A DNA stretch of 64,000 bases, taken from Terebella lapidaria. Its lineage: Eukaryota > Annelida > Polychaeta > Terebellida > Terebellidae. The notes beneath the pieces are model-generated. The model had not been told where the DNA came from, ran no database searches, and saw nothing but the letters and a program-made list of their open reading frames with translations. The stretch lies in NCBI GenBank assembly GCA_949152475.1, contig OX424569.1, forward strand, positions 17,521,170-17,585,169, written 5' to 3'. Below are positions 1 to 64,000 of this stretch, piece after piece (the stretch's first letter is position 1; each line of letters begins with the position of its first letter). A program made the position numbers and the translations under genes.

Positions 1-936
1 TAATGGGTAATATGAGTTATAAATTGAGTATTACTCATGTTAAACAAAAGGTGTGTATGTTTGTTGGTCACCAGAATCACACCATGACGGCACGTGACTT
101 ACAGACCCTATTGATGTGTTTGAATACCTATACTAATCAATTCCGATGTTTTATTATCGTTGTTATTGTCCTTATCATTATTATTAATAAAATATATTAT
201 TGGAAATGTCAAATAATGTTGAGCGTGCACGGTACATAACGCATCAGAAAGGGTACATTTTTAATCACCCTCAAACCAGACTTCTGACCCGTCAAAACCG
301 ATAGCGGTGACACCTGGTGAATGTAAAATTTTTGTAGCCTCTTCGAAACACCTTCACTACGGTGACATTATGATTTAGAGGAAATCATTCTCATCCTGCA
401 AAATTTCCCTCGGAATTCTAGAACCAGCCTTCTCCGAAAATAAAATGTATATGTAAAATCTTAGGGGTCAAGTAGTTATGAATATTTTTTTCATGTGAAA
501 ATAGATCAAATTTAATAATTGCATATTAGTGAACCGATGACGTGAAACATATTAGGTTTTCACTAATATTGAGCACATTTTTCACAGAAATATTCATGGC
601 TGAACCCACAAGAAAGTGTGCCTGGCTGCTTTCTTGTGAATTCACTCATAAACTTCTCATGAAAAATGCCAGATAACGGGTTGATTGTCACGCTGAACCA
701 CACCAGACGAAAACATTTAACTACAAAGGTCCACACTTGTGATAAAACGGAAACAATACATACACACAGAGTAACGAACCGAATAGAACCAGAAATTTGC
801 ACACCTAGCCACATAACATATGTATAAAGTAATATTCAAAATTAATTTGGAATGCTTATTCAATGGATTTAAGTTGCATATATAGTTTTCTGCATTGTAA
901 CATATCTATGATGAAGAACAAAAAGACATCACTCAC

Positions 937-1022
937 CTTGAATCTGTTCCGTCCATCTCTCAAAATCGCTCCTTAGAATCATTGTCCCTCAGCACATCTG
1001 GCTGCTCAAAACGACACATTTC
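937..1022 (-). CDS. Probable first coding exon of an unidentified minus-strand gene running off the left edge
   Basis: On the minus strand an 86-bp segment is framed by a good acceptor (TTTCAG before 1022) and a consensus donor (AAG|GTGAGT after 937). It contains an ATG at 982-980 that opens 15 codons to the donor (MILRSDFERWTEQIQ, phase 1). The product is not recognised. The first part of the segment would be 5' untranslated. A possible upstream leader exon ends at 5007. If those two exons are joined, an ATG at the end of the leader opens a short out-of-frame uORF that overlaps the putative start codon. No following exon was identified between 1 and 936, so the gene probably continues outside the window. 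This model rests on splice signals only. Confidence 0.4.
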
Positions 1023-3930
1023 CTGAAAGATACAATCATTGAACAATATAATGACAAATATGAAAGTGTATACAGTTTCGTACATTGAACGCTACAATTA
1101 ATAAACTGTGATTTGATTTCATTTCCAACAGGAAAATATTTTTATGAGCGGAAAATTTTGGGGGAATTTTTCACAGTATGTATTCGGAATTCCCGTGTAT
1201 GTTCTGAATATTTACAGTAATTAAATATTTTCTCCCATCATTAATTGTATCGAATATCTTGTCGTGTACCTATACACAATATTACAAGGAAAAGCGCGTA
1301 TAACGCACGCATATGAACTCTCAAATAATGCCATTGGATCCTGGTTTCACTTTGCTATGATTCAATTTTGCTAATTTGAACATCAGTACTGGATTATGTG
1401 CCCATACCCAATGCTAATTTATCTGAGTGACCCATGAATATGTGAATTTAATTATTTCATTTTTAAATCGATTCAGATCTTTTGTTTTAAATATATAATA
1501 TTTGTTGACAAGTATTCAATAGATATACTTCCTTGACGGATCAAAGCCCTTCACCTTGAGTCTTTTCATCTACATGTATGCAATTTTCATAAAGTACATG
1601 TTTATGTAGGGGCATGGGATGATAATATAAGAATTATCGCTACGTATATTTTATAAATCAGAACAGAAACAACCATATTTTGAGTACATTAAATCCGTGT
1701 GATACTTTCATAGTTTTCCCTAATTTTGTTAATCTTCTTCGGGAAGAATTGGAAGCAAACGCGTCGAGTGTTTGTGGTGTACACGATAATACCAACAAAC
1801 TGTATGTTCATTTATAGAAGCCTTGTTGATGTAAATTTATTGATTAACATTTAGGCACAACCCACGTGCTTTCATATACATATCAATATGTACAAGATCA
1901 TTTATAAGTCTGTACCATTCAACCATACGCTTATTTACGTACGTCGATTTATTTACATCACATATACATCACATATACATTGTACATGTACGTGCATGCG
2001 CCGATCAATTAAAGTAATCAACACTGTATCAAATGACACGTATTTTCCCCCGCTATTTTTTTGTTATTACAGTTCAGACATGATAAAGGCCATAAATTGC
2101 ACATATACACAGGTATATGTGTATATAGGCGTGGGACGAAATTTTCACCGAACGAATGTCGCATATTGGTCTAATTTCACGACGGACATAACCACTTCAC
2201 CGCGCGTTTTGCGAACATCTTCATCAGTTTCACAGGGGCATTCGCACAGATCTGGAATAATATTAATGTCGAATCGATCTCGAATGAGATCTATGATTCG
2301 ATAGCTTACCAATCACCATGCTTGGCTTCTCCGATCTACACACTCTAGAATGTTAGCCATCTTCATGTACGATCATGTGACCGAGCCAAACCACGTGGTC
2401 GCAGAATAATTAGATTTAGTAGAAATTTGCCAATTTCCATACTATACCTTCCTATAATCATAATTTTATCACGATCAATGATATATATGAGTTATGGGTT
2501 AAGATATAAGTTCAAATCAAGATAACTACGAGAATATATTTTCATTCAGTAATCTTTTAGGTTTTTGTATTTAAAAAAATACGCGATAGTAATTTTCCAT
2601 AGAGTAAACTTGCGTGACTAACTCTAACATATGACTAACATAGGCTAATAATTGGAGTGATTACAGTAGGGTCCAATTTATTGATCGTGGTAAGTTAGAG
2701 AATGGGTTTTCATTTAATACATATTTTCAGAAAACCTAATATTTTTTTTTCATGCAGGTTTTATTCAAATTGATATGCGCTCACATATTTTATTCTGAAT
2801 TGAATTTTTTTTTATCTAGTTTGCTTTTGGATATTCAATTGATGTGTTCAACTCCAAGATATTCAAATTTAAATGCGCATTTTTTACATATTTTCTTGCA
2901 ATAAAGCATATTTGGCTATTTGACCAGTCGCATTTGCATTCGATTCACCTGTATTTCACCCCCTGTAATTTCCATATTTATTTATTCATCTTATTTATTC
3001 ATCAACACTTGTTCGCCCTTTTGCCACGAGATGATACCAACTAATATTGACCCTATATTTATCCAATAATAAATTTCCATTACGCAGGGTCAACCACAGG
3101 CTATATTAATTCCACGGGGGGGCAATGACCCGGCCTTGGTTACCAGGGGATGGGTTTTTTTGCGTGCAAGTGACCTAAGGATGAACCTCGTTTGGCACGT
3201 TGTTTCGAGGGTCGGGCAGGGTACAAATACGTCTCCATAGCAGGCTAGTGTATCACGACTCTTGTTGTAAAACCATTACGTAAAACTGAAAGACTGACCG
3301 GTAAAATTTCTTGTTGGTCAAAGCAATAGAGCGTGGTCAGTTCATACAGGGTCAAAAGTTGAGTTGTGAGTTTTCGCGGGAAGAAATTCTTGTGTAATGT
3401 ATCCACTCAATACCATATACTTTGATCTCCGCATACATTACATCCGCTCATATTGTTACTCTTATATATTTGACCAAAGTGACATTTAAGACATTTAATT
3501 GATTCTTTTCCATTTACAATGCGCATTCGCATATTTGATGTCGAGAGTTTAAATTGGACGGTCAAATGGAATTTTACTTGCGCATGGTATTACGAAACAA
3601 CACCCGTAGCATATACTCGAACTACATCCCATATGTAAAGGGTGAATTTTCCATATCTGTTCTATGAATGAATTTATACTTCCCAGATTGTCATTTATAC
3701 AAATTTAACTAATACACATGCGTAAGGCATATTTTTCCAAGAATAAAACTGAAATACCTGCATTTAATTGATTCCATAATTAACTTTTTTTAGACACCTC
3801 CAATGTCTATGCATGTTGCCAAATCGTTTTCATATCGAAAACAGATTAAAGAAACAGACGTGAGGGAAGGTACCTATATACATGTATCGTTGAACTTTTC
3901 TGAGGTCGATTTGGAATAAGTCGTATAACA
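1023..3930. other. A+T-rich stretch, presumed intron; no gene seen
   Basis: Only short chance open frames are present, including a 138-codon one at 1888-2304 rich in Tyr, Ile and Thr that is not recognised. If the left-edge gene model is right, this is part of its first intron. Confidence 0.4.
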
Positions 3931-3934
3931 CGCC

Positions 3935-4075
3935 CGCGCATGCGCACTACACCTTGACCTACTTTCACTGCGGCGCGCTGACCGCGAAATGACCGCGTCC
4001 TCAGATGACGCCATGTCCGTTACATAAGACGCGCGTTGCGGGCGCGTGTGGCAAGATTTACACTTTCGCTGGCGC
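3935..4075. promoter_or_regulatory. Small CpG-rich patch with an NRF1-type palindrome
   Basis: A cluster of CpG dinucleotides stands out in A+T-rich DNA. It includes GCGCATGCGC (near 3937-3946), the NRF1 consensus palindrome known from animal promoters. No transcript start or exon can be tied to it. Confidence 0.3.
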
Positions 4076-5006
4076 ATTTTGCTGGGAAAGTGGAGAGACT
4101 GGCCTGGGGAGGGGTGGGGGGGATTCGGTTAGGGGGTAAATTCAGGTTATATTCAGGGAAAAGGCGAGAGGGGATATCGGGGGATTTAATACCTAGCCCT
4201 AGATAACTACCTCCTTAATATGCAGTAATTATGCTCCTTTTTATGACCTAGGGGTGAAGTTAGGGTCAAGGTGATGGGATGATCAAATGAGGTGGTTGTT
4301 CTGTCAATAACCTACAGATGCATGCATGTATATATATATACATGTACATGTACATTGGCCCGCACACAAAATCATGTGAATACCCATATAAATGATGTAG
4401 ATATATACATTGTCATCAGGAATATTCATTATTATGTGGTACTTTTGAGTAGATTTGTATTATTTATTCTTTCTGCAAAAAATACTTTGGGAAAGTCTGT
4501 TTATTTAAAAGTAGAACTTTGTTTATTTGCCGGTTACAGCATTTATTGTCTTTGTGTGTAATATATGTTATGCACTATCGGTTGATTTTTTTACTATTTT
4601 AACAATATCCCTGGCAAAATGGTTCTATACCGAGAAAAGACACAAAATTTTACCTACCGGTTCAGAATTTTCCGTCGGACGTTTTGTATTTTCCACGATA
4701 ACTCTTGTGAAAATAGTTTGTACTCCACAAAGCCATCTGCTTTGACGCTTTCATTTCAAGTTACTTCCAGTGGAGAAAAGACATGCATTTCTCTGGATTC
4801 TTTCCTTTCATTCTGTTGTTTGAAGTAGACTTTGTTGTGCGTGTGCATCCGTTCCTCGTTCTGAAATATGATTGGATAGGTTTATTTTGTGAATTTACAA
4901 TGAAGTCTTTAACATCCTGCATTAGGCCAATTCTTTCGCAATCATGGAGCAGCTAAAAGTTAGGCCAGGCTACTTCTGATATTCGTCGTGAAACTAAGAA
5001 ACTCAC

Positions 5007-5330
5007 CATGTCTACGTCTAGTCCTGTTAATATTTCTTTCTGTCAAGTTTGTGACTTCCGTTTCTCCGACTTCCAACGTCTGACTGCTCCCGAATTTATT
5101 TGCGCGCCCAGAAAAGTGTCGTTTACTTGGCACAGGCGACCAAAAACCTCGACCTGTTTGAACCCCATCTTCACGTAACACCGGGATGAACGAACGAACG
5201 ACCGACTGAGCCCGCACAAAAGTTTAACCCTGGTCAGCCTCCTCTGTCCAATAATTGTGTACGAGAGGCCTACTGACCGCTCGGACGTTAGTTCACACGC
5301 TGGCCAACCGCTTCCAGAGGTCATGTCCCG
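5007..5330 (-). promoter_or_regulatory. Candidate promoter and 5' leader exon of the left-edge minus-strand gene
   Basis: This stretch is clearly richer in G+C and CpG than its surroundings and ends, read on the minus strand, in a strong donor (ACATG|GTGAGT, exon end 5007). The upper limit is arbitrary because no start site can be read from sequence. The nearest downstream acceptor that makes a sensible exon is at 1022, which would imply an intron of about 4 kb. The open frames on both strands here have no recognisable product and are probably a by-product of the base composition. Confidence 0.3.
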
Positions 5331-5339
5331 GTCAGCGCC

Positions 5340-6375
5340 GGCTCCAAGTCTCCTCTGTTTACTTTAGAGAACTACGCTGATTGGTTGACGTTTCCCGCGG
5401 TGGACTGACGATTATATTAGCTTGTATTATCCTCGACCTCGGGCTACCTCGTGGTCACTCAGGTCGAGTCGGGAACAGAAAGCAAGGCAAGGCTCTTTGT
5501 CATGGAATTAATTGCTCTGTGATTTTCGGATGCATAATTGGGGCTGTTGAGATCCTTGGCGACGAAGAAAATAACGCTATTAATTTTGCCTGCTCACTAT
5601 ATGCTGTATACTAATATTAATTGGTCCTGGTAATTTTGAAAGAAAAAAAACTGATTTTTCAAATTGAATTCCTTCCAAATATATTCGTCGAACTATATTT
5701 TAACCTTTTTCTTGAATAAATGTACCTGCCTCCCCCTTCCAAGGTGTTCCTACTATGGCTGCGTCACAGGTGCTTGTGCGATCAGTCAGTCATTGACCTC
5801 GGGATGACCCGGGCAATATAAACCTGATATTGCCCGGTCAATACTGCACAATGGCGACTGTCGCTCAATTTGCTGGCTGTAGCTTTACTTATTGAGCTTA
5901 CTCACTTGTGCAATCTCACCCGTAGATAGGTGTTAATTCATGTCAGTATGAATTGGTTATTTCCACACATTGGAATAACATGGTCAAGGGTTTACATTAG
6001 CCATTGAATAGCCACCAATCAATACCGCGATCTTCTGTTTGAAAAAAAAATATTTAAAACATGAACTTTACCCAAATTTAGTTAACAATTAACATTACCT
6101 GAATGAACTCCTAGCACTGCCACCGTTCTAGGTTTTCGGGGTCCGGTCGGGTTTTTCATTCCCATGACTTCCTTGCATTATAATCATAGGCCTACATGTA
6201 TTCAAATGATATCACAGAGACTGTCAAGTCAAGTTAAAATTCACAAATTAATATCTCTTTCCGTCAATTCGATACGTTTCATCCATTTCCACACGATGAA
6301 AATGGAATTTAAATACTTCTACTATGAATATATTAAAAACAGAATTTCAGAGTGCGTTATACCTTTAGATAATGA
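5340..6375. other. Intergenic; no gene seen
   Basis: Ordinary A+T-rich sequence with short unsupported open frames. Nothing recognisable on either strand. Confidence 0.4.
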
Positions 6376-6376
6376 T

Positions 6377-6463
6377 TGGCCTGACGTCAATGATTAACGG
6401 CCCAACATATTCAGCTAGTTGGCTATGGAGGGCCGCTAATCATTGAAGGAGGGCCAATCTAAA
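6377..6463. repeat. Imperfect hairpin, ~30-bp arms
   Basis: The left arm (GATTGGCC...ATTAACGGCCC) pairs with the right arm (GGGCCGCTAAT...GGCCAATC) across a spacer of about 27 bp, with about 25 of 30 positions matching. It may be a tiny foldback or MITE. A related GGGCCGTTAATGAG occurs again near 6765. Confidence 0.45.
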
Positions 6464-6867
6464 AGTACTAGGCACAAAAATATCATGCTTAATTATTATT
6501 AGCTGCGAATGAGTGACACATAATGATAATAAAATGACGTTATGCCTACGTGATGAAATAATAGATCAAACAGAATATATCAAGATAGATCAAAAATAAA
6601 ACATAATCTTTTGCCCTAATCTTTCAAAATAATCTTGACAATTTATTAGCTAGTAGGATGTTTTGACCACACCAATGACGCCACATGGAGAATTCACCAC
6701 ATGTATACATGTGTCCGCATTATGACGTCATAGATTTCGCGCACCAAGCACGAGTGCAAATACCGGGCCGTTAATGAGTCTGCACTGCGATTATCGGCCC
6801 GCGACTCCCTTTATGTTAGTTTCCTCAAACTTGAGATATATTCTACTGGTAACGCCTTCAAATTTGA

Positions 6868-6953
6868 ATATTTGGTGGCTGAATAATATCTATAGTGGTT
6901 GAATAATATCTATGGTGGTTGAATATCTATGGTGGCTGAATAATACGTATACC
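6868..6953. repeat. Four-copy ~22-bp minisatellite
   Basis: Units of the form GTGGYTGAATAATATCTAT repeat four times with small indels. The following ~130 bp contains loosely related GAATATCTC motifs. No coding role is seen. Confidence 0.5.
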
Positions 6954-7273
6954 CCGGGCTACGAATAAATATCTCCTACCGCTAATGTTGTGCCAAATTC
7001 CATGCAACTAAATCATGTATGATGTCTCTGACGAATATCTCACGTCACTAATGAATATCTCATGCTACCGGAAAATACCTCATCCAGGAGTGAACCTTAA
7101 TTGCAGTCTAGGCTAATAATTTGATTGTTATATATTGAGAAAAAATGTCTTTAAATCAAGGCTTTTCTCACCAGAACACACTCCCGAGTACATGTAGATA
7201 TGTGTGTTCTCCGACGAGAAAGTCACTAGTCATTAGGCCAACCTATAGCCATAGAAGCACGAACATATTGTTG

Positions 7274-8476
7274 AAATTAGCCCAAGGGTTAAAGGTTACC
7301 AGAGTAATGTATGGTTCAAGCCACAAAGCTTCTCACCAAAATTGGCGTATATTGACCTCTTCAATTTATTGAAGGCCAAATTCAAGGTCACAGATCGAAT
7401 CGACAAGAATATTCATATGGCGATACTTGAGTGTCTACAAGCATATTGTCTGCAAAGGCAAACTTCACACATTATAGGTCAGACATTACACGTACCTTGA
7501 ATGTTATCACTCAAGGTCACCAGGGATCAAGTTGACGGTCACTATAAGATAATTACCACCCAAAATACATTCTAGCTCCGTCTACAAACCTATAGATCTA
7601 CAATTTTGGTCAGAGGTGTCCCTGGAGTTCTTCACATATATGACATCTTATATGTTCATAATAGAGTCTGAAGTTCTTTCTACAACGTTATATGAATCAC
7701 TGTTTTGTATACAAAGTCGAATTCGTGTATTTCAGGTCAGATTTTATCTGAAGTCAATATCAATAGTCAAGACCAAAAGATTCGTCATATATGATTTCCG
7801 ATATGCTCATAATAAAACTCGAGCCTTATCTATGAGCATTTTGTCTGTAGAGGCAAGTTTACACATTTCAGTTTAGACGTGACCTTGAGAGTCAAGGCCA
7901 GTTAGGTTCAAGGTCACCAACCAAACCATGATATATGTCTAGCTATATGCTCACAACGCATTCCTCAAACTCTACAAGAGTTTTTTCTACAGAGGCCAGT
8001 GCCCGCATTCCAGGTCAGACGTGTGCGACCTTGAGGTGTATCTCACAAGGTCGTCTGAAGAAAATTTCAAAATCCCTAAAAGATCCGCCATATATGACTT
8101 TCTGTGTAATTCATATATTAATATGATACATATACATATATGATACATGTACATATGAAAATCATTATATGCTACAAATCTAAACTTATTCACTTGTATT
8201 CTATTCCCTGGCGTCAATTGACGCATGCAGGTCATTTTGGGCATAGGCCCACATCTCGGGCCTTTCGAACAATTCAAGGCCCACCATCTTCGTGCACCTT
8301 ACCATGACCTAAAATTCAATTGTTGTACAGATTTAGAAGACAAAAATTATCACGCAGTATCTGAGTGTCAAATTGACCATTTTGGCGCACTAAAATTGGT
8401 ATGTTATTATGATAACAACGGACTCAACGCCATGTCAATAGGTTATCGTACCATATAGGTTCAGTAACCCAAAAAG
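7274..8476 (-). mobile_element. HINE-like (non-autonomous Helentron) element, reverse orientation
   Basis: Read on the minus strand, the 5' end near 8476 has the degenerate family head (GGTTACTGAACC...GATAACCTATTG). The 3' end near 7274 has GGTAACCTTTAACCCTTGGGCTAAT, i.e. the subterminal inverted repeat followed by a short stem-loop. The core is a diverged ~150-170-bp repeat type rich in AGGTCA half-sites, unlike the 134-bp core of its neighbours. There is no transposase or helicase frame. Assignment to HINEs rests on subterminal inverted repeats, a 3' hairpin and T-rich junctions. Confidence 0.6.
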
Positions 8477-8496
8477 GAACTAAAAATTAAAACAGA

Positions 8497-8581
8497 ATTT
8501 TTAGGTTACCGTACCTATGGTCCGATAACCTATTGGCATGGCGTTGTGTCCGTCGTACATCGTCTGCGTCGTCCGTCCACA
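8497..8581 (+). mobile_element. Solo 5' terminus of a HINE-like element
   Basis: It carries the family head TTAGGTTACCGTACC...GATAACCTATTGGCATGG plus a Cys/Thr-codon-like CGTC-rich run. A second full head starts immediately at 8582. It lies head-to-head with the reverse element ending at 8476, separated by about 20 bp of A-rich DNA. Confidence 0.6.
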
Positions 8582-11500
8582 TTTTTAGGTTACCGGACCT
8601 TTGGTCCGATAACCTATTGGCATGGCGTTGCGTCCGTCGTCCGTCCGTCCGTCCGGCGTTAACATGTTTATCTTTAAAGTTAACGATTGAATCTTTCTAA
8701 AATTTTGCAGAAAAATGCCTAAAAATATCTTGAGAAGGAGGTATTTTTTTGTTTTTTGATTTTCGCATTTTTTTCAAAATGGCGGCCGTTTTTGTCGAAA
8801 AACGCTCAATTTTGGACTTTGACGACCATTTTCTCAAAAACTGTCTGATCAGTTTTGAGTTTTTGGTTTCAAAAGATTCCCCTTATATACCTCTGTGATA
8901 TGTATAAGTTTGGTTGCCCTAAATTCGCCGGTTTCCGTGTGGCGGCCATTTTGAATTTTTGGCGGGTCGGCGAAAAAAAAATTTTTCGCCCCAAATCGCA
9001 TTACTATCCATTTTGGGTCATTTCTAGGCAAATAAAAATTTTCACCCTTTGAAAAAAATTTCGGCACTTTTTTCCTTCATAATGGGAGCTGTCCGGACTG
9101 TACTCATAGAACACTTGAACATAGAGCTTAGAAATTGGCACTTTCAAATGGGAAGTCATATATGGCGACTTGTGTGGTGACCTTGAATTTGACCTTGGAT
9201 GACCTTGAAAGGTCAGAACAGCCATTTTTGGGTCGAAAAATGCCCAAATTTACACCTGGTCTGTATTTTCTCGGAAACTGTCTGATCAGTTTTGAGATTT
9301 TTGTTTAAAAAGATTCCACTTATATACCTCTGTGACCTGTATAAGTTTTGTTGCCCTTGTATCGCCGATCTCCGTGTGGCGGCCACTTTGAATTTTTGAC
9401 GAGTAGGCGAAAAAAAAAAATTTTGGGCCATTTCTAGACAAAAATTTTTTTTTCACCTTTTGAAAAAAATTTTGGACTTAGAAAATTTTCGGCACTTTTT
9501 TCCTTCATAATGGGAGCTGTCAGGACTGTACTCATAAAACACTTGAAGATAGAGCTTAGAAATTGGCACTTTCAAATGGGAAGTCATATATGGCGACTTG
9601 TGTGGTGACCTTGAATTTGACCTTCAATGACCTTGAAAGGTCAAAACAGCCATTTTGGGTTCAAAAAATGCCCAGATTTGCCTCTATAGATGAAATGCTT
9701 GCAGATAGAGCTCATGTTTGCATTATGAACATATAGGAATACATATATTGCACAACTAATGATGACCTTGAACTTGACGTCAGATGACCTTGAGTGCCAA
9801 ATGTCTGACTTGGAATGTGTATATTGACCTGAGCGGCCTAAACGATTCCACCCAACATATAGAATATCAAATGCTGCACACATACTTGTAATGGTAACAT
9901 CGAAGTTCATACGGATGACCTTGATTGGTAAATCCCAAGGTCATATGTTTACACTGCGAACCTTGATTGGTAAAAGGTCTGTTACCTGCCAATGCTGCCA
10001 TGGCCAAACCAAAATTGTCCGGTAACCTATCTTTTCTTTTTGATACATAACACTCCTCATATGTACTCCTATGATGTCTATAAATTTCGTTGCGCTTGAA
10101 TCGCTCGAAGTGGGCCATTTTGGGCCCAAACTTGGCCCAAATGGGACTTTCCCTGTTAAATTATCCTATGCTTTATAATGGGACACATTAAGCCTAATAT
10201 CTCACTTTATATTGATATTAGAGACTAGGAATCAATTGTGGACATATAGGAAATGATATATGCTGATTATTCTCGTGCCCTTGATGGACCTCTGACCTCG
10301 GTTTCAAGGTCAGAGCGGTCGTTTTCGTCGTAAAATGGCCAATTTTGGACTTTGACGGTTGTTTTCTCAAAATCTGTTCAGTAACTTTTTTTCTTATTAA
10401 TACATAACACTCCTCATATGTACCCCTGTGTACCGTGGCTGATATATGCCATAGTTTTATTTTTCGGATTTCATTTATTTATTTTTTCCAGATGGACACT
10501 CTAAAGAAAAGAAAATAATTAAATTCACGTACTTAATGTTAAATACGCGTACTTAATATTAAATACACATACTTAATATTAAATACACGTATATAATATT
10601 AAATACGCGTATATAATATTAAATACGTGTACTTAATATTAAATACGCGTACTTAATGCTAAATACGCATACTTAACGTTAATTACGCGTACTTAATATT
10701 AAATTAGCAAAAATTGGATGTGGTTATGTTGCTGTGTATGTCTCGTGAAACAAGGTATGTATCAAGCGACATGGCGCTTCAAAAAAAAAAAATATCTAAC
10801 TGTCTGGTATTTAATATTAAGTACGTGTATTTAACATTAAATACACGTATTTAATATTATATACGCGTATTTAATATTATGTACGTGTATTTAATATTAA
10901 GTACGCGTATTTAATATTAAGTACACGTATTTAACATTAGGTACGCGTATTTAATATTAAATACACGTATTTAATATTATATACACGTATTTAATATTAT
11001 GTACGCGTATTTAATATTAAGTATGCGTATGTAATATTAAGTACGCGTATTTAACATTAAGTACGCGTATTTAACAATAAATACACGTATTTAATATTAT
11101 ATACATGTATTTAATATTATGTGCGCGTATTTAATATTAAGTACGCGTATTTAAACATTAAGTACGTGTATTTAATATTAAGTACGTGTATTACATGCGT
11201 CTGGAAAATATCGTAAATAAATGAAAACTAAAGAATAAAACTATGGCATATATCAGCCACTGTACCTGTGACATGTATAAATTTCGTTCCCCTTGAATCG
11301 CTCGAAGTGGGCCATTTTGGACCCAAACTCGGCCCAAATGGGACTTTCTCATGTTAAATTCTCATATGCTCTATAATGGGACACATTAAGCCTAATATCT
11401 CACTTAATATTGCGATTAGAGACTAGGAATCAATTGTGGACATATAGGAAATATATTATGCTGAATATTCTCGTGACCTTGAATTTGACCTGTGACCTCA

Positions 11501-12377
11501 GTTTCAAGGTCAGAGAACAAAATGGCTAATATCTCGCTTATTATCGACTTTACAGCTTAGGAATCAATTGTGGACATATAGGAAATGATATCAGCCGAAT
11601 ATTCTGATGACCTTGAATTGACCTTTGACCTCATTTCAAGGTCACAGGGCAAAATGGCTAATATCTCGCTTCTTATCGACTTTACAGCTTAGGAATCAAT
11701 TAACAACATATAGGAACTGATATTTGCAGATTATTGTCATGATCTTGAATTTGACCTTTGACCTCATTTTCAAGGTCACAGGACAAAATGGCTAATATCT
11801 CACTTATTATCGATTTTACAGCTTAGGGATCATTTGTGGACATGTAGGAAATGATATATGCTGAATATTCTCGTGACTTTGAATTTGACCTCTGACCTCA
11901 TTTTCAAGGTCAAGAACACAAAATGGCTAATATCTCACTTATTATCGACTTTACAGCTTAGGAATCAGTTGTGGACATATAGGAAATGATAAACGCCTAA
12001 TATTGTGATGACCTTGAATTTGACCTTTGACCTCATTTTCAAGGTCACAGGACAAAACGGCTTATATCTCACTTATTATCGACTTTACAGCTTAGGAATC
12101 AGTTGTGCACGTATAGGGAATGATGTATGCCAAATATTTTGATGACCATTAATTCGACCTTCGACCTTATTTTCAAGGTCATAGAACAAAATTGCTATTA
12201 TGTTTTACTTGTTATTGAATTTACAGCTTAGCAAACAATGGACATATCGGGAATGATATACATGTTTGCTGGATATTCTCATGACGTTGCATTTGACCAG
12301 TGACCTTATTTTCAAGGTCACATGAATATAAAACATATTTTGTCCGGTAACCTGTCTTAGCCCTTGGGCTAATTTTT
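8582..12377 (+). mobile_element. HINE-like element, forward, with 134-bp core monomers; interrupted by a foldback element
   Basis: The 5' head is AGGTTACCGGACC TTT GGTCC GATAACC, itself able to form a hairpin, followed by a GTCC/CGTC-rich run. The 3' end (about 12340-12377) is GTCCGGTAACCT, inverse of the head, followed by TTAGCCC TT GGGCTAA, a perfect 7-bp stem-loop, then a T run. The core first holds diverged modules with 'ATGGCGGCC' (YY1-like) stretches, then a tandem array of ~134-bp monomers from about 11400. The foldback transposon at 10431-11264 lies inside. No protein is encoded. Architecture and T-rich insertion context match HINEs, and bivalve 'pearl' elements are similar in having tandem-repeat cores. 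Confidence 0.7.
10431..11264. mobile_element. Foldback transposon FB1, 834 bp, 6-bp TSD CCTGTG
   Basis: The termini are TACCGTGGCTGATATATGCC and, from the right end, TACAGTGGCTGATATATGCC. Inverted similarity continues to about 60 bp. CCTGTG flanks both sides (10425-10430 and 11265-11270). The same HINE segment without insertion is seen near 62470 (CCCCTGTGACATG), giving an empty site that confirms both boundaries. The left arm (about 10530-10705) is a 20-bp array of ACTTAATATTAAATACGCGT. The right arm (about 10808-11195) is its reverse complement. The ~100-bp centre is unrepeated. No open frame of note, so the element must use a transposase from elsewhere. Confidence 0.8.
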
Positions 12378-13719
12378 ATCTTTAAAGTTTACAGGTGAAT
12401 GTTTCTGAAATTTTGCACAAAAATGCCTAAAAATGTTTTGAAAAGGGGATATTTTTTGTTTTTTGTTTTCGCATTTTTTTCAAAATGGCGGCCATTTTCG
12501 ACGAAAAACGGCCGATTTCTGGCTTTGGCGGCCATTTTCTCAAAAACTGTTCAGACAGTTTTGAGATTTTTGTTTCAAAAGATTGCCCTCATATACCTCT
12601 GTGATGTGTATAAGTTTGGTTGTCCCTGTGTCGCCGGTCTGCGTGTGGCGGCCATTTTCATTTTCTCGACTGGTCCCAAATGGGACTTCCTCATGTTAAA
12701 TTCTCCTATGCACATTTTTCCAAATATGTCACTTAATATTAAAATTAGAGATTAGGAATCAATTGTGGACATATAGGAAATCATATTACTGAATATTCTC
12801 ATGACCTTGAATTTGACCTTTGACCACATTTTCAAGGTCAGAGCACAAAATGACTAATATCTCGCTTATTATCGATTTTACAGCTTAGGAATCAATTGTG
12901 AACATATAGGAAACGATATATACAAATTATTCTCTTGACCTTGAATTTGACCTTTGACCTAAATTTCAAGGTCAAAAGACAAAATGACTAATATCTCGCT
13001 TATTATCGACTTTACAGCTTAGGAATCAATTGTGAACATATAGAAAATGATATATGCTGAATATTTTGGTGACCTGAATTTGACCTTTGACCTCATTTTC
13101 AAGGTCAGAGAACAAAATGGCTAATATCTCACTTATTATCGACTTTACAGCTTAGAAATCAATTGTGGACATATAGGAAATGATATATGCTGAATGTTCT
13201 CATGACCTTGAATTTGACATCTGACCTCAGTTTCAAGGTCAGAGCACAAAATGGCTAATATCTCGCTTATTATCGACTTTACAGCTTAGGAATCAATTGT
13301 GGACATATAGGAAATGATATATGCCGAATATTCTGTTGACCTTGAATTGACCTTTGACATCATTTTCAAGGTCACAGGACAAAATGGCTAATATCTCACT
13401 TATAATCGATTTTACACCTTAGGGTCAATTTGGGACATATAGGAAATGATATATGCTGAATATTCTCGTGACCTTGAATTTGACCTCTGACTCACTTTCA
13501 AGGTCGAGAGTACAAAATGGCTAATATCTCGCTTATTATCGATTTTACAGCTTAGGAATCAGTTGTGGACATACTATAAACATGATCAATGATATATTCT
13601 GGATATTCTCGTGACCTTGAATTGACCAACAACCTTATTTTTGAGGTCATGGGACAAAAGGATAATATCTGAAATATATATTGTCCGGTAACTTTTCTTC
13701 GCCCTTGCACTAATTTTTT
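12378..13719 (+). mobile_element. HINE-like element lacking its 5' head, fused to the preceding copy
   Basis: It begins with ATCTTTAAAGTTTACAG, a position about 90 bp inside the normal element, joined directly to the 3' terminus of the previous copy. It contains the ATGGCGGCC modules, about seven to eight 134-bp monomers and a degenerate 3' end (TTGTCCGGTAACTTTTCTTC then GCCCTTGCACTAA). Confidence 0.65.
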
Positions 13720-14885
13720 TAAACGAGATTTTATTAGACTTGAAAGTGGCTTAAAACACATAGTGCAACGACCCATAAAAACATTTCTGCTGACCCGTCG
13801 GAATAATCAAAACGGCCCACCACATGTAGGTTCTAACCAGCGAATCTAGGGTAAGGAAAGTACTATGAGCGAAATTTCAGAAAAAAAAAATCGATCGTAA
13901 CTTTAAGATAAAAGATACAATTTTGGTCATAATCATTGCATATGCTATATGACCTTGAGATTTACCAATAAAGATCTTCTTTGTGAACTTCTATGTCACC
14001 ATTATGTGTGCTGCATATGACTTTCTAAATGTTCATAATACAAACACATGTATCAACAAGTTTGTTTTCTATAGAGACCAATTTACATTTCAGGTCAGCT
14101 GAGACTTTGATATTTAGCCTTCAAGATCGTCTATGGTCAAGTTCAAGTTCACCAAAAGATGTGTCATATATATGACTTCTTGTAAGCTTGTATAACAGAA
14201 TTCTAATTTCTAGGTGAAAGCGTTAAAGCTTCAGAGGCCAATCTGGGCCAATATTCCACGTCAAATATTTAGCACTCAAGGTCATCCGAGGTCAAGCTCA
14301 AGGTCAACATTAGCTGTGCCATATACGACTTCCGATATGCTCATAATGCAAACAAAAGCCTTTTCTACAAGCATTTCATTTTTTACCCCAAAATGGCTGT
14401 TTGGATCTTTCAAGGTAATCGAAGATCAAATCCCGGGTCACCACACAAATCGCCATACATGACTTCCCATTTGAAAGTGCCAATATCTAAGATTTATCGT
14501 CAAACATTCTATGAATACAGGGGTTTCAGCTCCCATATTTTGGAGAAAAAAAGTGCCGAAAATTGTCCAAGTCAATTGTTTTAATAGGGTGACATTTTTT
14601 GTTTTCACTAGAAAGAGCCCAAAATGAATAGTAATGCGATTTGGGCAAAAACAAATTTCCGCAGACCCGTCGAAAATTCAAAATGGTCGCAACAGGAAGA
14701 CCGGCGATTCAAGTGCAACGAAACTTATGCACGTTCAAAGGTACATGACAGGAATCTTTTTGAACAAAAAAAGAAAAAAAAGAATAGAAAAAGACTGATC
14801 AGACACTTTTTGAGAAAAAGGCCGCCGAAGTTCAAAATGGAGCATTTTCGACGAAAACGACCGTCATTTTGAGAAAAATAAAGAG
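13720..14885 (-). mobile_element. HINE-like internal fragment, reverse
   Basis: Read on the minus strand it contains the 5'-half modules seen at 8650-9900 (GACGAAAACGACC, CGGGTCTGCGG, TCAAGGTCA half-sites) without recognisable element termini. The open frames here are chance reads of repeats. Confidence 0.5.
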
Positions 14886-17800
14886 CTATGGAAGGTTACA
14901 GGCCAATATATGTTTTATATTTTAGATATAAGCCCTTCTCCTCTTGAAAATAAGGTCACTGGTCAAATTCTAGGTCACGAGAATATTCACCATATATTAT
15001 TTACTTATATGTCCACAATTGATTGCTAAGTTGTAAATTCAACAATAAGAAAGACATATCGGTAGTAGCAATTTTGTCCTGACACCTTGAAAATGAAGTC
15101 AAATATCAAATTACAGATTATTACAAATCAGATAATTTGGAATATATCATTTCCTGTATGTCCACAATTAATTCCTAAGCTATAAAGTCGATAAAAGGTG
15201 AGATATTAATCATTTTGTGCTCTGACTTTGAAAACAAGGTCAAATATCAAATTCAAATTCGTGAGAATATTCAGCATATTGATTGCTAAGCTAAGATTGC
15301 TAAGCTGTAAAGTAGATAATAATCGAGACATTATCAACTTTGTGCTCTGAACTTGAAAACAAGGTCAAATATCAAGTTCAAATTCATGAGAATATTCAGC
15401 ATATATAATTTCCTATATGTCGACAATTGATTCCCAAGCCATAAAGTCGATAATAAGTGAGATATTGGCCAATTTGTGTTTTGAACTTGAAATTGAATTC
15501 AAAGGTCAAATTCAAGGTCATCAAAATATTCGGCAGATATCATTTCCTATATGTCTACAATTGATTCCTAAGCTATAAAGTCGATAATAAGCGAGATATT
15601 AGCCATTTTGTATGGCGGCTTAATGCTGCCATTATTCATGCCTGAGTTTAGATCATAGATCATCGAGTAGTTTTGAAATCAGTTTCCTAGTTAGTCAACA
15701 GTTATTTCCGGTTACGAAACTAAGTTCCATCATGATGCAAACCTATCTAGCATAGCACAAACCTTTACAACATGGGGTTTGCGCCATGCGGTTTGTGCCA
15801 TGCTAGAAAGGTTTGCGCCGTGTTAAAAAAGTTTGTCCCTTGTTATAAAGGTTTATGCCCTGCTATAAAGGTTTGTGCCGTGTTAGAAAGGTTTGTGCTC
15901 TGCTATAAAGGTTTGCGCACTGATATAAAGGTTTGTGCCATGCTAAAAAGGTTTTTGCCCTATTATAAAGGTTTGCGCCCTGATCTGAAGGTTTGTGACA
16001 TGCTAAAACGGTTTGTGCCCTGTTATAAAGGTTTGCGTCCTGCTATTAAGGTTTGTGCCATGCTATAAAGGTTTGCGCCCTGCGAAGGTTTGTTTCATGT
16101 TGAAAGGTTTGTGCCCCGTTATAAAGGTGTATGTCCTGATATAAAGGTTTGTGCCATGCTATATTAGGTTTGTGCCCTGCCATACCGGTGTGTGTAGTGT
16201 TAAAAAGGTTTGTGCCCTGTTATAAAAGTTTGCGCCCTGTTATAAAGGATTGCGCCCTGATATAAAGCTTTGGGACATGTCAAAAGGATTTGTGCCCAGT
16301 TGTAAAGGTTTGAGCCCTGATATGAAGGTTTGTGACATGCTAAAAGAGTTCATGCCCTGTTATAAAGGTTTGCGCCCTGCTATATAGGTTTGTGACATGC
16401 TAAAAAGGTCTTTGCCCTGTTATACAGATTTGCGCCCTGATATAAAAGTTTGTGCAGTGTTTAAAATGTTTCTGCCCTGTTAAAAAGGTTTGTGCCGTGC
16501 TAGAGAGGTTTGCGCCATGCTAGAAAGGTTTGCACCTTGCTAAAAACGTTTGTGCTCTGCTAGAAAGGTTTGTGCCGGTTGTAAAGGGTTTGTTTCATAA
16601 CTGAAAATAACAGTTTACTAACTATGAAACTGCTTTCAAAACTACTCTTAATAATGGCAGCATTGGGCCGCAGTAATTTTGTGCTCTGACCTTGAAAATA
16701 AGGTCAAAGGTCAAATTCAAGGTCATGAAAAATTCAGCATATATCATTTCCTATATGCACACAATTGTTACCCAAGATGTAATTCGATAATGAGCGAGAT
16801 ATTAGCCACTTTGTTCTCTAATCTTGAAAACAAGATCAAAGTTCAAGTTCAAGGTCACGAGAATATCCCGCGTATCTTATTTCTTATATGTTCACAATTG
16901 ATTCCTAAGCTGTAAATCGATAATAAGCGAGATATTAGCCATTTCTGCTCTGATCTTGATATAAGGCAAAGTTCAACTTCAAGGTAATGAGCATATTCAG
17001 CATATCTCATTTCCTATAATGTATGTACACAATTGATTCCTAAGCTGTAAAGTCAATAATAAGCGAGATATTAGCCATTTTGTGCTCTGACCTTGAAAAT
17101 AAGGTCAAAGGTCAAATTCAAGGTCAAAATTGTATTCAGCAAAGATCATTTCCTATATGTTCACTATGAATTCGTAAGCTATAAAGTCGATAATAAGCGA
17201 GATATTAGCCATTTTGTTTATTGATCTAGAAAATGAGGTCAAGTGTCAAATTCAAGGTCACCAGAATATTCAGCATATACCATTTCCTATGTGTTCACTG
17301 TGGATTTCTAAGCTGTAAAGTCGATAATGCGAGAGGTGTAAGCCATTTTGTGCTCTAACCTTGAAAATAAGGTCAAAAGTCAACTTCAAGCTCATCATAA
17401 TATTCAGCGTTCATATAATTTCCTATATTGATTCCCAAGTTATATAGTCCATAACCGGTGAGATATTAGCCATTTTGTCAAAGGTGAAGTTCAAGGTCAC
17501 GAGAATATTCAGCATACGTGTCTAAAATTTCCTATAAATCGACAATTGGTTCCTAATCTCTAATCTCAATATTAGGTGATATATTATGAATAATATGTCC
17601 CATTATAAAGCATAGGAGAATTTAACATGGGAAAGTCCGGTTTGGGCCAAGTTTGGACCAGAATGGTCCACTTCTAGCAATCCAAGGGCAACGAAACTTA
17701 TACACACCGTAGGGATATTTAGAAGGGGTCGTGTGCATCAATAAGCAACAAAGTTACTGAACCGATTTTGAGAAAACAACCTTCAAATCAAACACTGGCC

Positions 17801-17932
17801 GTTTCCATCGTAAATGGCCAGTATTAAGTGCGAAAATAAAAAACAATGAATAAAATATACCTCCCTCTTGAGATATTTTAAAGTATTTTTGTGCAAAATT
17901 TGAGAAAAGTCCGACTGTGGAATTTAAACATA
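14886..17932 (-). mobile_element. HINE-like element, reverse, with ~134-bp monomers; interrupted by a foldback element
   Basis: Reverse-complement 134-bp monomers run from about 14940 to 17560 with many AGGTCA sites. The 5'-half modules follow at 17580-17930. A degenerate 3' end (rc GTAACCTTCCATAGC) lies near 14895. At the 5' side it lacks the normal head and joins the 3' end of the next reverse copy at 17933, the same kind of junction as at 12378. The foldback element 15611-16675 is inserted in a monomer. Confidence 0.6.
15611..16675. mobile_element. Foldback transposon FB2, 1065 bp, 6-bp TSD ATTTTG
   Basis: The termini are TATGGCGGCTTAATGCTGCC and (right end inverted) TACTGCGGCCCAATGCTGCC, with inverted similarity extending over about 110 bp. 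ATTTTG flanks both sides (15605-15610, 16676-16681) and restores the HINE monomer reading GCCATTTTGTGCTCTG. The interior from about 15770 to 16590 is a 20-bp tandem array of the type AAAGGTTTGTGCCCTGTTAT. A single inverted unit (AGCACAAACCTTTACAACAT) lies at about 15757, so the left arm is nearly absent. The open frame over the array is an artefact of repetition. Confidence 0.75.
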
Positions 17933-18850
17933 AATTAGCCCAAAGGCTGAGAAAGGTTACCACACAACATGTTAGCCATTTTGTCCCGTGACCTGGAAAA
18001 TGAGGTCAAAAATCAAATCCAAGGTCACGAGAATATTCAGAACATACCACTTCATGCCAAACTGTAAGGTCGATAATAAATTAGATATTAGCCATTTTGT
18101 CCTCTGACCTTGAAAATCAGGTCAAACCCCAAATTCAAGGTCATTAAGATATTCGTCATACATGTACATCATTTATTTCTATATGTACACACACCTTAAT
18201 CTCAGACTGTAAAGTTGATAAGTGTGATATTAGCCATTCTGTGCTCTGTACATTGAAAATAAGGTCAAAGGTCAAGTTCAATGTCATGAGAATATTCAGC
18301 AGATATCGTTTTCTATATGTCCACAATTGATTCCTAAGCTGTATATTCGATAATAAGTGAGATATTAGCTATTTCGTTTTCTGACCTTGAAAATGACGTC
18401 AAATTCAAAGTCATCAGAATATTTGGCTTATATCATTTCCTATCTGTCCCCAATTGATTCCCAACCTCTTAAGGCGAGAATGTGCTCTGACCTTGAAAAA
18501 GGTCAAATTCAAAGCCATGTGGATATTCAGCATATATTTTTCCTGCATGTCTACAGTTGATTCCTAAGCTGTAAAGTCAACAATAAGCACGATATTAGTC
18601 ATTTCGTTCTCCGAACTTGAAAATGAGTTCAAAGGTCAAGTTCAATGTCACGAGAAAATAAGTACATATCCTATATGTCCACAATTGATTCCTAATCTGT
18701 AAAGTCGATAACAAGCGAGATACCAATTTTGTCATGTGACCTTGAAAATTAGGTGAAAGGTCAAATTCAAGGTCACGAGAGTATCCAGCATATATCATTA
18801 CCTATATGTCCACAATTTATTCCTGAGCTGTGAAAAATCCTAATGTGGGC
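17933..18850 (-). mobile_element. HINE-like element, reverse, partial
   Basis: Its 3' end is TTAGCCCAAAGGCTGAG AAAGGTTACC on the plus strand at 17936, followed by about six reverse 134-bp monomers to about 18830. The 5' half is missing. Unrelated sequence follows up to the foldback element at 18894. Confidence 0.6.
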
Positions 18851-18893
18851 TCGAAAGGCCCAAAAGGATTTGATATGCACAAATTGGCATATA

Positions 18894-19969
18894 TACGGTG
18901 CCCGTGATAGGACATGATGAAAAAAAACCTACTTCGTTCGCACGAAGTACTACTTCGTTTGCACGAAGTATTACTTCGTTTGCACGAAGTACTAAGTCAT
19001 TTGCACGAAGTACTAAGTCGTTCGCATGAAATAATAAGTCATTCACATATCCATACATGGTATTCGTACATTGTAATAAGCCTATGAAGTGATTGATCCT
19101 GGTGTTACCAATTAACCCTTTAATTACCATAGTCAATTTTCAGGGTCCTCCCTATGTCCTAATCTGGATAGCGCTATTTGCATTTATTAATCAACTCATA
19201 GAATAATGAATAGCCCATCGATACATATAAATTTATCTCAAATAATAGCAGAAGATTGTATTCAGTAATATCTATTTGATCAAGGTTTTCTTAGTTTAAA
19301 ATGACCACATGTTTGCTAGGGGAAGTATGGATGATTTAGAGCGCCATGTGGTGCTTATGGAGATATAAGGCACCAAATTTGGAGCACCATGTGGAGCGCC
19401 ATGTAGCGCTGGTTTTTTAATGGGGTAAGATGATGTAGAGGGGTTTGTCAACTATGTAACATTAGTACAGTAGTACTTCGTTCAAACGAAGTAGTAATTT
19501 GTGCAAACGAAGTAGTACTTAGTGCAAACGATTTAGTACTTTGTGCAGACGAAGTAGTACTTCGTTCAAACTAAGTAGTAATTCGTGCAAACGAAGTAGT
19601 ACTTCGTGCAAACGACTTAGTAATTCGTGCGAACGAAGTAGTACTTCGTGCAAACGACTTAGTACTTCGTGCAAACGACTTAGTACTTCGTGCAAACGAC
19701 TTAGTACTTCGTGCAAAGACTTAGTACTTCGTGCAAACGAAGTAGTACTTCGTTCAAACGAAGTAGTACTTCGTTCAAACGAAGTAGTACTTCGTTCAAA
19801 CGAAGTAGTAATTCGTGCAAACGAAGTAGTAATTCGTGCAAACGAAGTAGTACTTCGTGCAAAGGACTTAGTACTTGGTGCAAACGACTTAGTACTTCGT
19901 GCGAACGAAGTAGTACTTCGTGCGAACGAAGTAGTATTTTTTTCATCATGTCCTATCAGGGGCACCGTA
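18894..19969. mobile_element. Foldback transposon FB3, 1076 bp, 6-bp TSD CATATA
   Basis: The termini are TACGGTGCCCGTGATAGGAC and (right end inverted) TACGGTGCCCCTGATAGGAC. The inverted match continues through ATGATGAAAAAAA. CATATA flanks both sides (18888-18893, 19970-19975). The arms are 21-bp repeats built on the small palindrome ACTTCGT...ACGAAGT, short on the left (about 18930-19045) and long on the right (about 19470-19935). The ~420-bp centre is unrepeated, with no convincing protein. Open frames on both strands over the right arm arise because 21 is a multiple of three. Confidence 0.8.
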
Positions 19970-19975
19970 CATATA

Positions 19976-20415
19976 CATTATATAAGGAGAAAACGCTTGT
20001 ACATAGGGCTTAGGTTTGTATTATAAGCATATAGGTGGTCATATATGGTGCATCTTTTGGTGACCTTGAGGTTGACCTCAGACGACCTTGAAGGCTAAAT
20101 CTTGGGTCACAGAGATCTAAAATTTGTAAATTACGCTCTACAGCCAAAAAATGCTTGTAGGTATAGCTGGAATAGGAGGTCGTATATACCACATCTTTTG
20201 GTGACCTTGAACTTGACCTCAGACGACCTTGAGTGCTACATCTCAGTGTCACGTCCGATAAGAAATGTGTAATTTTTGTCTATAGGCAAAAGACTTGTAG
20301 ATAGACCTTGTATTTGTATTTTGAACATATACAAGGTTATTTGCTGCACAATTAATGGTGACATTGAAGTACACGAAAATGACCTCGATTGGTTAATCTG
20401 AGTATGTTGGGTGAA
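19976..20415 (+). repeat. HINE-related core repeats of the second type
   Basis: Two to three diverged ~150-bp modules of the kind also seen at 9690-9930 (GACCTTGAACTTGACCTCAGA, GCTTGTAGATAGAGCT) are present. They carry paired AGGTCA half-sites. No element ends were found. Confidence 0.5.
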
Positions 20416-22258
20416 CTTGATCTCGGGCCAGGAGGCTGAAATTAAGCTCCGTTTCGCTCTACGACTCACCGTTTCCGAGATACGGCCAAACAGGAAGTGC
20501 AGAGTCGGCAAAAAAAAATATTCGACACCAGGGGCCTTCTCGACCCAAAATACCCCTAAGTCTAGTTTGTCTAGTGCCAGGAGGCCGAAATTGAGCTCTG
20601 TTTCACTCTACGACGCACCATTTCCGAGATACGGTCAAACAGGAAGTGCAGAGTCGGCGAAAATAAATTCGACACCAGGGGTCGTCTCGACCCAAGATAC
20701 TCACTAGACTAGTTTGTCTAGTGCCAGAAGGCCGGAATTGAGCTCCGTTTCGCTCTACGATGCACCGTTTCCGAGATACGGCCAAACAGGAAGTGCCGAG
20801 TTGACGAAAATAAGTTCAACACCAGGGGTCGTCTCGACCCAAAATACCCACTAGGCTAGTTTGTCTAGTGCCAGAAGACCGAAATTGAACTCCGTTTTGC
20901 TCTACGACGCACCGTTTCCGAGATACGGCCAAACAGGAAGTGTCGAGTCGGCAAAAAAAAATTCGACACCAGGGGTCGTCTCGACCCAGGATACCCACTA
21001 GACTAGTTTGTCTAGTGCCAGAAGGCCGGAATTGAGCTCCGTTTCCCTGTATGACGCACCGTTTCCGAGATACGGCCAAACAGGAAGTGCCGAGTTTGCT
21101 AAAATAAATTCGACACCAGGGGTCGTCTCGACCCAAAATACCCTCTAGACTATTTAGACTACTGCCAGGAGGCCGGAATTGAGCTCCGTTTCCTTGTATG
21201 ATGCACCGTTTCCGAGATACGGCCAAACAGGAAGTGCTGATTCGGCGAAAAAAAAAATTGACAACAGGGCTCGTCTCGACCCAAAATACCCATGAGCCTA
21301 GTTTGTCTAGTGCCAGAAGGCCGGAATTGAGCTCCGTTTCACTCTACGACGCACCGTTTCCGAGATACGGCCAAAAAGGAAGTGCCGAGTCGGCAAAAAT
21401 AAATTCGACACCAGGGGTCGTCTCGACCCAAAATACCCACTAGACTAGTTTGTCTAGTGCCAGGAGGCCGGAATTGAGCTCCGTTTCGCTCTACGACGCA
21501 CCGTTTCCGAGATACAGCCAACAGGAAGTGCCGAGTGGCCCGAGTAGGCGAAAATAAATTCGACACCAGGGGTCTTCTCGACCCAAATTACCACTAGACT
21601 AGTTTGTCTAGTGCCAGAAGGCCGGAATTGAGCTCCGTTTCGCTCTACGACGCACCGTTTCCGAGATACGGCCAAACAGGAAGTGCCGAGTTGGCGAAGA
21701 TAAATTCGACACCAGGGGTCGTCTCGACCCAAAATACCCACTAGGCTAGTTTGTCTAGTGCCAGAAGGCCGAAATTGAGCTCCGTTTCGCTCTACGACGC
21801 ACCGTTTCCGAGATACAGCCAAACAGGAAGTGCCGAGTCAGCGAGAAAAAATTCGACACCAGGGGTCATCTCGACCCAAGATACTCACTAGACTAGTTTG
21901 TCTAGTGCCAGTAGGCCGGAATTGAGCTCCGTTTCGCTCTACAATGCACCGTTTCCGAGATACGACCAAACAGGAAGTGCCGAGGCGGCCAAAAAAATTT
22001 GACACCAGGGGTCGTCTCAACCCAAGATACCCTCTAGACTAGTTTGTCTAGTGCCAGGAGGCCGAAATTGAGCTCCGTTTCGCTCTACGACTCACCGTTT
22101 CCGAGATACGGCCAAACTGGAAGTGCCGAGTCGGCAAAAAAAAATTCGACACCAGGGGTCGTTTCGACACAAGATACCCCCTAGACTAGTTTGTCTAGTG
22201 CCAGGAGGCCGAAATTGAACTCCGTTCCGCTCTACGACGCACCGTTTCCGAGATATGC
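20416..22258. repeat. 147-bp tandem satellite, about 12 copies
   Basis: Successive CCAG landmarks end at 20580, 20727, 20874, 21021, 21168, 21316, 21463, 21617, 21764, 21911, 22057 and 22204. Nine of the eleven spacings are 147 or 148 bp, one is 146 and one is 154 because of a 7-bp insertion. Monomers differ by scattered substitutions. Each has a near-palindromic CTAGACTAGTTTGTCTAG and a GAGCTCCGTTTCGCTC segment. Because 147 is 3 x 49, long 49-residue-repeat frames appear on the minus strand. They are not believed to be genes. The array may be the core of a larger mobile element. Confidence 0.85.
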
Positions 22259-22670
22259 ATGAAAGCCTCAAGGATGAATCAGCAAAAATTCTTCCGAGCT
22301 CTAGGTCAAAGGTCGTTCGACGTATTGATCCCAAAATCAATAGGGTTCTTCCTTGGTGGTATATGAACTCCTATGCACAGAATACCTGCCATTGCATGAA
22401 TACTTATCGCTCGGAAACCAAGTTTCAAAATCAACCTTGATTTCATCCTCACGGACCTCATGGACCCCAGAGCCGCCTCCAAAACAATAGGGGTCTTCCA
22501 TGTAATATTTCTGACCAGTGGTGTAAATTTGGACAAGATCCGTTTAGGCGTTCCCGAGATATTGATCGGAAACCAAAACGGCGGAAAGTAAAAAAAAAAG
22601 AAGAAAAAAAAAAAAAAAAAAAAAAAACCCAGACAAAACCATAAGAGCATTTCGTGCCGAAATGCCCTAA
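22259..22670. mobile_element. Non-repeated flank of the 147-bp array ending in a Helitron-like terminus
   Basis: Unique sequence follows the array. It includes an A-rich tract (about 22590-22627), then a hairpin GCATTTCG TGC CGAAATGC followed at once by CCTAA and T. A hairpin before CTRR at an A|T-type junction is the usual Helitron 3' end, and HINE monomer sequence resumes right after it (TGATATAAGCTGAATATT). The matching 5' end was not placed with confidence. Confidence 0.4.
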
Positions 22671-23215
22671 TGATATAAGCTGAATATTTTCGTGACCTTG
22701 AACATGACCTATGACCTCATTTTCAAGGTCAGAGCACAAAATGGCTAATATCTCGCTGATTATCAACTTTACAGCTTAGGAATCAATTGTGGACATATAG
22801 GAAATGTTATATATGACCTCATTTTCAAGGTCACAACATAGAATGGCTAATATCTCGCGTATTATTTACTTTACAGCTTTGGAATTAATTGACCTTACGA
22901 CGGTGTATGCTTTGAGTTGTTCGGCAATATTTGTCCGAGGTGTACGCTTCACAGAAAAGGCGTTCAACTATGACAGTCGTAAGATCAACTGTGGACATTT
23001 TAGAAATGATACATACTGAATGTTCTCAAGACCTTGAATATGACCTTTCACCTCATTTTCAAGGTCAGAGCACAAAATGGCATATATCTCACTTATTGTC
23101 AACTTTACAGCTTAGAAATCAATTGTGGACATATAGGAAATGATACATGCTAAATATTTTTGTGACCTTGAAGTTACCGGACCATCTGTCCAATCACCTA
23201 TTGGCTAGCCGATAA
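22671..23215 (+). mobile_element. HINE-like monomers, forward, partial
   Basis: Roughly four ~134-bp monomers with DR1-like TGACCT pairs are present, ending in a rearranged terminus (GTTACCGGACCATCTGTCC...CCTATTGG) at about 23175. Confidence 0.5.
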
Positions 23216-23816
23216 GCTTCAGGTCCCTTGGGCCTGTTTCATTTCCGTAGTTATCCCAGAATCGTTGTCTTAGTTACATTATTTTTGGACTTGTCGAACT
23301 AGACTAATGTCCTAAGGGTATTTCATATGATATCATAGGATATTTCATATGATTTTTCATATGAGGAGTCGCCACCTTTAATATTCGCCAATACTTCGTA
23401 TAGTGAAGACCCGAGTCGAAATGCTCCAGAACCTTCATATTAGGCTTGGACGCCTCGTTTCGAAATATTTCCGCTGTCCTCATAAACAGAATCTATGCAC
23501 TTAAGATATACTTGTATTTATGGATATGTTGCTCGAGGCCCAGGATGCATGCACGGATAAGCTTGTTTTGTGTACTAAACACATGGCACCATTTTAGTGA
23601 GCCTAAATTTGAATCATGATCGTGAAGAAATCACAAAGTGTACATTTAGGCGCCTTAAACTCGGCCAGAGGTGATACATAGTGCCTGAACTTAAGTCAAG
23701 AACTTCTTCACCCCGATCAAAACATTTTCACCTCGGTGAAAGCCAGGAAAGAACATCGAAGTGAAGGCTTGAGGTAACACAAACAACTAGTGACCACTGA
23801 CCATACAATGTATATT

Positions 23817-23822
23817 TTTATT
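23817..23822 (-). terminator. SRRT: Candidate poly(A) signal AATAAA of SRRT
   Basis: TTTATT on the plus strand gives AATAAA about 425 bp past the SRRT stop codon. It is the first canonical signal noted in that direction. It would give a 3' UTR of about 0.45 kb. Confidence 0.4.
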
Positions 23823-24245
23823 ATTTTCTCCACATGGGCAATGTAGAAAAGAGACCTGTACAGACCGACAAAAACACATTTTGTCTATCTTCCAGTTTCT
23901 GTTGAACGAAAAGATAGCGATCAGAAATAGTTTAGGAGTTAAAATATTGTACACATGATTGCTCAAGTCAATACAAAATTTCTAAAAACATACAAATTAA
24001 GTAGGCATTGATGATGATTTGAAGTTTACACGCCAATTTTTCTTTACTCTTTGTGCACAAAATTTCACAAGATGAGTGAAACTCTTGACTGTACATCCGA
24101 CATATATTTCTAGTCTCACTGTTCAATAAAATGCATTCCATATGATCTATTTACACGTGGGTCGAACGTATACCCAGAGACGTTTCCCTAACCATGCCAC
24201 AATATATTCTCTGACTATGACAATATATACATGATCTAAATGCAA

Positions 24246-27200
24246 TTAAAACATATCACTATCTTCTGGCGCGTCCAGATCTCGGTACTCAATGATCCCG
24301 CGTGGGTCCTGTCTTCCTCTGAAATAACAGCGGAAAATCGGATATATGTATACCATTTATTTTGAGGGATTACAAGATAACACAGTTCAAGTTTTTACAA
24401 TCTCTTGGAGCCCAAATAACTTGTGCTGCTTGTTCCTCCATATTTAATAAGGATCAAAAAGGTGCGAAATGAATTAAATGGTATGTTTTCAGTGGACGGA
24501 TAGTATTACGGAGCAAGGTACTTGGGCCTCTCTTGGTAACATTCATTCAATGACACAGGATGAAACTTCACATGCAACACATTTAAAACGACCATCTACA
24601 AATCTAACTTGCTGGTTGCGTTCGAGATGTACGACACCTACCGATCTCGCCTATAGAACCCGCCGCCGCCACCTCCGCCCCCGCGTCTGAAGTCCTGACG
24701 ATAGTGATCACCGCCACCTCGCCCGTGGTAGTTAGGAGAATGATGGTATCCTGGAACATAGAAGCAAGTCAAACGGTCACGGCTTGGTCAGCAAGGGTCA
24801 CTGGCACATGTGAGCATACATCGAAGTCCAGCAGGGAAATCTTTTATTCATTTTGTGTACAGACACGATTGATCGTGAACCTGATCGAATTTTTTTTATT
24901 ATTATTACTATTAGAATACTTTTTTTTTTCTTTATCTCAGAAAACAAGCATTCTATCACACAAAACTGAAAGTACAGATATGGCAAAATCTCAACAAAAC
25001 TCAAAAGAACCACAACTCCCAAATTCATACAAATTCAAATTATTTACAAGATATTTCCAAATGGCAATATAAATTCTGACGAATGGACCCTAGTTTAAAT
25101 TTTAATTTCATTTTTTTTTTTGCCATTCTATTGCCAGTGTTTTGCAAATGATCTTGTTTCCTTTACACCAAATGCTTCACTCTGTGCATTATGTACCTCG
25201 TTTCTGACCTATCAAGCCAAATCGTTCAATGATGCGTAGAGAGGTCAGATATGCAAGCAAGAAAAACATTATCACATTCATATTATTTGACGGGTACATA
25301 TTACTTTATTCAGGTAAAAATTTCCACTTAATTCAACACCCGCTCAAGAATTTCAGGTACTTGTCTGTGAACCCCAAGACAGTGTATTTATTTTGCTGCA
25401 CCCTGTACTACAGTGGTCTCCCTCAGATAAGACGTCTTATCAAATAGGATGTCTCAATAGAGGGGTTCATTTACATGTTAACGCTATCCTAGAGCCACAA
25501 GGAAGTCTTTACAGAGGGGGAAGTCTTTATTGAGGGGGGTCTTATGAGGGGGACCACTGTATTGAATACTTTGGGTATGTTTTGTCTGTCTGACTGGTGT
25601 ACATACCCCTCCCTCGTCCTGTAGTGCAGATGTCAACCAGTCAGGAAAAAGGGGCAAGCAGATGTATTTGCATGAACATTTCAGGACATATAACAGACAT
25701 GCATAAAATTCCATTATCTCCTGGCGAATTTTGAGTTAATGTCTGATCAATTTTTCTAACAAATATAATTTCAAGCTATTCACAAACCAACCTTGATAGT
25801 TGTTGTACATTGGGGGGCGGGAGTATCCACCACCCATGTTGCCTCGGAAACCGCCCCCTCCGCCGCCACCATGGTAACCACTGTTCTGTGGCATGTAGCC
25901 GCTGGGCGCCGTGTCAGGCCGGGCGGGGGGTTGCATGACCACCCCCTGTCGACTAGACGGGTGCTCAGGAAGGTGTGGACGCTTCGGGTCAGTCAAGTAG
26001 TTGTTAAAGTATGCCACCTGTAGATGGGAACCATGAAAGGGTCAGAGATGATTCATGTATTCCCATATCACGAAGACAGTTGTACATCACATGGTTGTAT
26101 CAGAATGAATGATCATGAGAAATGCTATTAAACTTGGGATCCATTCTGTCTGACTACTAGATATATTAGGTCCAGAATCACCACTGAAGCAATTTTTGTA
26201 GTACTTTTATTATTTACGATTCCACAAGATTGTTCATTGTCGTATCATACATGTGCATCATACATGTCTGAACCTTCCCCATCATGACGTGACAAGCACT
26301 GACCTCCTGTCTAACTTCCTCTATTTTCTCAGCGTGTTTGTTGAAGAGATGTTTCTTGATGAACTCGGGCCCCTTAAACTTCTTGCCGCTGAGCGGACAC
26401 AGCCACTTGTCCTTGGCGAGTTCCTGGGTGTTTGCTGTGACAAACTTCTCAACCTCTGTGTGCAGCTGTTAAGGTTCCAAATGCTAGGCAGCGATTCAAA
26501 CAAGGCACCTGGTGTACTTTGTTTGTGCAAATTGCCATACAAATTTTGGGGTGCTGTTACCATATTTACATACTACCTTACTCAAAACCAGCTCTTTCTA
26601 TACCTCTTGTGTTAAAACTCCACAAAGAAACTTGTACATATATACTTTTCAACAAAGTTTTGACTAAAACTTATGTATTACAGCCCTAGTCAAGAAGATA
26701 TAACCCCATAGAGAGCCAACCCGCCTGAGGCAGTCACAGCTCTAAAGGATATGCATCAGCGTCCTTGCGGCCGAGTCTGATCGCCTCGTCGTTGTCCATC
26801 TGCCACTTGTAGTTGAGATAGTGCGAGATACGGCTCTCGTACTGGTTGTTCCATTCGTTCACTGACGAGCAAAGAACATCGATCAACAATCAACTCTATT
26901 TTTACATATTTGCTACAATGTTATAACATGGCTATTCTTCACGAGCAAACCAGGATAGAGCCCGTACGAGTTCTGTCTCGTAGCCGCCACTTACAGTCAT
27001 GCTGTGTGACGCGGTTGGCAGGAGACGACCCCCTCGCGTGCATGATTCCACACCGATGAGGCATCTCATCCTCGTTAGGGTACTCCACTCCGCTGTAGTA
27101 GTCGAACGAGTGGACGATTCGCAGGTACAGGATCATACGGTCCAACACCTGAGGTCAAGAAAAGTCGAACAAGTACAGTAGTCAGACAAAGCACTAGATG

Positions 27201-30200
27201 GGATGGGTTACGTTGGAGGGGGGGGGGGGGGAGGGTTCATGTGAAAACTGATAGGAATATTTTGACAAACCTGACAAAGTTCTGGATCCCTTTCGATCAT
27301 AAAATCTGGATTGGCTTCCTTGGATTTGTCATCCATACATTCACCTAAAAGGCAACGAATTTGGGAAGTTACGTTATTAAGTTGATTGCACATAACTAGA
27401 AGTTTTCTTACACTTCACTGTGAAAGACTTACCAAAGTAAGCCTCCTCTTCATAACTTCCCTCGTCCACCAGATAATCTGTGATGTTTTTGAGGACTGGA
27501 TTGTTCGAGACCAAACCAAAACTCATGGACATCTTGGACTGGAAAAACGAATATGACACAAGAATTTGTCAAAATTCACAATCAGAAGTTGCAGTATAAA
27601 CACAACAACGAATTTATCAATACACAAGAAACTTCATTCATGACTGAATCTGTTTGTATCATTTCATTTCTAAATGTACATTGTACACTATACAAAGCGG
27701 TTGCTACGAGGAGTGAATTGAAAGCCACTTACATCCTTGTCTTCGTCCTTTTTCTCTTCATGCGAAGGCCACAGGTTCCAGCGGTTATCAAAGTTCTGGA
27801 CGATTTTAGCCGCATGTTTGATATCCTGTTTGGTGATAGTCTTGTGTCCTGTGATGCCGTTGACTGGTCGCACTCTCTGCTTCAGTTCTCGGTTGACGAT
27901 TGCACCCATCTCGCAGTCGCGAAGCTGTGGAGAAAATTTCATTCCACTTTTTTTCTTGACGACTAATGTACAGCGATTCGTACGATCAATAAGACGATAA
28001 GAGAATAGACACTGCACACAAGATGTGCGTCGATTATAAGTTTACCCTGATGTTGTTGAGATTCCAGCAGATTTCCTTGATGTTGACAGTTCTGTCGAAT
28101 GTCACCCAGCCACGTCGGAAAAACCGGCGCTCGGGCTGTGGATCTTGCAGGGCCACACGTAAGAAACCCGGAAAACGCTTGCACATCTAGAACAGATGGG
28201 AAAAGATGTAGACTGGGTATTTATTTGCAATCAAGCAGATTCCCACTGTCTCAACTACTACTCAAGTTGCAGCTGGTTCACACTTACAGCCTCGACTTCC
28301 TGCCTTGTGATGGTGGGTGCCAGGTTTCTCAGGAAGATGGAGTGAGTTTTGTGTAGCGCCTGTGGTTTGTTCTCGTCCTTATGTTCCCCGTCCTCTGCGG
28401 CCGCAGTGTCAGCCTCCTTGTCTTCACTCGTCTTTGTGGCTGGCAAGAAAACAAGCAGTGTCGAAAACCATCATGTGCATGTCAGGACACAGTATTATGG
28501 AAAGCACACCAACATTCACTAAAGGCTCAACAACAGGTTCATAACAGTACCACACCATCAATCATACAGTATTCAGTACCTGTGATACTACATGATTGAA
28601 CAACCTAATTGATGCATTACATAGTTTAGAATATGTCTATCTACCTTCTTTCTTGGAAAGCTTTGCCTCGGGTGAATCCTTTATGTCATTTTCTGCATTC
28701 TCGGACGCTTTACCTACACAAAAATCAAGTGTGCAAACAGTAAATCATGTGTTTATACATGTATAGCATTGTCACATTTCATTAGTTTTCCCTGTATCAA
28801 ATGACGTACGTTTAGGTGATGATTCGGCGTCCGAGTCGGAAGCACTCCCACTCTCAGAGTCTGAGCCACTGTCTGAGTTATAGTCTCGACGCTTTTTCTT
28901 GGACACCTGGAGTAGAAGGAAAGCAGTAAACACATGCACTAGCACTATTGCAAGACTATTGCAAGTGGAAATCCAAAGTAAAATTTCCGGTGAGGCAAAC
29001 TTTTCACTCACAGGTTTCTCTTTTTTAGCTTCAGTTTCTTCATCAGCTTTGCTCTCCTGTGTTCAAATAGAATAACCCAATATTAGGAAAAGAATCAGTA
29101 GTACCATAATTTACCAATTCAATGCAAAACAATATCCCCACATGTATTCATATATCTATGGATAACAGTGGAGCTTACATACTATATAGCCGTGTATAAA
29201 GTGTATGAAATTTTTAAGCAGCACTGCTTCCCCTGGATACATATAACCTAGGAGCTTCACAATTAACAATGAACTCACAACACTTTTGTCTGCGTCGTCA
29301 TCCTCCTCCCCCTCCTCTTTTTCATCGTCCTCCAGTTCGTCCTCGGGGCCCTTAGACTTGGCTGCAGTCGGCGTCTTGTCCGGGATACTTCCCTCCTCAT
29401 GGCTGCAACACGGAAGTCAGGATAGCATTTATTTTTACAGGAAATTGCTTAAAATCATGTTACGAAGATTGTGTATCTGATGGAATACATCGGCCACATT
29501 TCTCAGACGTATTCAGAGATTTTGAATATGTTCACATGACCAATTTGTGTGACTGTCAAACAGAAACATGTCAGAGATAAAACTCACTCGGAGGAAGCCT
29601 GAGCCTCTGAGTTCTGTCGACTTGTTCTGGTTTCCTTCTCTTCAGGCACAGACTTGGCCTCTGCCTCCAGACTGCGAATATCTTTCTCTGTGCCGCCTTC
29701 CATCAGGATCACAGCTGCAGCACGACATAACAGCTTAGAGGGGTGTCAGGGTAGCTACATACAGACTAGCCACGAAACGAAAACACATTGAATGAACGTA
29801 CAACGGTTCTTGTACAAATCTAGATGCTATAAATTAAACTTGATCATGATAGTTGAAAACTGAACACAGATGAACTTATTTCAAGGTATAAATGTCAGAA
29901 ATTATATAAGAGAACATTTTCCAGCTAGTGTGACATGTTACTCGATTCTACAGTCTAACCTGCGTCCAGTAGTCGAACCAAATCTTCTGTGTGATCAGCA
30001 TCCACAGGACACGAGTTGACCATTGACATCTCTAGCAACTTGCTGAATACATCACAACGATGCTGCAAGGCTTTGTTGGCATCCTGCTGCCGCCTCTCAA
30101 ACTCCTCAGGACTGTACTTAGCTTTGAACCTGGTTGGAAGGAGGGGGGGGGGGGGGGGGGGGGGAGGAGAGAACATTGAAATTGTGAGATTTACTGATCT

Positions 30201-32316
30201 GACACCGTATGTATTTCTACAAGTGTCAAAAGGATATTATAGACTTGTGTACAATGATTCAATCTAATTGATTCTTCATTGTATTCACATGGATATGGTG
30301 ATGTTTAAACCACTGAAAACCTGAATTCCTTGCAAAACTGTACCTAATACAGACTGTTGACTTTCATCACACATAACAATTCAAGTTTTGATTGGCGTTT
30401 CTTGAAATGGTTCAGAATGAACCTATGGAATCTTTCACATATTCGGACACAACAGGACCAGCGATATACAACATTCAACTTCAAACTTAAAACACATTAC
30501 TCATTTTTTCTCAGCACATTTTAAACAGCATGTAGGTAGATTTGTGAAGCATATTTAAAATGTTACTTAAATATCAAACAACCTATTAGAGCTTACCCTT
30601 CCATTGTGCCTTTGACAGGCTTTTAAAACCTCCAAGCGATTTCTAACCAACAAACTTTGATTTCTGATCACACAAAACAATACGATCATTTATTTAGTGG
30701 TAACATGCCTGGCCAGTAGAAAGGCCTCATTGGTTTCCGCATTTCAGTGATGTATTCACATTCATAGAGACATATGGCAGCCTTCTGTTTGGCTTTTCAT
30801 TCAAGTCCTGTGGTTTTCTGACCATTTTCAGCTTTGTGATTTGTGATGGTTTTCCGACCTTTCCTCTTTGCACGTTTGCATGGATTGATCTTCAAGCAAA
30901 GCAAGTTGAAAGTATGCATGGCAATACTTTTCCTGATACTGTGCTCCATTTTCATTGCAAGTTTGAAGTCCTTTCATCGCATGTATTTTCATGTGTGGCA
31001 TTTTTGAGCCAGTGATGAGTCCAACATAGGATCATTTTCTGATTTCATATTTGATGGTAGAATGAAATGATAATTCACTCGATCAAAAAAATAAACATAA
31101 ATGCTGTGGAGAAAATATTTGTGGGTTAAAACATTGATAGGGCTAGTCTATAAAGTCAGATAATGATCTTAGATCACAGAGATTTAAATCTTTCCCAAAA
31201 AAAACAAACTCGAGTGAAACACTTGCACGGAAACTGATTGAGTTTTATCCAGATCTTTGCGAATCATACCATTCCTCTTCTTTATGAGCCAAAAAGAACT
31301 CGTTGATCTGCTGTTTCTTGAAGTCGACTTTATACTCGTTGTACTTTTTGATGGACTCCTCGTCCGTGATGTTGTCATCTTGTGAGGAGAGGAACTGTTT
31401 GAAGGACATCATTGGAGGCTGGGTCGGGTACTCCGGCTCTTGGCTGCGGATTTAATACAACGAAATATTGTACTTTGCTTTTGTCTTATTAAGTCTTGCC
31501 TCTGTCTCTTGAATGATATAAGAGACCAAAGGTTATTAAGTGTGATACTACATTTAACTTTTAAACTTGAATCTAACTACAAGAACTGAATACATTTTCA
31601 TTCAAGTAGATTGTACAATACATAGTTACTCACTTTCTCTGAGGGTTGAAGCCGCCGTGGTGAGGGGGGCCCATGTCCCCACCCCCTGAGGCTCCACCCC
31701 ATCCCCCATGGTGTCCATGGCCACCGCCGTAACCGCCGCCGAAGTTGTCGCCACCGCCACCTCGGTCCTCCCTGCAACACACAAGGAATAATGGCATCAA
31801 CCTCTCAAAACGTTCTGCCACAGAGCCACTGACACCAGAAAAGGGCAGGATTCTCAAATTGCTGATACCCTACCAGTCACCACGGAATCGCTTCATGGGA
31901 GGGCTGATGTCCTGTCGGCCATTTGGACTGTAACGCTCCCTCCGTCGGTCAAACTCGCGATAATTATCCCGTCGATCACGCTTGTCCCAGCCCATCCGGC
32001 CGCCGCTACACAGTAAACAAAAACAATAATTTAATATTGGATCTATGTGGTGATGTATGAAGCATTCAAGTATTTAAAAATTCCAATAAAATCAACAGAA
32101 AGAATTCTTAGTGCAAAATAAATACTAACTAATTGTACATTTCGTTTCGAGCAGAAATTATTCGCAGAAAACGCTGATTTTGACGTACCGTTCCTCCCAC
32201 TGGCCCCCGCCTCCACGTTCACGGTTCTCTCGGCTGTCTCGTCTTTCGTAATCATTCCGCTCGCGACGAAACTTGTCTCGTCGGCGGCGATCGAACTCAT
32301 CATCACTGTCACCCAT
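24246..32316 (-). CDS. SRRT: SRRT / ARS2, serrate RNA effector molecule homologue (complete, 21 coding exons)
   Basis: A nuclear RNA-processing factor. The family links the cap-binding complex to microRNA maturation, RNA 3'-end formation and exosome targeting. Exons in order: 32316-32189, 32005-31874, 31771-31634, 31443-31270, 30129-29960, 29714-29588, 29402-29279, 29056-29012, 28906-28810, 28713-28645, 28439-28288, 28186-28046, 27924-27733, 27538-27433, 27344-27271, 27148-26995, 26861-26753, 26457-26304, 26017-25792, 24750-24642, 24318-24246. All phases agree and the total is 2694 nt (897 aa; the human protein is about 876). The start is the conserved [15 protein letters not shown]. Seen in order: an RD/RE-rich N-terminus; a Gly-rich stretch; the conserved N-terminal domain (about 139-245); an acidic and SD-rich low-complexity region (about 290-400); the RRM-like core (from about 434, SIFLRNLAP); [20 protein letters not shown] (about 635-655); an atypical zinc finger (Cys731, His747, His752); a Gly/Arg-rich tail; and the C-terminal EYRDLDAP motif. 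The 17th intron is U12-type. An acceptor-like site just upstream of the start suggests a 5' UTR intron. Confidence 0.96.
25411..25559. mobile_element. 149-bp mariner/pogo-type MITE in a SRRT intron
   Basis: The inverted ends are CAGTGGTCTCCCTCAGATAAGAC and GTCTTATGAGGGGGACCACTG (read left to right), flanked by TA on both sides (25409-25410, 25560-25561). A TA duplication and CAGT start suit Tc1/mariner-pogo MITEs. It has no coding capacity. It sits between the 19th and 20th coding exons, well away from the splice sites. Confidence 0.75.
26458..26752 (-). other. SRRT: U12-type AT-AC intron of SRRT
   Basis: No GT or GC donor gives a readable join between the exons encoding LGRKDADA and EVEKFV. 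Instead the exon ends GATGC and the intron opens ATATCCTTT, the minor-spliceosome donor consensus. It ends with AACCTTAAC, a U12 branch-site match, about 11 nt before an AC terminus. Joining GC+A gives RKDADAEVEKF, the same length as the corresponding stretch of the vertebrate protein. Confidence 0.88.
30144..30165. repeat. (G)22 tract serving as a poly-C polypyrimidine tract for SRRT
   Basis: Twenty-two consecutive G on the plus strand lie about 14 nt upstream, in transcript sense, of the acceptor before the exon 30129-29960. The pre-mRNA therefore has an all-C tract next to its 3' splice site. A similar run of 14 G lies at about 27218-27231 in another SRRT intron. Confidence 0.8.
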
Positions 32317-33800
32317 TGTTTGTCTACTGCTTACAAATCTGTACAGCAATTAAACAATAGTTTTAATAGAATATCAAAATATAGAGCAGGAACAATAGTG
32401 AAAAGTAGAACCAAGTAATCATGCCTCACAAATCAGAACTGATTAGAACTATTAAAAAAAGTGTATGGTATACATGTATGTAGTATGTACTATCAATTAC
32501 AATGTGCCTGGATTTGTGACTGGTCAATGAGTATGGAATGGAAACGAGTTGCACGAGCAGAAGAAGTACACAAGCAGAATCGGTAGATGTATAGTAGCTC
32601 CAGCAGAGGCTCTCTCCAATGTAGAAAACAGTGTTGGGAGACAGCACCCGCCTGTGCTTCAAATTGTGGACTCTCGTTTCCAATATGAATAGTAGGCCCA
32701 ACAAAATTATGAACAGAAATTCACCATTTAGCTACTGTACGGCCTACATCATACATGTAGCATGACAACACATTTCTGAAATATTGGGTCTACATGGTCA
32801 TACAATACACCAAAAGAAAGCTTGAAGCTTCAGGGAAACAAATATGTAACAAAATTGACCGTAGGTACTGATGCAAAGGTGCTAGAGCATTTCAAAGAGG
32901 GGTACCGTTAGGTCCTTCTGAAGACAAAAATTAGGGAAAAGTCCAAAAAAGTGAAGCTCGCTGTTTACACGCAAACAAAACGTGATAATACATATTTCAG
33001 GGCTTGAAAATATTCAATATTAATTACTTTACACATTGCAGCATCATACACACTAAAATTATATGACGTTGGTGGTGATCATTGTGCCCAAAGTTGTTAA
33101 ATTTGCCCTCATCAGGCCATTAGAAGTAGAACAAATGATCAATGAAGCCATTTCTGACAAAATTCTAGTCACAAAAAAATGTTTTATTTGTAGCAAAATG
33201 TCCAAGGTACTCCTTTACTGTAATGTTATCAAAGGTCAATAAAAAAATCTTATGAGATATGCCCAAAATAGAATTTTTCTCTGATGTCTCCAAAAAACGA
33301 TAGCCAAGCTTGTTTACATGGGCGATAATAGGGGCTTCGAGTGCCAACCAATACTAAACAGATGGCGGAAGTGCAGATGAAACACGACAGGCCCTTCATT
33401 TTGAAGCAATTTCCCAAGCAGTACGGGGGTTTATGATTGAAATATCGTTATATTATGAAAGAAAAAACATTAATTCACAAATTAAACCATGTATGATCGG
33501 CGACAAGAAGTTTTAACTTGTTTTTTGGAGTGAAAAAAAACTTTGAGCTGAACTTTCACCTCCAAAATTGGGTCAGATCTCAAAACGAGGGCTCTTGTCA
33601 CCTAGGCCGATGTCTAACCTTTCCATACAGACCAAATATGCTATGTAAAAGACATTCTGATTGGTCGAAAATGACCGTAACATGACCCCACCCAAACCGG
33701 GTTCAACGAGCTTCACTTTTTTCGCTCCCGCGAAAAACTGCTTGCGCGCGCCGCCTAGCGGAGTGTTGTCATGCTAATACATGTAGATCTAGACTGAACC
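32317..33800 (-). promoter_or_regulatory. SRRT upstream region, probable 5' UTR intron and promoter
   Basis: On the minus strand TTGCTGTACAG|ATTTG, about 20 nt before the start codon, looks like a splice acceptor, so the transcript may begin further upstream. Around 33660 the minus strand has GACCAATCAG (a CCAAT box). 33715-33775 is CpG-rich (CGCGCGCCGCC). A CCAAT box on the plus strand lies at 33348-33352. No exact start site can be assigned. Confidence 0.35.
33362..33436 (+). CDS. Possible short plus-strand open frame at a promoter-like ATGGCGG
   Basis: ATG in the context ACAGATGGCGG opens 24 codons (MAEVQMKHDRPFILKQF...) before TGA at 33434-33436. It stands just 3' of a CCAAT box, upstream of and divergent from SRRT. 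It could be the first exon of a divergent gene, a uORF, or chance. No clear donor within it and no downstream exon were found. Confidence 0.2.
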   Translation: MAEVQMKHDRPFILKQFPKQYGGL

Positions 33801-36800
33801 GTAACCCTACTCCATGGCTAAACCTGGGATAAACCTGTATTGCCTTTGTTTCAGGAGAATCATTTACTGTAAATCATTTTACCACAGTAGATATTCTAGA
33901 TCTAGACCTAGTCTACTTTCCCCAACAAGAAAATGGAGTGCGGCTCCACCCAGTCCCAGGCCAATGAAGTCTCCTGCCCGCCATTTGGTGTTCACAGTTC
34001 AGTATCAAGCCAAGAGTAAGACGGACGCAAGGTCAATTTGAGATTTTCATTGCATCTGGGGCCATTCACATCTGGCAAAAGCTGCTTCAGATCTCAATTA
34101 TTTAGATATAAACACGATGACTTGCTTTGTTTGTTCGTCTCGATTCGGGGCAAAATCACCCACCTGAAAATTTCACGCGTTCCAAGTTTTGTTTTTCCGC
34201 AATCCCAAGATGCACCGCGCGTGACTGTCGCGAAATTGCGGACTGCGAAATTATAGTCAAGAATAAGACCAAAGGTCCCGTAGCTTACCGGTGAAACATG
34301 TACGGTTGTCCTAAATAAAAGTACATATCAAAGCCGGCTCTGGCCCACACTGATGATCAACAATTCAAAAAGATGTACTGTACAAAGGTTATATGTACCA
34401 ATTAAGAAATTGTTCATTACATACACACTGGTTATTCGGGACCAAGTAACGGATCAAAGTAATGGATCGAACGGTAGCGAGATCCGTTATGCCATGACCC
34501 CGATAGCCGATTTGCTAAGAAATTAACCGTGTATTAACCTGTATAAAATTTGTCAATCAGTCATTTGTCAATCAGTCAATTGTTTGACAATCTAGTCATT
34601 CTTGTAAAACATTCTAATTTAGGTATTCCGAAGTCACATGCATGTGGTAGGAGGCTTTGATGAGCCACCGGTTTATTATACCGCTAATTATAGGCAAATA
34701 TCAGATCAGCGGAGGATCGACTTATCAAACCGGGTCGGTTAATAGATTTGCCGACCTTATGGCAATACTGAATATATTGAGCGGTGCATGTTACTATTAT
34801 CAGATATGTGTGTAATAACTTAGTATATCTTTGTCATTCAATATATTCCGGTGGCGTATCTAAGGGGAAGGGCGCAATAACCAATTGGCGGATCTTAGCG
34901 GGGGTGTCATATTTACCAATTCAGATCACTACATACTTATTATATTACACGATGACCATTGAAGATAATAGTTTGAATTCATATGACTAGTTAATCTATT
35001 TGAATGTTATGGCTCCTTGGATGCTCACTATAGCACTTAATGAGGAATCAAATTTGCAGGGTTTTTTGCAAGTAATTGAGATAATGACATGTAGTAAAAA
35101 TCATTATGATCAGTGGGACTAATTTTTTCGTTTGCTAAAAGTGAGTCTCGAGACCATACTATAAAGGTGCCAAACCTTTCTAGGGAGCTTACGTATCAAA
35201 TTCAGAGCAATGTGAACAGACACACAGTTAGCTGTTGAAGAGTGGACCTTTTCTGTCCCGAATGTGACACCCGCTGTGATATCAACACTGGTGAATCGAG
35301 ACACTAATATGCACAAGATTACAAAGATGGGATGATATATATGCCATCATGCAATGTACTTGCATACTTGACAGGCTCGGCGTAAAGTTCAAGAAGATCA
35401 TTGTGCCGACCATGAAAGTTCATTCATAGGCATTATACATCCCTGTTTGAGCAGTTTGGCGGTCAAAACTTGTGCTCTAAATATGAAATCCTGGTAAGAT
35501 GACCTTGCTCCAGAGTAACGGATTAACCGTCACATGTACATATACGCCCTATAGGCTGGGAGACAGAAAATTTATAGAAAATTGATATTATGAAAATAAA
35601 AAAAATAATAAAAGAATATGAAAATTAAAAATTATGAAAATAAAATAAAAAATAAAATAAAAAATAAAAAGTCACACTTGTCATATAACCTTGTACACAA
35701 TTTGTCTCTCTGAACTTTTCAGATAAGATCAAAACAGGAAGATAATATCGGAAAATCAGTTATTATCTGAAATAATAACCGTGATGGCAACCGTTTGTTC
35801 GAGAATAACGCCACCAAATTGTTGTCAAAGAGAGAAAATGCTAACAATCAATGTCGTGTTAAATATATTTGGTAGCACAATCGGTGTATTTTTTTCCGAC
35901 AAAATACACTGGATTGTGAGTAACTACAATATTACGTCCTTATCTGCTTATTTTGCCCCCATTTTTATGCAAATATGATGTTCAAAAATATTTTACAACA
36001 TCGCTTCCAGGTTGGTATGAGGAATATTAGTATGCATGTAGTGTTGGAAAGTCAATTTTTTGAATGCTGTTGACAGTAGGGAAAAACTAGATTGTATGTC
36101 AATATCACCATTTTCTGTACATGCTTTCTGACATAAGCCCTATCACGGGATTTTCAGAGTTCTTGTTTCACTGCAGATAACAGCTTACCAGTAGTTGGAA
36201 GGGAAGCTGCTTTGTGGAACACTCAGTAGAACGTGTAATATAATGCTGCATGGAAACATTTGTGTAACTCCGGTACCCAGTAGCTATATCCTTCTGATTG
36301 ACGATGATATTATAAGACATTAGGACAGACTTATGATTGTCCAGCACCTCCCTTCAAGAGCACCCATAGGTAGATAGTACAGATGTATGATGCATTGCAA
36401 TGTGTGCCAAAAAATATTCAACCCATCAATGGCAATAATAATAATTTCAATCAAATTCAATATTGTTAGATGCTTTGTCAGCTGATATCATGACAAACTC
36501 AATATCTGACAAATTCTTGACAAAGTATAAATATCTATGAACATCATGATCTGAAGCTACCCCCAAGAACCTGTGAACTACACCTAAGAAATCATCTGGA
36601 ATACTACCTAATTTCAATATTGTCTCCCCTCTTCCATACACTCCCCCCGCCTCCCCCCCCTCCTCCTCCCCCCCCCCCCCCCCTCAACTCGTATCCGAAC
36701 GGTTCCCCCTGTCCCGTGGTAAATTTCTGGATCCGCCCCTGACTTATAATCGCGCATAAAATCAAGCAACCGCATGATTAAGGCAGAGAGTTTAGAATAT

Positions 36801-36960
36801 TCTACTTTCTCTGCTGATGAAGGTCGCCAAACTAGCAGTGCCATCTTCCTACCCGAATATGTATCATAACGAATCATACGATGTAACTTCCAGTAGAATA
36901 TTATCCGTAATTTTGAGCTTAGGGGTATATTTCAATGCATTATGATGAATATACATGTTG
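33801..36960. other. Intergenic; no gene seen
   Basis: Mostly A+T-rich sequence. It includes an A/T simple-sequence stretch of AAAATAAAATA type at about 35595-35670 and a C-rich run at 36640-36690. The C-rich run is followed on the minus strand by GGGGCGGATCCAGAAATTT (about 36724-36742), which resembles ends of common invertebrate DNA transposons, but no matching second end was found. Confidence 0.35.
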
Positions 36961-37006
36961 GCAGTACAACCTGACGATATATTCTTGGAGGGTGAGAGGG
37001 ATTAAT

Positions 37007-37478
37007 TACGGAGCCTCTGAGAGGACATGGAAGAAATATTTTTAGCTCATTGTTATTGCGTTCCCTCGCAATAATATTGCGTTCCCTCGCAATAATATTG
37101 CGTTCTCTCGCAATATTATCGCGTTACCTCCCATTCCGGATCGCGTTCCCTCGCAATCCGGATCGCGTTCCCTCGCGATATTATCGCGTTCCCTCGCATT
37201 CCGGATCGCGTTCCCTCGCGATCTTGTAGAATAACCTTCTCAGAAATCATTGGCGTCAGCACAATGCGAGGGAACGCGATCCAGAAAGCGAGGGAACGCG
37301 ATAATATCGCGAGGGAACGCGATAATATCGCGAGGGAAAGCAATAAGATCGCGAGGGAACGCGATCCGGATTGCGAGGGAAGGCGATAATATTGCGAGGG
37401 TACGCAATAATATTTTGAGGGAACGCAATAACTATATGTCAAAAAATATTTCTTCCATGTCCTTTCAGCGGCTCCGTA
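37007..37478. mobile_element. Foldback transposon FB4, 472 bp, 6-bp TSD ATTAAT
   Basis: The termini are TACGGAGCCTCTGAGAGGAC and (right end inverted) TACGGAGCCGCTGAAAGGAC. The inverted match continues through ATGGAAGAAATATTTTT. ATTAAT flanks both sides (37001-37006, 37479-37484). The arms are ~21-bp repeats of ATTGCGTTCCCTCGCAATAAT on the left (about 37053-37220) and the reverse complement on the right (about 37265-37430). Each unit is itself a small hairpin. The centre is about 40 bp. The terminal sequence is clearly related to that of FB3. Confidence 0.8.
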
Positions 37479-38227
37479 ATTAATAGCTCGCACAAAATTC
37501 TGAAATTTTTAGACATTTCGAACACCAAACGTGGCATGGACAGCGATGAGAATCTAGTAACATTTTGTGATAATGGTGTAATTCATGTCATAGCGATTAA
37601 ATGCTAGATTGGAGAAATTTGAATGATGTATCATAGAAACTTATACAACAACCGTGGAAAATACTCTTATTATTAACCAGACAATCAATACAGGTTTTGA
37701 TAACAACAAAACATTCTCTATGATGAGGAAACTAATGATGGCCTCTACTTATATTATTTCCATATTATATTGTATTCTATTAATTTAAAGATGAAGTAAC
37801 GACGCATATATGCAGACTCCGGAGAATAAAGAAAGGAATTTAATGTTGCCTTTGCGGGGAAGAAATGAAACCTCTGACACTTGCTGGTACTGAAAACCCA
37901 TAAAACCCATCTTATATCATACTTTTACACACTGGATATAGTAAAGTGTCATTCCCTGGTCATTTTGACAAAGTAAATGGTAGACCAAACATAATCTCGG
38001 AGCAATCAAGATGAATGTGTTCAGTGATATTAGTCTGAAATTGTCATCTAAATGGACAAAGAAATAGTAAACCTTTTTGAACCCCAATCAGATTAGTGTT
38101 TAGAAAACTCTGGTTTTGCTCATGATGCGGGGGGAGGGGGGGGGGGAGGCGGGCGGGAGTGTACGCACATATCTACTATATGTAGCTATCATAATTGACC
38201 TCACTCACTGGCCTTTACATATATCAG

Positions 38228-38703
38228 TATGGCGCCCCGTTCGTGCCACAAAAAAGATAATTCATTGTTTTTCTAACTCATACGTATGAGATAAAAAGTC
38301 ATACGTATGAGATAATAAGTCATACGTATGAGATACTATCTCATACATATGAGATACTAAGTCATACGTATGAGATACTAAGTCATACACATGAGATAAT
38401 AAGTCATACGTATGAGATAGTATCTCATATGTATGAGTATGTCATAGTATCTCCTACCTATGACATAGTATCTCCTACGTATGACTTAGTATCTCATACG
38501 TATGACTTAGTATCTCCTACGTATGTCATAATATCTCCTACGTATGACTTAGTATTTCATACGTATGTGTTAGTATCTCCTACGTATGACTTGTTATCTC
38601 ATACGTATGTGTTAGTATCTCCTACGTATGACTTTTTATTTCATACGTATGAGATACATAAAAAAATAACTTCCCTTTTTGGTGGCACGAACGGGGCGCC
38701 ATA
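38228..38703. mobile_element. Foldback transposon FB5, 476 bp
   Basis: The two ends are identical for at least 22 bp when inverted (TATGGCGCCCCGTTCGTGCC). The 6-bp flanks TATCAG and TTCCAG match at four of six positions and could be an eroded target duplication. The arms are 21-bp repeats of GAGATACTAAGTCATACGTAT on the left (about 38275-38435), inverted on the right (about 38440-38655), with virtually no central spacer. An open frame of 94 codons across the right arm is a repeat artefact. Confidence 0.75.
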
Positions 38704-38709
38704 TTCCAG

Positions 38710-39960
38710 ATAAAATGTTTCAATAATTCCAAAATGTATGGCTGAATGTGATCAACATAATACCAGACTCTCAAATATTATATTTCAGCTCATAAATGTG
38801 TGCAATCTAATGGACCTTTTGGTATGCTTATCGATAGTTTCTTTCATGACATACCGACAGCAGTAAGTCAAAATATGGACATGTCTTGTACTTTTCAAAA
38901 ACATTTGACTTTACGTGTATGCTTCTATGGAACAAATTATTCTCCTGTTCATATCACGTTTCATGTATGTTATCACGTTACCGGATATCAAATTTACTGG
39001 TGTAAGTTTAACAAACTAATGTCAATAGCTATGGCATACTTTCCGTCAAAAATAAATACCACATGGCATAATCAATATGCTGATGAAAGGGCCAGACAGG
39101 ATGTGTATACCCACTAATCTCTTTTGTGATTATGGCTAGTAATAAGCCCCATATACAATGTAAATATGAAGATGAAAGGTTGAATTATATGAATATTGAC
39201 GATATATTTTCGATTCGTGTTCATCGCGACATTATTGTGAACGAACAAAGCCTGTTAATTTCCAGATCATGATGACAAAGAACAAGGAAACTTCAACAAA
39301 TGGGGAGTTTATTGACAGCAGAGGATACATGGGTAAATTGTACTTTACATCTGTAACACAATTGTGTTTCAAGACATGTTATTGATATAACCTGTGCACT
39401 GCAAATATTTGCAAATGTGTACATTCTCGAGGCCCCGAAATTATTTATTACAAGTTAATGCATAATATTGGTACAATACATAATATTTTAGTCTATTGAT
39501 CATATTTTATATAACACATTGAACCGACGTCACATATCATACTCAAAAAGTCTTTCCTCTTCAAAACATAATCAAGTCATGCCAGTTCAATGACCAGTAG
39601 ATCTATACTAATAAACATATCGATCAATAAGCATGCTCATCAATTCCCTTCTCGTTTTTATTCCTACTCATTCATGATTTATCTTCGTTATCAATTAGCA
39701 TATGACGTCACAGCGAGACGTCACAGGCGCCATATTGCGAGTCACGATGTCGGCCATTTTGAGAAAAACAAGCAGTGTGTTTTAAACAGCTGGTTTAATT
39801 CTGACACAAGCGGGGTTTCATGAATATGCAAATGTGATGCAAAATGTACAAGACTGTCAATAAATCAAACTGATCGGTTAATCTATATTGCAATATGTCG
39901 ACACCACACACCGTACAGCAGACACAACTGCACATTTATCGACCCATTTCATCTCAGACC
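38710..39960. other. Intergenic; no gene seen
   Basis: There is a 105-codon plus-strand open frame at 38800-39117 with no recognisable domain. Two CRE-like sites (TGACGTCA at 39703-39710 and GACGTCA at 39717-39723) precede a CpG-containing GGCGCCATATTGCG stretch. No exon was found. Confidence 0.3.
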
Positions 39961-39984
39961 CTAAAAAGTGTAATGTTGCTGGTT

Positions 39985-40225
39985 GCGATTCAGTAAATGA
40001 GTGTTATATTTTTCTTGCTCTCTTACAATTAAGGTGATCCCAACAATAGTCCAGCTTTCGAATTGACATTCTAAATACAACATCCATTGAACAAAATACT
40101 TATTGAATCAGTAATTGAATGTTACATATCTCTTGCTCTCTTACAAATAAGATGATCCAAACAATAGTCCAGCTTTTGAGCTGACAATCTAAATACAACA
40201 ATTTATTGAACAAAACTTATTATTG
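39985..40225. repeat. Two-copy direct tandem duplication, ~118 bp
   Basis: CTTGCTCTCTTACAA recurs at 40014 and 40132, each followed by the same GATCC(C/A)AACAATAGTCCAG and TCTAAATACAACA segments with scattered differences. Confidence 0.65.
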
Positions 40226-42010
40226 ACAATAATTACCAATAGCCAATGCCAAATTCAGTATCAGTGAACATTTTATTCAGGAGAATTTGACAATCATGAA
40301 AGGCAATATGAAAACGATGCGACAAAAAGACAACTAAGAAATGTAAAAAACAAAAACTAACAAGCTTAAAGAATTGGAGAACATATATCCATCCTCATTA
40401 ACCTGCCCATAAGCAGATAAGGTTTACATTTGTTTCGATACCGAGTAATTCATGACATACGAAATTCTGCTGAACTGATTTATTATAAAGACCTGAAATT
40501 TACAATAAACTCAACATTCATTTTTTTGTAAATTCCACGTAATTCACGTGTAAAATAACCTTGAATTTCTCACACAAGTCCTTTAATATATGTAATAAAT
40601 TAACAAATTCACTTAGACACAAAAACGAATGAGAGTTTGAACAATTTTTGGAAGAAACAATTCTCACATGTTGAAATAAAACGCCCCAATATATAGGATC
40701 ATGGATTACCATTTATTGACGTAACGTCATATTAAAACAACTTAACGGTTCGCGCTTCTGCCAAGGTTTTCCATTTCATACAATTTATACACCGACACGG
40801 TAATTTTCTGATTGCATGAATATCTGCAGTATTTTCATATTTACATGTATGTACATATAACTGGGTACATTTTAACACTCGAAATTCAGAGAAATTATTT
40901 GGGAAAATATATTAAATATTTATGTACATATAGACTATGTACAAATTAAATTAACAAGTTTTGAAAGATAGCAAACACGTATGCACTATTCACAATATCA
41001 CATTAATTTTGTACATGTAAATGAATCATTTGTTGCAGAAACGACCATTTTGCAGATTTTTACAGTAAAACAATGCAGCCGAGTTGTAACAACATTAATA
41101 CCCCCTCCCCATCCCTCAATTTAACGTGAACGCAAAACCATTCGCCAATTTGTCATTAAGTACATCTCATCATGCATTGATAAAAACAACATATCAATCT
41201 CAACAACTAGTCTTTTCGATTTTCTCATCTTGTTCAACAATTGGTATATATACCAACAATAAAAGATTTCCTAATAGTCAGTTCAGTTTTGCAATGAATC
41301 ACATGTCGATCAATAAAATTCCATAAAGACTGAACACTTACCTGTCTCATCCTTTGAATGATAACAAATATATATTTAACTGAACACCTACGTGTACAAA
41401 CAATAAACAAAACAACACAAACATAACATAACTACGTTCCAACAATTGTCAATTGATGGAAATAAACAAAAAAAACAATAACAGCATTACCTACAAACAA
41501 GAAATGTCAAACATTTACATTTCATAGTCAAAACATTTACCTATCTGCTTTTGGCAGAGTTAACAAGAATAAACAGCCGATTAGAACAACAAAATAAACA
41601 GTAACAACAGTAACACATCTAAAACACTAATTGTATCGATATTTGGTATCTACTGAGATCAGTTTTGAGATCAAGTGATAAGTTAACCCCCTGCATTAAA
41701 CAATATTGTAAGATAACTGAAAAGTATCTTTAAATAAACCTGTTTCTGCTTGCTATACATGCTTTATACCAATAATATTTAGGAGATATATAGTTCAAGT
41801 ATTTGTATCCCTCAGTCGAAAATACACATATGTACATGCGTGCATCATGTGTGTGCTTGAATAATACATCTGTTTGCTTATATATTCCCCACATACCGGA
41901 TAAATGATAATGATACTTAATAATGGACGTCAAAAATAGTACACTTCTTAACTTCCTAAAAGCATGAACGACATCAAATCATGTTTGAAACTTTACATTT
42001 GTATATCTAT
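40226..42010. other. Intergenic; no gene seen
   Basis: Very A+T-rich. Only short unsupported open frames. Confidence 0.4.
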
Positions 42011-42016
42011 GCCTGA

Positions 42017-42022
42017 TTTATT
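42017..42022 (-). terminator. Candidate poly(A) signal of the ZP-domain gene
   Basis: TTTATT on the plus strand reads AATAAA about 245 bp beyond the stop codon of the ZP-domain gene. Confidence 0.4.
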
Positions 42023-42265
42023 TAACCTTTCGTTCTGAACAATTACCAAGACATTCCGTGTCATGTGTCCCATTTTTTAAGAAAGGCAATTTTATCATTT
42101 ATATTTCGGTTTTCAAAACAGTTCAAAATTTACCTTGAAGTGCATGCCTTGTATGGTTGGTATTGCAACGAATGAATATGTATCCATGCCTTGGTTTTAA
42201 TTCCCGAATCATTTTTACAGTCCATATTGTATCAACATTACTCCAGTTTTCCCGCGCTTTCGAGA

Positions 42266-45200
42266 CTATACGACACGCTTGACCGGTTTCACGTGCAGAC
42301 AACGAACTTTCTCCCCGGAGAGGTGCAGCGGAAGTAGGATTGCGCATGCGCTGAACATAGCGGTGGATGCGATGATGATTCCGAGCATGATTCCGCTCCG
42401 TAAATTGCTGAACATCGTGTCTGAAAGTCAAAAACATTATCATTATAGGAGCCTATATGGGTATTTAGGCTAATACTTAGGCCCTAATCGAAACCCAATA
42501 CGGTATTAGTCGGCCCACTTAATTTAATCCCTTGGCAGTATATATATATATTCCGAATTACAATTACGACAATGCTAAAGTTAATATAGGCCTGTATCAT
42601 GTTATCAATCTTCAAACTTCGTTTTCTGCAATGAAATCATGTAGAAAAAAGTCACTGTTGCACAGAGTAAACTGAACACTCACGTCTGGGGTAGATTCTG
42701 TACGAGCCGGCAGAACGCCTCTTCCTCTCGACGTGTTTCACTTGGAACGAGTTCATGACGTAATACACGGACTGTTCCATCTGGGCCACTGCGTCGCCGT
42801 CAGAATCTACAAACTTGTCGCTCTCTGCCCCAGCGTCAGTGCCTGCCTCGTCCTCGCTTCTGTTTTCGTTTTCACCGTCGTCGCTGTTTTCGTTTTCGTC
42901 GTTCATGTCCCGTTCTTCCTCGATGACGTCACGCGCGTCCAAGCTCACACCGAAACCGGAACCGGATCCAGAATCCTCGTCGAATGCGCGAGTGGCAATG
43001 TGAAATTCTGGATATTTCTGTGAAAACATAAATTCGATTAAGAAAAGAAATTTGACAAATTCTAATTCTATGCAGGGATCCCTATCAAAATATACAGGAT
43101 CCTGACACACGTAATACTGTGAAAATGTTTAAAACCTTTGAATTTTGAAGAAGAATAAGAAATTGAACCTTAATCACCCAAGTTTGAAGCGGATGATAAC
43201 TTATTGAAAAGATCAAGTGCAAAAATATTCATGGTTCACGACAAAGGAACATACGGGAATAGTGCATCCTGATTGGTCCGTATCTGTGACGTAGGAGTTG
43301 CAAACATGCACGTGACACTTGATGTAAATCCTGTTTCCGGCACCTCGGAACATGAACGAATCGAAAGTGAAACCGTACGTCGTCGCCGTGATGACGTCAT
43401 CCATCGGATTAAATGTTTCATCGTCTTCCCCGATAATTCTATAATAATAAATAATAATAACATATTTATTGCAAAATTGATTGAGTCCTTCTCCAATCAC
43501 AATAATAGATTAGAATATTATATTTAATAACAAGGATTCAATACATGTATGGCAATCGTTAAAGTATTAAGCCGTGTGGACCTACTGACCCGTTCCGGAT
43601 GAAGATGTGTTCCGGCTGGTCCGGTGTGTTGGTGGGGTTAGGTGTGGCCCAGCAGTCCCTGACAAACATCTCGTCACTGGTACTGCTGTTCAGCTTAACT
43701 CCCACCCACAAAGGCATGCCCAGCTGTCGATCGATAGATGGACCATATAGGGAACTTATTAAATGACAAGTATTATGATCGATGGAACATTAAAACATTC
43801 ACTTTGCTTGCGAACTGTGGACCAATTTGTTCATCAACCAATTACTAATCGTGGATTAAACAAACACCATCACTAGTATTTGATTGCGATAACTAAATCA
43901 AATTTTGAGAAGAAAAAAAATGATTTCGAACTCTGGTCAATTTTGTTTTTTAACTTTCCAAGAAAAAAATAACGCCTTCACAGTAGGCTCAACCTCGACT
44001 AATAACCTCGCAAAAACATGTCATATCAATTGTCAATATTTGTAATGTCCCTGGTGCTTTGTTTCGATGTAATACAAACACTATAGCACAATATTTTGAA
44101 TAAATTCGATACATAGCCCGCAGCTATAATTTTATTTTTTCTCTATAATCATAGCAAATGAATAGCTATATTATGCGTTATATGAAGTTCATGATGTCTC
44201 CAAAAATATAGAATTTGTCTCCAACTGTCTACCAACTTCTCCCGCAAGCGGTTATATGACCGTTGATATTTAAATTTTTGTATGATCTCATGAGTTTGAG
44301 ACTGGAAGCTATCATCGAAAAACTTTGACCACCATTGACGACCATTGGAATTTTTTTTTTTTCAGTAATATGCAATAATTGCGATTATAATATCTTGAAT
44401 ATGAACACAGGTGGGAGTGATATTTTTCGTCGAGGTACATGTATGTTGACATTCAGAAAGTAATATGAGTGTGACATACGTTTGTTATGCTTGTGTTGAT
44501 TCGAAGCATTGGAGCCTAACATTTCATTAATGATGGTTAGTACGCATATGTTAAAACCTTTAAGAAAAACAAATATGTTCAACATTCTAAGTTCAGCATT
44601 TCACTGGAGAAATACATACAAAATACACAAAGGTTCTCGCAATTCTGGTAGGCTAAACCATTAGCATCGAAAACACCAAATTCTTGCACATACCATGCGC
44701 TTTTCATTCATGTATTTTGTGTAGTTTTTGTGTTATGTCATATATTATTGCATGTATGTATTTACTTACAGCTATTTCCTCGTCTTTCTGTACGGGAACG
44801 GTCATGAACGAGTCCTTGTAGATCGTGATGTCGAAGGCGAAGGGCCCGTCAGCGCTTCCGGCGTATTCGTACGTACTGGGGTTAAAATGTTACAACACAA
44901 TGAATCGTGCAAAAGTCTCTTGTTTTGTGGATATCCATATGTTTTATGTAATGAATGTTCTTAATTTGTAAAAAAAATATTGATTTCATAATTATATTCT
45001 TTTATTTGTATGTGGCCAGACAATCGTCTTTTTATCTCTTTTTTTTTTTTTTTGAGGAACTGTTCAGTTCAGATGTCAACCACAATTGAAGAAATCGCCT
45101 TCTATAATCTGTTCAGTATTGATACAACGGTGTACTCACTTGGTGTCCGATTCTATTTTGGCCCGGATCAGCCCATCCTTCGGGATCATACACGTGGCTG

Positions 45201-46058
45201 TGGCGACACCTGGCGAATCCTCATCGCCGTCAATGACGTCACCACTCACGGAATACGTCAGACGCAACATCGTGTTCGTCAACTGCACATTGTGATATAT
45301 ATACCTTCAATAACTTTTCGCACCTTTATAAACTTTATAGTATGTCTCCCTGCTTTACATATCATTATGGTGTGATTACTGGTATAACTGGTATGACTGG
45401 TATAACTTATATATTTAAACGACAAAAAAAAAATAAAATAAAATTCAATATGCACATAGATATTTTCACCTCTTCGACTTGAGGGTGGCAGTCGCCATAG
45501 AGGAAGGTGAAGACCCTGATGCCCCTGCCCGTGTCCTCCCCCTCCCGGGGGCGACACTGGGGGTGCCAGGGCCCCTCCCCCACCCTCAGACTTTCAGGCT
45601 CCACCCCCGAGGCGTTCACAGTCAGAGTCACCCCGCTAGGCTCACAGTCCAAGGTTATGTCCGTCACTGCACGGCAAAAAACAGTTTATTTACTAAAATA
45701 TAATTTATAAAATATACTGTGTGATGGTAGAATATCATATGTACACACACATAATTATAAAGTATAATGGCACTCATTTGAATTTAAACTTCATAACCCG
45801 ACAGGATATGGGTAAATTATAGGTCAATAGATCTTATTTCAAGTATGACAACAATATTTTCTTATCATTTAATCTTTGAATTTATTCTCTGAAAAACCTG
45901 AATTATTGCGAATATATCAAACATAATGACCCGTTAGGCCAAATATGGAACCAAAAAAACACCCGGTACTTACGAGTACTTTGTGCCGAGGCAAGGCTGG
46001 CGCCCGAGATCAAAGTAATCCATAGCAGCAGAGCTACCGGAAACGGGCGGTACAGCAT
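42266..46058 (-). CDS. Zona pellucida (ZP)-domain, single-pass membrane glycoprotein (complete, 8 coding exons)
   Basis: Exons in order: 46058-45974, 45666-45470, 45282-45140, 44875-44770, 43723-43590, 43438-43255, 43017-42684, 42420-42266. All have GT-AG junctions with matching phases, total 1338 nt, 445 aa. The start MLYRPFPVALLLW begins a signal peptide (about 1-24). Residues from about 30 to 275 form a ZP module with eight cysteines in the expected order (LDC, QCR, DCH, TCM, DCW, KCH, VCN, GCT) and typical LWVGVKL and CWATP segments. A long acidic Asp/Glu/Ser-rich linker (about 290-370) leads to a furin-type site RKRR (381-384). A single transmembrane helix (about 404-428) and a 17-residue tail ending PVKRVV follow. 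This is the canonical ZP layout. Cleavage at the basic site should release an ectodomain able to polymerise into extracellular filaments. No EGF or other N-terminal module is present. Whether it belongs to egg envelope, cuticle, shell matrix or another epithelium cannot be told from sequence. Confidence 0.88.
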
Positions 46059-49000
46059 GGGATATCTTCTCGGACTCACCGACACCCCTCTTCTTCCGGT
46101 ACGCTACAAACACGTAGTGGCGTCCGTTAGTCAAAAAATAATATTCGTACGTCTTAACACAGCGAGAAAATACGTCCAATTGGTATTCTGTATTAGTGAT
46201 GAATGATTGACCACAAATGCCAGTAGTTTCACAGATAGGTGGTGATAGTGCGTGGCCTTTTAACACGATTCAAAGGCCGGTTTTGACAAACTGACGACAG
46301 TTTATATAGAAGTGTCTGCTTAAATATTCACTTGTTTACTCTAAATGTCACTGATAAATCGAGCAAGGACAGAATTTCAGTGAATGAAATGAAGTACACT
46401 AGAGCTAGCTGACGTGTATCACATAATGTGAAGTTGTTTACGCTGAAAGGTCAACCAATTGGCGTCAAAATGTTTTTTGAAATACTAACCTTGTATTTTT
46501 CTGTAACTCCCGCCAGACTTTCTTTATAGTGTGCATCCGTTTTTAGTGTATTTTACGGAAACTACAGTAAAAGAGATGCTGGTATCCTGTCTATGTTCGA
46601 AAGAACACACTAGAGGATTCAGATAGACCGAATGACTAGACCGATGTGATGCTATGGAGTATATAGGGCCCAATATCGACTTACAGTTCGTTCATTGAAC
46701 CACAGGGTGTCGCAAAATAGAGCTCTTCTCAAATATCGACGCACTCGATCAAAAACTCGCCGCAAGTCTAAAAATTTGCTATAAAATACGGAGCGCTTGA
46801 ACAGCAGTTCAGCAAATACTCAAGGAATTTATTCTGTTTCTCTGAATTTAAAAAAGCAAGAATTCATGTATGTCATACATTTTGCGCCACTCTGTAAACG
46901 GTAGGCGGCGATCAAAGACAAGAGGACGTATGCCATTTTATTATCGATCTTTCGCGATTGATTGGCAGAACCGTGGGTTGTGCCACACAAAGCGTGATCC
47001 CCCATACCCGATCCCATATATCGGGCGATGTAAACAGCTTCGGCTATATTTAATGCTGGGTTTTCCAATTCATTGATTAAAACGCGAATCGAGTGATGGG
47101 CACATGTTGTTGATTTGCTGAAACAATGAATGTATGCGTGTTAAATGGGATTAGCTGAACTCAACATCTGCCATGTATCACAAGGACGCTGGGGTTAGAT
47201 GCAGGGTGGTGGAATTGATAAAATCAAAACTACAAAAGCGTCCTAAATAAGCGAGACTCAGAAAAAAAGAAGGGAGCTACCAGTAGGCTATAATATTTCT
47301 CCCTCAAAGTAGCTTGACATATTTCTGCCAATTACGTGTGAACCTGTGCGGTGTGTATTGACCCGGATTTGTTGACTATAGCAAGGCGTTTGACGCTATC
47401 TGCATGCTGTGGCCTTTTAGGGTTCGTCTGTTTTAGTGCAGCATGCGCTGTGCACGTGATCGCTTGGCAGACGGCTCAGTTCATTGGCTGCGTGTGAGGT
47501 GCGTGCTACATAGATCGTCATCTAATATGCTCAATGGATTGGGGTTATCTTTATCTGATATTAGTTGTTTGTCGAGTCATATCTTGAAAGGCGTCTGATA
47601 GATGGGGTCAATTAGGTGAATCAATTTCGATCCAATCAGTTATTTAATGCGACATTATCGGCATAGTTGAAGGGATCAACAAGGGTAAAACTAGGTTTGG
47701 CTTGCGCTATTTTAATATTTCATGTTCACAAATGCTGTATGTTCAATTGCTTAATCGGTATACATTAATCTTTTCAAGGACATGGGTAATTTAGGTGGTT
47801 GATAGGGCACCAAATCTTGAAGCTTAATCTACATGTGTACCAGGGAATTTGAGATGGTCCAAATAATCATAAAAGTAATGGCAATTGACGTCTATAGTTG
47901 GACAAGGAATATATAGGCTACATGTAAAGATTCTTCCCTTTGATTTGATTGTATTATTAGCCATCACTCAAATATAATTAGGAGTAATAAAGAGTATTAA
48001 TTGTTAGAGAAATGTGCTGGACAAGTTTGTACATGTACGTGTTTCTGGTGTAAATGATATGTTTTGTTTTTGTTTTTCACATAAACATGCGGAATACACT
48101 ATCTTTAATATGTCAATTGATCGTGAAAAAAACGTTCTAATTTCTCCAATATCTATGTTGAATTACTGTTTTTAGCCATTTAACAGATAAATGCTAACGT
48201 CATTTATCTATTATGTTGAATTGCCTGTCTGACTATCTTTATGTAAATGTAAACTTTATTTGTTTTAGGAGGATTCCCCTATCTTTAGTTTGTCGATTAC
48301 TGGCAATGAAACGTTACCGTACTAAGCACAAGTTACATTTATAATTCCATGGCGTCAATTTTTTGTACTGCGATCTTTGTATAATTCCGTATTATTCGCA
48401 ACACGTAATGAAAGAAAACTCCCACGGAATATTGATAAACATATTTATTTATTAAGAACTAACAATTCCACTTCCGTTGAATGACAGTGAATCGAATATT
48501 TGACAATGGAATACACCTAGAGTACGTTGACATTTATCATGTGAAAAACTAGTCTGGTATAACGATATTAAATGGCTATTTTTGAATACATGGCATATGA
48601 CGAATTGTTCGATTCTATCGGATAAGTCTTATGCCCGCGGGCACGGCAGATAGATAATTGTATACTGAACATATATGAATTAGTGATGGCTTATTAGGCA
48701 AATAGATCCTGGATGAACAATAATTATATTGTTCAGCACCGAATATTGCTGGAGCACTGGAGTCAAAATTACATAAAAGTTATCATACAATATCGATTAG
48801 AATATATCCATGCTTTTCCGCAATACTAAGTGCCAATTGAGTGCATGTAATATGACATTTCTGGCACCATTTTCATTTGTATTAGCGTGAAATGAGTAGC
48901 GTTATGCCATATGTTCGTTTTCGAATAAAATGTTATCATGATAACAATATTTAACTTTATGGGTTTCAATGTATTTGTTATTGTATGTTTGTTAACTGCT

Positions 49001-52000
49001 TTTTCGAAATGTTCGAAATTATCAATAGAATTTCCGTTTGTAGTGTAATATGTCTTCCGTACCAAAGATATAACTGATTTACGTATATTGTCACATTTGT
49101 GATATATCCATGATACCTGTTTTCACACATGTTAGTAACCGATAGTGATATAATGCTCAATTGACAAATATCAGAAACCATAACTGACGGGTTTCTGCAA
49201 ATATTTATTGACGTTTGATGAGAACGAAATAAAGATAATGATATGGATAATAAGTACATTCTTTATTTATTCATTCTTTACATTTCAGTTACAACATTGT
49301 TTTTTAATAACACACATATACATTTTTATATATGACAACGGATACAGTCCTTTCAAAACAAAAACTACAAAATTGCTAGTACCCATGGCATTGTAATATC
49401 GATTAAGGTAAATGCAAATTAGGGACTTTAAATTCGGATTTTTTCACATTTGTCGATAGTGAAGCAATTATGTATATTTCGTGCACTATTTAAAATCCAT
49501 CTATTAGCCGTAATCGTACGATATCTGGAATATAACATCAGGAAATTCAAGGCTATAATTATAAGTAATTTAGACCCCAAATGAGTGTTTTGTTCGTGAA
49601 TAGATCGATAAATGCAATCCGTTTCAACGAAACAGCGGAAAAGATCAAACTGTAGACACATTTTAGGAATTTAGACTGCTTCTGAACTTAAAAATAGAAA
49701 AAGTGGATAACAAATAAAACATGTCAATTACGAAAGAATAGCCCTAAGAATGCCTTTGACGTAGATATAAAGCCTAGATATCAAACCTAGGCTTCGTAAG
49801 TTCCTCGAATATAATTTGACATTGTATTTTAAATTCCCATGTCAAAGCTGCTACTAAATTCACGTCTCGTATCAGAGCGACACCGAGGAGTTGAATAATG
49901 CATGATTTTATTGCAATGAAATCCCTTAACATTGCACAAATGAGCAATGAATTGCGTGCAAATGGAACTGTCGTCGTTTTTTTTTCACGAAAACCTGGCG
50001 CGCGCGTAGCACAAATTCGCAGTCAGTGAGAATAGTCGAAGGTGCACAGACCATTTCTCACTTTTTTCCTTGACATAGAAACGGAAAAATCAATAAGCCT
50101 ATAGCATCCTCATCTACCTCGGGTTTTTTTTTCGGGAGGTCAATAGTTCTGACTTTCATTGTCCCGACCCGATGTCTAGCATTGTTCCATTTTTTCCCAC
50201 AAAATCAATAAATCGACTTGCTTGAGTGGCGCTGCCGCCCTGTGTGGTAGCGCGTGCGTTGCCATGGTTATCGGCGGCGAGATAAGCAAACATGCGTGAA
50301 AATGCGGTCATGGAGTGAATGTAACGATATGTGGCCATTCCACATGCAAGTTTCGGCGTGCAATTCAATTCCATATGGAGATCCTGGGCAATATTTTCAG
50401 GGATATTCGACAGGAACATGTTTGCTTGGAATCGCGTAATATGTAAGTGTTCAGACGCCGTTTTATCCGGGTTTTTTTCGCAAATGAGAAGTCTGAGTAA
50501 ATACCACACATTCAGACATGGTTATGAAGTATTGGGCCCAGGTGGCCAATGCCTGTTCTTCCATATTCAATAATGATTAAGAAGCTATCAACGGTGTGGA
50601 TAAAATGGCATGTTTTCAGTGAACGAATTGCTTTATAGGCACATAATTGAAAGCCTCTGTGAGGTCACATGTTCAAATATGCTTGGACTATACTTATTTA
50701 TTGAGTATAAATTGAGTACTTTTCAGGCTATTCCGCCAAAGAATAATTAGGATAAAGATCATAATTATACGAATAATGATACATGTACCGTAAAACGACA
50801 TTTTCGTTGATAATTTTCTGTGGTTGGGACAATTTGCATGAAGAGAAGCAAAGGCGTTTTAGAGAGAGATTTACAAACTTTAGGTGCTTGTATAGTGAGA
50901 CATACTGGTAAAGCAATATGTGTCAGGCAATATGTTGCCCAGGGAAATGTCGTTAGTAACACTTGTGTTTTGGCTATTAGGGCAAGGTGGGATGGAAAAT
51001 ACTAATTATTCTCACGGAAAGTTAATTTATCAAAAGCCGTGCATCATCAGAATTTGGTAGAAGAATAAAAGTCTTAGCGATTTCCGGAAGTTGACGACAC
51101 AGTTAAAATAACTCCATATATTTGTATTAAAACGGTTTAATAGCCCGGCGTTTATCAATAAATGCTAGTCAGTGAATTGATAACGAATTGCGGCATGTAG
51201 AATTAACTCAGGCGTGGATTTTATAAAACTACATTTGGCAAAGTTTTGCAGTGGTATTTATTTCAACAGCTGTGACGTTACATACTTGTGTATGAAAATG
51301 TAATTTGCATAAATATACCATTGTCATCGCTATATTTATCGATTAGCTTCTAACCGTCGCTATTTGAAATTCGACACACAATGCCAATTGAGTGCTGAAC
51401 TGCCGCACTGCTTCAATTATAATCTATATAGAATTTCCAAAGTAATAATTGTCGAATTGTTATTGAAACCATATGGCACCAGTCTGAATGGTAATGAAAT
51501 CGCCAACCATAAACGTTATGATATCGCAGATGAAATGCATTTGAATGGCTGATAAAAGTGGATGCACACTGAAAAACATCCAATTACACATGACATGATG
51601 ATACTACAATACTAGTATTTAATGAAGTTTAAACGGACGCGTATAAAATCCTCAACATGAAAGAGGAGACAAATTTAACAAAAGACAGACTGAACAATGG
51701 GTATAATTTAGACCTTATACCTTCTCTAGACCAATGGCACAATAAATTTGTCTAATATGCTAATTCTAGTATTTTTGTTGTTTTAATGTGTGATATTTTT
51801 ATAGAACCTTCATGACCCACAAACCTATTTCTTCCCATGACGGACGTCTTGAAAAATAACAGTACAAAAAGCAGTCGTTTGAATATATTTTCACACTAAT
51901 ATTTAAGTGCGACTTTCTGACTATTTCAGCACGCCCTTGTTTCGAAGTTCTAAGTTTTTTTTCGCATATCCATAGCAAGTTCTTTCTTCACATGCGGTGT

Positions 52001-52678
52001 CCACCACTGAATAAACATGGGCTTGTGGATTCATATTTACAATACGGGTGTCAATATTTTCTCGCCTAAGATCGGTTATATTACATGGATACATACGTCA
52101 CTTCTCTAGACTTGAACCTATGAGGGAATGCAATTTTCTACGAGTATATTTTGTTGATATGAGAATGATTCATCTTATGAATGCATGTAGTTGGAAGATG
52201 CCACAATATTAATACATCGGTGCCCTACACTTATGGCGGTTTGACCAACAGATTAACTCTCACGACTATGACCTTGTATTTGATGTGAACGCATTGTAAG
52301 TTGTGACGTCATAATTTTAAGCTGACCAATCAAGTGCTGTGTTTCAAGATTCCAGTTTCTCTTAATTGGCTCCCGTAATATACTAGTGAGCACAGAGAGC
52401 TTTGCATTTTGGCCCGTGGGTTATGGCAGACATGATGGTATAATTGTAAATTCGCACAAAAACGGACCGATTTTACACTTCATTATATTCCCTGAGGTAT
52501 TGGTTCGGTTATATGGTGTATCTGTTTTCAAGTTGAGAGATGTCGTAACCAATTCGTGTTTATTGGTCGCTAAAATGTATATATTCAAAATTTGAAATTG
52601 AATTAAAAAAATACATGAACTTCTCAGGTTATAACAATATAGAGACAGTGATTAAGTTCGTGTTAATGTATTGCCTGA
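46059..52678. other. Gene-poor intergenic region
   Basis: No exon was recognised on either strand. The first ~600 bp should hold the ZP-gene promoter, but no start site is evident. A 117-codon minus-strand frame at 50156-50509 lies in slightly G+C-richer DNA and is not recognised. A stretch near 50551-50630 resembles one in a SRRT intron (24428-24498). Confidence 0.35.
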
Positions 52679-53817
52679 GTTTTAGGTTACCGAACCTTTG
52701 GTCCGATAACCTATTGGTATCGTCGTCGTCCGTCTCTAATTGTATCTTTGAAGTTTACGGACGTGTCTTCCTGAAATTTTGCCAAAAAAATGCCTAAAAA
52801 TATTTCGAGAGGGGATATTTTTTAGTTTTTGATTTTCGCATTTTTTTAAAACGGCGACCGTTTTCGTCGAAAAATGGCCAATTTTAGATTTTGACGATTG
52901 TTTTCTCGAAATCTGTTCGGTAACTTTTTTTCTTATTGATGCATAACACTCCTCATATGTACTCCTTTGTGACATGTAGAGTTTCGTTGCCCATGAATCG
53001 CTTGAAGTGGGCCATTTTAGGCCCAAACTCGGCCCAAATTGGACTTTCCCATGTTAAATTCTCCTATGCTTTATAATGGAGCACATTATTTTCAAATATC
53101 TCACTTAATATTGAGATTAGAGATTAGGAATCAATTGTGGACATATAGGAAATGATATATGCTGAATATTATCATGACCTTGAATTTGACCATTGACCTC
53201 ATTTTCAAGGTCAAAGGACAAGATGGCTAATATCTTGCTTATTATCGATTTTACCGCATAAGAATCAATTACGAACATATATAGGAAATGATATAATACA
53301 GATTACTTTTGTGACCTTGAATTTGGCCTTCGACCTAATTATTAAGGTCACAGGACAAAATGACTAATATCTCGCTTATCATCGACTCTACAGCTGAGGA
53401 ATCAATTGTGAACATATAGGAAATGATATATGCTGAATATTTTGGTGACCTCGAATTTGACATTTGACCTCAATTTCAAGGTCAGAGAACTAAATGGCCA
53501 CTATTTTGCTTATTATCGACTTTACAGCTTAGGAATCGATTGCGAACATAGAGGAAATGATATATGCTGAATATTCTCATGATCTTGAACATGACCTTTG
53601 ACCTCATTTTCAAGGTCAGATCACAAAATGGCTAATATCTCACATATTATCGAATCAACAGCTTAGGAATCGATTGTGGACATAGTAGAAATGATATATG
53701 CTGAATATTCTCGTGACCTTGAACTGACCAATGACCTTATTTCCAAGATGAAAGTGAAAGGCTAATATCTAAAATATATATTGTCCGGTAACCTTTCTTA
53801 GCCCTTGCGCTAATTTT
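52679..53817 (+). mobile_element. HINE-like element, forward, short full-length copy (~1.14 kb)
   Basis: The head is TTTAGGTTACCGAACC TTT GGTCC GATAACC. The 3' end is TTGTCCGGTAACCTTTCTTAG with a degenerate stem-loop (TTAGCCCTTGCGCTAA) and T run. Between them are the 5'-half modules and about five 134-bp monomers. It is the smallest copy with both ends and is useful for defining the element. No coding capacity. Confidence 0.75.
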
Positions 53818-56800
53818 CTTCACGGTTGTTGAAAGTGCAAATAAAGACATAACAACGTAATCGCATGGATGTTTTTATTTGAAAACCACAATTATACCTT
53901 TCTTGGAAGTTATATAATAGGAGACAGAAATGCCCATATTAAAAATTTAACGATGTATACATAGACAGATCATAAGTGTAATAAATTTATAATGAGATGT
54001 CTGTGGAGATATGATCTATAAAAAAACACCTCACACCTCAAGAGTGTACATACCCCGTGTCTACAATATGATACTGCCACATATTTGATACCAATTCAAT
54101 TTTGTTTTCAATTGCTTATAAATATATATCAATGTTATCCACCGATGTCTCATTCATCAGTTCTACTAAGCATTTCCAACGCTTAGTAGAACTCCCAACC
54201 GAGTACTAATTTGACACTTTAGTCATATTTTATTCATTCCTCGTTGGAGACATTTTCCAGGTGCTGAAAACTTGATATATGGGAGAGAAGCCCTTTTGGA
54301 GTCCAATGAAACTCCTTATCTAAATCCAGCCAAGCATCGGTTATATAATTATACAAGTACATGTGGCATGTTTCAATCACTTTTACAGTTTTCTAAGCAA
54401 TTTTAGCCAGACTCACCCCCTCTGTTTGTCCCTCATTCTAGAAAAGTATACATGTAGGATGCTTTGGTGTACGGTGAATTCCTCTACCGGTTATATTGCC
54501 GTCTATTATGTGTATTGTATGTAGAATGGATGTCATGGTCACAGCACCAATGTTATGAATGCTTAGGGCTGACACGCTGAACGCGATTCAGTCATTCCAA
54601 CACCGTGTCAATTTTTACCCAGCGGTTACAAGACTTCAGGCATAGATATTCACAAACAATTACTTCTAAACATTGCCTTACTATATACTATTAACTGCTG
54701 GAAAACAAGGATGTTGGTATTATTTCCTATCGGTTGCGAAGCCCCAAGTCATATTTGCATACGCTTTTGTCATTACCTAAAGCGGGCGCAGTTGTAAATC
54801 GGAAAAGATAGCACTTGATTGAATAGCACCGTCATGGCACCAGTTCTATGTATATGGGTTCTATTCGCACGAATACGGTATGCTTATTTATTCAACCCTG
54901 GGAATCATAAAGCATATGGAGAAGTCACATTTTTACATATATTGTACCCGTTGATATGGTTTCAAGAACACATTGAAAGTGTCAACTTCAATATATATAT
55001 ATAATATATAGGACATGGTACTACTGGGCTCAGTAATACCCATTATATGTAATAAAACGTCAAAACTTTGTTAGAAATTTGCAACGTTCCCAGCGACTCG
55101 TGAGAAAAAGCACGGATTACAATTTACAAACTGAAGTTGGAGAGTTTACAGTGCACCCGCTGACCTTGTAGCCTCAAAGCACGTTTCAGATACAACACTT
55201 GAAGTCGACCAAAGTCATATGTACCCATAGCATTGGGGAAACGTGGTGTCCCACTTCTAATTAATGAGTTTCTGCTGCACATCAAGGCATCTTCTAAGGC
55301 AACTTCTACATGAAGATTCAATCAACATAAACCATCCAGATAAGGTGGTTCTACGTGTACGGTCGGATAGACGATAACCACCCTATAGTCAGTATATATA
55401 TGTGCTTCCTTGCTTTATACATTAACCATTGTTCGATATCATAAAACATCTTGGGATAGGAACCCACGAGGCTACTATCACGTGCTCATGAAAAGTAGTT
55501 GACCTAAAATCTTTACAAATCACGTAACCGTGAAACAATGACGCGACTTCTATCAGACGACAATCGCATATCGCTTGAGTAACCGCCGTTCTATTTTTTC
55601 ATTGAGAGAACTTGCTTGAAATTGTTTTACACGTCTGCCAGCACCACTAGAATTATAAGTACGACCGGTGTCGCTCAGAGCAAGCCTAGCTCTCCCTCCC
55701 CATTGAGAGTGCCCGACCAGTTCACCGGACTGGCTCAAGTCCTACCCCCGCCTTCTCCGGGACTCGACCTATCAGAGCTCTTCAAAAATCCATGAATGAA
55801 TTTTGGTGTTCGCTGGTCACCGGCCTCGCCTCACAATCTGACCGACGTATTGAAGTCTCCTTAAGAACTGGCGACCTGTCTCCTAGTATGTAAGAAAAAA
55901 ACCTGTCCCCCAACCTCCTCGAATATGGGACACCAAGGGCATTTAAATGAACACTGGTTGGTTGGCTTTGAGCTGGCGCGCGCTCTATCTGTCTCTCTCT
56001 CTATCTCTCCGTTGAGGCAAGCAGAGTGACTCGGCAAGACATTGAAGAGTTGGGGCCAGGTTCTAAGGATCTGACTTGGTGAAGTCTTTGAGTTGAAAGC
56101 GAGAGACGGCCTCACGATCAGAGAAGAATCTGTCTCGATTTCTCTGGAACTTATTCTTCTGGATTTGATGCCCGATCAGAGTGCAAACTGTTTGAAGTTG
56201 CTGGAAGGTGCTATACTCAAGGAGAAATATGAGCTACTTGTGATCGCTGGTGCTTGAAAACGTAAGGATTCTGAGACAATCGATTGGTAAATTGAATAAT
56301 TGGCCTTAAGGTGAAGGATTTCTTGTGACAGGATTAGCCTGGCAATACTGAAAGAAACAAAGTGCATGTTAGGTGAGTTGCATTGACCTGACAATCATAG
56401 GCTTCCAAGCAACGATAGACCTACTATTTTTGGCTCAAGTTGATATCGGGGTGCACCAAGAGTTGGAGAATTAATGTAGATTGCTCCTTTGGGAAAATCT
56501 CCTGATATAGGTTTGTTGCTTAAACTTTGGTATGGCCGGAACGAAAAACAATTCTGGTCTTGCTGGATGCTGTAATTTCGTAGGGTGTACATCACAATTA
56601 AGTTTCTGAGCACGGAATAGTTGATCAATGTATGAACGGTCGTCTCAGCTTGATCCCATTTTTTCATCTCTATGTACATGACACGCGTGGCTGTATGTCT
56701 CTAAAATTATGTTGTGTATTCAGTGACATACATTGAACACCTTCAGAGCTTTACCCATGCATTACTTTGTATCTGGAGCGGTAATGGGCATGAATGGAAC

Positions 56801-58730
56801 ACAAAGTAGAACGTCAAGAAGATAATTATGTAATTGTACACGACACGCATCTCGTGGCAGCACGCGATTTTTGTAACCCCTTTTATCGCCCATGAAGAGC
56901 ATTCACACTTCTCTCTGTAGAGTTGTTTATTTGCTCCTCATGTGTTTTTCATACTTTATAGGTGAAAAAAAAACTTTGTAACCAAACCCAACACGTGTAT
57001 TTGAGTAGGATTTTAACGTACAAAATATATCTTGAAATATAAACAAGCTTGACATACTTCGACGCCTGAAAGTACGTGCTATTTGTTTGGGATATATTGT
57101 CATGCACTGACTTTACAGAGTCAGGTCACATAAAGGCCAGAGTCATAGCAAGCCCAGTGGAGCGCCTTAAATGGTCTAAATTAAAGCCCAATCAGCCATT
57201 GGCCATCATCTTCTCATTACTTTACAGTAATGGATCTTCAAAGCTGTTTTCCTTGTGTTCAAGTTTCATTGTCAGTCGTTAAGGTATCACCCACTTGATC
57301 ATTTGCATATTGTTGTAAGTCAGTGGAGGTTTGTCTCGTAACACTAAACATTACTCAGCTAATTCACTTGGCCTACTTGTGCTCCCATTGTTGCAGTTAC
57401 ATTTAACTCTGTTTGACCTTACAAAGGTCACATATGAGTCGAGTCATGGTCGCGTTTATGAATGGACACGGTGGGAGGCCAGAGGGAGTTCTGCTGAATC
57501 TAATATGTCGATTACAAACCGATCTTGAGGTGAAATGTCACAAATGCGATCTGTTTTTGCCGTGACTCATACACATATTGTAACTAATGAATGAAACAAA
57601 TAACTCATTGAGATGTTGCAACTAATTATTGAAGCATCGTCTCATACTGACTGAGACCCGACATACCCATGGCCCTTGGTGGCCTTCCTGTAGCTTAATT
57701 CACGGGGACTTCAATTATGGACCACACCAATAGCCAAGAAAGAAAAAACCGGTGAGTTGATTTGATCTAACGCCTGTTCTTCTAACGGGTTCCCACGACT
57801 AGTACACCTGTAATAATCCGGTGGAAGCAAATCTGCTTAAAGACTTTCTAACTAGAGTCTATCTCGGATGCAAACATTACCCAGTGTGGACATATTGACA
57901 CCGGCGTGGGATCTGTTATGTTGTGTTTGTCAATATACATATATGACTGCACTAAACGGATCCTTTGCTTTGGCAGAAAGCCTCTGTTTGTTCCGGTAAC
58001 ACGTCAGTTCTAACCCTTAAAGAATTTGACTCCTCTCAAACCCAGATCGGTCAACTGCACGAAATTGACATCATTTAAAATGAGTATCGATATTACTTGT
58101 CAATTCCCTCATGTATATATATTTCATATTCGACACATGAACATTCACGCCAGAAAAAACATTTTAACATATATATATATATATATTATCGCAGTTGTAT
58201 TTGTATGTCGTTACACAAAGTGTACTGCCAGAGGCCAACAAAACATGTCAAAAAAGAAAAAGACAGCAAAATTAATAATACAAGACTCCTCGAATGTCTG
58301 TGTAAGTAAATAGGCAACTTAGCGGTGTGTCTTAGGGGGCTAGAAAGGTGGGGGAGTTCGACGTATTCATCTCAATTACTCTCGATCATTAAGAAGTGTA
58401 CTGCGGGCGATATTCAACAGTACGTATGTATCCAGGTACATACATACATCATTTGAATGGTAGGATCCACGCTACCCCGCTTCAAGTTGGAGAACGGGTC
58501 TTATTTCACTTGGATGCCCGCAAAGAGAAAAAAAGTACAGGCGCACAGTGTGGTATAGCCTCTATATGCCCCCTCTTTATTGGCTTTAATTTCTTGGACG
58601 CACGCCCGCTCTTTGTTAGAATAAGTGCGCTTTACTAGAAGCTGTGTTGTCATCCTACTGTGTTTACTGTTTACATCACGCTATTACACATCGGTAATGT
58701 GCATTTAACGCTTGTCCATGTATTCTTTCA
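53818..58730. other. Intergenic; no firm gene
   Basis: Mostly A+T-rich. The part at 55550-56270 has more CpG and a (CT)n run near 55995-56010, and could be a promoter or leader for the plus-strand gene at 58974, for example with a donor AAAC|GTAAGG near 56260. That is conjecture. Short TA repeats occur near 54990 and 58170. Confidence 0.3.
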
Positions 58731-58731
58731 G

Positions 58732-58866
58732 GAAAACCCACGCTCAATTGAGATCCTGGAAGTCACCCACCTCACCTCACGAGCCCTCGTTACGTGGAAG
58801 CCACATTTCCGGCTGGAGAATGGAATAGAGTTAAACAAACATGACGTCACAGTGATAAGCCACAGT
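58732..58866 (+). CDS. Possible fibronectin type III-like exon
   Basis: After a strong acceptor (TGTATTCTTTCAG) the frame encodes about 45 residues including ILEVTHLTSRALVTWKPHF and NGIELNKHDVTVIS. This follows the pattern of the first half of an FN3 domain: hydrophobic strand, conserved Trp, then a turn and the next strand. The frame ends at TAA (58867-58869); alternatively an ACA|GTTAAG donor lies just before that stop. Third codon positions are rich in C and G, unlike surrounding DNA. No upstream exon was found, and the signal-peptide exon at 58974 starts only about 105 bp further on. It may be the last exon of an unseen gene, or a relic. Confidence 0.35.
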
Positions 58867-58973
58867 TAAGTAGCTGGTTTTGTCGTCTGCAAGGATCAAA
58901 CGCCATATTGGAGTCAGTACAATACGGATCGCTCGAACGCTAAAACGAAGTGAGAAGAGAGAAGAAAGTCAAG

Positions 58974-59099
58974 ATGTCTTCGAGGCACAGTATCAAGTTT
59001 TGTCTGGTATGTCTGACCGTCGTTGCCATGGTGACTGACACGGTATCCAATGACTTACCCTTGAACACGCCGGATATTCCATTGGATGAAAATTTACAG
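58974..59099 (+). CDS. First coding exon of a secreted or membrane protein (partial)
   Basis: ATG in the context TCAAGATGT opens 42 codons to a consensus donor (TTACAG|GTAAGT), phase 0. Residues 1-25 are a convincing signal peptide: a basic start (MSSRHSIK), the hydrophobic core FCLVCLTVVAMV, and a likely cut near TVSN. The mature start is acidic and Pro-rich (DLPLNTPDIPLDENLQ). The product is not recognised. Downstream sequence to 61784 shows no confident second exon, so the next intron is at least 2.7 kb or the remaining exons are outside the window. The ~70 bp before the ATG is purine-rich (GAAGTGAGAAGAGAGAAG) and probably 5' UTR. Confidence 0.6.
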
Positions 59100-61781
59100 G
59101 TAAGTTTATAGTTTCGCTTCACCAACTATCATCATTTATAATTTCTGTTTCATATACAAGTACAGAGTCGACGTCATCGAACAAACATGTAGTGATTTAT
59201 TTTTGCCAGTCTAGGTTGAGATTACATCCAGGCAGACCATGTTTTATTTGTGGAGGCTTTCTAGTGTGACAGAGTGTTGAACTTTTATGTGTTCTTTGGC
59301 ACACATCACGAAATCTAGCATAAACTTTAGGTTTAGATCATCATACATGTGGATGTAGCCTACGTTTTGTCCACGTGCATTTCAAAATAGAGAACAACAA
59401 ATCGTCTTTCGTTAAACACAATTATCATTCGGATTTATAATGTGCCTATTTCATTTATGGATGATGTATAATTGTACACCCGCTGTTTATATACTGTATC
59501 CTATACAGCCTGTCCAATATGTGTGTATTTGGAACATGCTGCATAGGGATACAAGAAAAAGTTTATACATCCGTGTCAGTTGTATCTTATTTTTGCGCGG
59601 TCAGTGGTCCAAGTCAAAAACCCCATTAACCCAGAGGCCAACTTAAGGATTAGTCGCAATATGGCGTGCACTGGAAACAGAGAGGAAGGGGTATGATGGG
59701 TTTGTCGACCGGTAATGTTGACATTTACAGGTATAATTTTCACCAACAAAAAAGGTGATTTGTGAACTTGAACTAGGCCAAAATAGAAACGCAAGCAAAG
59801 CATTTAGTAGTTCACTGCGACATTTTGTTGATGTTGTGAAATTCGGTACCGATTTACCTTCAACGTACTTTGCTTGACCACGGTAACATGTTTATGTTTT
59901 GAAACATGACCATTCACGTTTTTGTTAGGTATTTGCATTGATGACGGCGTTCATGTTAAACTTTCATTATATTTTACCAGATAAACCCAAATTGAAAGGC
60001 ACATTTCTAGAAACTATATGTAAACAATTTGCTTTTTATAACATTGCTGGCTACCAGTAATGAACTTGTTAACACGGATATCGTCATCTTTCTACACACG
60101 ATACCAGTCAACCAAGACTTTCGCGTACACGTGGAAACGAGGTCTTTTTGCAAAAAAAAATGTTCGGTGTTTCACCACTAGCTTTCCTGAGATCCGACAA
60201 GTTATTGACTCCGTTAAACCGACGACTTCATTGCCGAGATTGGGTAAGCCTTTTACCGCGAACAAACAAAGGTAGCACCCAGAAACCAAGCGTGAATGAG
60301 TGAGTCGTGACTCGGTAACAACGTACCGAGGTCAGGTGAACAATTGGCCATTACAACAAAGCCGAACGAAAAGGGTCCAATCTTGGAGCACTACATTGGC
60401 GATTTCAATACTGTAGCAGAGGTGGTGTTAGTTTTGAAGGCACGAGATCCATAACCATCAAGTTGTGAAGACGTTGTTCGGTGCTGTGACACCAATGCTG
60501 CCTCTACCCAATTGAGACACAATGCACCACCCGAGAGTACATGTAGTGTAATAAAAGTAAGATCATGCAGACTCAATGTTATTTAATTCCAACCATGCAA
60601 TAAGTGGGTGATATTGCTGCCGAAAAAAAACTTTCAAACCACGTGAACTGAAACGAGATAATCGTCGTAAAATAAAACGTAGATGGTATTTATTTTATTT
60701 CCTTCTATGATGTTGAGCAGACGAAATACAATATACCAAGTCGGGACTCGGCTCTTTAATTCACCCACTATAGATACATGTGCGGCTGCAATAACATTTT
60801 ATTCTCGTCAAGTGAAATTTCTGCCCCTCCTCTGACCTTGAAACTTTGTGGTGGCGACCAGACACAAACCAGCTATGAGAGTAACTTTTACCTTTAAGTG
60901 AGGTCGGTGTTTGAGAGACCCACCGCGTGGCTGATTATAAATTGTCGTCTGTGTTTAGCCAGAGACAGCAGCCAGCCTGCTCTATTATGCAGACTTTTAA
61001 GATGGGAGGCCGCACATAAGTCACTATAAGTATTTTCCCAAACATTGAACAAATCTTTATAAAGATGTATGAAGTCCTAATAAGACGTTTTTGACAGCCC
61101 CCTGTTTAAGCAAAATAAACTCCCACCACTAAATCAAAATAGGTTCTGTATCAAACCCGACGAAGGCACAACGAGGCTATACTAATTGTAGGAGTATGAC
61201 ATAAATGTTGCTCTTTGATGACATGGCCTCTAACCATTGTCATCTATCTAATGATTAACGACAAACAGTTTTGCAAGGTCTCCAAGTTGTCCATAATTTT
61301 GTGGTAGCTTTCAAAATCAAGATATACATGTATATCTGTGTATGACACACATCTATATGTCTGGAGGTTGGACACGACTTCTGCATTTATCCTGACATAC
61401 TGCACGACAAGGAAGTGTACATGTATGCATGCAATAAATTACGTCACTGCTATGTCTAGATACATAGTACGTATGTTATAATAAGGCACTGTTAATAATT
61501 GGAGAAACGTGAGGTGTTTTGTTCTGACATCACGTATTACACGTTTTTCATCTGGAGGCGACTTTCTGAACATAAGTCATGAGCTGAACGGTGAAAGTTG
61601 ATATGTATGTATATACGCGCCTGAACTTGAAAACGTGACTTGAATGATGTACATCTACCGTAGATCAGAATGCAAGCAGTAAGCTGATGTTATTTTGCAT
61701 AAATAATTTCAGCATCGATCACGTTGATTACTGTTATGTTAAATTATGATAAGAATCGTTTAAGATCTTTCCAGTGACCTC
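59100..61781. other. Presumed intron of the plus-strand signal-peptide gene; nothing else seen
   Basis: Only short chance open frames. If the exon at 58974-59099 is real this is its first intron. Confidence 0.35.
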
Positions 61782-63922
61782 TTTTTTTAGGTTACCGGAC
61801 CTATGGTCCGTAACCTATTGGCATGGCGATGCGTCCGGCGTCGTCGTCCGGCGTCCGTCGTCCGTCGTCCGTCGTCCGTCAACAATTTTATCTTTAAAGT
61901 TTACGATCGAATTTTTCTGAAATTTTGCACAAAAATGCCTAAAAATATTTCGAGAGGGAGGTATTTTTTAGTTTATTGATTTTCGCATTTTTTTCAAAAT
62001 GGCAGCCGTTTTCGTCGAAAAACGGTCAATTTTGGATTTTGGCGGCCATTTTCTCAAAATCTGTTCAGTAACTTTTTTTCTTATTGATGCATAACACTCC
62101 TCATATGTACCCCTGTGACATGTATAAATTTTGTTGCGCTTGAATCGCTCGAAGTGGGCCATTTTGGGCCCAAACTCGGCCCAAATGGGACTTTCCCATG
62201 TTAAATTCTCCTATCCTTTATAATGGGACACATTAAAGCCTAATATCTCACTTAATATTGAGATTAGAGACTAGGAATCAATTGTGGACATATAGGAAAT
62301 GATCTATGCTGAATATTGTCGTAACCTTGAATTTGACCTCTGACCTTGGTTTCAAGGTCAGAGCGGCCGTTTTCGTCGAAAAATGGCCAATTTTTTACTT
62401 CGACGGTCGTTTTCTCAAAATCTGTTCAGTAACTTTTTTTTTCTTATTGATGAAAAACACTCCTCATATGTACCCCTGTGACATGTATAAATTTTGTTGC
62501 GCTTGAATCGCTTGAAGTGGGCCATTTTGGGCCCAAACTCGGCCCAAATGTGACTTTCCCATGTTAAATTTTCCTATGCTTTATAATGGCACACATTAAG
62601 CCTAATATCTCACTTAATATTGAAATTAGAGACTAGGAATGAATTGTGGACATATAGGAAATGATATATGCTGAATATTCTCGTGACCTTGAATTTGACT
62701 TTTGACCTCATTTTCAAGGTCACAGGACAAAATGGCTAATATCTCGCTTATTATCGACTTTACAGCTTAGGAATCAGTTGTGAACATATAGGAAATGATA
62801 TATGCTGAATATTCTTGTGACGTGGAATTTGACCTTTGACCTCATTTTCAAGGTCACATGACAAAATGGCTAATATCTCGCTTATTATCGACTTTACAGT
62901 TTAGGAATCAATTGTGAACATATAGGAAATGATATATGCTGAATATTTTCGTGACCTTGAATTTGACCTTTGACCTCATTTCCAAGGTCGCAGGACAAAA
63001 TTTACTAATATCTCGCTTATTATCGACTTTACAGCTTAGGAATCAATTGTGAACATATAGGAAATGATATATGCTGAATATTTTCGTGGCCTTGAATTTG
63101 AGCTTTGACCTCATTTTCAAGGTCACAGGACAAAATGGCCAATATCTTGCTTATTAGCGACTTTACAGCTTAGGAATCGATTGTGAACATATAGGAAATG
63201 ATATATGCTGAAAATTCTCGTGACCCTGAATTTGACCTTTGACCTCATTTTCAAGGTCACAGGACAAAACGGCCAATATCTTGCTTATTAGCGACTTTAC
63301 AGCTTAGGAATCAATTGTGAACATATAGGAAATGATATATGCTGAAAATTCTCATGACCTTGAATTTGACCTTTGACCTCATTTTCAAGGTCACATGACA
63401 AAATGGCTAATATCTCGCTTATTATCGACTTTACAGCTTAGGAATCAATAGTGAACATATAGGAAATGATATATGCTGAATATTCTCATGACCTTGAATT
63501 TGACCTTTGACCTCCTTTCCAAGGTCACAGGAAAAAATTGCTAATATCTCGCTTATTATCGACTTTACAGCTTAAGAATCAATTGTGAACATATAGGAAA
63601 TGATATATTCTGAATATTTTAATGATATTGAATTTGACCTTTGACCTAAATTTCAAGGTCAGTCATTTTATTTTCAAAGTCAGATTACAAAATGGCTTAT
63701 ATCTCGCTTATTATCAAATTTACAGCTTAGGGGTCCATAGTGAACATATAGGAAATGATGTATGCTGAATAGTTTGGTGATCTAGAATTTAACCTTTGAT
63801 CCCATTTTCAAGGTTAGAGATGTGGCGATTTCAGTGGTCACCTTGAATTTGACCTTCAACTTTCTCGGCTTAACTCTGTATATTTCTCCGGTAACCTTTC
63901 TAGCCCATTGGGCTAATTTTTT
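61782..63922 (+). mobile_element. HINE-like element, forward, full-length reference copy (~2.13 kb)
   Basis: The head is TTTTTTTAGGTTACCGGACC, then a hairpin mate GGTCC(G)TAACC, then repeated CGTC/GTCC. The tail is CTCCGGTAACCTTTCTAGCCCATTGGGCTAATTTTTT, containing the inverse of the head and a 3' stem-loop. Two copies of the 5'-half module precede about nine core monomers. The CATATAGG landmarks of these monomers fall at 134-135-bp spacing between about 62650 and 63590. No coding capacity. Both ends lie in T runs, so a T|T insertion fits and no target duplication is expected. Confidence 0.78.
62686..63660 (+). repeat. 134-bp HINE core monomer array with nuclear-receptor-type motifs
   Basis: Each monomer contains TGACCTTGA, then TGACCTTTGACCT (for example 62830-62842), then TCAAGGTCA (for example 62848-62856), followed by ACAAAATGGCTAATATCTCGC and a CTTAGGAATCAATTGTGAAC block. 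The middle motif is the reverse complement of AGGTCAAAGGTCA, a perfect DR1. Binding is inferred from motif identity only. Confidence 0.8.
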
Positions 63923-64000
63923 CACTCTTCATGTACATGTATCCTATGCTATTTATTAATAGTGTCAACATGCACTGCACTATTATACGCTATTTCTCAC
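63923..64000. other. Unique flank after the last HINE; nothing seen
   Basis: A+T-rich sequence at the window edge with no feature. Confidence 0.4.

Follow-up and report, generated by a model that had tools for sequence, protein, structure and literature searches.

Foldback-type elements in a Terebella lapidaria genomic window: probable non-autonomous IS3EU members with arms arrayed in 20-21-bp units

The window analysed here is a 64,000 nt stretch of Terebella lapidaria DNA (GCA_949152475.1, contig OX424569.1, 17,521,170 to 17,585,169, forward strand). It contains five elements (E1-E5) that very probably belong to the IS3EU (IS3EU/GingerRoot) superfamily as non-autonomous forms of foldback type, since their ends, their target duplications and the enzyme linked to one of them fit the printed descriptions of that superfamily. 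The elements are ordinary in class, the superfamily being already known; the new point is that arms of unrelated sequence are built as arrays of 20-21-bp units, or in one family of 31-bp units. The evidence, all of it drawn from sequence, comprises superfamily-type ends, the duplication, two empty sites, a link between the ends and unit of E1 and an intact transposase gene, and the unit-wise construction of the arms. All five elements lie where a preliminary description had placed them:

10425..10430 and 11265..11270, target duplication CCTGTG of E1
10431..11264, E1, non-autonomous foldback element, outer end of about 88 bp, inverted 20-bp units (9 left, 19 right)
10518..10704, left arm array of E1, 20-bp unit ATTAAATACGCGTACTTAAT
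10807..11192, right arm array of E1, inverted relative to the left
13170..13326, minus strand, paralogous empty site for E2 in a 134-bp satellite, 94.3%, single ATTTTG
15605..15610 and 16676..16681, target duplication ATTTTG of E2
15611..16675, E2, end repeats of about 100 bp (by eye), lopsided 20-bp array
15790..16576, plus strand, array of E2, 20-bp unit GGTTTGTGCCCTGCTATAAA
18888..18893 and 19970..19975, target duplication CATATA of E3
18894..19969, E3, foldback element with 5 units of 21 bp on the left and 22 on the right, core of about 420 bp
37001..37006 and 37479..37484, target duplication ATTAAT of E4
37007..37028, plus strand, left end of E4 as an example of the two-box terminus TAYNGNGSC-N7-KGMCAY, the same motif being present at all ten ends
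37007..37478, E4, foldback element, 21-bp units scored (6 left, 7 right)
38222..38227 (TATCAG) and 38704..38709 (TTCCAG), flanks of E5, 4/6 alike
38228..38703, E5, foldback element, 21-bp units scored (7 left, 10 right)
62038..62195, plus strand, 158-bp paralogous empty site for E1, aligned at 93.7% without a gap, CCTGTG present once

In E1, E3, E4 and E5 a short core is flanked by long inverted arms that contain tandem repeats, so that the earlier label of foldback elements holds for these four; it fits E2 only weakly, this element being very lopsided, with 39 units in the right arm and, in the left, 1 scored inverted unit plus a second recognized by eye. The E4 hairpin has a predicted energy of -201 kcal/mol, compared with a shuffle mean of -71. 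Judged from their lengths (0.5-1.1 kb, mostly arrays), the five elements lack an integrase-like transposase gene. A Pfam scan for a transposase found none in the regions of the window that it covered, namely 22,700-37,692 and 38,700-53,692 in all six frames, 53,690-63,999 in two of six frames, ten chosen ORFs, and 1-22,700 by one ORF.

The end code TAYNGNGSC of the preliminary description fits all ten termini and is loose when taken alone (26 single matches versus 14 expected). A second box, KGMCAY at nt 17-22, was overlooked there and is common to all ten ends. The combined two-box motif, which was derived from the same ten ends that it then recovers, has ten full-score matches in the 64 kb, exactly the ten element ends (60 shuffles gave 0.03 matches on average and never more than 1). 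Four pairs of code matches separated by 300-1500 bp carry an exact 6-bp repeat, and five pairs have the second box on each side, whereas 300 first-order shuffles yielded no pair of either kind. As had been claimed, four of the duplications are perfect and that of E5 is not; the flanks of E1-E4 show no full match at other lengths from 2 to 10, except for E4 at length 2 (2/2). The outer ends of E3 and E4 are near-identical, and the ends sort into about four types by the interval separating the boxes and by the positions past nt 22.

Copies of E1, E3 and E4 were read throughout the host genome (an animal genome of 762 Mb), where other duplication lengths had been expected to speak against the preliminary description. 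The duplication is a perfect 6 bp in 20/20 copies of E1, none of them fitting another length in the range 3-10, and in 9/10 copies of E3, the remaining one having 7 bp; two pairs of E3 copies share flanks and these copies therefore represent 8 independent sites. This agrees with the preliminary description for E1 and E3, and the 20 copies of E4 agree with it for the most part, with 11 perfect 6-bp duplications and 3 at 5/6, while 5 match at only 1-4/6 and are presumably old or recombined copies. In all 20 copies of E1, one end reads TACGG and the opposite one TACAG. A scan of viral contigs by pattern for E3/E4-type ends gave 0 matches.

Two autonomous families were delimited in the host genome:

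C12:16210198-16220545, autonomous family A, 10,348 bp, duplication AGAACC/AGAACC, E1-type ends
Autonomous family B, 8,800 bp long, flanked by the duplication TTTAAG/TTTAAG, with 41-bp arrays at either end

The ends of family A are alike at 23/24 nt, its right end agrees with the E1 ends at 22/24, and it carries the 20-bp unit of E1 in arrays at element positions 89-497 and 10015-10261. Its ORF of 399 aa encodes an integrase-like DDE transposase (Pfam rva_4). Three further copies are 97.7-99.8% identical, and in two of them (L039 and L040) homology stops exactly at the one visible terminus; the family A element is intact and has recently moved. E1 positions 1-274 align with the right end of family A (91.6%) and positions 377-834 with its left end (86.5%), and 38 bp of the E1 core match the DNA adjoining the right array (84%). 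By these alignments, E1 appears as an internal-deletion derivative of the 10.3-kb element, and the family A transposase probably moves it. Family B has an open frame of 385 aa (311 aa counted from the first ATG), also rva_4.

BLAST of E2-E5 against families A and B gave no match, and the 20 transposase loci fetched yielded no partner for any of them. The nearest end among these loci (L055) agrees with the E4 left end at 19/24, but its unit is unrelated and it has no duplication that matches. A blind search for inverted ends plus a duplication around the 20 loci yielded no 6-bp candidate, its output being two 4-bp matches (L049/L050), array self-matches (L055) and weak pairs, not used, that are alike at no more than 15/24; families A and B exceed the span of this search, and their boundaries were found from homology breaks and longer flanks.

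The clade transposases form 13 distinct families, 28-56% mutually identical apart from one pair at 85%, and the DDE triad is present in 13/13. The first catalytic aspartate lies at position 163 in the 421-aa open frame and near position 141 in the 399-aa ORF, and no cysteine precedes it in the latter, consistent with the IS3EU pattern of no HHCC and a first aspartate at 100-300. A search among the sequences of solved structures returned nothing. For the relative P0001, AlphaFold predicts (pLDDT 89.7) a helical N-terminus and a mixed core; the best Foldseek matches of this model are IstA, TnsB, foamy-virus integrase and Mu, with low query TM-scores (0.24-0.37 in 20 rows at E<=0.001).

Dada elements produce duplications of 6-7 bp. 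Duplication length, together with the 7 bp of one E3 copy, would thus also suit Dada or another superfamily such as hAT6, for which 6 bp is given in part of a published account (PMC12730594). Such an assignment is very unlikely, since the transposase that lies between E1-type ends, inside a 6-bp duplication, belongs to the integrase-like rva_4 kind and is not a Dada-type or hAT enzyme (a result that concerns E1 only), and since TAYGG ends are the printed ends of fungal IS3EU. The accounts of IS3EU, as far as excerpted, give TA..TA ends and duplications of usually 6 bp (PMC10045372) and, in fungi, TAYGG..CCRTA ends with 6-bp duplications (PMC12730594). The transposase of IS3EU/GingerRoot elements, which are catalogued in Repbase, is an integrase-like DDE enzyme without HHCC. 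The elements here share these features: the termini are of the TA..TA type; the duplication is 6 bp in copies of E1, E3 and E4, perfect in families A and B, supported for E2 by one copy and the empty site, and 4/6 in E5; and the E1 partner encodes the enzyme. These agreements support an earlier guess of IS3EU. All ten window ends begin with TAY and seven have the full TAYGG, the three that do not (E1L, E1R and E2R) counting against IS3EU membership, as does the imperfect duplication of E5.

The preliminary description went further, proposing one transposase system that mobilizes diverse elements with interiors of independent ancestry. A rival reading has a single transposase move all five, with the arms as irrelevant passengers. 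The two-box code common to all ten ends and the near-identity of the E3 and E4 outer ends are in favor of that reading. However, the ends fall into several types, that of E1 is matched by family A together with its unit and part of its core, and some of the 13 transposase families have visibly different ends. A single transposase for all five is therefore improbable, and the claim of the preliminary description is not supported as worded; because E2-E5 have no BLAST match to the E1 partner, the elements are better described as one superfamily than as users of one transposase. The likeliest reason for the common end signals and 6-bp footprint is that all five belong to a single superfamily, in which one end code is used by several transposases and each transposase has foldback derivatives of its own; for E2-E5 this is an inference. 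E3 and E4 may share one transposase.

The arms are arrays of often dyad-symmetric units, and such arrays are present in the autonomous elements also. The earlier view that the arms are unrelated holds between families (0/10 unit pairs above shuffled at p<0.05, lowest 0.068). It is quite possible that the arrays are ordinary minisatellites produced by slippage or hairpin replication in neutral foldback DNA, with the period a bias of that process. Unit numbers vary between arms and between copies, dyad symmetry is not significant in the units of E2, E4 and four loci, arrays of 30, 35 or 36 bp occur at some clade loci, and L056, which belongs to the other rva_4 group, also has a 40-bp array, all of which would suit neutral turnover. 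Against this, arrays of period 20/21, 40-42, 62 or 63 cover 2,136/3,923 bp of the elements versus 73/60,077 bp outside, arrays in A and B lie between each terminus and the genes, and dyad symmetry summed over 14 units exceeds 1000/1000 shuffles (the L046 unit, from an array outside an element, was kept in this sum). Arrays of the 20/21 type occur at 7/13 clade loci versus 1/7 other rva_4 loci, a count not used as support because some rows (L044, L053, L055) are not arm arrays. The 21-bp array at L046 lies beyond the terminus and was therefore rejected as an in-element arm; those at L041 and L043 are likewise at most putative in-element arms.

A mechanism consistent with these observations would have full-length relatives elsewhere in the genome supply an integrase-type DDE transposase (rva_4), which would recognize the two-box terminus of about 22 bp and join the element to its target with a 6-bp stagger, giving the 6-bp duplication. 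E2-E5 would use sister transposases. The arm arrays grow or shrink in steps of whole units, and by analogy with Galileo and other foldback elements these units most likely act as extra, evenly spaced transposase-binding sites. A more specific proposal, tentative as a whole and rather doubtful, is that IS3EU transposases read both the conserved two-box terminus, which would determine cutting, and an extended subterminal array whose dyad-symmetric sites recur at integral numbers of helical turns (every 20-21 or 31 bp). The array sequence would be private to each family and turn over quickly with the N-terminal DNA-binding domain of the transposase, and foldbacks would be arm-only parasites whose longer arrays out-compete their autonomous parents for transposase.

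Drosophila FB elements, of another superfamily, have foldback arms of short tandem repeats (10, 20 and 31 bp). A literature search on these repeats gave nothing usable, and one for foldback arms or 20/21-bp arrays in IS3EU found none in the portions of text returned. According to partial accounts, Galileo resembles the present elements in being foldback-like, with a transposase-coding form and arm repeats that vary independently on each side and are said to carry secondary transposase-binding sites, but belongs to the P superfamily and has repeats of ~210 bp (PMC3573991). Tetris of Drosophila virilis is likewise a non-autonomous foldback with tandem repeats in its arms; it differs in its 8-10-bp duplications, ~220-bp units and autonomous partner not found, and the same excerpted source assigns most foldback elements, with exceptions, to the Mutator superfamily and describes the source of the Tetris transposase as not known (PMC4079207). 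Styx of Zymoseptoria has an IS3EU-related DDE transposase and new insertions with 6-bp duplications, but is fungal and 7.9 kb long, with foldback arms unmentioned in the available part of its description (PMC10853768). The Pacific oyster satellites CgiSat35 (690 bp) and CgiSat47 (129 bp), listed in a table for their similarity to DNA/IS3EU, are likewise tandem repeats, whereas their monomers far exceed 20-21 bp and the accessible part of the report describes no foldback structure (PMC8268682). The families described here are tied to IS3EU, one of them to an autonomous element sharing its ends and arm repeat, and offer a clean system for testing why foldback arms evolve and why the repeat length stays near two (once three) DNA turns despite free sequence.

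The second gene found here resembles proteins named G2/M phase-specific E3 ligase-like, unlike the TET-bearing fungal IS3EU, for which an alpha-kinase is reported in the portion of the literature available. A 20-bp repeat at 6873-6945 of the window, containing TATGGTGGC, lacks the second box and was therefore rejected as an element end.

All five foldback elements of the preliminary description (E1–E5) are present at the positions listed here, and its end code, TAYNGNGSC, matches ten of ten termini. Each element runs from an outer end through a tandem array and a core to an inverted array, the outer end (roughly 35–130 bp) comprising two boxes followed by AT-rich DNA.

Foldback elements of the window (position; array unit; scored units, left/right)
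E1: 10431–11264; 20 bp; 9/19
E2: 15611–16675; 20 bp; 1/39
E3: 18894–19969; 21 bp; 5/22
E4: 37007–37478; 21 bp; 6/7
E5: 38228–38703; 21 bp; 7/10

The flanking 6-bp repeats are perfect at four elements and 4/6 at E5, as first described. The code by itself is loose (26 single matches in 64 kb versus 14 expected), whereas code pairs separated by 300–1500 bp and flanked by an exact 6-bp repeat occur four times versus none in 300 shuffles. A second box, KGMCAY, lies at nucleotides 17–22 of all ten ends, which are invariant at T1, A2, G5, G7, C9, G18, C20 and A21; the two-box motif TAYNGNGSC-N7-KGMCAY, derived from these same ten ends, matches only those ends within the window. Uninterrupted paralogues, in which the 6 bp of the duplication are present once, exist for E1 (a dispersed repeat at 62038–62195) and E2 (134-bp satellite monomers in the window). 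The ends, the duplication, these two empty sites and the unit-wise arms are established at the level of sequence.

The arms had been described as unrelated between elements, and none of ten unit pairs beats shuffles at p < 0.05 (lowest p = 0.068). Arrays of period 20/21, 40–42, 62 or 63 cover 2,136 of 3,923 bp inside the elements versus 73 of 60,077 bp in the remaining window; E4 adds nothing to this total, as none of its best rows reaches 2.5 copies; the tandem-repeat listing does give 21-bp rows for it. Dyad symmetry summed over the units of 14 families, including loci fetched from the host genome, exceeds 1000 of 1000 shuffles; singly, eight of the 14 units are significant at p < 0.05 (E1, E3, E5, L047, L049, L053, L054 and L055) and six fall below significance (E2, E4, L041, L043, L044 and L046). 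An earlier, separate test limited to the units of the window singled out only E1, E3 and E5 among the five. Periods of 20–21 and 31 bp approximate two and three helical turns, but phasing by helical turns is a lead and not a result, since 30-, 35- and 36-bp arrays also occur among the loci.

The ARS2 and ZP-domain matches in the window mark the host as an animal. The window lies on contig 16 of its 761.6-Mb genome, in which E1 has at least 30 full-length places including its own (best 40 scored of 633 first-look candidates). All 20 copies read, fetched from the top of the full-length match list, are flanked by perfect duplications of 6 bp and by none of another length; their sizes (835, 852–855 and 874–879 bp) suggest that copies differ by 20-bp steps. 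The proposed duplication length also holds for nine of ten E3 copies chosen for apparent presence of both outer ends (best 40 scored of 713 candidates), the tenth having 7 bp; two pairs have common flanks, so these represent eight independent sites. It is less uniform among 20 chosen E4 copies (best 40 scored of 1,240 candidates): 11 are perfect, three match at 5/6 and five at 1–4/6, and the remaining copy (L068) is off by a one-base shift of the end.

A search for an autonomous element with matching ends and a transposase, as proposed in the preliminary description, yielded family A for E1. A further family, B, likewise has both ends and a duplication.

Autonomous elements and other transposase loci
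Family A: C12:16210198–16220545; 10,348 bp; flanks AGAACC/AGAACC
Second ORF of family A: L057:4596–5774; plus strand; 393 aa, opposite to the transposase
Family B: C4:19695657–19704456; 8,800 bp; flanks TTTAAG/TTTAAG
L044: 20-bp array; one candidate end, by likeness to the code alone
L053: 21-bp array, gene 2.9 kb away; one candidate end, by likeness to the code alone
L054: 21-bp array, box 1 TACGGAAGC; one candidate end, by likeness to the code alone
L049: 31-bp array, end TATGGAAGC with a poor second box; homology with its copy L050 breaks off no more than a base from the end

The ends of family A are alike at 23 of 24 nt, the right one matching those of E1 at 22 of 24, and its interior contains 20.5 and 12.4 units of ATTAAATACGCGTACTTAAT, the unit of E1, together with a 399-aa transposase ORF and the 393-aa ORF. 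Homology to copies at two other sites (99.2–99.8%) breaks off at the terminus seen, and one more copy is 97.7% identical. At the level of sequence, the ends and unit of E1 are physically linked to a transposase gene that is intact and is carried by nearly identical copies. Because the left 274 bp of E1 resemble the right end of A and its right 458 bp the left end, E1 most plausibly arose from family A by internal deletion. At L037:5502–6376 an E1 copy is nested within the end of an autonomous copy of family A and has a duplication of its own, TTATGC. The 393-aa ORF has four relatives, three being fish proteins named G2/M phase-specific E3 ubiquitin-protein ligase(-like), and L054 contains a sub-threshold HECT match; 'ligase' genes of this kind may be carried along by transposons as passengers.

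The genome has at least 133 matches to Pfam rva_4, an integrase-like DDE transposase family (best 150 scored of 246 candidates), many in open frames of 290–484 aa. Among 20 loci chosen for mostly intact frames, 19 form one clade with 13 families. Family B has ends matching those of E1 at 19–20 of 24 nt, 41-bp arrays (2 × 20.5) unrelated to those of E1, and an rva_4 frame of 385 aa, or 311 aa counted from the first ATG, plus an extra 102-aa piece upstream. In further families (L044, L053, L054 and L049) one code-like end is followed inward first by an array and then by the transposase gene; L055 has both ends and 21-bp arrays, and its flanks form no duplication. Ends of the form TACGGAAGCGTATGCGTGCCAC with a perfect second box (L041:1129 and 1356, L046:7932) constitute a variant type, TAYGGNAGC. 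A second, distant rva_4 group comprises L029–L036 and L056; L056 is 22–26% identical to the clade, and a scan of that locus found no terminus code.

At E ≤ 0.001, 456 proteins are related to the family A transposase. Among the matches listed, 120 of 120 carry PF24764, and four are named, coming from a limpet, from Lingula and from two fishes. Residues invariant among 40 aligned relatives include D138, D197 and E239, numbered as in P0001, a relative 75% identical to the query. Its predicted model (pLDDT 89.7) has three N-terminal helices, then more helices and a mixed α/β core; in fold it comes closest, at low query TM-scores, to IstA, TnsB, foamy-virus integrase and Mu. The transposase, ends and 6-bp duplications fit the description of IS3EU in PMC10045372 (no HHCC, first D 100–300 residues in, TA..TA ends, 6-bp duplications), in line with the superfamily originally guessed.

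The superfamily, its ends, the length of the duplication and the foldback form had each been described before. In the literature covered, with subscription journals and Repbase outside its scope, foldback was found joined with IS3EU only as a word in a reference title. PMC8268682, PMC10853768 and PMC5753468 came up for IS3EU together with tandem repeats and non-autonomous elements; a table in the first gives two Pacific oyster satellite DNAs as IS3EU-like, so a link between IS3EU and tandem repeats is already in print.

Integrase-type DDE transposases attach the element ends to target DNA at a fixed stagger, which in this system would be 6 bp. E1 would be mobilized in trans by the family A protein and E2–E5 by sister proteins, with the arms probably acting as binding arrays. 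A parallel for such a role is Galileo, whose arm repeats reportedly carry secondary binding sites; the same paper, PMC3573991, terms the possession of multiple sites a convergent trait. The summed dyad symmetry of the units here points the same way, although not every unit is significant singly.

About three monomers of the 134-bp satellite of the window, 73–85% identical, occur in family A near L057:3225–3624 (element positions 1727–2126); the transposon may therefore spread this satellite, which contains AGGTCA-like half-sites (TGACCTTTGACCT).

Other features of the window
25.8–31.4 kb (approximate), minus strand: ARS2 domain matches
43213–43509: ZP-domain exon (domain match)
11392–13670, 15171–15611, 16676–17428, 18498–18831, 53095–53737 and 62602–63814: 134-bp satellite arrays, in both orientations
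20427–22255: 147-bp tandem array, 12.4 copies of a nucleosome-sized unit, about 0.5 kb from E3
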